NCBI GenBank assembly: GCA_018105865.1
Contig: CM030865.1
Span: 6,106,182-6,170,181, forward strand
Length of the DNA stretch: 64,000 nt
Reading direction: 5' to 3'
Origin: Metaphire vulgaris
Lineage: Eukaryota > Annelida > Clitellata > Crassiclitellata > Megascolecidae
The stretch's first letter is position 1, and every line of letters begins with the position of its first letter. Position numbers and translations under genes: made by a program. Positions 1 through 64,000 of the stretch are shown here, one piece after another. The notes under the pieces were generated by a model. The model ran no database searches. It saw only the letters and a list, made by a program, of their open reading frames with translations, and was not told the origin of the DNA.

Positions 1-326
1 TGAATACCCTGTTGCGAAAGAGCAATATTTATCTCAAATAATGAGAAATATCGAAAGGAGAATGCAATAGATTTTTCAAAGACATTGTAGAAATTAATAC
101 TTTTAAGAGATTACCACTCGAATGTTTACAGCACTATAACACCATGTATAGTACAGTGAAGCAGTGATGTTAACAAGGAATGACCCCCCAAGAACAAGGT
201 AAACGACGAGAACTGACCCCAAAAGCACGACCAAAAAAACGAGGGCTAAAATTCGTCCTTAAGGAGTCGTAAAGGACAAGGTCATTGACAAGGATTGAAG
301 TCACTGCAGCGTAGAAATAAAATTGC
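1..326. other. Intron of the DOMON gene, partly divergent
   Basis: No coding sequence is seen. Positions 1-130 resemble the standard intron after the linker exon; positions 180-300 do not match the other units and hold two copies of a gaactgacccc-like motif. Confidence 0.6.
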
Positions 327-485
327 CTGAAAAACTGGTCGAAGACTGAGTAGAAACAGAACTCCCAGAAGACAATTGGCCAGAACTGGTAACTCCTGTC
401 GAGGTTTGAGTAGCCGTATAACTTTCAATCGATTTCGGGCTTGTTGTTGTTGCAGTTTCGCCACTCGTAGTCGCAGTAGCTGATG
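327..485 (-). CDS. Linker exon of DOMON unit 15 (unit continues off the left edge)
   Basis: A 159-bp Ser/Thr-rich linker exon, acceptor gtttcag, donor CAG|gcaatt. Its reading frame is open, with SIESYTATQTSTGV. The intron to its left (1-326) is partly unlike the other units: a segment around 180-300 with tgacccccca and similar GA/CA-rich sequence replaces the usual one, though positions 1-120 still resemble the standard intron. The 179-bp exon of unit 15 is expected just beyond position 1. Confidence 0.75.
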
Positions 486-3400
486 CTGAAACACACAGGT
501 GACAGAAATTACTTGAATACATACCGCATATATAACAGATTAGAGTCAATAGTTTAATACGTCTTTTAGCGGTAGTCGGACAGTAGAAAGACTATAGCTG
601 TATATTATGAAGATCATGTAATTCTCACGCATGACTTGGTTATACCGAATGAATCAGTTTCTAACCGATTGCTCCGCCAGTTATGCAGATTTTAGTCGTT
701 GATGCCGTGGGTGTCGTGTAATGTCTACTAATGACGCCATTTGTCACTGATCCACCTCCGACGGGAAACAAGAAATAGTAGCAATCGGTCTCGGTGAGGT
801 TATAGTCGTTTGTATCCGTTGAGATGCGATTACGTGAGAAAGTCATCGTAAGATATCCGTTTTGATTGGTGAAACTGGTGTTCCAGAAGTTTTGAATTGC
901 ATCTCTCGAAGGACTTTGGTATCGAAATGCAATCCAGCTGAAACAAAGTTCTTTAATGGTGTAACTAAAGATGTAAATTCGACGTCAAATAACCTCATAT
1001 GAGTTACATGAACATGTTGTTATTTTTCTTGCATATGATCCAATCAGATGATTCATCGACTATTTAGGCGAAAATTTGACTGATTTAACTTGAAGATTTG
1101 AAAATATGTTAAACGGCCTGGAAAGTGTAATTGACACTAAACTGACCCGTCAACGATCACAGGCAAACCGTTGCTGTCGATGAATCCATAGGCGACATCA
1201 ACATTTTGCTACAAAGAACGAAAAATGATGCATATAAAGAGCTCTTGTCTTGCGACTCGCCGTGGTTTGAATATAAAACGACAGCTTGAAAGTACATAAT
1301 ACATTAACAGCTTAAGTAAAAACAAATTTCAGCGGCATGCAGCAGAGTGGAAGTAAAATATCAAATTATGGTCGCTTTTCGCAAAAAAGTCCGACGTGGG
1401 CTTCGTACATAAACACCGCATTAGTGCATATTTCCCATTCTAAAATTATTTTCAGTGAAGATTTATAACCGTTGCAGCCATTAGAAGAAAAGCAATCTAT
1501 CTGATAAAAGAAAATGATAAACCATAAGCATACTGAAATGGGGCATGGTGACAAAACGTCATTATCCTCACTCATCTAATGCCGGGAAAAATCAAAGTAT
1601 TAAGATAGGAAATAAATGTGAAAACCATGGAAAGTTTTTTTACTGTAGGTCTCAGTGAAAAAAGGTTATTAAAACGAAAAACGGATCTAAGAAAATATCG
1701 AAAATTTATTTTGAAAAACGATCTGTAAAGTCTCGAAAAGAAAAGCATCGGAAGAGTCTTCAGCATAGGAAAAGAAAAGCAAAGGGTGACATTCACTGCG
1801 AGAAGAGAAAATGTGCACCAGATGAACCTGAATATAGAACTATCGCTCGTAATCAGTGAGATCTAACAAACAGATTAATTTCAATGCAAAGACTTTAATA
1901 CCATGTATGGTTCCGGCGCAAATCCAATGGCCGTCCAAGTATCCGGCGCTTGTCTTGCTGTGATTGTGAATGTAATGGCGTCATTCGTTGAACTGACGAG
2001 CCATGATGCTTTGTATTGACACGAAGAAGTTACACTGCAGTTGGCAGGTGACATCCATTCGCCATAACCTCCCATATTGCCTGTTGTTATTCACAATTTT
2101 CCGTCATGTGAGATACAAGTACCAAATATTGGCTGATTAAAAATCACAGTGCAATGAGATGCATGTATAAAATTGGAACGTCACATCCGTGTGGAGGTCG
2201 TTTGGAGAAATTCAACCGATAAAGATTCTACATGAAAACCTTTTTGCGAAGCAGCAATGTTTCTTAAAAATAACGAGAACTTTCAAATGACAGAAATCTC
2301 AGAAAAATGCTAAAATGATTTCAAAGGCAGTATAGGAATGAATTCTTTTAAGAGATTACAACTCAGATGTTTTCAGCACTATGAAAAGACGTATAAGTAA
2401 AATTGCCTGAAAAACTTGTCGAAGACTGAGTAGAAACAGAACTCCCAGAAGACAATTGGCCAGAACTGGTAACTCCTGTCGCGGTTTGAGTAGCCGTATA
2501 ACTTTCAATCGATTTCGGGCTTGTTGTTGTTGCAGTTTCGCCACTCGTAGTCGCAGTCGCTGATGCTGAAACTCACAGGTGACAGAAATTAATTGAATAG
2601 CCTATATACTGCATATATAACAGATTAGGTTCAATAGTTTAATTCCCCGGCTTGTAGTAGTCAGACATTAGAAAGACTATAGCTGTATATTATGAATATC
2701 ATGTAATTCTCACGCATGACTTGGTTATACCGAATGAATCAGTTTCTAACCGATTGCTCCGCCACTTATGCAGATTTTAGTCGTTGATGCCGTGGGTGTC
2801 GTGTAATGTCTACTAATGACGCCATTTGTCACTGATCCACCTCCGACGGGAAACAAGAAATAGTAGCAATCGGTCTCGGTGAGGTTATAGTCGTTTGTAT
2901 CCGTTGAGATGCGATTACGTGAGAAAGTCATCGTAAGATATCCGTTTTGATTGGTGAAACTGGTGTTCCAGAAGTTTTGAATTGCATCTCTCGAAGGACT
3001 TTGGTATCGAAATGCAATCCAGCTGAAACAAAGTTCTTTAATGGTGTAACTAAAGATGTAAATTCGACGTCAAATAACCTCATATGAGTTACATGAACGA
3101 ATGTTATTTTTCTTGCATATGATCCAATCAGATGATTCATCGACTATTTAGGCGAAAATTTGACTGATTTAACTTGAAGATTTGAAAATATGTTAAACGG
3201 CCTGGAAAGTGTAATTGACACTAAACTGACCCGTCAACGATCACAGGCAAACCGTTGCTGTCGATGAATCCATAGGCGACATCAACATTTTGCTACAAAG
3301 AACGAAAAATGATGCATATAAAGAGCTCTTGTCTTGCGACTCGCCGTGGTTTGAATATAAAACGACAGCTTGAAAGTACATAATACATTAACAGCTTAAG

Positions 3401-6400
3401 TAAAAACAAATTTCAGCGGCATGCAGCAGAGTGGAAGTAAAATATCAAATTATGGTCGCTTTTCGCAAAAGTCCGACGTGGGCTTCGTACATAAACACCG
3501 CATTAGTGCATATTTCCCATTCTAAAATTATTTTCAGTGAAGATTTATAACCGTTGCAGCCATTAGAAGAAAAGCAATCTATCTGATAAAAGAAAATGAT
3601 AAACCATAAGCATACTGAAATGGGGCATGGTGACAAAACGTCATTATCCTCACTCATCTAATGCCGGAAAAATCAAAGTATTAAGATAGGAAATAAATGT
3701 GAAAACCATGGAAAGTTTTTTACTGTAGGTCTCAGTGAAAAAAGTTATTAAAACGAAAAACGGATCTAAGAAAATATCGAAAATTTATTTTGAAAAACGA
3801 TCTGTAAAGTCTCGAAAAGAAAAGCATCGGAAGAGTCTTCAGCATAGGAAAAGAAAAGCAAAGGGTGACATTCACTGCGAGAAGAGAAAATGTGCACCAG
3901 ATGAACCTGAATATAGAACTATCGCTCGTAATCAGTGAGATCTAACAAACAGATTAATTTCAATGCAAAGACTTTAATACCATGTATGGTTCCGGCGCAA
4001 ATCCAATGGCCGTCCAAGTATCCGGCGCTTGTCTTGCTGTGATTGTGAATGTAATGGCGTCATTCGTTGAACTGACGAGCCATGATGCTTTGTATTGACA
4101 CGAAGAAGTTACACTGCAGTTGGCAGGTGACATCCATTCGCCATAACCTCCCATATTGCCTGTTGTTATTCACAATTTTCCGTCATGTGAGATACAAGTA
4201 CCAAATATTGGCTGATTAAAAATCACAGTGCAATGAGATGCATGTATAAAATTGGAACGTCACATCCGTGTGGAGGTCGTTTGGAGAAATTCAACCGATA
4301 AAGATTCTACATGAAAACCTTTTTGCGAAGCAGCAATGTTTCTTAAAAATAACGAGAACTTTCAAATGACAGAAATCTCAGAAAAATGCTAAAATGATTT
4401 CAAAGGCAGTATAGGAATGAATTCTTTTAAGAGATTACAACTCAGATGTTTTCAGCACTATGAAAAGACGTATAAGTAAAATTGCCTGAAAAACTTGTCG
4501 AAGACTGAGTAGAAACAGAACTCCCAGAAGACAATTGGCCAGAACTGGTAACTCCTGTCGCGGTTTGAGTAGCCGTATAACTTTCAATCGATTTCGGGCT
4601 TGTTGTTGTTGCAGTTTCGCCACTCGTAGTCGCAGTCGCTGATGCTGAAACTCACAGGTGACAGAAATTAATTGAATAGCCTATATACTGCATATATAAC
4701 AGATTAGGTTCAATAGTTTAATTCCCCGGCTTGTAGTAGTCAGACATTAGAAAGACTATAGCTGTATATTATGAATATCATGTAATTCTCACGCATGACT
4801 TGGTTATACCGAATGAATCAGTTTCTAACCGATTGCTCCGCCACTTATGCAGATTTTAGTCGTTGATGCCGTGGGTGTCGTGTAATGTCTACTAATGACG
4901 CCATTTGTCACTGATCCACCTCCGACGGGAAACAAGAAATAGTAGCAATCGGTCTCGGTGAGGTTATAGTCGTTTGTATCCGTCGAGATGCGATTACGTG
5001 AGAAAGTCATCGTAAGATATCCGTTTTGATTGGTGAAACTGGTGTTCCAGAAGTTTTGAATTGCATCTCCCGATGGTCTTGACCATCGATCTGCAATCCA
5101 GCTGAAACAAAGCTTTTACCGTGCAACTAAGGATGCAATTTCGACGTCAAGTAATATCATTCGAGTTACATGAACGAAGGATAATTATTGTTCATCACAT
5201 GATCAAGTCAGATGATTCGTCGCCTATTTATGTGAGAATTTGACTGATTTAACTTGAAAACTTGAAAAGACGTTAAACGGCCTGGAAAGTGTAATTGACA
5301 CTAAACTGACCCGTCAACGATCACAGGCAAACCGTTGCTGTCGATGAATCCATAGGCGACATCAACATTTTGCTACAAAGAACGAAAAATGATGCATATA
5401 AAGAGCTCTTGTCTTGCGACTCGCCGTGGTTTGAATATAAAAGGACAACTTGAAAGTACATAATACAATAACAGCTTAAGTAAAAACAAATTTCAGCGGC
5501 ATGCAGCAGAGTGGAAGTAAAATATCAAATTATGGTCGCTTTTCGCAAAGGTCCGACGTGGGCTTCGTACATGAACACCGCATTAGTGCATATTTCCCAT
5601 TCTAAAATTATTTTCAGTGAAGATTTATAACCGTTGCAGCCATTAGAAGAAAAGCAATCTATCTGATGAAAGAAAATGATAAACCATAAGCATACTGAAA
5701 TGGGGCATGGTGACAAAACGTCATTATCCTCACTCATCTAATGCCGGGAAAAATCAAAGTATTAAGATAGGAAATAAATGTGAAAACCATGGAAAGTTTT
5801 TTACTGTAGGTCTCAGTGAAAAAAGTTATTAAAACGAAAAACGGATCTAAGAAAATATCGAAATTTTTTTTAAAAAACGATCTGTAAAGTCTCGAAAAGA
5901 AAAGCATCGGAAGAGTCTTCAGCGTAGGAAAAGAAAAGCAAAAGGTGGCATTCACTGCGAGAAGAGGAAATGTGTATCAAATGAACCTGAATATAGAACT
6001 ATCGCCCGTAATCTATGTGATCGAACAAACAGATTAATTTCAATGCAAAGACTTTAATACCATGATTGGTTCCGGCGCAAATCCAATGGCCGTCCAAGTA
6101 TCCGGCGCTTGTCTTGCTGTGATTGTGAATGTAATGGCGTCATTCGTTGAACTGACGAGCCATGATGCTTTGTATTGACACGAAGAAGTTACACTGCAGT
6201 TGGCAGGTGACATCCATTCGCCATAACCTCCCATATTGCCTGTTGTTATTCACAATTTTTCGTCATGTGAGATACAAGTACCAAATATTGGCTGATTAAA
6301 AATCACAGTGCAATTAGGTGCATGTATAAAATGGGAACGTCGCATCCGTGTGGAGGTCGTTAGGAGAAATTCAACCGATAAAGATTCTACATGAAAACCT

Positions 6401-7019
6401 TTTTGCGAAGCAGCAATGTTTCTTAAAATTAACGAGAACTTTCAAATGACAGAAATCTCAGAAAGATGCTAAAATGATTTCAAATGAAGTATAGGAATGA
6501 ATTCTTTTAAGAGATTACAACTCAGATGTTTTCAGCACTATGAAAAGTCTTCAGTCGGTGCTAAACGTCTCAGCTCGTCTGATTTTTGGCTCGAGTTGTA
6601 ACGAGCACGTGACACCGTTTCTACGTGATAATCTTCACTGGCTCAGGATTGCGGAGCGCATAACCTTCAAGCGTTGCTGGCTAACATTTCGGGCGCTGTA
6701 TGACCCTTTTTGCCCCAGCTACTTATCGGGCCTGGTCATTAAGTCTACGGCGGTCGATCGGCGATCGCGGCTTCACTCAAGCAACTGTCGTCAATTGGTG
6801 GTTCCTCCTCCGTCCAAGACGGCTGTCTTCGGTGACAGATCATTCCGGAGGGGCAATCCGAGTCTGTGGAACTCTCTGCCGAAGAACGTGACAATTGTGA
6901 CCCCCTGATTTGTTTATCAAGTGCCTTAAGACGCATATGTTTAATATATCTTATAATGTTCATTGTTAAGCGCTTTTGACTCTAGTCTTCACTAGGCTTA
7001 CTGCGCTCTATAAATTGTT

Positions 7020-7058
<39 letters not shown>

Positions 7059-10000
7059 GACGTGTAAGTAAAATTGCCTGAAAAACTGGTCGAAGACTGA
7101 GTAGAAACAGAACTTCCAGAAGACAATTGGCCAGAACTGGTAACTCCTGTCGAGGTTTGAGTAGCCGTCGAACTTTCAATCGATTTCGGGCTTGTTGTTG
7201 TTGCAGTTTCGCCACTCGTAGTCGCAGTAGCTGATGCTGAAACACACAGGTGACAGAAATTAATTGAATACATACCGCATATATAACAGATTAGATTTAA
7301 TAATTTAATTCGTCTTCTAGCGGTAGTCAGGCAATAGAAAGACTATAGCTGTATATTATGAATATCATGTAATTCTCACGCATGACTTGGTTATACCGAA
7401 TGAATCAGTTTCTAACCGATTGCTCCGCCAGTTATGCATATTTTAGTCGTTGATGCTGTGGGTGTCGTGTAATGTCTACTAATGACGCCATTTGTCACTG
7501 ATCCACCTCCGACGGGAAACAAGAAATAGAAGCAATCCGTCTCGGTGAGGTTATAGTCGTTTGTATCCGTTGAGATGCGATTACGTGAGAAAGTCATCGT
7601 AAGATATCCGTTTTGATTGGTGAAACTGGTGTTCCAGAAGTTTTGAATTGCATCTCCCGATGGTCTTGACCATCGATCTGCAATCCAGCTGAAACAAAGC
7701 TTTTACCGTGCAACTAAGGATGCAATTTCGACGTCAAGTAATATCATTCGAGTTACATGAACGAAGGATAATTATTGTTCATCACATGATCAAGTCAGAT
7801 GATTCGTCGCCTATTTATGTGAGAATTTGACTGATTTAACTTGAAAACTTGAAAAGACGTCAAACGGCCTGGAAAGTGTAATTGACACTAAACTGACCCG
7901 TCAACGATCACAGGCAAACCGTTGCTGTCGATGAATCCATAGGCGACATCAACATTTTGCTACAAAGAACGAAAAAAGGTGCATATAAAGAGCTCTTGTC
8001 TTGCGACTCGCCGAGGATTGAATATATAACGACAGCTTGAAAGTACATAATACAATAACAGCTTAAGTAAAAACAAATTTCAGCGGCATGCAGCAGAGTG
8101 GAAGTAAAATATCAAATTATGGTCGCTTTTCGCAAAGGTCCGACGTGGGCTTTGTACATGAACACCGCATTAGTGCATATTTCCCATTCTAAAATTATTT
8201 TCAGTGAAGATTTATAACCGTTGCAGCCATTAGAAGAAAAGCAATCTATCTGATGAAAGAAAATGATAAACCATAAGCATACTGAAATGGGCCATGGCGA
8301 CAAAACGTCATTATCCTCACTCATCTAATGCCGGGAAAAATCAAAGTATTAAGATAGGAAATAAATGTGTAAACCATGGAAAGTTTTTTTACTGTAGGTC
8401 TCAGTGAAAAAAGTTATTAAAACGAAAAACGGATCTAAGAAAATGTCGAAATTTTTTTTAAAAAACGATCTGTAAAGTCTCGAAAAGAAAAGCATCGTAA
8501 GAGTTTTCAGCGTAGGAATAGAAAAGCAAAGGGTGGCATTCACTGCGAGAAGAGAAAATGTGCATCAGATGAACCTGAATATAGAACTATCGCCCGTAAT
8601 CTATGAGACCTAACAAAAAACAGATTAATTTCAATGCAAAGACTTTAATACCATTATTGGGTCCGGCGCAAATCCAATGGCCGTCCAAGTATCCGGCGCT
8701 TGTCTTGCTGTGATTGTGAATGTAATGGCGTCATTCGTTGAACTGACGAGCCATGATGCTTTATATTGACACGAAGAAGTTACACTGCAGTTGGCAGGTG
8801 ACATCCATTCGCCATAACCTCCCATATTGCCTGTTGTTATTCACAATTTTTCGTCATGTGAGATACAAGTACCAAATATTGGCTGATTAAAAATCACAGT
8901 GCAATGAGATGCATGTATAAAATGGGAACGTCACATCCGTGTGGAGGTCGTTTGGAGAAATTCAACCGATAAAGATTCTACATGAAAACCGTTTTCTTCT
9001 TCTTCTTCTTTCTTTCCGTCCGTCTTTCTCTATTGGGTTGGACGATTGGTCTGAACGAGTTCCTTCCACTTCTGTCTGTCTCTTGCTGCTCTGGTCATTT
9101 CGATGAAGTTCATTTGCATTTCGTTTGCATCCTCTTTTAAGTTTTCTATGCATGTTTTTCTTGGTCTTTCTTTTCTCCTTTTCCCTTCAACATAGTTGTA
9201 TAGTGCTTTCTTTGGTAGTCTTTCTTCCTTCATTCTTTCAACATGACCAAACCATTTCAGTCTTCGTTTCTGTATTGATTCGAGTTTCGTTTCTTTTTGC
9301 TCTGTCTTTTCTCTGATCGTTTCATTTCTTATTCTTTGTCTTCTGCTGACTCCTGCTATTTCTCTTAACCAGTTCATTTCTGCAGTCATTAATCTTCTTT
9401 CGTCTTTCTTCTTTATGGTCCAGCATTCTGATCCATATAATGGTATTGGTTTGACCAGTGTATTATATAGCTTTAGTTTTGTTTTCAGTGATATTTGTTT
9501 GTCTTTCCATATCTTCTGAAGTTTTCCAAATGCTGCACTTGCTAGGCCAATTCTCCTTATTATGTCTTCTTCACTTAGGCCATCTTCTGTCAGTACTGAT
9601 CCTTGGTATACGAATTTTGGTACTTGTTATATTATTTCCTCATTTAGTTTTAGATTAACTTTCCCCTTCTTGTTCCCTGTGACCATTGCTTTAGTTTTCT
9701 GTATATTTATTTTTAGCCCCAGAAACTGAATGAAACTGGAAAACTTTTTGCGAAGCAGCAAAGTTTCTTAAAAATAACGTGAATTTTCAAATGACAGAAA
9801 TCTCAGAAAGATGCTAAAATGATTTCAAATGAAGTATAGGAATAAATTATTTTAAGAGATTAAGAGTATAGAAATGAATTCTTTTAAGAGATTACAACTC
9901 AGATGTTTTCAGCACTATGAAAAGACGTATAAGTAAAATTGCCTGAAAAACTGGTCGAAGACTGGGTAGAAACAGAACTTCCAGAAGACAATTGGCCAGA

Positions 10001-13000
10001 ACTGGTAACTCCTGTCGAGGTTTGAGTAGCCGTCGAACTTTCAATCGATTTCGGGCTTGTTGTTGTTGCAGTTTCGCCACTCGTAGTCGCAGTCGCTGAT
10101 GCTGAAACACACAGGGACAGAAATTAATTGAATAGCCTATATACTGCATTTATAACAGATTAGGTTCAATAGTTTAATTCCCCGGCTTGCAGTAGTCAGA
10201 CATTAGAAAGACTATAGCTGTACATTATGAAGATCATGTAATTCTCACGCATGACTTGGTTATACCGAATGAATCAGTTTCTAACCGATTGCTCCGCCAC
10301 TTATGCAGATTTTAGTCGTTGATGCCGTGGGTGTCGTGTAATGTCTACTAATGACGCCATTTGTCACTGATCCACCTCCGACGGGAAACAAGAAATAGTA
10401 GCAATCCGTCTCGGTGAGGTTATAGTCGTTTGTATCCGTTGAGATGCGATTACGTGAGAAAGTCATCGTAAGATATCCGTTTTGATTGGTGAAACTGGTG
10501 TTCCAGAAGTTTTGAATTGCATCTCCCGATGGTCTTGACCATCGATCTGCAATCCAGCTGAAACAAAGCTTTTACCGTGCAACTAAGGATGCAATTTCGA
10601 CGTCAAGTAATATCATTCGAGTTACATGAACGAAGGATAATTATTGTTCATCACATGATCAAGTCAGATGATTCGTCGCCTATTTATGTGAGAATTTGAC
10701 TGATTTAACTTGAAAACTTGAAAAGACGTTAAACGGCCTGGAAAGTGTAATTGACACTAAACTGACCCGTCAACGATCACAGGCAAACCGTTGCTGTCGA
10801 TGAATCCATAGGCGACATCAACATTTTGCTACAAAGAACGAAAAATGATGCATATAAAGAGCTCTTGTCTTGCGACTCGCCGTGGTTTGAATATAAAACG
10901 ATAACTTGAAAGTACATAATACAAAAACAGCTTAAGTAAAATCAAATTTCAGCGGCATACAGCAGAGTGGAAGTAAAATATCAAATTATGGTCGCTTTTC
11001 GCAAAGGTCCAACGTGGGCTTTGTACATGAACACCGCATTAGTGCATATCTCCCATTATAAAATTATTTTCAGTGAAGATTTATAACCGTTGCAGCCATT
11101 AGAAGAAAAGCAATCTATCTGATGAAAGAAAATGATAAACCATAAGCATACTGAAATGGGCCATGGTGACAAAACGTCATTATCCTCACTCATCTAATGC
11201 CGGGAAAAATCAAAGTATTGAGATAGGAAATAAACGTGAAAACCATGGAAAGTTTTTTACTGTAGGTCTTAGTGGAAAAAGTTATTAAAACGAAAAACGG
11301 ATCTAAGAAAATGTCGAAAATTTATTTTGAAAAACGATCTGTAAAGTCTCGAAAAGAAAAGCATCGGACGAGTCTTCAGCATAAGAAAAGAAAAGCAAAG
11401 GGTGGCATTCACCGAGAGAAGAGAAAATGTGCCTCAAATGAACCTGAATATAGAACTATCGCCCGTAATCTATGAGATCGAACAAACAGATTAATTTCAA
11501 CGCAAAGACTTACCATGATTGGGTCCGGCGCAAATCCAATGGCCGTCCAAGTATCCGGAGCTTGTCTTGCTGTGATTGTGAATATAATGGCGTCATTCGT
11601 TGAACTGACGAGCCATGATGCTTTGTATTGACACGAAGAAGTTACACTGCAGTTGGCAGGTGACATCCATTCGCCATAACCTCCCATATTGCCTGTTGTT
11701 ATTCACAATTTTTCGTCATGTGAGATACAAGTACCAAATATTGGCTGATTAAAAATCACAGTGCAATGAGATGCATGTATAAAATGGGAACGTCACATCC
11801 GTGTGGAGGTCGTTTGGAGAAATTCAACCGATAAAGATTCTACATGAAAATCTTTTTGCGAAGCAGCAATGTTTCTTAAAAATAACGAGAACTTTCAAAT
11901 GACACAAATCTCAGAAAGATGCTAAAATGATTTCAAATGAAGTATAGAAATGAATTCTTTTAAGAGATTACAACTCAGATGTTTTCAGCACTATGAAAAG
12001 ACGTATAAGTAAAATTGCCTGAAAAACTGGTCGAAGACTGAGTAGAAACAGAACTTCCAGAAGACAATTGGCCAGAACTGGTAACTCCTGTCGAGGTTTG
12101 AGTAGCCGTCGAACTTTCAATCGATTTCGGGCTTGTTGTTGTTGCAGTTTCGCCACTCGTACTCGCAGTAGCTGATGCTGAAACACACAGGTGACAGAAA
12201 TTAATTGAATACATACCGCATATATAACAGATTAGATTTCATAATTTAATTCGTCTTCTAGCGGTAGTCAGGCAATAGGAAGACTATAGCTGTATATTAT
12301 GAATATCATGTAATTCTCACGCATGACTTGGTTATACCGAATGAATCAGTTTCTAACCGATTGCTCCGCCACTTATGCAGATTTTAGTCGTTGATGCCGT
12401 GGGTGTCGTGTAATGTCTACTAATGACGCCATTTGTCACTGATCCACCTCCGACGGGAAACAAGAAATAGTAGCAATCCGTCTCGGTGAGGTTATAGTCG
12501 TTTGTATCCGTTGAGATGCGATTACGTGAGAAAGTCATCGTAAGATATCCGTTTTGATTGGTGAAACTGGTGTTCCAGAAGTTTTGAATTGCATCTCCCG
12601 ATGGTCTTGACCATCGATCTGCAATCCAGCTGAAACAAAGCTTTTACCGTGCAACTAAGGATGCAATTTCGACGTCAAGTAATATCATTCGAGTTACATG
12701 AACGAAGGATAATTATTGTTCATCACATGATCAAGTCAGATGATTCGTCGCCTATTTATGTGAGAATTTGACTGATTTAACTTGAAAACTTGAAAAGACG
12801 TTAAACGGCCTGGAAAGTGTAATTGACACTAAACTGACCCGTCAACGATCACAGGCAAACCGTTGCTGTCGATGAATCCATAGGCGACATCAACATTTTG
12901 CTACAAAGAACGAAAAAGGATGCATATAAAGAGCTCTTGTCTTGCGACTCGCGGTAGTTTGAATATAAAACGACAACTTGAAAATGACGAGGAGTGTCGG

Positions 13001-16000
13001 CTGGCTCGTCGGGCTGCGAGGAGAGCGGAGAGGTTGTTTCGGAGGGCTCAGAGCTCCGACGCGGAGCCGGTGGCTCGGGCTCAGTGGAGGGGGGCGCTTG
13101 ATCGGTATAGGCGGCTGGTCAGGGCTAAAGGGAGGGCCTACTGGAGGCAGACTTTTAGTCAGACCGGGGCTGACGGGAAGAGGACATGGCGGGTCCTCAA
13201 CACCTTGCTGGGAGAGGATAATAACACCTACGGTCCTGGTCCGGATTTCAGTGCAGAAGACTTCCACCAGTTCATAGAGGAGAAAGTGGCCAGGATACGT
13301 GACAGGACTGCGAATGCCGGTCCCGCGACTTTCTCTGCGCATGATGGCCCGCGACTGTCGGTCTTTTCCTCCCCGTCCCTTGAGGAGGTGGTGGCCTTGG
13401 TGAGGTCAGCCCCAAATAAGCAATGCCCGGCCGACCCGCTTCCTGTTTGGCTACTAAAGGACTCGATTGAGCTGCTCGCCCCTTTTATTAGAACGTTAAT
13501 AACCGTGTCTCTGGAGACGTGTGAGTTTCCGTCTGAATGGAAACACGCGACCGTAAGGCCCCATTTGAAACGGCCGGGGCTTGATTTGTCAGAGCCTGCG
13601 AGCTACAGACCAGTCTCCAATCTTACTTTTCTTTCTAAGCTTTTGGAGAGGTTGGTTAACAGGCAGCTCATAGGGTTTCTCACTGCCAACGGACTCATGC
13701 CGCGCGATCAGTCAGCCTATCGCCGGGGGCACTCGACTGAATCTGCTATTCTTAAGATCTTCAACGATCTTGTCGACGATGTGTCGAACGGACGGCTTGC
13801 ACTCCTATGTCTCCTCGACCTCTCGTCGGCATTTGATTCTGTCGATCATGATATCCTTATACGCCGGCTTGAGAAATCGTTCGGAGTGTGTGGTTCCTCC
13901 TTGCGGTGGATAGCCAGCTATCTCTCTGATAGAGTGCAATCTGTAATGTGCGGTGGGAAACTCTCTATGGGGCGGAACGTTGGCTGTGGAGTTCCTGAAG
14001 GGTCAGTACTTGGTCCATTACTTTTTATTCTGTACACGGCCGATCTGAGATCAATTATTGCGGCCTTTGGACTGGCACCCCATAGCTATGCTGATGACAG
14101 TCAGATTTACTCGTCCTGCCTTCCTGGTGATGTGGAGGCGCTTCGGGAACGGTTCATCGAGTGTCTAGTCGCTGTCTCGAAGTGGGCGGAGGAAAATCGA
14201 CTGGCCCTGAACGTGGGAAAAACTGAGTTCCTGTGGGTCAGCACCCCTCGGAGAAGGATGCTGGTGAGTCGCAAACCGTTCGCGATGGGTGATGTTACCA
14301 TTGTCCCTCCGAGTGCGTGCGGCTGTTGGGGGTACTCTTTGATGGGACTCTTTCATTCGAGCCACACGTAAACGATGTGATCAGGCGATGTCACTTTCAA
14401 CTGAGAAGGATCCGATCAGTCCGGCGATATCTGCCTGTATCCGGAGTGGTACACTTGGTCCGGGCCTTGGTGCTAACTAGGATCGACTATTGCAATAGTG
14501 TCCTGTTGGGCCTCCCGGTTAGCAAACTTGAACGGCTGCAGTCTGTTCTGAATCTCTCGGCGAGGATTGTGTTCGGATGTCGCTGGCGCGAACATGTAAC
14601 ACCACTTCTCAGGGATCGTCTACATTGGCTCCGAGTCCCTGAGCGGATTGTGTTCAAATGATGCTGGCTGACGTACAGAGCGCTGCATGACCCGTGCTGT
14701 CCTGAGTACCTTGCCTCTCTTGTAAAGAGACCGCAGGGTAATGACAGGAGAGCTTAGCTCCGCTCGAGTCGCGGCGTTAAACTTCACGTTCCTCCCCCAT
14801 CCAAGACCGCCAAGTTCGGAGAGAGATCCTTCACTAGGGGTAATCCTATCTTGTGGAACTCTCTTCCTGATGAGACCACCATGGCTTATACTCCCGAGCA
14901 TTTCATCACGAGATTAAAAACGCATCTGTTTAGGTTGGGTTATAGTTGAGATGTTAAAGCGCTTTTGTTGTGGGCCCCAGCCTTGTTACAGCGCTATAGA
15001 AATTGTCTAGGAATGAATGAATGAACTTGAAAGTACATAATACAATAACAGCTTAAGTAAAATCAAATTTCAGCGGCATACAGCAGAGTGGAAGTAAAAT
15101 ATCAAATTATGGTCGCTTTTCGCAAAGGTGGGCTTCGTACATGAACACCGCATTAGTGCATATTTCCCATTCTAAAATTATTTTCAGTGAAGATTTATAA
15201 CCGTTGCAGCCATTAGAAGAAAAGCAATCTATCTGATGAAAGAAAATGATAAACCATAAGCATACTGAAATGGGCCATGGTGACAAAACGTCATTATCCT
15301 CACTCATCTAATGCCGGAAAAATCAAAGTATTAAGATAGGAAATAAACGTGAAAACCATGGAAAGTTTTTACTGTAGGTCTTAGTGGAAAAAGTTATTAA
15401 AACGAAAAACGGATCTAAGAAAATGTCGAAAATTTATTTTGAAAAACGATCTGTAAAGTCTCGAAAAGAAAAGCATCGGACGAGTCTTCAGCATAAGAAA
15501 AGAAAAGCAAAGGGTGGCATTCACCGAGAGAAGAGAAAATGTGCCTCAAATGAACCTGAATATAGAACTATCGCCCGTAATCTATGAGATCGAACAAACA
15601 GATTAATTTCAACGCAAAGACTTTAATACCATGATTGGGTCCGGCGCAAATCCAATGGCCGTCCAAGTATCCGGCGCTTGTCTTGCTGTGATTGTGAATG
15701 TAATGGCGTCATTCGTTGAACTGACGAGCCATGATGCTTTGTATTGACACGAAGAAGTTACACTGCAGTTGGCAGGTGACATCCATTCGCCATAACCTCC
15801 CATATTGCCTGTTGTTATTCACAATTTTTCGTCATGTGAGATACAAGTACCAAATATTGGCTGATTAAAAATCACAGTGCAATGAGATGCATGTATAAAA
15901 TGGGAACGTCACATCCGTGTGGAGGTCGTTTGGAGAAATTCAACCGATAAAGATTCTACATGAAAACCTTTTTGCGAAGCAGCAATGTTTCTTAAAAATA

Positions 16001-18670
16001 ACGAGAACTTTCAAATGACAGAAATCTCAGAAAAATGCTAAAATGATTTCAAAGGCAGTATAGGAATGAATTCTTTTAAGAGATTACAACTCAGGTGTTT
16101 TCAGCACTATGAAAAGACGTATAAGTAAACTTGCCTGAAAAACTGGTCGAAGACTGAGTAGAAACAGAACTTCCAGAAGACAGTTGGCCAGAACTGGTAA
16201 CTCCTGTCGAGGTTTGAGTAGCCGTCGAACTTTCAATCGATTTCGGGCTTGTTGTTGTTGCAGTTTCGCCACTCGTAGTCGCAGTAGCTGATGCTGAAAC
16301 ACACAGGTGACAGAAATTAATTGAATACATACCGCATATATAACAGATTAGATTTCATAATTTAATTCGTCTTCTAGCGGTAGTCAGGCAATAGAAAGAC
16401 TATAGCTGTATATTATGAATATCATGTAATTCTCACGCATGACTTGGTTATACCGAATGAATCAGTTTCTAACCGATTGCTCCGCCACTTATGCAGATTT
16501 TAGTCGTTGATGCCGTGGGTGTCGTGTAATGTCTACTAATGACGCCATTTGTCACTGATCCACCTCCGACGGGAAACAAGAAATAGTAGCAATCGGTCTC
16601 GGTGAGGTTATAGTCGTTTGTATCCGTTGAGATGCGATTACGTGAGAAAGTCATCGTAAGATATCCGTTTTGATTGGTGAAACTGGTGTTCCAGAAGTTT
16701 TGAATTGCATCTCCCGATGGTCTTGACCATCGATCTGCAATCCAGCTGAAACAAAGCTTTTACCGTGCAACTAAGGATGCAATTTCGACGTCAAGTAATG
16801 TCATTCGAGTTACATGAACGAAGGATAATTATTGTTCATCACATGATCAAGTCAGATGATTCGTCGCCTATTTATGTGAGAATTTGACTGTTTTAACTTG
16901 AAAATTTGAAAAGATGTTAAACGTCCTGGAAAGTGTAATTGACACTAAACTGACCCGTCAACGATCACAGGCAAACCGTTGCTGTCGATGAATCCATAGG
17001 CGACATCAACATTTTGCTACAAAGAACGAAAAATGATGCATATAAAGAGCTCTTGTCTTGCGACTCGCCGTGGTTTGAATATAAAACGACAGCTTGAAAG
17101 TACATAATACAAAAACAGCTTAATTAAAAACAAATTTCAGCGGCATGCAGCAGAGTGGAAGTAAAATATCAAATTATGGTCGCTTTTCGCAAAGGTCCGA
17201 CGTGGGCTTCGTACATGAACACCGCATTAGTGCATATTTTCCATTCTAAAATTATTTTCAGTGAAGATTTATAACCGTTGCAGCCATTAGAAGAAAAGCA
17301 ATCTATCTAATTAAAGAAAATGACAAAGCATAAGCATACTGAAATGGGCCATGGTGACAAAACATCATTATCCTCACTCATCTAATGCCGAGAAAAATCA
17401 AAGTATTAAGATAGGAAATAAACGTGAAAACCATGGAAAGTTTTTTTTACTGTAGGTCTCAGTGAAAAAAGTTATTAAAACGAAAAACGGATCTAAGAAA
17501 ATGTCGAAAAATTATTTTGAAAAACGATCTGTAAAGTCTCGAAAAGAAAAGCATCGTAAGAGTTTTCAGCGTAGGAAAAGAAAAGCAAAGGGTGGCATTC
17601 ACTGAGAGAAGAGAAAATGTGCATCAGATGAACCTGAATATAGAACTATCGCCCGTAATCTATGAGATCTAACAAAAACCAGATTAATTTCAATGCAAAG
17701 ACTTTAATACCATTATTGGGTCCGGCGCAAATCCAATGGCCGTCCAAGTATCCGGCGCTTGTCTTGCTGTGATTGTGAATGTAATGGCGTCATTCGTTGA
17801 ACTGACGAGCCATGATGCTTTGTATTGACACGAAGAAGTTACACTGCAGTTGGCAGGTGACATCCATTCGCCATAACCTCCCATATTGCCTGTTGTTATT
17901 CACAATTTTCCGTCATGTGAGATACAAGTACCAAATATTGGCTGATTAAAAGTTACAGTGCAATGAGATGCATGTATAAAATGGGAACGTCACATCCGTG
18001 TGGAGGTCGTTTGGAGAAATTCAACCGATAAAGATTCTACATGAAAACCTTTTTGCGAAGCAGCAATGTTTCTTAAAAATAACGAGAACTTTCAAATGAC
18101 AGAAATCTCAGAAAGATGCTAAAATGATTTCAAATGAAGTATAGCAATGAATTCTTCTAAGAGATTACAACTCAGATGTTTTCAGCACTATGAAAAGTCT
18201 TCAGTCGGTGCTAAACGTCTCAGCTCGTCTGATTTTTGGCTCGAGTTGGAACGAGCACGTGACACCGTTTCTACGTGATAATCTTCACTGGCTCAGGATT
18301 CCGGAGCGCATAACCTTCAAGCGTTGCTGGCTAACATTTCGGGCGCTGTATGACCTTTTTTGCCCCAGCTACTTATCGGGCCTGGTCATTAAGTCTACGG
18401 CGGTCGATCGGCGATCGCGGCTTCGCTCAAGCAACTGTCGTCAATTGGTGGTTCCTCTTCCGTCCAAGACGGCTGTCTTCGGTGACAGATCATTCCGGAA
18501 GGGCAATCCGAGTCTGTGGAACTCTCTGCCGAAGAAGGTGACAATTGTGACCTCCCTGATTTGTTTATCAAGTGCCTTAAGACGCATATGTTTAATATAT
18601 CTTATAATGTTCATTGTTAAGCGCTTTTGACTTTAGTCTTCACTATGCTTACTGCGCTCTATAAATTGTC

Positions 18671-18703
<33 letters not shown>

Positions 18704-21700
18704 GACGTATAAGTAAAATTGCCTGAAAAACTGGTCGAAGACTGAGTAGAAACAGAACTTCCAGAAGACAATTGGCCAGAACTGGTAACTCCTGTCGAGG
18801 TTTGAGTAGCCGTCGAACTTTCAATCGATTTCGGGCTTGTTGTTGTTGCAGTTTCGCCACTCGTAGTCGCAGTAGCTGATGCTGAAACACACAGGTGACA
18901 GAAATTAATTGAATACATACCGCATATATAACAGATTAGATTTCATAATTTAATTCGTCTTCTAGCGGTAGTCAGGCAATAGGAAGACTATAGCTGTATA
19001 TTATGAATATCATGTAATTCTCACGCATGACTTGGTTATACCGAATGAATCAGTTTCTAACCGATTGCTCCGCCACTTATGCAGATTTTAGTCGTTGATG
19101 CCGTGGGTGTCGTGTAATGTCTACTAATGACGCCATTTGTCACTGATCCACCTCCGACGGGAAACAAGAAATAGTAGCAATCGGTCTCGGTGAGGTTATA
19201 GTCGTTTGTATCCGTTGAGATGCGATTACGTGAGAAAGTCATCGTAAGATATCCGTTTTGATTGGTGAAACTGGTGTTCCAGAAGTTTTGAATTGCATCT
19301 CCCGATGGTCTTGACCATCGATCTGCAATCCAGCTGAAACAAAGCTTTTACCGTGCAACTAAGGATGCAATTTCGACGTCAAGTAATATCATTCGAGTTA
19401 CATGAACGAAGGATAATTATTGTTCATCACGTGATCAAGTCAGATGATTCGTCGCCTATTTATGTGAGAATTTGACTGTTTTAACTTGAAAACTTGAAAA
19501 GATGTTAAACGTCCTGGAAAGTGTAATTGACACTAAACTGACCCGTCAACGATCACAGGCAAACCGTTGCTGTCGATGAATCCATAGGCGACATCAACAT
19601 TTTGCTACAAAGAACGAAAAATGATGCATATAAAGAGCTCTTGTCTTGCGACTCGCCGTGGTTTGAATATAAAACGACAGCTTGAAAGTACATAATACAA
19701 AAACAGCTTAATTAAAAACAAATTTCAGCGGCATGCAGCAGAGTGGAAGTAAAATATCAAATTATGGTCGCTTTTCGCAAAGGTCCGACGTGGGCTTCGT
19801 ACATGAACACCGCATTAGTGCATATTTTCCATTCTAAAATTATTTTCAGTGAAGATTTATAACCGTTGCAGCCATTAGAAGAAAAGCAATCTATCTAATT
19901 AAAGAAAATGACAAAGCATAAGCATACTGAAATGGGCCATGGTGACAAAACATCATTATCCTCACTCATCTAATGCCGAGAAAAATCAAAGTATTAAGAT
20001 AGGAAATAAACGTGAAAACCATGGAAAGTTTTTTTTACTGTAGGTCTCAGTGAAAAAAGTTATTAAAACGAAAAACGGATCTAAGAAAATGTCGAAAAAT
20101 TATTTTGAAAAACGATCTGTAAAGTCTCGAAAAGAAAAGCATCGTAAGAGTTTTCAACGTAGGAAAAGAAAAGCAAAGGGTGGCATTCACTGAGAGAAGA
20201 GAAAATGTGCCTCAAATGAACCTGAATATAGAACTATCGCCCGTAATCTCTGAGATCTAACAAAAACAGATTAATTTCAATGCAAAGACTTTAATACCAT
20301 TATTGGGTCCGGCGCAAATCCAATGGCCGTCCAAGTATCCGGCGCTTGTCTTGCTGTGATTGTGAATGTAATGGCGTCATTCGTTGAACTGACGAGCCAT
20401 GATGCTTTGTATTGACACGAAGAAGTTACACTGCAGTTGGCAGGTGACATCCATTCGCCATAACCTCCCATATTGCCTGTTGTTATTCACAATTTTTCGT
20501 CATGTGAGATACAAGTACCAAATATTGGCTGATTAAAAATCACAGTGCCATGAGATGCATGTATAAAATGGGAACGTCACATCCGTGTGGAGGTCGTTTG
20601 GAGAAATTCAACCGATAAAGATTCTACATGAAAAACTTTTTGCGAAGCAGCAATGTTTCTTAAAAATAACGAGAACTTTCAAATGACAGAAATCTCAGAA
20701 AAATGCTAAAATGATTTCAAAGGCAGTATAGGAATGAATTCTTTTAAGAGATTACAACTCAGATGTTTTCAGCACTATGAAAAGACGTATAAGTAAACTT
20801 GCCTGAAAAACTGGTCGAAGACTGAGTAGAAACAGAACTTCCAGAAGACAGTTGGCCAGAACTGGTAACTCCTGTCGAGGTTTGAGTAGCCGTCGAACTT
20901 TCAATCGATTTCGGGCTTGTTGTTGTTGCAGTTTCGCCACTCGTAGTCGCAGTAGCTGATGCTGAAACACACAGGTGACAGAAATTAATTGAATACATAC
21001 CGCATATATAACAGATTAGATTTCATAATTTAATTCGTCTTCTAGCGGTAGTCAGGCAATAGAAAGACTATAGCTGTATATTATGAATATCATGTAATTC
21101 TCACGCATGACTTGGTTATACCGAATGAATCAGTTTCTAACCGATTGCTCCGCCAGTTATGCATATTTTAGTCGTTGATGCCGTGGGTGTCGTGTAATGT
21201 CTACTAATGACGCCATTTGTCACTGATCCACCTCCGACGGGAAACAAGAAATAGTAGCAATCGGTCTCGGTGAGGTTATAGTCGTTTGTATCCGTTGAGA
21301 TGCGATTACGTGAGAAAGTCATCGTAAGATATCCGTTTTGATTGGTGAAACTGGTGTTCCAGAAGTTTTGAATTGCATCTCCCGATGGTCTTGACCATCG
21401 ATCTGCAATCCAGCTGAAACAAAGCTTTTACCGTGCAACTAAGGATGCAATTTCGACGTCAAGTAATATCATTCGAGTTACATGAACGAAGGATAATTAT
21501 TGTTCATCACATGATCAAGTCAGATGATTCGTCGCCTATTTATGTGAGAATTTAACTGATTTAACTTGAAAACTTGAAAAGATGTTAAACGTCCTGGAAA
21601 GTGTAATTGACACTAAACTGACCCGTCAACGATCACAGGCAAACCGTTGCTGTCGATGAATCCATAGGCGACATCAACATTTTGCTACAAAGAACGAAAA

Positions 21701-24700
21701 ATGATGCATATAAAGAGCTCTTGTCTTGCGACTCGCCGTGGTTTGAATATAAAACGACAGCTTGAAAGTACATAATACAAAAACAGCTTAATTAAAAACA
21801 AATTTCAGCGGCATGCAGCAGAGTGGAAGTAAAATATCAAATTATGGTCGCTTTTCGCAAAGGTCCGACGTGGGCTTCGTACATGAACACCGCATTAGTG
21901 CATATTTTCCATTCTAAAATTATTTTCAGTGAAGATTTATAACCGTTGCAGCCATTAGAAGAAAAGCAATCTATCTAATTAAAGAAAATGACAAAGCATA
22001 AGCATACTGAAATGGGCCATGGTGACAAAACATCATTATCCTCACTCATCTAATGCCGAGAAAAATCAAAGTATTAAGATAGGAAATAAACGTGAAAACC
22101 ATGGAAAGTTTTTTTTTTACTGTAGGTCTCAGTGAAAAAGTTATTAAAACGAAAAACGGATCTAAGAAAATGTCGAAAAATTATTTTGAAAAACGATCTG
22201 TAAAGTCTCGAAAAGAAAAGCATCGTAAGAGTTTTCAGCGTAGGAAAAGAAAAGCAAAGGGTGGCATTCACTGAGAGAAGAGAAAATGTGCCTCAAATGA
22301 ACCTGAATATAGAACTATCGCCCGTAATCTCTGAGATCTAACAAAAACAGATTAATTTCAATGCAAAGACTTTAATACCATTATTGGGTCCGGCGCAAAT
22401 CCAATGGCCGTCCAAGTATCCGGCGCTTGTCTTGCTGTGATTGTGAATGTAATGGCGTCATTCGTTGAACTGACTAGCCATGATGCTTTGTATTGACACG
22501 AAGAAGTTACACTGCAGTTGGCAGGTGACATCCATTCGCCATAACCTCCCATATTGCCTGTTGTTATTCACAATTTTTCGTCATGTGAGATACAAGTACC
22601 AAATATTGGCTGATTAAAAATCACAGTGCAATGAGATGCATGTATAAAATGGGAACGTCACATCCGTGTGGAGGTCGTTTGGAGAAATTCAACCGATAAA
22701 GATTCTACATGAAAACCTTTTTGCGAAGCAGCAATGTTTCTTAAAAATAACGAGAACTTTCAAATGACAGAAATCTCAGAAAAATGCTAAAATGATTTCA
22801 AAGGCAGTATAGGAATGAATTCTTTTAAGAGATTACAACTCAGATGTTTTCAGCACTATGAAAAGACGTATAAGTAAACTTGCCTGAAAAACTGGTCGAA
22901 GACTGAGTAGAAACAGAACTTCCAGAAGACAGTTGGCCAGAACTGGTAACTCCTGTCGAGGTTTGAGTAGCCGTCGAACTTTCAATCGATTTCGGGCTTG
23001 TTGTTGTTGCAGTTTCGCCACTCGTAGTCGCAGTAGCTGATGCTGAAACACACAGGTGACAGAAATTAATTGAATACATACCGCATATATAACAGATTAG
23101 ATTTCATAATTTAATTCGTCTTCTAGCGGTAGTCAGGCAATAGAAAGACTATAGCTGTATATTATGAATATCATGTAATTCTCACGCATGACTTGGTTAT
23201 ACCGAATGAATCAGTTTCTAACCGATTGCTCCGCCACTTATGCAGATTTTAGTCGTTGATGCCGTGGGTGTCGTGTAATGTCTACTAATGACGCCATTTG
23301 TCACTGATCCACCTCCGACGGGAAACAATAAATAGTAGCAATCGGTCTCGGTGAGGTTATAGTCGTTTGTATCCGTTGAGATGCGATTACGTGAGAAAGT
23401 CATCGTAAGATATCCGTTTTGATTGGTGAAACTGGTGTTCCAGAAGTTTTGAATTGCATCTCCCGATGGTCTTGACCATCGATCTGCAATCCAGCTGAAA
23501 CAAAGCTTTTACCGTGCAACTAAGGATGCAATTTCGACGTCAAGTAATATCATTCGAGTTACATGAACGAAGGATAATTATTGTTCATCACATGATCAAG
23601 TCAGATGATTCGTCGCCTATTTATGTGAGAATTTAACTGATTTAACTTGAAAACTTGAAAAGATGTTAAACGTCCTGGAAAGTGTAATTGACACTAAACT
23701 GACCCGTCAACGATCACAGGCAAACCGTTGCTGTCGATGAATCCATAGGCGACATCAACATTTTGCTACAAAGAACGAAAAATGATGCATATAAAGAGCT
23801 CTTGTCTTGCGACTCGCCGTGGTTTGAATATAAAACGACAGCTTGAAAGTACATAATACAAAAACAGCTTAATTAAAAACAAATTTCAGCGGCATGCAGC
23901 AGAGTGGAAGTAAAATATCAAATTATGGTCGCTTTTCGCAAAGGTCCGACGTGGGCTTCGTACATGAACACCGCATTAGTGCATATTTTCCATTCTAAAA
24001 TTATTTTCAGTGAAGATTTATAACCGTTGCAGCCATTAGAAGAAAAGCAATCTATCTAATTAAAGAAAATGACAAAGCATAAGCATACTGAAATGGGCCA
24101 TGGTGACAAAACATCATTATCCTCACTCATCTAATGCCGAGAAAAATCAAAGTATTAAGATAGGAAATAAACGTGAAAACCATGGAAAGTTTTTTTTACT
24201 GTAGGTCTCAGTGAAAAAAGTTATTAAAACGAAAAACGGATCTAAGAAAATGTCGAAAAATTATTTTGAAAAACGATCTGTAAAGTCTCGAAAAGAAAAG
24301 CATCGTGAGTTTTCAGCGTAGGAAAAGAAAAGCAAAGGGTGGCATTCACTGAGAGAAGAGAAAATGTGCCTCAAATGAACCTGAATATAGAACTATCGCC
24401 CGTAATCTCTGAGATCTAACAAAAACAGATTAATTTCAATGCAAAGACTTTAATACCATTATTGGGTCCGGCGCAAATCCAATGGCCGTCCAAGTATCCG
24501 GCGCTTGTCTTGCTGTGATTGTGAATGTAATGGCGTCATTCGTTGAACTGACTAGCCATGATGCTTTGTATTGACACGAAGAAGTTACACTGCAGTTGGC
24601 AGGTGACATCCATTCGCCATAACCTCCCATATTGCCTGTTGTTATTCACAATTTTTCGTCATGTGAGATACAAGTACCAAATATTGGCTGATTAAAAATC

Positions 24701-27700
24701 ACAGTGCAATGAGATGCATGTATAAAATGGGAACGTCACATCCGTGTGGAGGTCGTTTGGAGAAATTCAACCGATAAAGATTCTACATGAAAACCTTTTT
24801 GCGAAGCAGCAATGTTTCTTAAAAATAACGAGAACTTTCAAATGACAGAAATCTCAGAAAAATGCTAAAATGATTTCAAAGGCAGTATAGGAATGAATTC
24901 TTTTAAGAGATTACAACTCAGATGTTTTCAGCACTATGAAAAGACGTATAAGTAAACTTGCCTGAAAAACTGGTCGAAGACTGAGTAGAAACAGAACTTC
25001 CAGAAGACAGTTGGCCAGAACTGGTAACTCCTGTCGAGGTTTGAGTAGCCGTCGAACTTTCAATCGATTTCGGGCTTGTTGTTGTTGCAGTTTCGCCACT
25101 CGTAGTCGCAGTAGCTGATGCTGAAACACACAGGTGACAGAAATTAATTGAATACATACCGCATATATAACAGATTAGATTTCATAATTTAATTCGTCTT
25201 CTAGCGGTAGTCAGGCAATAGAAAGACTATAGCTGTATATTATGAAGATCATGTAATTCTCACGCATGACTTGGTTATACCGAATGAATCAGTTTCTAAC
25301 CGATTGCTCCGCCAGTTATGCATATTTTAGTCGTTGATGCCGTGGGTGTCGTGTAATGTCTACTAATGACGCCATTTGTCACTGATCCACCTCCGACGGG
25401 AAACAAGAAATAGTAGCAATCGGTCTCGGTGAGGTTATAGTCGTTTGTATCCGTTGAGATGCGATTACGTGAGAAAGTCATCGTAAGATATCCGTTTTGA
25501 TTGGTGAAACTGGTGTTCCAGAAGTTTTGAATTGCATCTCCCGATGGTCTTGACCATCGATCTGCAATCCAGCTGAAACAAAGCTTTTACCGTGCAACTA
25601 AGGATGCAATTTCGACGTCAAGTAATATCATTCGAGTTACATGAACGAAGGATAATTATTGTTCATCACATGATCAAGTCAGATGATTCGTCGCCTATTT
25701 ATGTGAGAATTTGACTGTTTTAACTTGAAAACTTGAAAAGATGTTAAACGTCCTGGAAAGTGTAATTGACACTAAACTGACCCGTCAACGATCACAGGCA
25801 AAACCGTTGCTGTCGATGAATCCATAGGCGACATCAACATTTTGCTACAAAGAACGAAAAATGATGCATATAAAGAGCTCTTGTCTTGCGACTCGCCGTG
25901 GTTTGAATATAAAACGACAGCTTGAAAGTACATAATACAAAAACAGCTTAATTAAAAACAAATTTCAGCGGCATGCAGCAGAGTGGAAGTAAAATATCAA
26001 ATTATGGTCGCTTTTCGCAAAGGTCCGACGTGGGCTTCGTACATGAACACCGCATTAGTGCATATTTTCCATTCTAAAATTACTTTCAGTGAAGATTTAT
26101 AACCGTTGCAGCCATTAGAAGAAAAGCAATCTATCTAATTAAAGAAAATGACAAAGCATAAGCATACTGAAATGGGCCATGGTGACAAAACATCATTATC
26201 CTCACTCATCTAATGCCGAGAAAAATCAAAGTATTAAGATAGGAAATAAACGTGAAAACCATGGAAAGTTTTTTTACTGTAGGTCTCAGTGAAAAAAGTT
26301 ATTAAAACGAAAAACGGATCTAAGAAAATGTCGAAAAATTATTTTGAAAAACGATCTGTAAAGTCTCGAAAAGAAAAGCATCGTAAGAGTTTTCAGCGTA
26401 GGAAAAGAAAAGCAAAGGGTGGCATTCACTGAGAGAAGAGAAAATGTGCATCAGATGAACCTGAATATAGAACTATCGCCCGTAATCTATGAGATCTAAC
26501 AAAAACCAGATTAATTTCAATGCAAAGACTTTAATACCATTATTGGGTCCGGCGCAAATCCAATGGCCGTCCAAGTATCCGGCGCTTGTCTTGCTGTGAT
26601 TGTGAATGTAATGGCGTCATTCGTTGAACTGACGAGCCATGATGCTTTGTATTGACACGAAGAAGTTACACTGCAGTTGGCAGGTGACATCCATTCGCCA
26701 TAACCTCCCATATTGCCTGTTGTTATTCACAATTTTCCGTCATGTGAGATACAAGTACCAAATATTGGCTGATTAAAAGTTACAGTGCAATGAGATGCAT
26801 GTATAAAATGGGAACGTCACATCCGTGTGGAGGTCGTTTGGAGAAATTCAACCGATAAAGATTCTACATGAAAACCTTTTTGCGAAGCAGCAATGTTTCT
26901 TAAAAATAACGAGAACTTTCAAATGACAGAAATCTCAGAAAGATGCTAAAATGATTTCAAATGAAGTATAGCAATGAATTCTTCTAAGAGATTACAACTC
27001 AGATGTTTTCAGCACTATGAAAAGTCTTCAGTCGGTGCTAAACGTCTCAGCTCGTCTGATTTTTGGCTCGAGTTGGAACGAGCACGTGACACCGTTTCTA
27101 CGTGATAATCTTCACTGGCTCAGGATTCCGGAGCGCATAACCTTCAAGCGTTGCTGGCTAACATTTCGGGCGCTGTATGACCTTTTTTGCCCCAGCTACT
27201 TATCGGGCCTGGTCATTAAGTCTACGGCGGTCGATCGGCGATCGCGGCTTCGCTCAAGCAACTGTCGTCAATTGGTGGTTCCTCTTCCGTCCAAGACGGC
27301 TGTCTTCGGTGACAGATCATTCCGGAAGGGCAATCCGAGTCTGTGGAACTCTCTGCCGAAGAACGTGACAATTGTGACCTCCCCTGATTTGTTTATCAAG
27401 TGCCTTAAGACGCATATGTTTAATATATCTTATAATGTTCATTGTTAAGCGCTTTTGACTTTAGTCTTCACTATGCTTACTGCGCTCTATAAATTGTCTT
27501 AATAATAATAATAATAATAAAAGACGTATAAGTAAAATTGCCTGAAAAACTGGTCGAAGACTGAGTAGAAACAGAACTTCCAGAAGACAATTGGCCAGAA
27601 CTGGTAACTCCTGTCGAGGTTTGAGTAGCCGTCGAACTTTCAATCGATTTCGGGCTTGTTGTTGTTGCAGTTTCGCCACTCGTAGTCGCAGTAGCTGATG

Positions 27701-30700
27701 CTGAAACACACAGGTGACAGAAATTAATTGAATACATACTGCATATATAACAGATTAGATTTCATAATTTAATTCGTCTTCTAGCGGTAGTCAGGCAATA
27801 GAAAGACTATAGCTGTATATTATGAATATCATGTAATTCTCACGCATGACTTGGTTATACCGAATGAATCAGTTTCTAACCGATTGCTCCGCCAGTTATG
27901 CATATTTTAGTCGTTGATGCCGTGGGTGTCGTGTAATGTCTACTAATGACGCCATTTGTCACTGATCCACCTCCGACGGGAAACAAGAAATAGTAGCAAT
28001 CGGTCTCGGTGAGGTTATAGTCGTTTGTATCCGTTGAGATGCGATTACGTGAGAAAGTCATCGTAAGATATCCGTTTTGATTGGTGAAACTGGTGTTCCA
28101 GAAGTTTTGAATTGCATCTCCCGATGGTCTTGACCATCGATCTGCAATCCAGCTGAAACAAAGCTTTTACCGTGCAACTAAGGATGCAATTTCGACGTCA
28201 AGTAATATCATTCGAGTTACATGAACGAAGGATAATTATTGTTCATCACATGATCAAGTCAGATGATTCGTCGCCTATTTATGTGAGAATTTAACTGATT
28301 TAACTTGAAAACTTGAAAAGATGTTAAACGTCCTGGAAAGTGTAATTGACACTAAACTGACCCGTCAACGATCACAGGCAAACCGTTGCTGTCGATGAAT
28401 CCATAGGCGACATCAACATTTTGCTACAAAGAACGAAAAATGATGCATATAAAGAGCTCTTGTCTTGCGACTCGCCGTGGTTTGAATATAAAACGACAGC
28501 TTGAAAGTACATAATACAAAAACAGCTTAATTAAAAACAAATTTCAGCGGCATGCAGCAGAGTGGAAGTAAAATATCAAATTATGGTCGCTTTTCGCAAA
28601 GGTCCGACGTGGGCTTCGTACATGAACACCGCATTAGTGCATATTTTCCATTCTAAAATTATTTTCAGTGAAGATTTATAACCGTTGCAGCCATTAGAAG
28701 AAAAGCAATCTATCTAATTAAAGAAAATGACAAAGCATAAGCATACTGAAATGGGCCATGGTGACAAAACATCATTATCCTCACTCATCTAATGCCGATA
28801 AAAATCAAAGTATTAAGATAGGAAATAAACGTGAAAACCATGGAAAGTTTTTTTTTTTTTTACTGTAGGTCTCAGTGAAAAAAGTTATTAAAACGAAAAA
28901 CGGATCTAAGAAAATGTCGAAAAATTATTTTGAAAAACGATCTGTAAAGTCTCGAAAAGAAAAGCATCGTAAGAGTTTTCAGCGTAGGAAAAGAAAAGCA
29001 AAGGGTGGCATTCACTGAGAGAAGAGAAAATGTGCCTCAAATGAACCTGAATATAGAACTATCGCCCGTAATCTCTGAGATCTAACAAAAACAGATTAAT
29101 TTCAATGCAAAGACTTTAATACCATTATTGGGTCCGGCGCAAATCCAATGGCCGTCCAAGTATCCGGCGCTTGTCTTGCTGTGATTGTGAATGTAATGGC
29201 GTCATTCGTTGAACTGACGAGCCATGATGCTTTGTATTGACACGAAGAAGTTACACTGCAGTTGGCAGGTGACATCCATTCGCCATAACCTCCCATATTG
29301 CCTGTTGTTATTCACAATTTTTCGTCATGTGAGATACAAGTACCAAATATTGGCTGATTAAAAATCACAGTGCAATGAGATGCATGTATAAAATGGGAAC
29401 GTCACATCCGTGTGGAGGTCGTTTGGAGAAATTCAACCGATAAAGATTCTACATGAAAACCTTTTTGCGAAGCAGCAATGTTTCTTAAAAATAACGAGAA
29501 CTTTCAAATGACAGAAATCTCAGAAAAATGCTAAAATGATTTCAAAGGCAGTATAGGAATGAATTCTTTTAAGAGATTACAACTCAGATGTTTTCAGCAC
29601 TATGAAAAGACGTATAAGTAAACTTGCCTGAAAAACTGGTCGAAGACTGAGTAGAAACAGAACTTCCAGAAGACAGTTGGCCAGAACTGGTAACTCCTGT
29701 CGAGGTTTGAGTAGCCGTCGAACTTTCAATCGATTTCGGGCTTGTTGTTGTTGCAGTTTCGCCACTCGTAGTCGCAGTAGCTGATGCTGAAACACACAGG
29801 TGACAGAAATTAATTGAATACATACTGCATATATAACAGATTAGATTTCATAATTTAATTCGTCTTCTAGCGGTAGTCAGGCAATAGAAAGACTATAGCT
29901 GTATATTATGAAGATCATGTAATTCTCACGCATGACTTGGTTATACCGAATGAATCAGTTTCTAACCGATTGCTCCGCCACTTATGCAGATTTTAGTCGT
30001 TGATGCCGTGGGTGTCGTGTAATGTCTACTAATGACGCCATTTGTCACTGATCCACCTCCGACGGGAAACAAGAAATAGTAGCAATCGGTCTCGGTGAGG
30101 TTATAGTCGTTTGTATCCGTTGAGATGCGATTACGTGAGAAAGTCATCGTAAGATATCCGTTTTGATTGGTGAAACTGGTGTTCCAGAAGTTTTGAATTG
30201 CATCTCCCGATGGTCTTGACCATCGATCTGCAATCCAGCTGAAACAAAGCTTTTACCGTGCAACTAAGGATGCAATTTCGACGTCAAGTAATATCATTCG
30301 AGTTACATGAACGAAGGATAATTATTGTTCATCACATGATCAAGTCAGATGATTCGTCGCCTATTTATGTGAGAATTTGACTGATTTAACTTGAAAACTT
30401 GAAAATATGTTAAACGTCCTGGAAAGTGTAATTGACACTAAACTGACCCGTCAACGATCACAGGCAAACCGTTGCTGTCGATGAATCCATAGGCGACATC
30501 AACATTTTGCTACAAAGAACGAAAAATGATGCATATAAAGAGCTCTTGTCTTGCGACTCGCCGTGGTTTGAATATAAAACGACAGCTTGAAAGTACATAA
30601 TACAAAAACAGCTTAATTAAAAACAAATTTCAGCGGCATGCAGCAGAGTGGAAGTAAAATATCAAATTATGGTCGCTTTTCGCAAAGGTCCGACGTGGGC

Positions 30701-33700
30701 TTCGTACATGAACACCGCATTAGTGCATATTTTCCATTCTAAAATTACTTTCAGTGAAGATTTATAACCGTTGCAGCCATTAGAAGAAAAGCAATCTATC
30801 TAATTAAAGAAAATGACAAAGCATAAGCATACTGAAATGGGCCATGGTGACAAAACATCATTATCCTCACTCATCTAATGCCGAGAAAAATCAAAGTATT
30901 AAGATAGGAAATAAACGTGAAAACCATGGAAAGTTTTTTTACTGTAGGTCTCAGTGAAAAAAGTTATTAAAACGAAAAACGGATCTAAGAAAATGTCGAA
31001 AAATTATTTTGAAAAACGATCTGTAAAGTCTCGAAAAGAAAAGCATCGTAAGAGTTTTCAGCGTAGGAAAAGAAAAGCAAAGGGTGGCATTCACTGAGAG
31101 AAGAGAAAATGTGCATCAGATGAACCTGAATATAGAACTATCGCCCGTAATCTCTGAGATCTAACAAAAACAGATTAATTTCAATGCAAAGACTTTAATA
31201 CCATTATTGGGTCCGGCGCAAATCCAATGGCCGTCCAAGTATCCGGCGCTTGTCTTGCTGTGATTGTGAATGTAATGGCGTCATTCGTTGAACTGACGAG
31301 CCATGATGCTTTGTATTGACACGAAGAAGTTACACTGCAGTTGGCAGGTGACATCCATTCGCCATAACCTCCCATATTGCCTGTTGTTATTCACAATTTT
31401 TCGTCATGTGAGATACAAGTACCAAATATTGGCTGATTAAAAATCACAGTGCAATGAGATGCATGTATAAAATGGGAACGTCACATCCGTGTGGAGGTCG
31501 TTTGGAGAAATTCAACCGATAAAGATTCTACATGAAAACCTTTTTGCGAAGCAGCAATGTTTCTTAAAAATAACGAGAACTTTCAAATGACAGAAATCTC
31601 AGAAAAATGCTAAAATGATTTCAAAGGCAGTATAGGAATGAATTCTTTTAAGAGATTACAACTCAGATGTTTTCAGCACTATGAAAAGACGTATAAGTAA
31701 ACTTGCCTGAAAAACTGGTCGAAGACTGAGTAGAAACAGAACTTCCAGAAGACAGTTGGCCAGAACTGGTAACTCCTGTCGAGGTTTGAGTAGCCGTCGA
31801 ACTTTCAATCGATTTCGGGCTTGTTGTTGTTGCAGTTTCGCCACTCGTAGTCGCAGTAGCTGATGCTGAAACACACAGGTGACAGAAATTAATTGAATAC
31901 ATACTGCATATATAACAGATTAGATTTCATAATTTAATTCGTCTTCTAGCGGTAGTCAGGCAATAGAAAGACTATAGCTGTATATTATGAATATCATGTA
32001 ATTCTCACGCATGACTTGGTTATACCGAATGAATCAGTTTCTAACCGATTGCTCCGCCACTTATGCAGATTTTAGTCGTTGATGCCGTGGGTGTCGTGTA
32101 ATGTCTACTAATGACGCCATTTGTCACTGATCCACCTCCGACGGGAAACAAGAAATAGTAGCAATCCGCCTCGGTGAGGTTATAGTCGTTTGTATCCGTT
32201 GAGATGCGATTACGTGAGAAAGTCATCGTAAGATATCCGTTTTGATTGGTGAAACTGGTGTTCCAGAAGTTTTGAATTGCATCTCCCGATGGTCTTGACC
32301 ATCGATCTGCAATCCAGCTGAAACAAAGCTTTTACCGTGCAACTAAGGATGCAATTTCGACGTCAAGTAATATCATTCGAGTTACATGAACGAAGGATAA
32401 TTATTGTTCATCACGTGATCAAGTCAGATGATTCGTCGCCTATTTATGTGAGAATTTGACTGATTTAACTTGAAAACTTGAAAAGATGTTAAACGTCCTG
32501 GAAAGTGTAATTGACACTAAACTGACCCGTCAACGATCACAGGCAAACCGTTGCTGTCGATGAATCCATAGGCGACATCAACATTTTGCTACAAAGAACG
32601 AAAAATGATGCATATAAAGAGCTCTTGTCTTGCGACTCGCCGTGGTTTGAATATAAAACGACAACTTGAAAGTACATAATACAATAACAGCTGAAGTAAA
32701 AACAAATTTCAGCGGCATGCAGCAGAGTGGAAGTAAACTATCAAATTATGCTCGCTTTTGGCATAGGTCCCACGTGGATTTGGTACTTAAACACCGCATT
32801 AGTGCTTACTCCTCATTCTGAAATTATTTTCAGTAATGATTTATAACCGTTGCAGCCATGAGAAGAAAGCAGGCTATGTGATAAAAGAAAATGATAAATC
32901 ATAAGCATACAGCAGTAGGGCATGCTGACGAAAACTTCATTGGTCACACTCATCTAATGCCAGGTCAAATCAAAGTATTAAATTTGGAAATAAATGGGAA
33001 ACGATGTAAAGTCTATAACTGCACGACTACAATACAGAAATTATTGAAACGAAAAAGAAAGGACATCTAAGAAAATATAGAAAGATTATCATGAAAAACG
33101 ATCCGTCGAATGCAGGTAAAGTTTCGAAAAGAAAAGTGTCGGGGAAGTGGCTTCAGCATTGGAAAGGATAAGCAAAAAGAAGCATTCACTGCGAGAAGGA
33201 AAAAAGTGTTTCGAATGAACCTGGATATAGAACTCTCGATCATAATCGCTGAGATCTAACAGACAGATTAATTTTAATGCAACTACTTCCAATACCATGG
33301 TTGGTTCCGGTGCAAATCCAATGGCCGTCCAAGTATCCGGCGCTTGTCTTGCTGTGATTGTGAATGTGATGGCGTCATTCGTTGAACTGACGAGCCATGA
33401 TGCTTTGTATTGACACGAAGAAGTTACACTGCAGTTGTCAGGTGACATCCATTCGCCATACCCTCCCATATTACCTGTTACGATAAGCGTGTTTCATCAT
33501 ACATTTTTCAAAATGTTTCGTCTATCCTAGAGTCATATGAGAGAAGTACAAAACATTCTCTTATTATAAATCATGATGTAAGGATGTATTTATACGATGA
33601 TATGTGACTGAGTGGAAACAATATTTGATGATCTTGAGTATGTCGTTTCAAGAAACTCTGCCGATAAGGGTTTTGCATAAAAGATCAGCTGCGCAACAGC

Positions 33701-36700
33701 TGTATTTCTCTAAAAAATAGTACGACTTTGAAATGGTCATAAGAGCAGGAACATTCTAGAATGTTTTCACAGTCATTATCGGCATGAATGTTTTCAAATG
33801 ATTGCCGCCCTATTGTTATCAACTGTATGACGAGGTGTAAAGGTAAAATTTACCTGGAAAACTGGTTGACGACTGAGTGGAAACAGAACTTCCAGAAGAC
33901 AATTGACCAGAACTGGTATTTCCAGTCGAGGTTTGAGTATTCGCTGTCGTTCCAGTTGTCGCTGTAGCTGTTGCTGAGACACAGACGGATGACAGAAATT
34001 AATTGAATACATAGTTATAAGTTTTTATTCATTTCAAGAATTCTAGTCGCTTGGAAGCGCTATTAGGTTGTTATCGTGCAAGGTCGCAAGAATATGAATT
34101 ATCATGATGAGCATGAAATTCATTAGCCATACTCTCCTATATTGCGTGTTCAAAAATAGGGTTCACTGACATTTGCACGACCGACATTTGCGCGACGATA
34201 AAAGCGCGAACGTAAAATCGACAATTGCGCGCCGACATTAGCGCGTATTTCGAGGAAGCACGAATTGCGCTGTAAATTAAAAGTCATCCGTGCTTTAGTA
34301 ACTATAGTCTTAATCATAACCCAAAATCAAACCCAAAATAACCCAAAATCAAACCCTAACTCTAACCCTAACCCTAACCTGTATTATTATATAATGTCGC
34401 GCAAATGTCGTTCGCGCATTTGACGGGTCACCGTTATCGTGCAAGGTCGCAAGAATATGAATTATCCTGATGAGCATGAAATTCATTAGCCATACTCTCC
34501 TATATTGCGTGTTCAAAAATAGTGAGCGTCTAATCGCCTATTGGTTTAACACGAAAAGCGGTGAATCTCGTCACACATTTGCAGTAGACGCACATTCGTT
34601 TTCTCTAGATGAAGTTTGAACAAGGCGTCATGATGACCATGATTGTGAAATTTCAATCTGTTCTATTTGCGTTTGGTCAGTAACCGAAAAATGTTAAGGC
34701 TTTTTAGAAAAAGAAAATGTAGGCTTACAGATCGTAATCGTATGTCAGGATAAGATAATTAAAAGAATTCAGCAAACTAGACTATCAATTTTATATGGCG
34801 GTGTAAATTTAGAAATAGGTGCAAAGTTCTAAACACAACTACTAACTCTGTTTCCGAATCTTTTAAAATCCGACTATAGACCCATAAGATTTCTACAAGT
34901 TCTCTTTCGAATACTGAACAGAACCTCGTTAACTATGTCTCATATTTAGTAGTTTACTCTACAGTAATGTGAATATAGAGAGGTACAATAATTATCTCGT
35001 TTATCACAATAATAAAGGACAAAGAAAGAAATAAACTGTCATCTGAAGTATTGCGTCGCTGTGCAACCTCACCTATGTCTTGGGTAACGCATAAGTAGGT
35101 AACCGAAAGGTAGTTTGTCTGACTGGTCTGTTTCGGACAGAAAATATTCGCAATGGCAGTTGATCGGTAGATTTCAGCTTGGATGTCGCACGACCTCTTT
35201 CCCTCGCAGCTGCTAAGTCTTGATAGGAGCGTGGCGTCGTTAACCGTGAAGACGTCGAATTGCTGGAGCGAGGAACTGTCGGGAACGTACGCGTCATCGC
35301 CAAGATCGTAGCAGCACAGGGGATGTACTTTGTAGGCAGCGTCTACGATGTGCAGCGATTCGCCCTCGCCGCACCACGAAGTGTTGCCGAACGACTGTCC
35401 CACGCATCTTCCGATGGTGTGCTCTATCGAGAAGAGATCGATAAATAAATTCGAATCGCATTCAAATTTAGAATCTGTCACGCTTCTGTTGCCGATACTT
35501 GGAAAGAAAAGTGGAGTTTGTTTTCGAATTCTGTGGAGTTTCTAATAAAATTTGCAACATGCGGTCTCTTGCTAAGATAATGAAACGGTCAAGTGAAACT
35601 TTTGTCAAGAAAATTATTAATTTGTGATTGGTCCTAATTGACCTCTGTGATTTTGACCTCTATTTACACGATTGGTAGTTTTGTGCGTCAATCAAAGGCA
35701 AATATTTCGTTGTCGTTAAGGGCTCTTCATTAAATTGGAAGACACGCGTTTGAAAAATTAAAACTCACACGCTATTTATTGGTCATACACCTGACACTGG
35801 CCATTCAAATTTGATCGAAATGAAACCATTTAAAGGACGGTTTAGCATTTTCCAACCTGAAGTGATAGGTGCTGGGCAGGTTCTGTTGATTTGGTACTGA
35901 AAAACTGTTTCGGAATCATCGAACTGATTTTCAGGGCTCAGGTCATCATAGCTGGTATGTAGCCAACACGCGTCGTCGTTTACCAGGTCGAAGTCTGCGG
36001 CGACGCAGTTGGGCATTGAAAGACAGACCGCAAAGCAATCGTAGTCGGTTCTGTAGTCGGAAAAAGCTATTCCGTTGAGTGAGTGAATCTGTGGAACGAC
36101 TATCCATTGAAACTGACAATCTGAAACAACGAGAAATACAACAGGAATTATGCCATCATGCAATCGTGGCTCTGAAAATCACTATTTTTCAGCAACTAAA
36201 GACGATTTGACCAGGGATGGTTCCAAGTTGGGGATGACTGGGGATGCATCCCCTCACCGATCCACCCAAAATGCGTCTTCAATGGAAAATGATCGGATAA
36301 AAACTGTTGATGACTTTTGTTTGTTAGTCTTTTTCAGGGTTTACCGGGCCCGGACCGCTACATGTCGCCGGTCCCATGTGTATGACCTTTTTGCTTGTCA
36401 GCCTTTACACGGTTTAGCGGGCTCCCTACAAGTCGCCGTATTCCTAGAAAGGCATTGCATCTCCCCACCAACTTCCTGGAAATTCATTGCATCCCCCACC
36501 TAGAGTTCTTGGAACCGCCACTGGAGTTGGCTTCAAAAATAAAATTTTAATGTACAACGAGACAGCTTCCTCAAATAAGCGGCGCAATTTCCCCAAAGAT
36601 ATGGATCATAATTTCAACCCCAGCAAGTGGAATTCCGTACTGCAGAACTTGTTGTCAAATAGAAATTAATCTAAAATATTGTTTAACCTGAGTTGTTTCT

Positions 36701-39700
36701 AATCTAAGAACATTCATGTTTTTGATTAGAGTAATTTTTTGCTTTGTAATTCTACATTTAAAATATGAAGCTCTAGTCCAGATAGCATAGGCCTACATGT
36801 TTCTAACAGATCTGTCAGACACAAGTTACTTGCACAATCAAGACAGTATTTCTACGCAGAGAGGTTTACGATATAGCAACTAATCATCATTTCTAATTTC
36901 CTTTAGTAGTTGAAGATGAGGCGACATCATGAATCAAGCGTTTCCAGACAATTCTTTCTGTGGATGCTTATGATGCTGTTGTTATATTCACTCCATTACA
37001 TTTTTCTATATCATCAATCCGTCTTCAGTTTGGTCTACCTCTCTTTCTTCTATTTGACGTAATAATATCTTGTTGAATTGTTTGCTGCAGGTTATCTTTT
37101 GTGCTTCTTTGCATGTGACCGAAATACAAATACTTTAGCAAATAAGTTAACCTATTGTTAAAACACAGCTAGAGACAGATTTGAGGAGCGGGTGAAAGGT
37201 TGAATTTATTCTGAAGGGTGGTCCAATGACTAGATTCTCGATGCCGTGCAAGTTAAATGAAAGTAGTCTGATATGTCAACTTCACCTTTTAGGGGTTGTC
37301 CATTAATTATGTCAATAATTTTTGGGCAATTTTGACCCCCTTCTCAACAACTGTCAACTTTCAGTGACCCCCCATAATTACGTCAAAAACTTTTGACCCC
37401 CCTCCAAGATCAATGACAGGTCCAAATAACAAGGTTATTATTTTTGCGGTGATGACCATTTCCCCCTTTTTGCTCATAGAGTGTCAAAATGTGGTGGTGA
37501 TGACCTTTTAAAATCTTTTTTGCCATGCTTTTTCCATTATAATAAGTAGTATTCTATGAAATTTCCTATTTTGTGATTATTTGTTAAAAGTGAAATTGTT
37601 GACGTCAAATTCTCTTGACCCCCTACCCCCATTCCCCCTGTCAACAACTGTCAAACTTTTTCAACCCCCCTAAATTGCTGACGTAATTAATGGACAGTCC
37701 CTTATCGTAGCTTAAGGAACGAACCGGAAATAGAAAGAAATTGAAATAGAAGATGTCACCTCAGTGTCAAGAGTTGCATGAAAATAATTCACCACAGGAG
37801 TTCTAATCACAAATGGTCGGCAGAGAGCATTGATATTAGACGTAACTGCGACGTGGCTCATTAAAACCTCTGCGTTCCAGAAATGAAGGCTATGCGCTGT
37901 CATATATTCTGACTAGTATTCACGATAGTTTGAAATATAATAACATGTTATCCATGCCACTTGAGAAAAAATTAAAGCGGAGATATTTATGTAATATTCA
38001 GACTTCGGATCATGGCCAGGGTCAGGAACAGAACAAGGTATTTGATACTATTCACCGATGAAAGACAAGATGAAATGAGACTGTAATGACAGAAAGCGAC
38101 AAATGCCAAATGCATTCAAAAGATCGGCTAAATTTCAGATAGAAGAAAATGGTATACAAGGCAGCCAATATGGTATATTTGCCATTCGGAATCGCATAAA
38201 AGGCCCAATATTTCCTTTATCAAACCCGAACACCGGTCAATTGTATAGAAAATATATGAGAAGAGAACATTTGCTAATAAATTACCAGAAAAGTTCATTA
38301 TAGACTACCTCTGTTTCCTAATGACAAATGTATGCAAGGACTAAGATATTCCGACTCAAATATTGGTAGGCGGTAAGTAGGTCGGCGTTGAGCCACTGAT
38401 AGACGACAAGTCATTAACCCCTTAACCGTGTATTTAACTGTAACTCAATGTAAAATGGACGGATATATCCGGGATCCCCAGTTAAGGGGTTAATAAACGA
38501 ATCAGCATTTGGCCACATGCGAGATTAAACTTGCATCCAGAAATGTTGGGCCTGGGATTAAAATTGCATATAAAACGCTTGAGTCCACAGATGTATTGTT
38601 GGCTGTAAAATCAAAGGTGTGTACACTGCATGTTGGTTGCTTAGCCTATGCAGATGATTTTCTATTGTTAGATCATTCAGTTATTGCTTTACAGAAGATG
38701 CTAGACATTTGTAGCAGATATGCTAATGATTTTGATGCGCTGTTTAATGCCACAAAATCCATGGTCATGCGAATTTGGCAGATATGGGATAATGTATGCT
38801 CCCCTCTTAGGATTACTGGCTGTGTTTTGAATTTTGTCAACTGGATTAAGTATCTAGGGGTTAACATAACCAAGACAAAAACAATAAGATTGCTGCATAG
38901 AAAATCCATTGCACGTACGAGCATACGAGGATCAGATATTTTCGGGCATTTAACAATGTTTATTATAGATCCAAAGTATCAAACTCTGAACTGGTGACTA
39001 TTGAATTATTTAAGTCGTTTTGTCTGCCAATTTTTATGTATGCTGTTGAAATAACCGCACCTAGTAAAACCAACATGAATTTGCTGAACACTGTATAAAT
39101 AAATGCTTGTATAAGACTGGCAACAGTTCGAGGCAAAATATCACTGTAATACGAACTATTTTAAAAAGTGATCTGGTTGAAGTGATCATTAGTAATCGGT
39201 ATGCTACATTTCTGGATAGTTTGTATTATCAGCCTGTGTTTGAGAGTACAAGAGATATTGAATATTTGTGTAAATTTGCAGAACATGTAATCAATAAGCC
39301 TAAGTAAAGCTTTGTTTTTTCTTAGGTCTATGTTGTAATAGTCCTGTTTGCATTATGTTGTGCTGGATTCTGCTTGTTTTTTGTTTTCTTTTGGGTTGGT
39401 TTTGTGTTGGTTTGTGATTGTCTTTTGATTGCAGTAAATGCGAAATAAAGATATATATATATATCTTTATTTCGCATTTATGGTGGCGCCTATCTATGGA
39501 AAATTCTATGGTGGCGCCTATCTATGGCAGCCTGCACACGTTGTGTGTGCCTCGTTTCGCCGTCGTTTCACGGCATTTGCTGACGCTCTGTACGTGAATT
39601 TTGCGCCGGACATGAAGAATGCTTCTCGTTCGTCGGTTTGCTGAGGAGTTTTAGCCGTCCTCTTCTGTTTCGCGTCGTTCTGGAAGTATCCAGTCGGTCT

Positions 39701-42700
39701 CACCGCTGTGGGCTGGACGCCGCCATGTTGGCTATTGTTGTAGCGCTAGGCGACGGTGATCGACTGCGTTCTGGACGTCGCTGGAGTCTCCATCTACGTG
39801 AGGACTGCGTTCAGCTCTTCAGTTTCCGACGTGTCTCGTGCCGTCCTCTACCTTCCACGTCGGTCTGGAAGTTCAAGTCAGTCGCTCTCCGTCGAGTGTG
39901 CGCCAATGTCAGTCATTATTTTGTGGCTGCCGCGTGAAAATTCAGCGGATTTTCGGTTGACTGTCGTTCTGGACGTCGTCGGATTTTCCATCTTCGTCGG
40001 GTTTTCCGATTTCGACGACGAAACTATCTTCTTGCGGAAGACCGCTTCTTCAGGAACTCACCGATGGTTACATCTGCGTGGATAACTCCTACTACCAACT
40101 CGCGGATTCTTACATCATCTTCCGTTCCTCGTTGGCATGTCAATGGGGCTACAGTTTCTTTGAAGGACCGCTTCTAAAGGACTCTGCACCGGACTTCTTC
40201 ACGGCAGCAAAGTTCTTTCCATCATCACAGTGGATTTTAACATCGCCACCTTCTGACCTTCATTGACATGTCAGCGTTGTCAAAGCGCTTTTGATTTTGG
40301 ATTTTAAACCATGCGTACAGCGTTATATAAATTGTCCTGGAATTGGATGATATATTGATATATATGATATGACATGATATATTGATATATATATTGATAA
40401 TGATATATATATATATTGATATTGATATATATATATTGATATTGATATTGATATATATATATATATTATATATATATATATATTGATTGCTATCGTAATA
40501 GTCATTCCAGTCTATTCGTCTACTGTATATCGTCAATCCGTCTTTTGTTGTAACAAACTATAACACGAGTGTAACTTCTCCTGCTACAATGAGAGCAGGC
40601 ATCTTTAAAGAAAGGCTCAAGGGTAAGGGCGATAATAACAATTGGAAATAATTTGTTCTCCTCTGCGTCCTGAGCTTAGCGGTGCAATTAACCCTGGTGA
40701 CGCTGGTTCAAAGACACCGGAGAAAGTTTTGGATTCGACGACAAAAAACGCCTGACAAAGACGATGACCAATTTTCACCATTGGTGGCTAAGCTGTAGCG
40801 CCTACTGACCACTACTCTTTGAAACAAGTGGAAGTGACCCATCTTTTTGGCCTGGATTATCCACCGTAGACCGTCACCCGTTTGTCCGGTCGGATACCCT
40901 GGATTTGACCTGGATCTTGAATGATCTTGATTTGGTGTTCCATCGGTTGATGCTCCTGTGCATTATGAAGTGGCGCTATAGAAGTTTAAGATTAGATTAG
41001 ATTAGTTCCTACCTGTGATCCGAGCATCGCACGTTCTGTTGATCGTGTACAGATTGACGTTCTCTGCATTGATTAGTTCATCGTCGACGATGTCCCGAGG
41101 ATTGGTGTGGGTCCAACAGCTGCTCGGACTCCTCGTTCTGTCGAAATCAACGGCCAGACAACCGGAAAGGTTGGAGCAGAACGCCAGACAGTCCAGCAGC
41201 TCTGTGACGCCGCTCTGTTGCGTTCCTCCCGCCGCCTGAATGTTATGGAGTAGCTGCCACGTCTGCGGACAAATTGTCTTCGACGCTTCTAAACAATAAC
41301 AAGCCTTGTAAACCCTGCAACATCGGAGCAGCCAATATATTTGCACGATTAACAGTGGCGGCTCCACATGGGGGGCAGTGCCCCCTTATTGAATGTCTGG
41401 TCCCCTCAGTGTCCCCTGTTGGGACCCATACTTACTACTACATACCTAGCAACAAATAGTTGGCCCCCATGCTTAGAAGTTTCCACCCCAACGCCCCCGC
41501 CCCCCACTTGCCAAATCCTGGAGCCGCCACTGGTGATTAATGACGCTATCGATCACCAGTGTCTTTGCAACTGTAAGTATATTGTCAGTGGTCGATTTTT
41601 GAAAGTAGTGGGGTAGACTCCTCCCGCCCAAATTTTTGAACTCAGCCATGGTTAGGCCTTGGCCGGTGGAGTTAAACACCCTAGTGTCCCATTCAGATCG
41701 AACATCGGATTCATGCAATAGCAGAGTTAAGATAACTGGAGAATGAACACTTCTAAATTTGGAAATATTTTCGCTGGAGAAGTCGTGCCTCACTTCTTAA
41801 CTAACTACTGCTACATGCAGTTGCCTTTGCCAACAACGCTGAAGACATTAACTTTGACACTGTGCCACAGAACCTATTTTATTGATTAATTTTTCCACGG
41901 TCAATAACTGGTTTAAGAAATTGCTATCTATTACGGTTGGTTGGTTTGGGTAGGGTCAAGTAACGCTATTGCTTATTGCGGCACCATCGAGTAGTGGAAG
42001 GATTTTTGACACGCTACCGGAGGGTAGCGGGTACGAATCTTACCCTAGCCACCTTGAGCAAGTTGCATCAATGAATTAGCGGTTGCCAGCCGTGATTTGT
42101 GGCTACTTTAGAGAATCGTGTAAGATTTACTAGCTAGTTAATAGTTTTCTCATCAACCACTCTAATAAAAATTTCTTGAAATTTAGGTCAAAGGGATGGT
42201 GCACACATTGAATCGTGTCATTCTACAGCAAATCAGCTGTCAGTTTTTATCATCCGGCGTCTGTAATAGGCCTAAAACTGAAATGCTTTTTTAAAGGTTT
42301 TTTCGTATAGGGATACTATAGGCCTATATTATAATAGCGCGACCACAAATGGCACAATATTGGCATTGCGTTTGCTCTGCGACCGGCGCCAGAGAGCAGT
42401 ATGCTCCCATAGCCTGTGGCCATTATTTTCAGACATAGAGACGATATAAGAGGCCATTCTTGCAGCAACTCGTTTCATCTTCTAGTAGGCCTATAGCGAC
42501 ACTATATTGAGCTGGACACGAGTCGGTAAGCAAATAAAGACGCACATGATATACACTGCAGGGCGATACCCCATAGACAGTGATGGGCACTAAACTAAAA
42601 AAAATTCAATTAAACTAAAACTTTTATAACTAAAAATCATTAGTTAAACTTTAGTTTGAAATTGAACTTTTAAAGTAGTTGAACTAAACTAAAAAAGTCA

Positions 42701-43685
42701 GTTAAACTTTTCTAAACTTTTTCACAAACTTTGTTACCGATCTTCATATAGTTTCTCTCAAACGTGAATCATCTATGTAACCGACAATAATGTTGTTCTG
42801 CTATGTACAGTACAGTATTAAGCAAAATGTAACAGTATGACGTCCATGTTGGCGAAATTGTGTCAATTTATTATCTATGCTGTCTATGCAGTCTACTCTA
42901 CTGTATTTGTTTTCTTTCATTCATACAGAGTTGCATACCTTGATATGGTTTAGAAAGTTGGTATTTGAAGTAATGTTGCCACTGTGTAAGCAGTAATGAC
43001 ATGCAGCGCTAAAGTTTTTACATCCTGGCTTATCATCTTTTAACTGCACATCCTTAAGACACTTCTCAATCAAGAAACTGTTCATGTTTGCCACAAATAT
43101 CAACAGAAATATTGAAGCGATGATTTATTAGTACAACAGTGATTGTTGGGCCATTTATTCTAACAAATTCTATGTATGCAACTATGCATGCATGCCACGA
43201 GCAAGTAAATCAGCAGATTAAAAAAAGTTAATTAAACATTTTAGTTACAAACTAAATTTTATAGTTAAACTATGATTTTAACTAAACTTTTTTCTAGTTA
43301 AACTTTGATTTTAACTAAAAAATTGTAGTTTAACTAAAGTTTGAAACTTTTGAGCTAAACTAGTGCCCATCAGTCACTACTCACTACCCATAGACTGCAT
43401 GCGTTAGTTTGGACCCTATAGCCATTAATTTGTTTGACACGACTCTACACAACTGAGATCCGCTGCATGAGTGGGCGATCTTCGCAGGCGTGTTCTACAA
43501 CTCATCGATGTAAACATCGGCTTGCTAAAATATTGCTACGCACGGTTATGTTTGGAAATTCTTACAAATTTTTATCAGTATGTCTCATGTGACAAATGAA
43601 TCGGCAAACCAATTTGTTATTTTGATAATATGAGTTTTCTCTGTCTCTCTCTCCCTCTCTCTCTAGCTTTTTCTGTCTGTCTCTG

Positions 43686-43741
<56 letters not shown>

Positions 43742-46700
43742 TTATGTATAAAGAACTGATGCATGAAGACTGATGATGCATAAGAATCATATATATATAT
43801 ATATATGTTTTATCTGGAAACAGTGTTTATTCTAGGCCCTTTTGGGGGAATTTTCCCCCAAAGTTTGAAAATCCCCTCTCCCCCCCAAAAAATCTATATG
43901 TTGCATTGGGGGATGGAAATCTCCCCCAAAGTGTGACAAGCGTGACGAGAGGGTTTTTTTATTTAGGAGAGAGGAAAACATAACGATATGACCATATTCA
44001 GAAGAGCATTAGAGCATGTGGAGAAGAAAGGGAAAGGGAAGAAAGATAAGGAAGGATGTGATGACTTTTTTTGCTTGTCACCACTTCCCGACGAGAAAAA
44101 ATCTCAAATGTCTGGATGACCTTTTTTTGCTCATCAAGGTTTTTGGGCAGACAAACCTTCTCCCCCAAACATTTCAAACTCCCCCCCCCCCCGATGTCAA
44201 GGTGGCTAGAATAAACACTGGGAAACAGTAATTATAGTCACCATTGAAAAGCATGATTTAGATCCCTATGTTGAATATTACTTAATAAGCCGTCATCAAC
44301 GTAAACGTATAGAGTATAATATTATATCATAATATCAGTACTTAGTATATACATATACTGGAAAACGTGCTTTTTCTGTCGCCGGACCCAGACTTTGGAA
44401 TTCTCTGCCGGTACAGGTCCGCCAAACTGATTGTCTTACTACCTTCAGGTCTAGACTTAAAACACATCTATTCCTGACTGCATATCCGCCTTAACCTGGA
44501 ATCTGGAAGTACGGACTGACCTTTGGATTACAACCTCGATTCACCACGGACAATGATTCACGACTACGATTATTCACTGAAGCGACCATCGACTGGTGCA
44601 GATGTACTACTACAATGGCGCTAAAGAAGTCTACTACTACTACTACATATATAGATTGTGTGTAGCCTATATTATATATTATATGTGTGCGCGTGCGTGT
44701 GTGTGTGCGCGTGCGTGCGTGCGTGCGTGCGTGCGTGTGACTAGGCTTTATTTCGCCACCGCACGGAATATAGCGTTACTAAGAGTAGGCCTATATAAGC
44801 CTATATATATATATATATACATATTTGTGTATGTGTATATGTATGTATGTAATCCTACTCTGCCTATTTTTGTCAATTGTCTAGGTATACATATGCATAA
44901 ATAAGCGATTGCCTTTAGACGAAAATTAATCTTTAGGTTACTACCGCTGTTTAGTGTTGAATTGGCAAATTTTGAGACGATGACAGTATTCGTGGCAAGT
45001 CGTAGACTTCATTGTTGTTGAGGTTGGCATCTCTATTCAGGTTTTTGATGAATTACTAGCCTCAGAGAACGACACAGACAAGCACAGCCGCCGCCGCCGT
45101 ATGCATTACCCACGAATTCATTCATCCATTTCGAAAGGAACGGTCCCTCGGGTCAATCTTTAGGCATACACGGTAACTAGCAAGACAATTTCAAATGAAA
45201 CGCGGCTCGGAATACTTAAGTGCTACGTACGGTCAGTTCTGCTTTAAATGGAGCAGAGACTTGGACCACGTCAAAAGCTATGAAAAAGAAACTGGAAGCT
45301 GCTGAAATGTGGTTCTATATAGGAGAAAGCCAAAAGTTTCGTGGACGGATAAAGGAACCAACAAAGAAATCTGTTCTTCTTCCATCACCTGTAAAACACT
45401 GATTGCTACCATCAAGCTAAGATAGACGAACGTTTTCAGGCACTTGCTGAGGGAAAATGAACTCGAGAACTTGGCAGTGACAGACAGGCATGGCGGAGAG
45501 TAAAAGATCAAGAAGAAGAAAACAAAGATCAAAATACACAGACAGACTTAGAGATGGACTGGAGATAGACAACAACATTGAACTCCCGAAGAATACCAGA
45601 GATTGTGGAAAGTGGAAGTCCATGGTCGCCTACGCAGCAATGCATGGCACCTGAGAAGAAGTGCTTCGAAGTGGGTAACCTACTTGAGCGTCAAAGAACG
45701 GCCGAGAGGCGCCTAGACATTTTGGATCATCACATGCATCCACTTCCAATCATCCAATGCCGGCACAAGTTTCATACGATTCCTAGCTCGATGCGATTAT
45801 ATCACGTAGGCCTATGGTTACGTAATCGCGATCATTACAGTATCTTCAAGACTGATTGTAGTTTACGACCTTCTGCACAGTGCCTATTGGCTACACTTCC
45901 CAAAGACTCCCTGAAAATACTTGACCGCCCAAGCTAGAAGTTTCCCACTAATAGAGCCATTGGTAGCATTGGCTCGTTTTATTTCATGACACGCCGAATT
46001 CGATTTTTAAATTAAATAATGTTTCAACATCACATAAAGATGCCATTTGTCGGCTATCGTCATTTCACAAAGCCATGTCAACCTGGACGAATAACTATAT
46101 CACTCGTGTGTCTCAATCTGTTCCAAGTGTCAAATCGGCTCATTCTTTACTTAGGCCTACTTGCGCAAATTCAATAGCGTCGAATACGAACCACATATTA
46201 GGTAGGTATTAGGTAAACTTTTCAATCCAGTATCTGAGACCAAGATTCGACCGTACGTATTATATGTATAATATTTCCAATGATGTAATACGTTTAATAC
46301 GCGTACGGTAAAAGTTCGGTACATCCAAAAAATCACTGCTTAAAATAAGTGAACTGAATTATTAAAATTTAGCAGGAAACATTTACTTGTTATTCTATGG
46401 TTTAAATCTAATTCGAAGTCGGGTGAGTAATTATGAGTAATTATATTATGCATCAAAGCGCTTTGACTAATCTAAGAATCAATTGGCTCCAGCTGCTTGA
46501 TGACTGAGGGTATCTGGGATACCGAGGTCCGCTACCACCTTCAGGCATTTCTGCCAAAGTATAATAATATTGTGTATAAATACGCGTATAATATATCTGG
46601 ACATAGTATACGTATGCTACGCGTATAATTCCAGGGGACGTAACGTACGGTCGAATCTTGTCTGAGACAAGAATTGACATAGCCTAATACAATTACTTGG

Positions 46701-46757
46701 TGCATGGTGTGAAACCAGTCTGGTGCAACTGATGCAGACAAAGATGCGCAAGCTATA

Positions 46758-46813
<56 letters not shown>

Positions 46814-48588
46814 TGCCCTCGATACTTACCTCCCGAAGGTCTTATAAAGAAAAAACCTTCAGGAAGCAAAAAATGAATGTACTTCAATTCTCGTCTGGCT
46901 CATCGAGGTCGTATATACTGTATATATATGCTTATATTTAGGCTTATATTTAGGCTTATATTTAGGCTTATATATATTCATAATTCATGTTCTTTATTTG
47001 AACGCGTGGCTTCTACTGGTTTTTACACGATTATGTCTGGCATATCGACTATGTAGAGCCCACGTCGTAATTTTTGGTTAAGGGTCACTGATAGACCTTT
47101 GGATTTTTAAAATAAACTTTAAGCTAGAAACGTTCAGAGCAGTTAAAGCCTATTGCCACAGTTTCCATAATCTTGGATGCCATAGCATTTGCTCTGGTGC
47201 AGATGCCACCCTATCATGACGGTTATTAGCAAGGTCTCGAAAAGTATTCACCTGCACTCTAGATTTTACTTAGTACGACCCATAGCTTCAGTATCACCCA
47301 CAGTCATTAAGATCCAAGCAAGAAGTCTTACACAGACAGTGGGGCGCAAGCTGCAGGAGTCGGTGTGGAAGTGATGCTGAATACTCTTTTCACACCACCA
47401 TCCACGCACTGTGGTATTTGCAGGATTTAAGGAGGCGGCAGATTCTTGATCATGTGTGTTGTAGGTTTATTTATAAACGCGTCCGTCAGAAGCAGGGCTA
47501 TTTCTAGAATTGTGAATTTAGGGGGGGGGGGGTCGGGAAAATTTGGAAATGTCGGAATTTGGAAAAAGTCTGACAAGCGAAAAACCTTATCAAGCTCCAA
47601 AAAGTCTGACAAGCAAAACCAAACAAAAAACAAAAAACGCTTATCAAATATCCAAAAAGCCTGAAAAAGGTCATCCCTAGCTCAGATTGAGGGGTGATGT
47701 CGGGGGTGTCGTTCTCAAATTCGGGGGTGTTGGGAGGGTGTTGGCGGGTGTCAAAATATCTCTCGATTGGGGGGTGTCGGTCTCAGATTGGAGGGTGTTG
47801 GTGAGGTGTTAGGGGGTGTAAAAATATCCCTGGTCAGAAGACGATGGGAGTCTGTGATTCCTGATTACTGCTTACTGGCTTACTGACCTCATATAGCAGT
47901 GAGGACCTGGGGCAGTGGCAATCTTTTCCCATCACTGGTCTGACTCAAATACCATACTGGCCGGTATCAAAGTACAGGTCCGCCGAGAGAAATTCCGGGT
48001 CCCTTGCAGAAGGGAAGTCACGGGCCCCTAACAAGTGTGAAAAACTGCTGATGACATTTTTTGCTTGTTAGTCTTTTTTCTTTTTCAGGATGTAAAAAAT
48101 TCGTCACCGGCCCGGGCCCCATGCAGGTGGCCGGGCCCTTTGTGCATTTGCCCTCCTGACCCCTCTCTGCGGCCCTGCCTAAGTACCTACCATTAAAATT
48201 AGAGAATGGCACAGGGACATGCCCGCGGGGAACCTAATGCGCGGTAAATCAAGGTGTCGGGGAGTTGCTGATGGAATTAGACGCGATTCGTATTGAACGT
48301 TTCCGTGGCGCAGACCCGATAATATAAACCCATGATTAGCCTACATAGTCTTTCTGGCTTTGGACTGGTATGTCCACTGGATCAGAGGAGGGAGGCGAAA
48401 TATGATTCTGGCATGCATTCACAGACGGGGAGCCATTATCCTACATCAGAGTAATATTTGAAGGTAAGCAGAGGAGGAAAAGAATTTTAATTGTATAGCA
48501 GCAGCCGGAACTTTTAAAAGGAGTGTATTCTGCTCTCAGTAGTCAAGCGAAACTAGACACCTAAATAGTGGACCAGTGGGAGAGGGAT

Positions 48589-48662
<74 letters not shown>

Positions 48663-50024
48663 TGTGATTTTAAGTGGTTTAGGCGGCTAAGTAAGCCTGT
48701 GTGAAAACCAGAAGTAAGAAGTTACTCGGAATTGTTCCCTACTCTATCCCCTATAAATATCACATCGGCATATTAAATTCCTGTAGTTAGAACTCGGGTA
48801 GTTAGCTTTGCAATTGAATGCAGATGCTATACAAAACTAATAGCAAATGAAAAGTTGAAAAATACAAAGTTCCGTCGTCCAAATGTACCGAAGGAAGGGT
48901 AAATTCCGCCAGTCGGCTCGCAATTTTAACAGACGGTTCGGCGAACAGTCGTCATTTATAAAAACGGTTTGACCAAACCGGACCGAACGGGCTCCATCAC
49001 AGCGTTGAAGTCTAGTGTATTCTTTAGGCTTAAGAGTTAAGACTGGAAACAGTCTTAACTCGTACAGCTATTTTACTGAGTCAGCTAAAGGCACAGGTGC
49101 ACGGGGAAGAGTAGTGATAGTTGCTGAGCAATTCTGTGATAGTCCTTTGCATTCGGAATAACTATTGAACAGGTCTTGCTGCTTGCTAATACGTTATTAG
49201 ATTGAAAGAGGTTTGAAAACATGGATTCTATCGGTCTAATTAAGCGTTTCTCGATCTCTTTTAGTCAAAGATACTACACGTGATAACTATGCAATAGCTG
49301 GGCAACATTGAATTTAGGCCATATAACAATTTTGCTTGCCATAAAATAGGACTCAATTTTGTCTAACCTGAATTTAAAGCATCTATATACAACTTCAAAT
49401 GATTACACTTTGATGAGCCTACACCTACTATTGCAAGACTCATGCCTCGTTTGTAATACTCTAAATTGCCACAGTTGACGATAAAAACTTAATAATTAAT
49501 TGACCGAAAAGAGCACCGTTTGAAACACAACGCGCCGGTTTTACCTGGTTGACCGCAGTAGTAAACACTGGTGATATCCGTCAATGAATTGGGACAGTCG
49601 ACACAACCGCCGCCAGGTGGCGTCGTTGAAAATGCATTGCAATCGACGTTGCACGCGTAGAACTCTTCATCGACGGACATCGTCCTATTCGTCGCCGTGC
49701 AGGAGCTGTCGCAGAGGACGGTTCCTGCGGCGCCGGAGCAGGACGAAGAGCAGGTCATGTAGACCTGTTGCCGGGTGCAGTTGGCGTAGTTCGTAACGCC
49801 GACGGCGCCGCAGTCGGGCAGCGAAGTGTTCTTCATTCCCTGTCCTCCGTAGTAACAGGCTGCCGAACAGCGAGGGCTCGACGCCCTGGCCGTACATCGG
49901 ACCTCTCTGGCCTCTGAAGTATTCGCGAAGATGTAGACGACGGAGATGAGAAGGAAGCAGAACGCGAATGTTCGATTCATTATCGATCTTAAGCAGCAGC
50001 AACAACAGCAGCAGCAGCAGCGAT
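327..50024 (-). CDS. Giant secreted PAN / SUEL-lectin / poly-DOMON mosaic protein (gene model, 3' end beyond the window)
   Basis: Composite model of 61 minus-strand exons, about 10.86 kb of coding sequence. Order: signal peptide and Cys-rich region, PAN, PAN, SUEL lectin, then 14 DOMON units each preceded by a Ser/Thr-rich linker, and a fifteenth linker. Every module exon starts and ends in phase 1, so the frame can be followed through all modules with one exception, a one-base insertion in unit 4. PAN and SUEL domains bind protein or carbohydrate in secreted proteins; DOMON domains bind haem or sugar. The product is therefore probably an extracellular or cell-surface multidomain protein. No transmembrane segment, cytochrome b561 domain or stop codon is seen, because the 3' end lies to the left of position 1. 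The DOMON array is certain as a repeat and very likely coding. Joining exon 1 and the lectin and PAN exons to it is inference from strand, phase and the absence of an intervening gene. Confidence 0.65.
666..2565 (-). CDS. DOMON unit 14 (last complete unit in the window)
   Basis: Exons 2407-2565 (159), 1902-2080 (179), 1147-1208 (62), 666-937 (272). Shares the FRYQSPSR variant and PEPYM with unit 13. The final exon ends KICITGGAI and splices in phase 1 to the next linker. Linker donor CAG|gcaatt. Confidence 0.83.
2751..4644 (-). CDS. DOMON unit 13 (variant last exon)
   Basis: Exons 4486-4644 (159), 3981-4159 (179), 3231-3292 (62), 2751-3022 (272). The 272-bp exon begins WIAFRYQSPSRDAI, whereas units 1-12 have WIADRWSRPSGDAI, and the intron before it is correspondingly different. 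The 179-bp exon ends PEPYM. The linker has TATGV in place of TSTGV. Units 13 and 14 are near-identical over 2.08 kb and form a separate recent pair. Linker donor CAG|gcaatt. Confidence 0.83.
4830..7236 (-). CDS. DOMON unit 12, with LINE 3' fragment
   Basis: Exons 7078-7236 (159), 6061-6239 (179), 5311-5372 (62), 4830-5101 (272). The 179-bp exon ends PEPIM rather than PDPIM. The intron after the linker contains the LINE fragment at 6548-7054, same site as units 4 and 8 but with a longer TAA tail and several substitutions, so it is the oldest or most drifted of the three. Linker donor CAG|gcaatt. Confidence 0.83.
6548..7054 (+). mobile_element. CR1-like LINE 3' fragment in unit 12
   Basis: Encodes the C-terminal part of a reverse transcriptase protein (LQSVLNVSARLIFG, HVTPFLRDNLHWL, NPSLWNSLPKNVTIVT), stop near 6908, then a non-coding tail and (TAA)n with about 12 copies. 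Flanked by aaaag on both sides. Related to, but a different family from, the 12984-15023 element, which ends in GAAT repeats. Confidence 0.85.
7417..10101 (-). CDS. DOMON unit 11, with an RTE-like LINE fragment in an intron
   Basis: Exons 9943-10101 (159), 8652-8830 (179), 7898-7959 (62), 7417-7688 (272). The intron after the linker is enlarged by a sense-oriented RTE-like fragment at 8990-9738 and by a small local duplication near 9833-9892 of the segment ending in ttttaagagatta. The last exon reads TDCFYFLF (Tyr to Phe). Linker donor CAG|gcaatt. Confidence 0.82.
8990..9738 (-). mobile_element. RTE-like LINE C-terminal fragment in unit 11
   Basis: The minus strand encodes a typical LINE C-terminal region: LYGSECWTIKKKDERRLM, EMNWLREIAGVSRRQRIRNE, RLKWFGHVERMKEERLP, then ARDRQKWKELV. 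It ends in GAA repeats (9000-9025 on the + strand as ttcttc). Target-site duplication gaaaac (8984-8989 and 9739-9744). It is in the sense orientation of the host gene. Confidence 0.85.
10286..12177 (-). CDS. DOMON unit 10
   Basis: Exons 12019-12177 (159), 11514-11692 (179), 10767-10828 (62), 10286-10557 (272). A 5-base loss just after the 179-bp exon changes its donor from ATG|gtatta to ATG|gtaagt, a near-perfect GT donor unique in the array. The linker has ATASTSG where others have ATATTSG. Linker donor CAG|gcaatt. Confidence 0.83.
12358..16293 (-). CDS. DOMON unit 9, interrupted in an intron by a CR1-like LINE
   Basis: Exons 16135-16293 (159), 15630-15808 (179), 12839-12900 (62), 12358-12629 (272). 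The intron between the 179- and 62-bp exons is enlarged from about 0.69 to 2.73 kb by an antisense CR1-like element (12984-15023). Splice sites and reading frame are intact. Linker donor CAG|gcaagt. Confidence 0.83.
12984..15023 (+). mobile_element. CR1-like non-LTR retrotransposon, 5'-truncated, inactive
   Basis: Flanked by a 9-bp target-site duplication, aacttgaaa (12975-12983 and 15024-15032). The + strand encodes the end of the endonuclease linker and a reverse transcriptase (about 12984-14330): SYRPVSNLTFLSKLLERLV, LDLSSAFDSVDHDIL, GVPEGSVLGPLLF and the catalytic SYADDSQIY. A one-base frameshift near 14320-14330 moves the rest to another frame (RLLGVLFDGTLSFEPHV, DYCNSVLLGLP). In-frame stops follow at FK*CW and RRA*LRSS, so it cannot be active. 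The 3' end has LWNSLPDETT, an agcgctatagaaattgt-type tail and GAAT repeats. It lies antisense in an intron of DOMON unit 9. Confidence 0.9.
16474..18881 (-). CDS. DOMON unit 8
   Basis: Exons 18723-18881 (159), 17711-17889 (179), 16955-17016 (62), 16474-16745 (272). The linker donor is CAG|gcaatt, as in unit 4. The intron after the linker carries the LINE 3' fragment at 18198-18699 at exactly the site used in units 4 and 12. Private intron variants (agttacag near 17950; aaaaccag near 17685) are shared only with unit 4, so units 4 and 8 descend from one block duplication. Confidence 0.84.
18198..18699 (+). mobile_element. CR1-like LINE 3' fragment in unit 8
   Basis: Same fragment and same insertion site as in units 4 and 12. 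It has a small frame change near 18540-18560 relative to unit 4 and fewer TAA repeats than unit 12. Confidence 0.85.
19062..20961 (-). CDS. DOMON unit 7
   Basis: Exons 20803-20961 (159), 20298-20476 (179), 19543-19604 (62), 19062-19333 (272). Standard unit with GC linker donor CAG|gcaagt; domain core intact, ending KICISGGAI. No mobile element inside. Confidence 0.85.
21142..23042 (-). CDS. DOMON unit 6
   Basis: Exons 22884-23042 (159), 22379-22557 (179), 21623-21684 (62), 21142-21413 (272). Standard unit, GC linker donor CAG|gcaagt, domain core intact, ending KICITGGAI. Introns are almost base-for-base those of units 5 and 7. Confidence 0.85.
23223..25120 (-). CDS. DOMON unit 5
   Basis: Exons 24962-25120 (159), 24457-24635 (179), 23704-23765 (62), 23223-23494 (272). 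Standard unit; GC linker donor CAG|gcaagt. It shares a synonymous change in the WLVSS codons (actagcc on the + strand) with unit 6, showing recent copying between neighbours. The last exon has TDCYYLLF, a Phe-to-Leu change unique in the array. Confidence 0.85.
25301..27700 (-). CDS. DOMON unit 4, with a one-base insertion in its 62-bp exon
   Basis: Exons 27542-27700 (159), 26538-26716 (179), 25782-25844 (63 bp here), 25301-25572 (272). The third exon has one extra A in the stretch ggcaaaaccg, where the other 13 units have ggcaaaccg. If real, it shifts the frame inside the DOMON core (after VIVDG is expected) and would truncate the protein at unit 4. A homopolymer sequencing or assembly error is the simplest alternative. 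The linker donor is CAG|gcaatt. A LINE 3' fragment (27025-27518) sits in the intron just after the linker exon. Confidence 0.75.
27025..27518 (+). mobile_element. CR1-like LINE 3' fragment in unit 4
   Basis: The best-preserved reading frame of the three copies, running through PDLFIKCLKTHMFNISYNVH to the stop. The TAA tail is the shortest, about 6 copies. Position relative to the linker exon is identical to units 8 and 12. Confidence 0.85.
27881..29786 (-). CDS. DOMON unit 3
   Basis: Exons 29628-29786 (159), 29123-29301 (179), 28362-28423 (62), 27881-28152 (272). Standard unit with a GC linker donor in perfect context (CAG|gcaagt). The last exon ends KICITGGAI, Thr replacing the more common Ser. 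The intron between the 179- and 62-bp exons has an unusually long T-run (in + orientation near 28849-28860). Confidence 0.85.
29967..31865 (-). CDS. DOMON unit 2 (reference standard unit)
   Basis: Exons 31707-31865 (linker, 159 bp), 31202-31380 (179), 30448-30509 (62), 29967-30238 (272); introns 326, 692 and 209 bp, then 180 bp to the next unit. The 224-residue product is: linker 1-53, mostly Ser/Thr (SATATTSGETATTTSP start); DOMON 54-224. Core features are GYGEWMSPANCS, Cys68 and Cys74, DTWTAIGFAPDPIM with Met113, VDVAYGFID, FSRNRISTD, Cys186, VISRHY with His206, and Cys218. Splice acceptors are caacag, tttgtag and gtttcag. The linker donor is CAG|gcaagt, a non-canonical GC type. Sequons NCS, NTS and NLT recur in each unit. 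Confidence 0.85.
32046..33973 (-). CDS. DOMON unit 1 (5'-most, divergent)
   Basis: Exons in transcription order: linker 33854-33973 (120 bp), 33296-33474 (179), 32527-32588 (62), 32046-32317 (272). The linker is 13 codons shorter than in other units, lacking the TSPKSIE region, and ends at an ordinary GT donor (CCAG|gtaaat). The domain reads SPDNCSV instead of SPANCSV and PEPTM before the 62-bp exon. From about 32.7 kb rightward the intron sequence diverges clearly from the other units, while the left half (62- and 272-bp exons and their introns) is nearly identical to them. Unit 1 thus looks like an old unit partly homogenised by its neighbours. Four Cys, Met and His of the DOMON core are intact. 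Confidence 0.82.
34070..34522 (-). pseudogene. Relic DOMON exon, duplicated on both sides of a small inserted element
   Basis: Two 90-bp near-identical copies (34070-34159 and 34433-34522). Read on the minus strand, the end of each resembles the start of the 179-bp DOMON exon: an acceptor-like cacg where the units have acag, then codons readable as GNIGEYG followed by two stops, where units have GNMGGYGEW. About 29 of 37 bases match the standard unit. This is inferred to be a dead unit upstream of unit 1, later split or duplicated around a 273-bp insertion. Confidence 0.5.
34160..34432. mobile_element. Small inverted-repeat element with telomere-like core
   Basis: The ends are imperfect inverted repeats built around gacatttgcgcgac (left 34160-34197, right about 34395-34432). 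The interior holds several gcgc-rich motifs and a degenerate telomere-like stretch (34320-34380) ending in four aaccct-type repeats. It is flanked by 90-bp direct repeats, far too long for an ordinary target-site duplication. Confidence 0.55.
35073..35423 (-). CDS. SUEL-type (rhamnose/galactose-binding) lectin domain exon
   Basis: A single 351-bp exon (117 codons), acceptor tctcgatag and donor ATAG|gtgagg, phase 1-1. The translation carries the SUEL/Gal_Lectin signature: IGRCVGQ near the start, a middle block with ESLHIVDAAY, SCEGKRSCDIQAE, then IFCP and the closing LSVTYLCV. SUEL lectins are secreted domains of about 90-110 residues that bind galactose or rhamnose. An insertion-like stretch (LGDDAYVPDSSSLQQF) between the second strand and the SCEGKRSC block makes it slightly long. 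It is the last non-repeated module before the DOMON array; the next coding exon found is the linker of unit 1, after 1.1 kb. Confidence 0.82.
35857..36120 (-). CDS. PAN/apple domain exon 2
   Basis: Exon of 264 bp (88 codons), acceptor gttgtttcag and donor TTCAG|gttgga, phase 1-1. The translation begins DCQFQWIVVP, then shows DCFAVCLSMPNCVAADFDLV, ACWLHTSYDD and YQINRTCP, the same cysteine and CWLH layout as the other PAN exon. The ending YxINRTC is shared by both, so the two probably arose by duplication within the gene. It is 433 bp upstream of the SUEL exon. Confidence 0.78.
36212..36523. mobile_element. Short inverted-repeat element (hAT-like)
   Basis: Left end cagggatggttccaag and right end, reversed, cagtggcggttccaag form terminal inverted repeats. 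The interior resembles the stretch at 56690-57050 (cattgcat...cccaccaacttcc motif). No clear target-site duplication. It lies in the intron upstream of the second PAN exon; open frames here are repeat-derived. Confidence 0.55.
36524..37292. other. Intron without recognised features
   Basis: AT-rich sequence between two small transposons. No exon-like frame with splice sites and no repeat was recognised. Confidence 0.5.
37293..37702. mobile_element. Inverted-repeat element, GTCCATTAATTA family, copy 1
   Basis: The left end ggggttgtccattaatta and the right end, reversed, gggactgtccattaatta form terminal inverted repeats that continue with gtca. A TA dinucleotide flanks both ends. There is no coding capacity. 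The interior has many tgaccccc tracts. A second copy lies at 62141-62589. Confidence 0.75.
37703..38502. other. Intron without recognised features
   Basis: No domain-like frame. A short direct repeat (ttaacccctta / agttaaggggtta, as an inverted pair around 38415-38495) could be the ends of a small element, but flanking duplications are not visible. Confidence 0.4.
38503..39480 (+). mobile_element. LINE reverse-transcriptase fragment with palindromic tail
   Basis: Frame with a YADD-type catalytic motif (CLAYADDFLLLDHS) followed by MLDICSRYANDFDALFN and KYLGVNI, as in RTE/CR1-group reverse transcriptases. Later stops and frame changes show decay. The 3' end has aataaag and TA repeats, then a mirror-image copy of the tail, giving a perfect 46-bp palindrome at 39435-39480. 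Confidence 0.8.
39481..40345 (+). mobile_element. Unclassified retroelement-like segment with LINE-type 3' end
   Basis: Starts with two copies of tggtggcgcctatctatgg (39481 and 39509). The segment is more GC-rich than its surroundings, with repeated ttctggacgtcg motifs. It ends in aagcgcttttga...cagcgttatataaattgtcctggaat, the same type of 3' terminus as the CR1-like elements here. Frames in it show no recognisable protein. Confidence 0.45.
40346..40490. repeat. TA-rich microsatellite (ATTGATAT/TA)n
   Basis: Imperfect tandem tattgatatatat units. Long open frames rich in Ile and Tyr across it are low-complexity artefacts. Confidence 0.9.
40540..41005 (+). mobile_element. Possible retroelement 3' end
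   Basis: Ends in gtggcgctatagaagtttaa followed by gatta repeats, the gcgctatagaa type of terminus shared by many LINE tails in the window. Upstream sequence has no recognisable protein. It lies directly left of the first PAN exon. Confidence 0.4.
41013..41288 (-). CDS. PAN/apple domain exon 1
   Basis: Exon of 276 bp (92 codons), acceptor ttgtttag and donor ACAG|gtagga, both phase 1. The translation has the PAN pattern: CPQTWQLL at the start, then ELLDCLAFCSNLSGCLAVDF, SSCWTH and finally YTINRTC. These are the cysteines and hydrophobic strand residues expected of an apple fold, which mediates protein or carbohydrate binding in secreted proteins. It lies 8.3 kb downstream of the signal-peptide exon and 4.9 kb upstream of a second PAN exon, both intervals filled with transposon remnants. 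Symmetrical phase 1-1 boundaries are typical of shuffled extracellular modules. Confidence 0.75.
41353..41532. mobile_element. Short inverted-repeat element (hAT-like, cagtggcgg ends)
   Basis: Ends cagtggcggctcca and, reversed, cagtggcggctcca form matching terminal inverted repeats around 180 bp of C-rich sequence. Flanks acgattaa and gtgattaa resemble an imperfect 8-bp target duplication. It lies in the intron just upstream of the first PAN exon. Confidence 0.7.
41975..42055 (+). mobile_element. tRNA-like head of a SINE
   Basis: ggtagcgggtacgaatctta resembles a tRNA B box (GGTTCGAATCC) and lies about 30 bases after a weak A-box-like tcgagtagtggaagg. The following ccttgagcaagttgc is typical of the body of tRNA-derived SINEs. 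The stem pairing is too poor to call a functional tRNA. Confidence 0.4.
42578..43386. mobile_element. hAT-like non-autonomous element with 8-bp target duplication
   Basis: Flanked by cccataga on both sides (42570-42577 and 43387-43394). The left end cagtgatgggcacta matches, in reverse, tgatgggcacta near the right end, which carries about 11 extra bases. Inner sequence next to both ends is made of ttaaactaaa-type repeats. No transposase frame is visible. Confidence 0.8.
43622..43738. repeat. CT-rich tract followed by (TA)n
   Basis: tctctctc runs, then about 50 bp of pure TA; a shorter TA run follows at 43791-43806. Confidence 0.9.
43821..44220. mobile_element. Inverted-repeat element, cagtgtttattctag ends
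   Basis: The left end cagtgtttattctag and the right end ctagaataaacactg are exact 15-bp inverted repeats; ggaaa flanks both sides. The interior has ccccc-rich and aatttgag-like blocks and no coding capacity. A shorter relative lies at 58274-58427. Confidence 0.75.
44370..44655 (+). mobile_element. L2/CR1-group LINE 3' end
   Basis: Encodes the C-terminal motif of these LINE proteins (RAFSVAGPRLWNSLPVQVR, then FRSRLKTHLFLTAYPP). It ends in atggcgctaaagaagt followed by a (CTA)n tail. Confidence 0.75.
44680..44850. repeat. GT/GC and TA microsatellites
   Basis: A (GTGC/GT)n run at about 44685-44738 and TA/TATG repeats at 44798-44850. Confidence 0.85.
45185..45665 (+). mobile_element. LINE C-terminal fragment
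   Basis: Frames read LLYGAETW-like (NGAETWTTSKAMKKKLEAAE, MWFY), then WTD-type residues and NIELPKNTRDCGKW. This is the usual ETWT...KLEA.EMW layout of LINE reverse transcriptase C-termini. Several frameshifts. Confidence 0.7.
45666..46760. other. Intron without recognised features
   Basis: About 1.1 kb between a LINE fragment and a TA repeat. No exon-like frame or transposon ends were recognised; ttaggcctac motifs occur at about 45806 and 46153. Confidence 0.4.
46761..46976. repeat. (TA)n and 12-bp tandem repeat
   Basis: About 50 bp of pure TA at 46761-46811, then near 46930-46976 four copies of the 12-mer gcttatatttag. Confidence 0.85.
47493..47832. mobile_element. hAT-like short element, cagggctatttctag family, copy 1
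   Basis: Exact 8-bp target duplication gtcagaag at 47485-47492 and 47833-47840. The ends are cagggctattt and, reversed, cagggatattt. The interior is G-rich with ggggtgtcgg blocks. Confidence 0.85.
47974..48177. mobile_element. Short inverted-repeat element (caggtccgc ends)
   Basis: The left end caggtccgccgagag and the right end, reversed, cagggccgcagagag are imperfect terminal inverted repeats. Flanking aaagta and ctaagta suggest a degraded target duplication. Confidence 0.6.
48590..48662. repeat. (AAT)n microsatellite
   Basis: About 24 uninterrupted AAT repeats. Confidence 0.95.
48663..49544. other. Start of the first coding intron; contains a perfect hairpin
   Basis: No exon is seen. At 49034-49061 a 12-bp perfect stem (gagttaagactg / cagtcttaactc) closes a GAAA loop. 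Confidence 0.5.
49545..50024 (-). CDS. First coding exon: signal peptide and Cys-rich domain
   Basis: The start ATG is at 49980-49978. Residues 1-24 form a classical signal peptide (MNRTFAFCFLLISVVYIFAN, then TSEA) with likely cleavage before REVRC. The remaining about 121 residues hold 14 cysteines, many in pairs such as CSSSC, and N-glycosylation sequons NTS, NCT and NRT. I do not recognise the fold. The exon ends at a good donor, CAG|gtaaaa, after 145 codons plus one base (phase 1), matching the phase of the PAN exon downstream. An acceptor (ctgtttcag) at 50025 places about 44 bp of 5' UTR, rich in CTG/GTT triplets, in this exon and implies a non-coding exon further right. It could instead be the first exon of a separate small secreted protein; position, strand and phase favour the DOMON gene. 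Confidence 0.65.
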
Positions 50025-50242
50025 CTGAAACAGCGTGAACTCAGAATAAATTAATAGAATTTAATCTGATGTTATCGCTAACATGTAGCGCTAATCAGAT
50101 ATGCAAGAACACTTTTATGAATAAAACACCAAAACTGTTAAAAAATAATCAAGACTTGTGAGCTTTGACCATAAACCATCGCCACAATTGCCGTGCAGAA
50201 GGAAAAGAATCGTTTCAGACTAATTTTGAACATCTCTCATCA

Positions 50243-50470
50243 TCATCTATGCCCTGACAATGCTTGCGCATGCGTAGGCAGCCCATTCACTATTAATCTC
50301 CATTTGCCTCTATCTAGAGCAGTCCTAGGTGCTTCATATGAAGTTAATCCAATTGTTTCACAGTCTTCTTTAACATTGTCGATCCATCTTCTTTTCGGTC
50401 TTCCTCTGATTCTTTCTCCATGAACTTTCCCGTACAATGCTATCTTTGGATATCTATTGTCCATTCTGAC
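50243..50470 (-). mobile_element. LINE C-terminal fragment
   Basis: The minus strand encodes LYGKVHGERIRGRPKRRWID, then NVKEDC and ALDRGKWRLIV, the RGRPKxRWxD...DRxxWR signature of LINE endonuclease/reverse-transcriptase C-termini. It lies just upstream of the signal-peptide exon. Confidence 0.75.
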
Positions 50471-51323
50471 TACGATACTTTGGACATGTAGTCAGAATGA
50501 ACATCTGTAAGTAGTTCTATACTCGTGAGTGTTTTCAAACAGTTATCGGAAGTTTCCTAAAGATACGTTAGGTCTAATAACATAAAAATCAAATAATAGT
50601 CTAAGTATCACTAACCATAGATTGACTTATGCTTATCAAACAACAACAGCAGCAGCAAAAACAACAACAATTATATACCGCCTTCAACTTTTTCTGATTA
50701 GCGTGCTAGAAAATCCAGAGTGCTCCTTGCTAAGAGACACTACATACTTTTACTACTAAATGGAGAAACGTGACCTATTGACCAAACGCTTTTTTATTTC
50801 GACGAAATCGGCTTTAGAGTTTATTCGCACAAAACCAATGCGAAGGCCTGGCTTAAGCCTAAGTGAGACGAGTTCACTGACAGACTGAACGCGTATCCAA
50901 GTTAAAACCCGCTTCGCTTCCCATTGTGTTCAGCTGTAGTCAGACTGTTTAGCCGGGCGGACACGCCCGAGCAGCGCCAGAGACCGTCGTCGCCATCAAA
51001 GGATGACCCGGCTGACCAAGAACACCAAGTGCACTCAAGCTCAGGTAGGCCTACTGTACAGGCGTCATATAGATGAAACCGACCGCAAATGGTATCACAG
51101 GTCACCGATACACGCACAACGTACCGGTAAGTGTGTACGCGTCTCCAGCCCAATGAGTACTGTATGATTGCAATAATTCAATTCCGTCAAATTTTATGGG
51201 GATAAGATGGCAGAGAAGGTATACGCTGTGGAGAGGTAGGCTGACGGCTGACGGAGCGAGGTTCAAGCCCCGTTAGCTATCACACATGCAGTAATGCCTT
51301 CTAGTCCTAGGCCACTCTAAACC
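50471..51323. other. Unannotated stretch upstream of the DOMON gene
   Basis: CAA/CAG-rich patch near 50640-50675. A B-box-like ggttcaagccccg at about 51250 suggests a tRNA-derived SINE remnant, but no tRNA cloverleaf is convincing. A 5' UTR exon of the DOMON gene could lie here; I cannot identify it. Confidence 0.35.
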
Positions 51324-51822
51324 GGTGTCCCGTCAGTTCCTGGACCGTCACTTCCTGGATCGTTAGTTGCATGCTGGACCGTTCCTATTGTTCTATCTTT
51401 TAAGTGTATGTAAACAAGTGTAGACCTATACACTATGAAATATAAATCACTACATGCCTGACAGTACACAGCTACACGTGACAACGATGGTCTCTAATAA
51501 CACGTCTAGGTAAACATGTCACGGTAATTTAAACATCCATATTCAATATAGCCTAGTACCCATTTGACAATAACTTGAATAATTGGGACAAATATGGGCT
51601 TAAGACGCGAGCAAAGTATTCGGGAAATGCTATTCGACAAGATGCTTATTGGTCAGCAGCTGTCCGCCTTGTACGTAATTGTTTTACCTTACCTATGTAC
51701 CTACCTATCTTCCTACATACCTATCTACCCACCTACCAACCTACCTACCTAACTACCTACCTGTTTACTTCCATTTACAATGACGGCCCAGGAAATGACG
51801 GTCCAGGAACTGACAGGGAACC
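51324..51822. mobile_element. Mutator-like non-autonomous element with 9-bp target duplication
   Basis: Flanked by ctctaaacc at 51315-51323 and 51823-51831. Terminal inverted repeats of about 40 bp, with the shared core gtcagttcctggaccgtca. The interior has a CTAC-rich tract (about 51698-51765). Long inverted repeats with a 9-bp duplication fit the Mutator pattern; no transposase is present. Confidence 0.75.
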
Positions 51823-52270
51823 CTCTAAACCATGCTATCTTTAATGCTGTCAAAGTATCGTTTGAAAAATTCTGATAACTGTTTAGAAATACTCAAGAGT
51901 ATAAAACTACTTACGGGTATAGAATTGCTTAAAGATGTTAAAGCAACAGTTTGAAACGAGAGGTGACGGCGTCAGGCTGGGTTTGTTGTGGGGTCGGACA
52001 TTTTTTGCCAGGGCCAGTCGGGGCCAGAAAAAGTTTTGGTTAAGCTTGTTGATTGCATGAATAAATTACACAAACTAATTGTTAATTTTTGATGCCGCGC
52101 TTCTTATTATACCAAACAGTTAAAAACACGCAGTGATGGCGACAGTAACTGTATCATCAGTGATTCAGTATAGGCCTACATTCTGAGCTGACAGTATGCT
52201 ATACAGTAATGGCAGTAGGCCCTACGGTATCTGAGCTGGCTGACTGCAACTACCAGACAAAAGAACTCTT

Positions 52271-52766
52271 GGTCCATCCATGTAGTACGTACGCACCGAG
52301 GGGGAGTGTGTTGAGATTTAGGCGATTTTGCGTACGGAAGCGTACGGGGAGGGGGGTCACGACTGAATTTTTACGTAGGCCTACGCACAAATTTCAAATG
52401 TATAAATAGGTATATTCACACAAACATTTGGTTTGAGCACAATAACTTTCTCACCGTCAAACAAAGGGTCCCGTGAATTGTTCCCACGGTTATTTAAATA
52501 ATTGGTCGGCAAACTTCGCGGAGGGAGAGCGTTTGTCGGGAAGAGGAGGGGGTTGACCAGAATGCTCGAGCGCAGTGGCCTATTAAAATAGAACTATCCT
52601 ATTACTTTAATATTAAACAAATGCTTTTTGACTATGGCTAAAAATTAAATTTCACCGTGCGGGGGTTGCTAATTTGTACGTAGGCATGGGAGTAAAAATG
52701 TACGGTGTGCAACAGGGGGAGGGGTGAGAATATGCCTTTTAACGTACGTACTATATGGATGGCCCC
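52271..52766. mobile_element. Inverted-repeat element, CCATCCAT..TAGTACGTACG ends
   Basis: The left end ggtccatccatgtagtacgt and the right end, reversed, ggggccatccatatagtacg match over about 25 bp. The interior has tacgtaggc-like repeats and G-rich stretches. The ends resemble those of 58581-58960, suggesting related families. Confidence 0.7.
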
Positions 52767-53077
52767 TTTCTCACTGATCCTACATGCAGAGAGGGCTTAT
52801 TGCTTCTAAATCAGATGAAAAAATTTTTAAGTTCCCGATTAATAAGCTTAGAGCTAAGTTGGTCACTGACGAATACAAAACAGTATGACTCAATCGACGA
52901 CGTCACAGACTCTAGATGAGTCGATGTGCTGTTATCACGAAAACAAATAATTTAATACAGGTGACAGGCACAAGCAGCGCTGATTTTCAGGTGTCCGGAG
53001 CATGACTGGTGATTTATTTCTTTTCCTGTCTGTACGAATTAAGAAAATAAATTTACATAATTCGTAATACGGTTTAC

Positions 53078-53234
53078 CAGGGAGATTTTTACGCACACAC
53101 CCCTAAACCCCCAATTTGAGGTCGACACCCCCAAAATTTCCTAATCTAAGAATGGTATGTACCTAAATAGCCCCCCGAACACCCACAGATTTTACCGACA
53201 CCGCCCTAAATTCACAATCCTAGAAATAAACCTG
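53078..53234. mobile_element. hAT-like short element, cagggctatttctag family, copy 2
   Basis: Inverted copy of the 47493-47832 family (attcacaatcctagaaata end). Flanks cggtttac (53070-53077) and aggtttac (53235-53242) are an 8-bp duplication with one mismatch. Confidence 0.75.
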
Positions 53235-53242
53235 AGGTTTAC

Positions 53243-53980
53243 TTATTTGACGTAACAATTATACACAAATTTGACTCATCCAATTCACCAAGTGCTCTTT
53301 ACTTATTTCTTATTTCCAGATTTGCAAGACAAAGACTTAATGTGAGGTCTTAGCGTAGGCGTAAACTTCTATTAGGCATCTAGGCTCGAGTCTCCCACTT
53401 TTTAGAGGCTACCATAGGGAAGGAGAAGATATAGGGGTTGTGCTTCCACTCTTTCATCCATTTTTACTCCAACTGGTCTTAGACTGCAGGTAGGTCTATT
53501 GATAGTCCAGGATATTAAACAAGAGGCACCCAAGATAATGACCATGTAAAAATTGTTCGTGTTGAACATTTCTTCTGAATGGTCTTTCCGCAATGTACGG
53601 TAGATCACGTGCATCTACAACGGCGAAGAAGACGGTTTCTGAAAACTGTGAGACCAGTCGTCGTATTTGTGTCACCTCTGACCCATCTCAGCCCCCCACC
53701 CCGTCTGTTCCCATGTGTACATAGTTTATTGTAAGCGACGCAGTTCAGCACCTTCACGGCACGAAGCTGCTTAACCACGAGACTGTAATCCAGTGGTCTG
53801 TTGTAATTTATCTGTATGTTGACGCCGATCACAGCCGTGAATGATTTACTCAATTGTTTGCGCATAGTATGACCTCGGCATTATCTTTTGCCGGGGGTTT
53901 CGTCTCTAAAGACTCAGGAGCCTCGGTGGGGGCAGAACTGAGACGCTCATCGTCTTTGATACAGACGCGTCTATAAACAA
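53243..53980. other. Stretch without a convincing gene
   Basis: A minus-strand frame at 53605-53865 (86 codons) has ordinary amino-acid composition but no recognisable domain and no clear splice sites; I do not call it. Confidence 0.35.
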
Positions 53981-53983
53981 GCA

Positions 53984-54428
53984 CAACACACATACACAAA
54001 CACACACACACACGCGCGCGCGCGCGCGCACACGCAATGGGGCAGATAAAGCATCAGCACGATCTCTATCGGACGCATGGATGATCACGACGTATACGGT
54101 CAGAATGAAAGGCGACATCTGAAGTTTCTGGGGTAAACTAATATATATATGTATATGTATATATACATATAGACATATATACAGTATATATATATATTTA
54201 TATATATGACATGCATGTAAATATATGATATAGTGATATACTGTATATACATATATGTATAGGTCTACATATGTATATATATATGTGATATATACATATT
54301 ATGTGTGTGTTTATGTGTATATATATACATCTGAAGGTTTTGGGGCAAACTAATATATTTATATAGTATAAGTGACATGCATGTATATATATGTGTGTGC
54401 GCGTGCGTGCGTGTTTATGTGTGTATAT
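53984..54428. repeat. CA/CG and TA microsatellites
   Basis: (CA)n then (CG)n at 53984-54036; dense TA/TATG repeats at 54141-54330 and a further TG/CG run near 54388-54425. Confidence 0.9.
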
Positions 54429-54575
54429 AAATTGCTGTTTGTCTTATTTTTAAATTCTCTGCAGCTATAGCTGCGTATAGCACACTGATGTCCTTTGGTA
54501 TCTTTGCTATTCCGATCTGTCATGTACTCTTTCTATCGGCTACTGCTACTGTTTCTAACTTTCTGACTTACACCA

Positions 54576-54806
54576 CAGACATGGACATGGGTTGAACCCA
54601 CCCATGGATTGGGTTGGGTTGGGTCATAAATTTCCATGTTTATGGTGGGTTGGGTCAAAAAATAAGTCATGGTGGAAGAAATTGTACTGTAATACGGTGA
54701 TTTGGGTCGGGTAAAGTAACCTTATTGCTTTCATGAGTTGGTTGGGTTGGTTCGATCTGAATCATGATGGGTTGGGGTTTTTAAAATGGACCCATGTCCA
54801 TGTCTG
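54576..54806. mobile_element. Short inverted-repeat element, cagacatggacatgggt ends
   Basis: The left end cagacatggacatgggt and the right end acccatgtccatgtctg are exact 17-bp inverted repeats. The interior is full of gggttgggt repeats. Confidence 0.75.
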
Positions 54807-55031
54807 ATAAAACATATTAGACTGACTCTGGGTCTTCCTTGAGTCTCTCTTCATCTGTCATTGAATGCGTATAGCTTTCACTGGCCACTGGTTTGATTGT
54901 AAGTCCTTCCATTTCTTCAAAGTTTTGCCCATAATATCTTTTAAGCAGATGTCGAATGGAACTGGTTTTGTTTCGGTTCTAAAATATGGGGAACCATCCA
55001 CAAAAAGACGAACTCCATCCATAAGTATGGC

Positions 55032-55310
55032 CAGTGGCGTAGCCAGGATTTCCGGAGGGGTTTTTGGTTTTTGGTTTTGACCGTGACCAACTTCGGAAAA
55101 AGCTTGACAAGCAAAAAAGCTCATCTCCTCTATTTTTCCCGAAAGCAAAAAATAAAAAGTCGTCACACCTCTTAAACCGTTACACTCTATAACCAAAGGG
55201 GGTTTTACCCCCAAAATCGCGTCCCAAAATTAAAAATGCATAGAAACTCATTAAAAATATTTTGTTTTTGGCAGCCAAGAGGTTTAATCCCCAACCCCCC
55301 TTCGCCACTG
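55032..55310. mobile_element. hAT-like element with cagtggcg ends and exact 8-bp target duplication
   Basis: Flanked by agtatggc at 55024-55031 and 55311-55318. Ends are cagtggcg...cgccactg. The left inner sequence (gtagccaggat) is shared with the caggggcgtagc elements at 57098 and 57833. Confidence 0.85.
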
Positions 55311-55318
55311 AGTATGGC

Positions 55319-56170
55319 AAAGACAAAAGTTGCTAATTGGAATATGCAGAAAAGGCGTTTTGCCACTTGAGGATTCGATACATCCACTTTTAGCAGTGAA
55401 GTCTTATTTCTGTTAGGGACAGCGTCAATGAACAGTACACCTCACTGATTTAGCTTTAGCGGGGTGTTATTATTCATCCACATGTTTTGACATTAATAGA
55501 AGTTGCCGAAAATTGACGTTCTGAGTGAAATAAAGCATAGCATTGGCGCGACGACAGTAATCTCGACAGCACACAGTAGCCGCGTCGTGCATTTCTAATT
55601 TCCTGTTCTAAACGCCTTTAATACTGCTCGAATCACGACTTGAATATTTACCCGATAATATAGTGAGAGACTCTCATTGTAGAATTTGCCATGAGTTGTG
55701 ATGAGTGGGGCTCGTCATCATGACAGAGTTTTATCTTTATAGTCGAGGAGATACCCACACTCCCCACCCCCACCGAGCTGCAAAGCAAACTAGAGATCAC
55801 GATTTCCGAGTAATCGGTAGTGAATCATCTTCATTCTGCGGTTAGCCGACCTCAAGAGTTCGTTCAGTAGGTCTACAAAGCGGTCATGGAGAACGGTCAG
55901 TTTAGTAAGGCTGCACAGTTTGTACCAAAGCCTTGACACATTTTTTCACGCTGCAGAGATATTTGTGAATCGAATGCCTGCGTAAATCAATCTTTCTGTT
56001 CCTTCTGTCAGTCAGATAATGAAACCGTATACAAGATAGTCCAATTGGTCTATATTCTATAGCATGTAATTGGTGGATACGTTAGTAAAATTTTCGAAAG
56101 TTTCTTTACTCCATTCCCAAAAAAAATTTGAATGCATTTTACTCGTCACATGCAGAATCGTTTCCAATTG
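55319..56170. other. Stretch without recognised features
   Basis: No domain-like frame, transposon end or RNA gene was recognised. Confidence 0.4.
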
Positions 56171-56369
56171 CACGGGCGTCCGCAGACATTTTTACAGGGG
56201 GGGTTGCAAAACAAGGTCTTGTGGCGAAAGAAATGCAATTTTTTTCCAGGGGATTGCAAAACAAGGTTTTGTGACGAAAGAAACAAGTAATTTTACATTT
56301 TTCGTAACTCCACAATTTTTCCAGGGGGGTGCAATTGCACCCGATTGCACTCCCCTCCGGACGCCCATG
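56171..56369. mobile_element. Inverted-repeat element with gggcgtccg ends and exact 8-bp target duplication
   Basis: Flanked by tccaattg at 56163-56170 and 56370-56377. The left end cacgggcgtccg matches the reversed right end catgggcgtccg. The interior has two copies of ttgcaaaacaaggt. Frames across it are repeat-derived. Confidence 0.85.
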
Positions 56370-56659
56370 TCCAATTGGACATTTTTCACATGGATCTCTG
56401 ACGAATAGAAGCGACCGTGTCTCGTTGCACTCTCTCGTGCTTTCTTTAGTGTTTCCCATGGTTTCAAACGCATTTGCCCGCATTTATTGGAAAGTCACGA
56501 GCAATTCAACCTCGTAATGTTTGCGCTCTACCTCGTAATGTTTGCAAGAAGCGTTTTCTCAAGTGAAAAAAGTTTAAACGGCACTGGTTACGCGTCTTCC
56601 TAGTGCAAAGCTAGAAATTATTGGGTAAGAAATTCTAGACGAATTTCGTAAAGCAGAGC

Positions 56660-57060
56660 GTGTGGCGATCCCAAGAATTCTTGGTGAGGGGAATGCATTG
56701 AATTTTTAGAAAGTTGGTGTGGAGATGCAATGAATTTCTAGGAAGTTGGTGGGCAATGAATTTCTAGGAAGTTGGTGGGGGATGAAATGAAATCCCGTGA
56801 CAGGTTGACAAGCAAAAAAGTTCATTAACAGTGTTTTGCCCAGCAAATGTAAATAAAACTTCCCGAAAAGGCTGACATGCAAAAAGGTCATCAGCTCTGT
56901 TTTGTATACAGGTACTCGGCGGACATGTAGCGCCGTAACAACTCGGATCGGGAAAACCCCCTGAAATGCTGAAAAGCAAAAGAAAGAAAAGGAAGCTCGG
57001 TGGAGATGCATCCCCAGTCTTCCCCAACGTAGAACCGTACCTGTATGTTTTGACCAGTGG
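56660..57060. repeat. Degenerate repeat with tandem gaatttctaggaagttggtg
   Basis: Two exact and one degenerate tandem copies (56680-56780) of a roughly 30-bp unit, related to the interior of the element at 36212-36523 in inverse orientation, followed by sequence with gacaagcaaaaa motifs common to the short elements here. Element ends are not clear. Confidence 0.5.
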
Positions 57061-57097
57061 TCACTATTCTAATTCTAGCCAATTAATTAGTGGCAAA

Positions 57098-57273
57098 CAG
57101 GGGCGTAGCGACGGGGGAGGTATATCGGTATATATATATATCTCCAAATCAGTCTACCTTAAAGATTTTAATGTGTTTTTTAAGATTTTTAAAGATTTTA
57201 AAGATTTATCCGCCCCTCCTCCCAAATCACATTACCCTCCTCCCACCCCAATCAAATTCCTGGCTACGCCCTG
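57098..57273. mobile_element. hAT-like element, caggggcgtagc family, copy 1
   Basis: The left end caggggcgtagc and the right end ggctacgccctg are inverted repeats. Flanks gtggcaaa and gtggcaag form an 8-bp target duplication with one mismatch. Confidence 0.8.
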
Positions 57274-57308
57274 GTGGCAAGCTTTGCAGTAGCTGCAGAG
57301 TACGCCTG

Positions 57309-57629
57309 CTAATCGTTTATCACACCTTCGAAATTATGTCTGTCGATTGAGATCCTCAGTGTCTGCTGTTTGGCGTCGAAGTACTCGAAATGGGCGGACG
57401 CGCTTGGCTGATCATCAGCAACCAACCACGAAAACAACAAGCGAATTCAAATTCCTCAGTTGACGCGGTACCCAGTGCCGACGGCAGCCCCCCGAAAGAT
57501 GTCGCCGTGTTTCAATAGAGTCCTAACGATGAAAGTCTGGGTTATCAACGGAGGGTTACGGATGAAGGACATCCGAACCTTTGTTACCAGTTGCTTCTTC
57601 TTATGCGCCCAAAAGTCTCTGCTGTTCAG
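57309..57629 (-). CDS. Candidate orphan exon(s), unrecognised or ependymin-like, low confidence
   Basis: The minus strand has an open stretch 57629-57456 (57 codons, including KVRMSFIRNPPLITQTFIVR) and, after about 50 bp, a second stretch 57407-57309 in the same frame preceded by a T-rich tract and cag acceptor: PSASAHFEYFDAKQQTLRIS, then IDRHNF. The FEY-DAKQQxxRI pattern recalls a strand of the ependymin family, but too little is present to be sure and no start, signal peptide or cysteines are visible. A possible donor is CGAAG|gtgtga near 57326. It may be part of an unseen gene, a pseudogene, or chance. Confidence 0.25.
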
Positions 57630-57832
57630 TTATTATACGACTTATTCTTGTAGTGAAATGAACGCATTCAACGTTCAACGTCTTCAGCACTGACAACCCG
57701 CAATCCTCTTAAGAACGTTCGAGTAGACCCATCATCTATCTATCAATAGAGATTTTTACAGACATCGCCGCAACGTTTCGCTATTCTGAGCTGAAACACG
57801 AAGAGTTTTCAATATTGCAGAGACGCCGCTTT

Positions 57833-58035
57833 CAGGGGCGTAGCCAGGAATTTGATTTGGGTGGGTATAAATGTGGGGTATATACTGTTATATATAATAT
57901 ATATGTAAATAATTTGTATTATATATAATATATTTTTATATGTTATACATATGTATATATACGTTATATATACTGTAATTTTTATATACTGATTTTGGGG
58001 TATACATACCGATATACCCCCTCGCTACGCCCCTG
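57833..58035. mobile_element. hAT-like element, caggggcgtagc family, copy 2
   Basis: Ends caggggcgtagcc and gctacgcccctg. Flanks gccgcttt (57825-57832) and ggcgcttt (58036-58043) are an 8-bp duplication with one mismatch. The interior is TA-rich. Confidence 0.8.
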
Positions 58036-58273
58036 GGCGCTTTCGTAGACGAAGAGCAAACGATGCCGGAGAAGAAGAGGACGCCCCTGTAGTTGTACGT
58101 CTAAGGGCTGCTATGTTGCATGCTGCATTCACTGAATGAGGCAAACTATGCACTCAAGCGCCTTAAGTACCGCACATTATGCCAAATATGTATTTTTAAA
58201 TCTTTCGAGACTAATCCTACCTGGATCTACAACCTTGAATACAACGGGAAAAATTGCGGACTATGGATTTTAT

Positions 58274-58427
58274 CAGTGTTTATCCAGACTCCAGGTCTTT
58301 GGGGGGATTAACTTGGCTGGAGGGAAAGAGGCACAGTTCAATGCAAAAATTGTAGTGCTCGGATTTGGGGGGATTTTGAGGTTTTGGGAGGAAATCTCCC
58401 CTCCTAAGAGGCCTGGATAAAACACTG
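58274..58427. mobile_element. Inverted-repeat element, cagtgtttatccag ends
   Basis: The left end cagtgtttatccag and the right end ctggataaaacactg are inverted repeats; gattttat and gattttgc flank them. Related to the 43821-44220 element. Confidence 0.7.
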
Positions 58428-58454
58428 GATTTTGCTAAGATTGAGCGCTCGTGA

Positions 58455-59125
58455 ACATCGAGCAAACTTTCATGGATGGATTAACATTAGGAAAAAGAAA
58501 TAGAGGAAGACCGGCAACAGCCTGGATCGACAGCATTGGCGAATGGACTCAACTCGATGGCTCACGTTTGGTCAGCACAGGGGGCCGTCCATAAAGTACG
58601 TCACGCTCGAATGGTATGGTCTAAGAGAGTGTGACAGTCTGTGAAAGAGGGAGGGGTAAGGACCAGCGTGACGTCACACCTTCAGTATAAGTAAAACCTT
58701 AAATATGCCTGAAATGAGGGATAGTAAAAGACGTTTTTAATTGCTCATTAATATCTTTTGCCCGAGGATACATAAGATTTTAGGTTTCAGTTATATTCGT
58801 TATCATTATCGGAAGTTACAATTTGTTTTGCTGCAGAGAATTGAACGAGAAACTTGAATATATTAAATAGAAACCTGTGTGACGTAAATTATGGTCGACG
58901 TTTTAAGGGATCCGAGTTAAAATGGCCAAAATTAGCGTGACGTATTTTATGGACGGCCCCACATTCAGATAAGGAAATCTTGGAGGTCAATAATTATTCA
59001 TCAATGTGGCCAACCTTCATCCGTGAAGAAGACCTAGATACAGGTACAGATACAGAGCGCTCGTGAATAAGCTGGTGCACTGCGCCAAGCTTACGGGCAG
59101 CGCTATAGAAATCTCGTGTTAACTC
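58455..59125 (+). mobile_element. LINE C-terminal remnant split by a nested element
   Basis: Left part encodes GLTLGKRNRGRPATAWIDSI, then GEWTQLDGSRLVS. After the nested element (58581-58960) the frame resumes with NNYSSMWPTFIREEDLDT. Downstream, gggcagcgctatagaaatct is a typical LINE 3' terminus. Confidence 0.65.
58581..58960. mobile_element. Inverted-repeat element, GGGGCCGTCCATAAAGTACGTCA family
   Basis: The left end ggggccgtccataaagtacg and the right end, reversed, ggggccgtccataaaatacg extend to gtcacgct on both sides. The interior contains a second cgtgacgtca pair. No coding capacity. Inserted in a LINE remnant. Confidence 0.8.
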
Positions 59126-59409
59126 ACTTAAGTCTGCCTAATTAGGCTACTTATTTTTCACAAAGAAGGATGTGTACGAAGAGTCCAAGACCGACATGAA
59201 CTAGAACCCATTGTTTATGTCCCGCTCCGACATGAAAAACAATGCCGCAATGTCTAGCTGCGGACAAATCAATATGTAAATCATCAACGATAAATTCGGT
59301 TCACTTCACAACGGCACAAATAGCTGGCTTCGGTCGAAGCTCATAGTAGAATAGGTGGGATTTATGATCATGCCGTACGCGCATCACCTGCCCGTCGGTC
59401 TTAATTAAC

Positions 59410-59815
59410 ATCAATCAATGACTCAATCAATCAATAAACTTCTATGGTGCCACTATCATAATGCCCAGGGCATCAGCCGATGGCGCACCAAATCCAAATA
59501 GGGTCAATCCGGAAGATCAGTCAAAACAGCGGGGGAGCAATCTAAGGGAGATAAGCCAAGCCAAACAGGTATGTTTTAAGACGAAATCTAAAAGATGATA
59601 AATTGTTAGTTTTACGAAGTGATATTGGTAATGAATTCCAAAGCTTAGGGCCACACCCTGAGAAACAACTAGTGCCAATGACGGTGCGAGAATAAAGAAT
59701 AACAAATGAAAGTCCTGCCGAATACCTAGTGGAGTGAAGTCGAGGGATTAGTCGCATCTTAAGGTAATAGAGCTCATATATAACATCAACGGCAACTGTG
59801 CCCTCATTCAATGGT
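59410..59815 (-). mobile_element. L2/CR1-group LINE 3' end
   Basis: The minus strand encodes LHSTRYSAGLSFVILYSRTV, then GCGPKLWNSLPISLRKTNNL and FRFRLKTYLFGLAYLP, followed by a 3' tail reaching about 59410 (tggtgccactatca). Confidence 0.75.
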
Positions 59816-61249
59816 CAGGTGGTCAGACTGCTTAAACGGTGACAAGTCAAGTGCCACTTGACTGTAGACGAGGAAGATAGACAGCCATAGTGTTTTGAAG
59901 GATGAGTTTACAAATAAATCTACCAATCGCTACGTTCTGTATTTTAAAAGAGAAAGTGATTTATATACGGTGAATAAGCAATACTGTAAGGCTTCGTTTA
60001 ATCATTTAATGAAATGCCGATCTGCGTGGCAATGGAAAAATTACAGAGGTTTATAACAGTTTCAAATTAAACTAGGACGAAGATATACAATAGTTAAATA
60101 TTGGTATTTCAGCTTCTCATTGTTAACACTTATTCTTTGTCTGTCGCCTAACATAGTTTTGACAAGCTTCGAACTTTTAAAAATAAAGCGTTCAGATCAC
60201 TGGTCATGGTCTTGGAATATGGAGCGCCAATTCTCTACTATCCCTACGATGCAAAATATAATGCAATACATGTTAACTAGGAAGTCTGCGTTTTAAGATT
60301 ATTTCCAGCACAATCCATCTGTATTAACCACCAAATGTGCAATACGTTTGCGATAATTTTTATAGCGCCAGTTTTTCTTAGGCGTAAGTTAGATAGTCAT
60401 CGAAGGTAGGCCTATAGGTAACCTCGTAGGACGAAATGGACGATACAGTAGGAGTAGGAAATTAGAATAGAATGTAGGCGTGCGGTTAATCTGATGGTAG
60501 ATGAGAATCTATACTCGACAGCATGAATGTCATGTCATTTTTGCACTTCAGTAATAGCTTTAGCATTGAAATTAGTCATAAAATTTTGAACCAATGATAG
60601 GTATCACTAAGTCTAACTTTGCAGAATGATCTCATGTGTCTAGTGCTAAATTAATCAAATACTAACAGACGCATGCATGCATGGCAATGGTCAGGAACAT
60701 TATCATCAGTTAATTCTACAAATCTTAGCCAAACAAAAGTGTGTGCTGTTAGATCTTACCGATGATGCAAGTCAGAAGGCCTATCGGTCTAATCCATTTA
60801 TGTCAGCCAAAGAAGGCCTGGTCTATCTAACTGAACGACGCGATCAGGTATGTGAACGAATCACGACTGACGGTTGAATTGCAGGTCCTTGCAATGACAT
60901 ACCTGTATTCGCCACCGCGACCCCGTTCCACTTCGTTGATCATGCGTGCAACTGGAGCAAACATGCGGCTGGCACTTCGGCTGAAACTGTCGCCTTCGCA
61001 ATGTGTAATAATTGCGAAGAAGTTCTAAATATTGTTTTTACAGGAGACAATATTTCTCCGAGATGAAACTTCTGTTATCACAAAGTTCGAGCATCGAAAC
61101 CCAACCAAGACTTTCGGCCTTCAAACTTCTACGAGTAGGGAATTTGTCCAAGATTATTGAGTGCACGTGTACACTCGAGCGTCCCATTTGTATGTCTCAA
61201 CGACGCAGCAGAGCGTCGGCTTTTTGCTCACTCATCTCTTTGGACTCGG
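59816..61249. other. Stretch without recognised features
   Basis: About 1.4 kb. A + frame at 60677-60877 has no recognisable domain or splice context. No transposon ends were identified. Confidence 0.35.
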
Positions 61250-61307
<58 letters not shown>

Positions 61308-61765
61308 GGTTGTTAACGTACATTAAGACACTCACAAGTGAAGAATCATAAGTGCGGGGTGAGTCACATGACATAAACAGTGTAGGCCAAACTGCAGAGT
61401 GCAGTTTTCAGTCGGCGTTTAAAAACAATCAACGAAACAGTTAAGTCCGAAGTGACAGATTTCGGTAGACTGTTCCAAACAGACGGGGCAGCGATTGCAA
61501 AGGAACGGTCGGTGAGAGAAAGGCGAGTGCGCCGCTTTATCAGTTTATTAGCACCACGTGATCTAAGTAGGCGAGACTGTTCCTGCAATTGAATGACGTC
61601 TGCCAAGTAGCTGGGCTGTTGTGTTGTTATTGTCTTGAAGGTAATAAGCGTGATCTTGTACAAAATGCGATATCGTATTGGTAGCCTATGGAGACGAGCA
61701 AGGATCGGTGTGGTGTTCTGTTCGGGGCACTTTACAAACAGTCCTGGCAAGTCAAGACATGTCGG
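61250..61765 (-). mobile_element. L2/CR1-group LINE 3' end with (AAT)n tail
   Basis: The minus strand encodes LARLHRLPIRYRILYKITLI, then RRTRLSLTDRSFAIAAPSVW and NSLPKSV, then RRLKTALCSLAY. The tail (TTA on the + strand) fills 61250-61305. Confidence 0.8.
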
Positions 61766-61839
61766 CGATTGGTGCCCCTGACTTTCATCTTCGTTTCGCC
61801 ACGGCGCTATAGAAGTCGTCTTTCTACTACTACTATTAG

Positions 61840-61914
<75 letters not shown>

Positions 61915-61976
61915 AACAACAACTACTACTACTACTACTACTACTACTACCACTACCACTACCACTACCACTACCA

Positions 61977-62032
<56 letters not shown>
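61766..62032 (+). mobile_element. Retroelement 3' end with a long (CTA)n tail
   Basis: acggcgctatagaagtcgtc is the usual LINE 3' terminus; it is followed by about 205 bp of CTA repeats with CCA and CAA interruptions (61823-62032). Open frames of poly-Thr and poly-Val across it are artefacts. Confidence 0.75.
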
Positions 62033-62033
<1 letters not shown>

Positions 62034-62140
62034 GACAGCCTAATGGTACCCAGGGGACAAGGGCCTTTTTAACGTGCAGTGAACCACTCAATGTGCAGTG
62101 AGACACAAAATGTGCAGTGATTAATTGAAAATGTGCAATG

Positions 62141-62589
62141 GGGCTCTCCATTAATTACCTCAACACAATAGAGGGAGGGTGTTTGAAAAGAATAGGGAGG
62201 AAGGGAGGGGTCACGAGAAGTTGACGTCAACAATTTCATATTTTTTATAAATGATAAAAATAAGAAATATCACGAAATACTATTTATTACAAAGGCAACA
62301 ACCTGACAAGCAAAGAAAAAGGTCATCACCACCACATTATGACACTTGATGAACAAAAGAAAGGAAAAAGTTCATCACCGTAAAAATAATAACCGTCTAC
62401 CGAAAAAATAATAACATTCTAAACTTTTAGGGGGATCCGTCACAGATCTTATTGGCAGGGGAGGGGGTCAAAAGTTTTTGCCATGATTATAGGAGGATCA
62501 CCACTCAAAGTTTGAAAGTTGATAGTTGTTAAAAAGGGGAGAAGGTCAAAAATTGCCCAAAAATTGCTGACGTAATTAATGGACAGCCC
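62141..62589. mobile_element. Inverted-repeat element, GTCCATTAATTA family, copy 2
   Basis: The left end gggctctccattaatta and the right end, reversed, gggctgtccattaatta match the 37293-37702 element in ends and C/G-rich interior, in opposite orientation. It follows four spaced atgtgcagtg-like repeats (62070-62140). Confidence 0.75.
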
Positions 62590-62739
62590 GAATGTTAAAT
62601 TTATAATTTTTTTTAGCTTTGTGCAGTGATAAATTTTTAGCCTGTTTTTTACGCGGATGTTCACAAATTTTCTGAATTCAGTGCAGTGATCAATTTTCAT
62701 TAAAAGCTCTGGAGGTTACTAAGTTTTAATCGCAGTCAA

Positions 62740-63520
62740 AAGCCTGCTGTGCTCTTATTCGTGACCTTCGCCACCTATGCCCTTGCCTAGATTATAGATA
62801 CCAATGCTACCCCCACAATTGCCACCTCAATAGTTCACTCCAAATTACATTATTGTAACTCCCTCTACTATAACCTTCTCAAAGCCTCCATCAACAAATT
62901 GTAATCAATACAAAATGCACTAGCTCGCGCTGTTACTTAAGTCACCTAAATTCTCCCATATTTCACCCGTACTAAAATCATTACATTGGCTTAAAATAAC
63001 TGAACGTATCCAATATAAGATAATAACACTTGCATATAGCTCACTTCAGTCATCAAAACCTGTCTACCTTAGATCACTATTAACTCCTCAGCCTCCTCGA
63101 CCCACACGTTCATCATCTCATCTCACTCTGTCACGCCCGCTGAATCAGTCATCCCTGAAAATTTGCAACCGTGCCTTCTCATACGCTGTACCTGAGCTTT
63201 GGAGCTCTATCCCAGCTTCCCTCCGCAGACTTGGACACTTTTAAGCAATAAAATCTGAATCATCATTGCCCATAATCCCTGCATTATCTCCTCAAGTCTT
63301 CAGGTCTAAGTTTAAATCCTTCCTTTTTCTAAAATCATTCCCTGCATAGCTGTAACAACCTAGCCTTCACTGCCCTTTGGATGTTGACTATGGCTTGGCT
63401 GATCAGTGATCATATATCTTTTCCATAGCTAATTTAAGAAAGGCTGAGCGCCTAAGAATAAGCAGCTACTGTTGTGCTGCTTTCCAAGGCGCTATAGAAA
63501 TCCACGAGATTTTACTTACT
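62740..63520 (+). mobile_element. L2-like LINE 3' region
   Basis: Broken frames of the C-terminal reverse-transcriptase region: YCNSLYYNLLKASINKL, IQNALARAVT, and later ICNRAFSYAVPELWSS. Several stops. The 3' end aaggcgctatagaaatccac is followed by ttac repeats. Confidence 0.7.
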
Positions 63521-63719
63521 TACATTCCAAGTGTCTTTTTGTGTGTCTAAAATGCGCTAAAATTCACCCACGGACATTTGTAAGTTAACAAATGTTTCCG
63601 GGGTGATACTCTCGGACCACCGTTAAAAGGGATGGAAGGAGAGGAGGGGAGGAAAGAAAGGGGAGGGATGGGAAGGAAGAGGAGGGGAAGAGGGAGGAAG
63701 AGAAGGTACTGGTGTTTTG

Positions 63720-64000
63720 AATTGTTCCTAGCTATATCAATGCATTTTTGTGATGTAGTAATCTACCTAGGTTATTCTACTTTATTTCTAGGTGATAATA
63801 CTACGGCACAATTTCCTTCCATTCTTGCAACATCTCATCAAGTTTTTCTTTCTAGACTCAAATCATTTCTCTTTATAAAGTCATTCCCCTCCATAGCTGT
63901 AACGTCCCGAATACTGGCCCTTTGGATTAAATGACCCTGCATAGATGACCCCACCGTTGGCTATAGCTACTTCATTCTTAGAATAAGCGCCTAGGAATAA
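63720..64000 (+). mobile_element. Second L2-like LINE 3' end, cut by the window edge
   Basis: Frame SHQVFLSRLKSFLFIKSFPS parallels the preceding element near 63295-63345, and taagcgcctaggaataa resembles its pre-terminal ctgagcgcctaagaataag. A G/A-rich tract precedes it (63630-63710). Confidence 0.6.

Follow-up and report, generated by a model that had tools for sequence, protein, structure and literature searches.

A fourteen-unit tandem DOMON array with mucin-like linkers in the genome of the annelid Metaphire vulgaris

In the fungal enzyme cellobiose dehydrogenase, a cytochrome domain has a flavin dehydrogenase as its partner. This cytochrome domain has a DOMON-like fold that holds a b-heme through Met and His (PMC10691727; PMC10784544). 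CYBDOM proteins, such as CG8399 of Drosophila melanogaster and HYP1 of Arabidopsis, contain a b-heme-type DOMON with the same two residues, and usually have one such domain fused to a membrane cytochrome b561. The residues are Met286 and His379 in CG8399, 93 apart (PMC10691727), while a model of HYP1 places the b-heme on M90 and H174, a spacing of 84 (PMC10784544). The plant protein AIR12 is a stand-alone b-heme DOMON without b561, a single domain with a GPI anchor, and the available part of its description makes no mention of mucin linkers or lectin-type modules (PMC10784544). DOMON transcripts or proteins also occur in adhesive, shell and settlement settings (Hydra basal disc, abalone nacre, coral settlement), with no array described for these genes in the available portions of the sources; the basal disc of Hydra shows joint enrichment of transcripts that encode DOMON proteins, SUEL-type lectins and peroxidases (PMC5080974).

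The array that we describe here lies in a window of 64,000 nucleotides of M. vulgaris (GenBank GCA_018105865.1, contig CM030865.1, positions 6,106,182 to 6,170,181), to which all positions below refer; minus signs mark positions left of the window edge. Its DOMON units have the 93-residue Met-to-His distance of CG8399. Unlike CYBDOM proteins, it has 14 DOMONs, and no cytochrome b561 was matched at the locus when 14 genome candidates were scored; eight b561 exon matches were found in the genome, and on this contig the nearest lies 187 kb from the window, or about 165 kb when measured from the distal end of the locus. It likewise differs from AIR12 and from cellobiose dehydrogenase, whose DOMON-like domains are single; the latter gave no sequence match here. 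The architecture had been thought unusual, and the literature agrees: no comparable array was seen by title or abstract opening among the open-licence matches listed, and among 888 cytochrome b561-DOMON proteins of insects, no more than 19 are reported, in the text available, to have even two DOMONs (PMC10691727). The DOMON domain itself is known, and the mucin-linked array of 14 units appears to be an unusual variant as far as this literature search reaches.

The array occupies positions 327-33973 of the minus strand and consists of 14 four-exon DOMON units arranged head-to-tail, each with a linker exon (A) followed by DOMON exons B, C and D. These outer limits, which were predicted before, are exact, since the first linker exon starts at 33973 and the last ends at 327. 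The earlier count of at least 14 units also stands, with 14 found and no further near-identical unit either within 40 kb beyond the array or among 49 candidates scored genome-wide. Of the 14 units, 12 encode the 224 residues that the original prediction had given for every unit, namely unit 2 (29967-31865), unit 3 (27881-29786), unit 5 (23223-25120), unit 6 (21142-23042), unit 7 (19062-20961), unit 8 (16474-18881), unit 9 (12358-16293), unit 10 (10286-12177), unit 11 (7417-10101), unit 12 (4830-7236), unit 13 (2751-4644) and unit 14 (666-2565). The two exceptions are unit 1 (32046-33973), which has 211 residues and a linker exon of 120 nt (40 residues) rather than the 159 nt (53 residues) found elsewhere, and unit 4 (25301-27700), which measures 673 nt because exon C (25782-25844) contains a single additional T that puts the model out of frame and gives a stop. 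The frame of unit 4 is thus broken as assembled; the reading frames of 13/14 units are intact. Ser and Thr make up 60% of the 53-residue linker of unit 2, which bears out its description as mucin-like. Linker exons outnumber DOMONs by 15 to 14: the fifteenth (327-485, minus strand) has no DOMON behind it and ends in a GC donor, with a phase (phase 1) that fits mucin/PAN-like exons left of the window edge.

Scans of three unit types (units 1, 2 and 14) all matched Pfam DOMON (PF03351), at E 2.3e-22 to 4.7e-22, with 78.9-79.9 bits against a cut-off of 32.7; the remaining 11 units are near-identical to these. The DOMON assignment was therefore confirmed. As had also been claimed, the Cys, Met and His positions are kept throughout: in an exon-by-exon reading, Cys15, Cys21, Met60, Cys133, His153 and Cys165 (DOMON numbering) are present in 14/14 units. 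Judged by the spacing of Met60 and His153 and by a paralog described below, the units have the axial Met/His pair of a b-heme DOMON, and we infer from sequence that they are b-heme-type domains that would bind heme. No CuH/CuM domains of copper hydroxylases (DBH/MOXD1) were found among the exons scanned with Pfam, and no NCBIfam family was matched. Searches of the PDB by sequence or profile returned no DOMON, SUEL or PAN relative, a solved heme DOMON included, and gave only unrelated weak matches. Protein database searches with an array unit (919 candidates), the PAN-PAN-SUEL front (220) and the paralog DOMON (38) gave no match at E 1e-3, nulls that are of little weight.

The copies differ in detail, which qualifies the earlier term "near-identical". 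Exons of units 2-12 differ by at most 1.6% in a multiple alignment; units 13 and 14 differ from them by 2.7-3.7%, and unit 1 is 3.8-6.0% away (6.0% in the pairwise comparison with unit 2). Several units are less than 0.5% apart, and individual units bear their own insertions and substitutions. The same repeat fragment is inserted in units 4 (in the A-B intron), 8 and 12; the A-B intron of unit 11 has a different insertion, and the B-C intron of unit 9 contains an insertion of about 2 kb with a reverse-transcriptase ORF. Units 13 and 14 share the variant segment FRYQSPSRD. Unequal exchange, in part of four-unit blocks, probably enlarged the array.

Coding is supported by the conservation of exon B between diverged introns and by a paralog whose intron phases match. 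A comparison of units 1 and 2 finds 8 differences in the 179 sites of exon B (4.5%), against 229 in the 1013 sites of the introns on either side of it (35% and 17%; Fisher p 4.2e-10). Exons C and D of units 2 and 13 differ at 9 of 334 sites, with 30 of 206 in intron C (p 4.5e-7). Exon constraint is not uniform, and unit 13 shows less contrast: exon A of units 2 and 13 differs by 4.4% and the adjoining intron by only 0.9%, the exon-intron contrast over whole units is weak (p 0.018 for units 2 and 13; p 0.043 for units 2 and 11), and all four of the 11 unit pairs computed in which dN exceeds dS involve unit 13. The paralog (G000:C21:4130943-4133020) is 46% identical over 170 residues, matches Pfam DOMON at E 2.2e-21 (76.8 bits), and keeps the Met, the His and four Cys with a Met-His distance of 95. 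Like the array, it has a 62-nt exon C and intron phases 0 and 2. Because 14 head-to-tail copies share exon limits and the paralog shares the intron phases, the array is beyond chance.

Of the 15 linker exons, 14 are followed by a GC donor and only that of unit 1 by GT; eight of the 14 GC donors have the weaker-looking form CAG|GCAATT. Two other sets of splice sites were rejected. The first, in which exon C stops earlier (AAC|G GT) and exon D begins at GCAG|AT, has no acceptor in units 13 and 14 and is also opposed by the 62-nt exon C of the paralog (donor GG|GTAAGC), and for an exon D donor at ATAA|GTGGC, 5/14 units read AACT at that place.

On the 5' side of the array, a candidate first exon (49545-49980, minus strand) combines a signal-peptide-like start, MNRTFAFCFLLISVVYIFANTSEA, judged on hydrophobicity only, with a Cys-rich segment that matched no Pfam family, and ends in the phase-1 donor CAG|GTAAAA. 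Two PAN-like exons and one SUEL-like exon follow on the same strand, all with phases 1-1: 41013-41288 (PAN_1, 19.6 bits against a cut-off of 21.4), 35857-36120 (PAN_1, E 0.02, 15.2 bits) and 35073-35423 (SUEL_Lectin, PF02140, 13.1 bits against a cut-off of 31.4). PAN_1 matched all nine PAN-like exons at E up to 1, weakly (best 7.1e-4), and SUEL matched all six SUEL-like exons at E up to 1, well below the cut-off (best 0.0093). Ahead of the DOMONs, the predicted PAN modules are thus supported as PAN-like exons with weak scores; the SUEL lectin label, its scores being under the cut-off, is no more than likely. We picked by hand 75 phase-compatible exons as a candidate gene model of about 5,400 residues, which runs from the signal-peptide exon through the PAN/SUEL-like exons and the array to a further set of PAN/SUEL-like and mucin exons, the last of them 22 kb outside the window. 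Its splice sites comprise 74 AG acceptors, 60 GT donors and 14 GC donors, those outside the array chosen by hand to fit phase 1. Without unit 4 the model forms one frame of 5,196 residues that opens with Met and has a stop only at its end. It is probable that the gene exceeds its first description; the 5' exon, the PAN/SUEL-like and mucin exons beyond the window, the unit 4 frameshift, the GC linker donors and the mosaic history were absent from the original prediction.

From the signal-peptide-like exon and the phase-1 joints between all modules, a single secreted protein is plausible, with all exons predicted to join in one transcript. Phase-1 modules join in frame regardless of the gene to which they belong, which counts against this reading, and a less favoured but quite possible alternative is that there are at least two adjoining genes: the array gene would end soon after the fifteenth linker, and the PAN/SUEL-like and mucin exons beyond the window would be part of one tandem paralog, or of two, with a shared PAN-PAN-SUEL front. 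That order occurs three times in the locus, read-through of the last GC donor meets a stop after 8 codons, and there are polyA-like signals at -550, -739, -806 and -1582. When the stretch between the array and -21 kb was searched for competing start exons, nine of the 165 ATG frames examined were over the hydrophobicity limit, one of these nine with a phase-1 GT (-4163); other candidates with a phase-1 GT lie on the 5' side, at 52277 and 47674. The ATG at -4163 shares a reading frame with the third PAN exon, but its hydrophobic stretch crosses the polypyrimidine tract before an acceptor and may be accidental for that reason. Moreover, a phase-1 Ser/Thr exon (-3979 to -4077) that fits the fifteenth linker precedes the third PAN exon, and no second Cys-rich first exon was found in the 114 kb examined.

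The unit 4 frameshift, the GC donors and the several units less than 0.5% apart could also be read as signs of a silent or decaying array, or of a copy number inflated by assembly. We consider this improbable in view of the unit-specific insertions and substitutions, the 13 intact frames and the diverged introns around a conserved exon B. It is less improbable, though still unlikely, that the string is heme-free and that its DOMONs serve as structural or glycan-binding beads for adhesion or cross-linking, with Met and His as relics of descent. DOMONs bind sugars or heme, the DBH DOMON crystal has neither site according to the available text (PMC4846438), and lectin-type and mucin surroundings would suit an adhesive. 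However, Met and His are kept in every unit and in the 46%-identical paralog, and the pair is reportedly absent from sugar-binding DOMONs and DBH (PMC4846438; PMC10691727).

The reading that we prefer, with a probability of about 0.5, is that the coding array lies inside a large secreted, mucin-like mosaic protein and forms a string of b-heme DOMONs. The N-terminal part would consist of a signal peptide, a Cys-rich head, two PAN-like modules and one SUEL-like (lectin-type) module; the middle part of the 14 DOMONs, each on its Ser/Thr linker; and the C-terminal part probably of further PAN-like and SUEL-like modules with a long Ser/Thr tail. Each DOMON would grip a heme between Met60 and His153. 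Such a lectin-anchored glycoprotein string would most likely serve to retain numerous redox beads, each loaded with heme, in mucus, glue or extracellular matrix, where they would accept or pass single electrons or store heme; the linkers, being long and flexible, speak against a fixed heme-to-heme wire. More tentatively, this secreted lectin-anchored mucin of about 5,400 residues may be a fourteen-heme b-type cytochrome with several-fold more DOMON hemes per chain than any DOMON protein in the sources consulted. Unequal exchange may make its unit number differ from one individual to another, so that the redox or heme-holding capacity of mucus or glue would be tunable.

The best-known multi-heme proteins outside cells are bacterial and bind c-type hemes covalently. 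An animal protein with many b-heme DOMONs on mucin linkers would, if confirmed, be a new way of holding redox centres or heme outside cells. In the array, a folded redox-type domain multiplies like a mucin repeat, with diverged introns beside a conserved exon, and the repetition makes the heme question testable with one recombinant unit.

Two further genomic matches, both with DOMON-like exons on minus strands, indicate that the genome has other DOMON genes, with no other near-identical copy found. By eye, we take L002 to be of DBH/MOXD type and L003 of ferric-reductase/CYBDOM type. Both are diverged, and neither was recovered with an array unit as query. The L003 exon ends GWVAVGFSSDDKM, followed by GT, and its intron after the Met is placed as in the array.

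We read the window together with 40 kb on its left and 10 kb on its right, and searched a genome of 728 Mb in 246 contigs. The 14 tandem units of the original prediction were recovered, head to tail on the minus strand from 33973 to 327, each running from a Ser/Thr linker exon (A) to three DOMON exons (B, C, D); a 15th linker exon follows unit 14. Exon lengths of 159 + 179 + 62 + 272 nt give 224 residues in 12 of the 14 units. The claim that every unit has exactly this length fails for unit 1, which has a 120 nt linker exon and 211 residues, and for unit 4, where exon C (25782-25844) has four T against three in the 13 other units and the frame is shifted as assembled. The extra T is either a real lesion or an assembly homopolymer error. 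Intron phases are 1 (A/B), 0 (B/C), 2 (C/D) and 1 (D/A). Since the linker exon is 159 nt long with phase 1 on both sides in 14 of its 15 copies, skipping it would preserve the frame. Its donor is GT in unit 1 only and GC in the remaining 14 copies (CAG|GCAAGT in six, CAG|GCAATT in eight); these 14 successive GC donors, at linker exon ends within 327-31865, constitute an amplified family of GC-AG introns.

The DOMON assignment held in a Pfam search of three unit types, all of which matched (E 2.3e-22 to 4.7e-22). A genome-wide search with one unit as query, in which 49 candidates were scored, returned 43 matches: 41 in the array and two exons of a single paralog on contig C21 (L034, G000:C21:4130943-4133020). 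The DOMON of this paralog is 46% identical over 170 residues (Pfam E 2.2e-21). Its exon C is also 62 nt long and its phases are those of the array (donors ATG|GTAAAA and GG|GTAAGC), which independently supports the splicing proposed for the array. About 6 kb upstream of the paralog's DOMON there is an EGF-like exon. The genome-wide Pfam DOMON search gave six matches, comprising three in the array, one in the C21 paralog and one each in more remote DOMON-like exons of contigs C3 and C26 (L002 and L003, on the minus strand at around 1500-1680). The L003 exon ends in GFSSDDKM followed by GT, placing an intron after Met as in the array; the shared position suggests an old intron. We found no cytochrome b561 exon in the locus; of 14 candidates scored across the genome eight matched, and the closest one on this contig is 187 kb away from the window, or about 165 kb when counted from the locus's far end. 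As far as tested, the array gene is therefore not a CYBDOM, the protein type that combines DOMON with cytochrome b561.

Read exon by exon, all 14 units retain Met60, His153 and four Cys of the DOMON part, as had been predicted, and the C21 paralog retains the same Met, His and four Cys. Met and His are 93 residues apart in the units and 95 in the paralog; the units thus share their spacing with Drosophila melanogaster CG8399, whose Met286 and His379 are also 93 apart (PMC10691727). Aligned animal CYBDOMs conserve Met and His; sugar-binding DOMONs and the copper hydroxylase DBH do not (PMC10691727). Likewise, the DOMON of DBH is described as devoid of such heme ligands (PMC4846438). For HYP1, ligands M90 and H174 were taken from a model, and changing either impaired localisation, so that the mutants do not bear directly on their role as ligands (PMC10784544). 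Judged from ligand position, the array DOMONs would bind heme.

Divergence between units fits coding sequence in several comparisons. Between units 1 and 2, introns A and B differ by 34.7% and 16.9%, and exon B between them by 4.5% (8/179 sites against 229/1013 in the flanking introns, p 4.2e-10), with three of its seven changed codons being replacements. Between units 13 and 2, intron C differs by 14.6% and exon C at 0 of 62 sites. Other comparisons fit coding less well: exon A of units 2 and 13 differs by 4.4% and the next intron by 0.9%, and across whole units exons and introns contrast only weakly in the pairs 2/13 (p 0.018) and 2/11 (p 0.043). For the DOMON part, six of the 11 computed pairs (1-2, 1-7, 1-9, 2-11, 2-12, 9-11) have dN/dS of 0.14 to 0.28, and pair 1-13 has 0.57; values of 1.45 to 2.55 in the four other unit 13 pairs, which have few sites, result from five replacements that fall within residues 85-92. 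Across 13 units (unit 4 left out), 13 variable codons carry replacements and 11 are silent only.

Ahead of the array, where PAN and SUEL lectin domains had been proposed, two PAN-like exons and one SUEL-like exon occur at phase-1 sites. PAN matches are weak in all nine exons of the locus (best E 7.1e-4), and SUEL matches are clearly below cut-off in all six (best E 0.0093), although the six SUEL-like exons have common Cys, HIV.A.YK and CEG...C columns. A scan for start exons from 60000 to 41350 gave 146 ATG frames, of which 11 exceeded the hydrophobicity limit and three of these had a phase-1 GT (52277, 49980 and 47674). The candidate at 49980 exceeds the others in hydrophobicity and frame length; its exon (49980-49545, minus strand) has a signal-peptide-like start, a Cys-rich segment matching no Pfam family and a strong-looking phase-1 donor, and could be the head of the array gene or a separate small secreted protein.

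The stretch beyond the array (-3979 to -22359, negative numbers counting leftwards from the window) contains one Ser/Thr exon, a further seven PAN-like and five SUEL-like exons, and a terminal long Ser/Thr exon with a stop; the SUEL-like exons at -6280 to -16782 have Ser/Thr tails. In total the 75 exons carry 74 AG acceptors, 60 GT donors and 14 GC donors, and without unit 4 they form a single frame of 5,196 residues with one stop at its end (about 5,420 with unit 4). Phase-1 modules always join in frame and, outside the array, splice sites were selected manually for phase 1, so this continuity is no proof of one gene. That a single gene spans the front exons, the array and the downstream PAN-like, SUEL-like and mucin exons is favoured by the Ser/Thr exon preceding the third PAN exon and by the lack of a second Cys-rich exon in the DNA examined around the locus. 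Separate neighbouring genes, with the PAN- and SUEL-like exons beyond the array distinct from the array gene, are favoured by the PAN-PAN-SUEL order, which occurs three times, by polyA-like signals behind the array, and by an ATG at -4163, the only one with a phase-1 GT among nine frames above the hydrophobicity limit (165 ATG frames from the array to -21 kb). Behind the stop codon that closes the final Ser/Thr exon, and in the same frame, a membrane-helix-like stretch, QIIIIVVVFTIVVIIKLIF, precedes a second stop (about 7560-7641 of L009, the DNA left of the window); it may represent a membrane anchor that has been lost or is used alternatively.

The modules of the locus appear typical of animals. 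The product would be secreted and glycosylated, with lectin-type modules at one end or both and b-heme DOMON beads strung on O-glycosylated linkers. Met/His-ligated heme, as in DOMONs of the cellobiose dehydrogenase and CYBDOM type, suits one-electron transfer or heme holding over oxygen chemistry. Linkers of 53 residues are probably too long for a fixed wire, which favours a gel, glue or matrix holding many redox or heme sites that act independently. In the basal disc of Hydra, DOMON transcripts occur along with those for galactose-binding (SUEL-type) lectins and peroxidases (PMC5080974); a reelin-DOMON protein is present in abalone nacre (PMC6003135), and three DOMON genes go up during coral settlement (PMC3204972). 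By analogy, an adhesive or matrix role is reasonable for the array protein. DOMON is a well-known domain. Two DOMONs per protein have been recorded in 19 of 888 insect CYBDOMs (PMC10691727); a DOMON array of this size was not described among the matches listed in open-licence literature. Three protein searches yielded nothing related at E 1e-3, in a database that may contain few animal proteins.

Intron differences are at most 1.4% among units 2-8, 2.5-4.1% among units 9-12, 2.2-4.4% between these two sets, 4.4-6.6% between units 13/14 and units 2-12, and 16-19% between unit 1 and all others. Units 1 and 2 have diverged in their first half, and from the last part of intron B on they almost match (0 to 1% difference), which makes unit 1 a mosaic whose breakpoint falls within intron B. 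One inserted fragment occupies an identical place in the A-B intron of every fourth unit (26978-27448 in unit 4, 18151-18630 in unit 8 and 6501-6908 in unit 12; 96.7-99.8% alike), indicating that part of the array grew in four-unit blocks. The fragment is LINE-like by eye only, with no Pfam match in its three frames. A separate insertion in the B-C intron of unit 9 has a LINE-like reverse-transcriptase frame on the plus strand (12884-14371; RVT_1, E 2e-28). Unit number may vary between individuals. In units 13 and 14 (666-4644), DOMON residues 85-92 read FRYQSPSR in place of DRWSRPSG, five residues being replaced together beside a diverged intron C, as if the segment had been converted from another, unseen unit.
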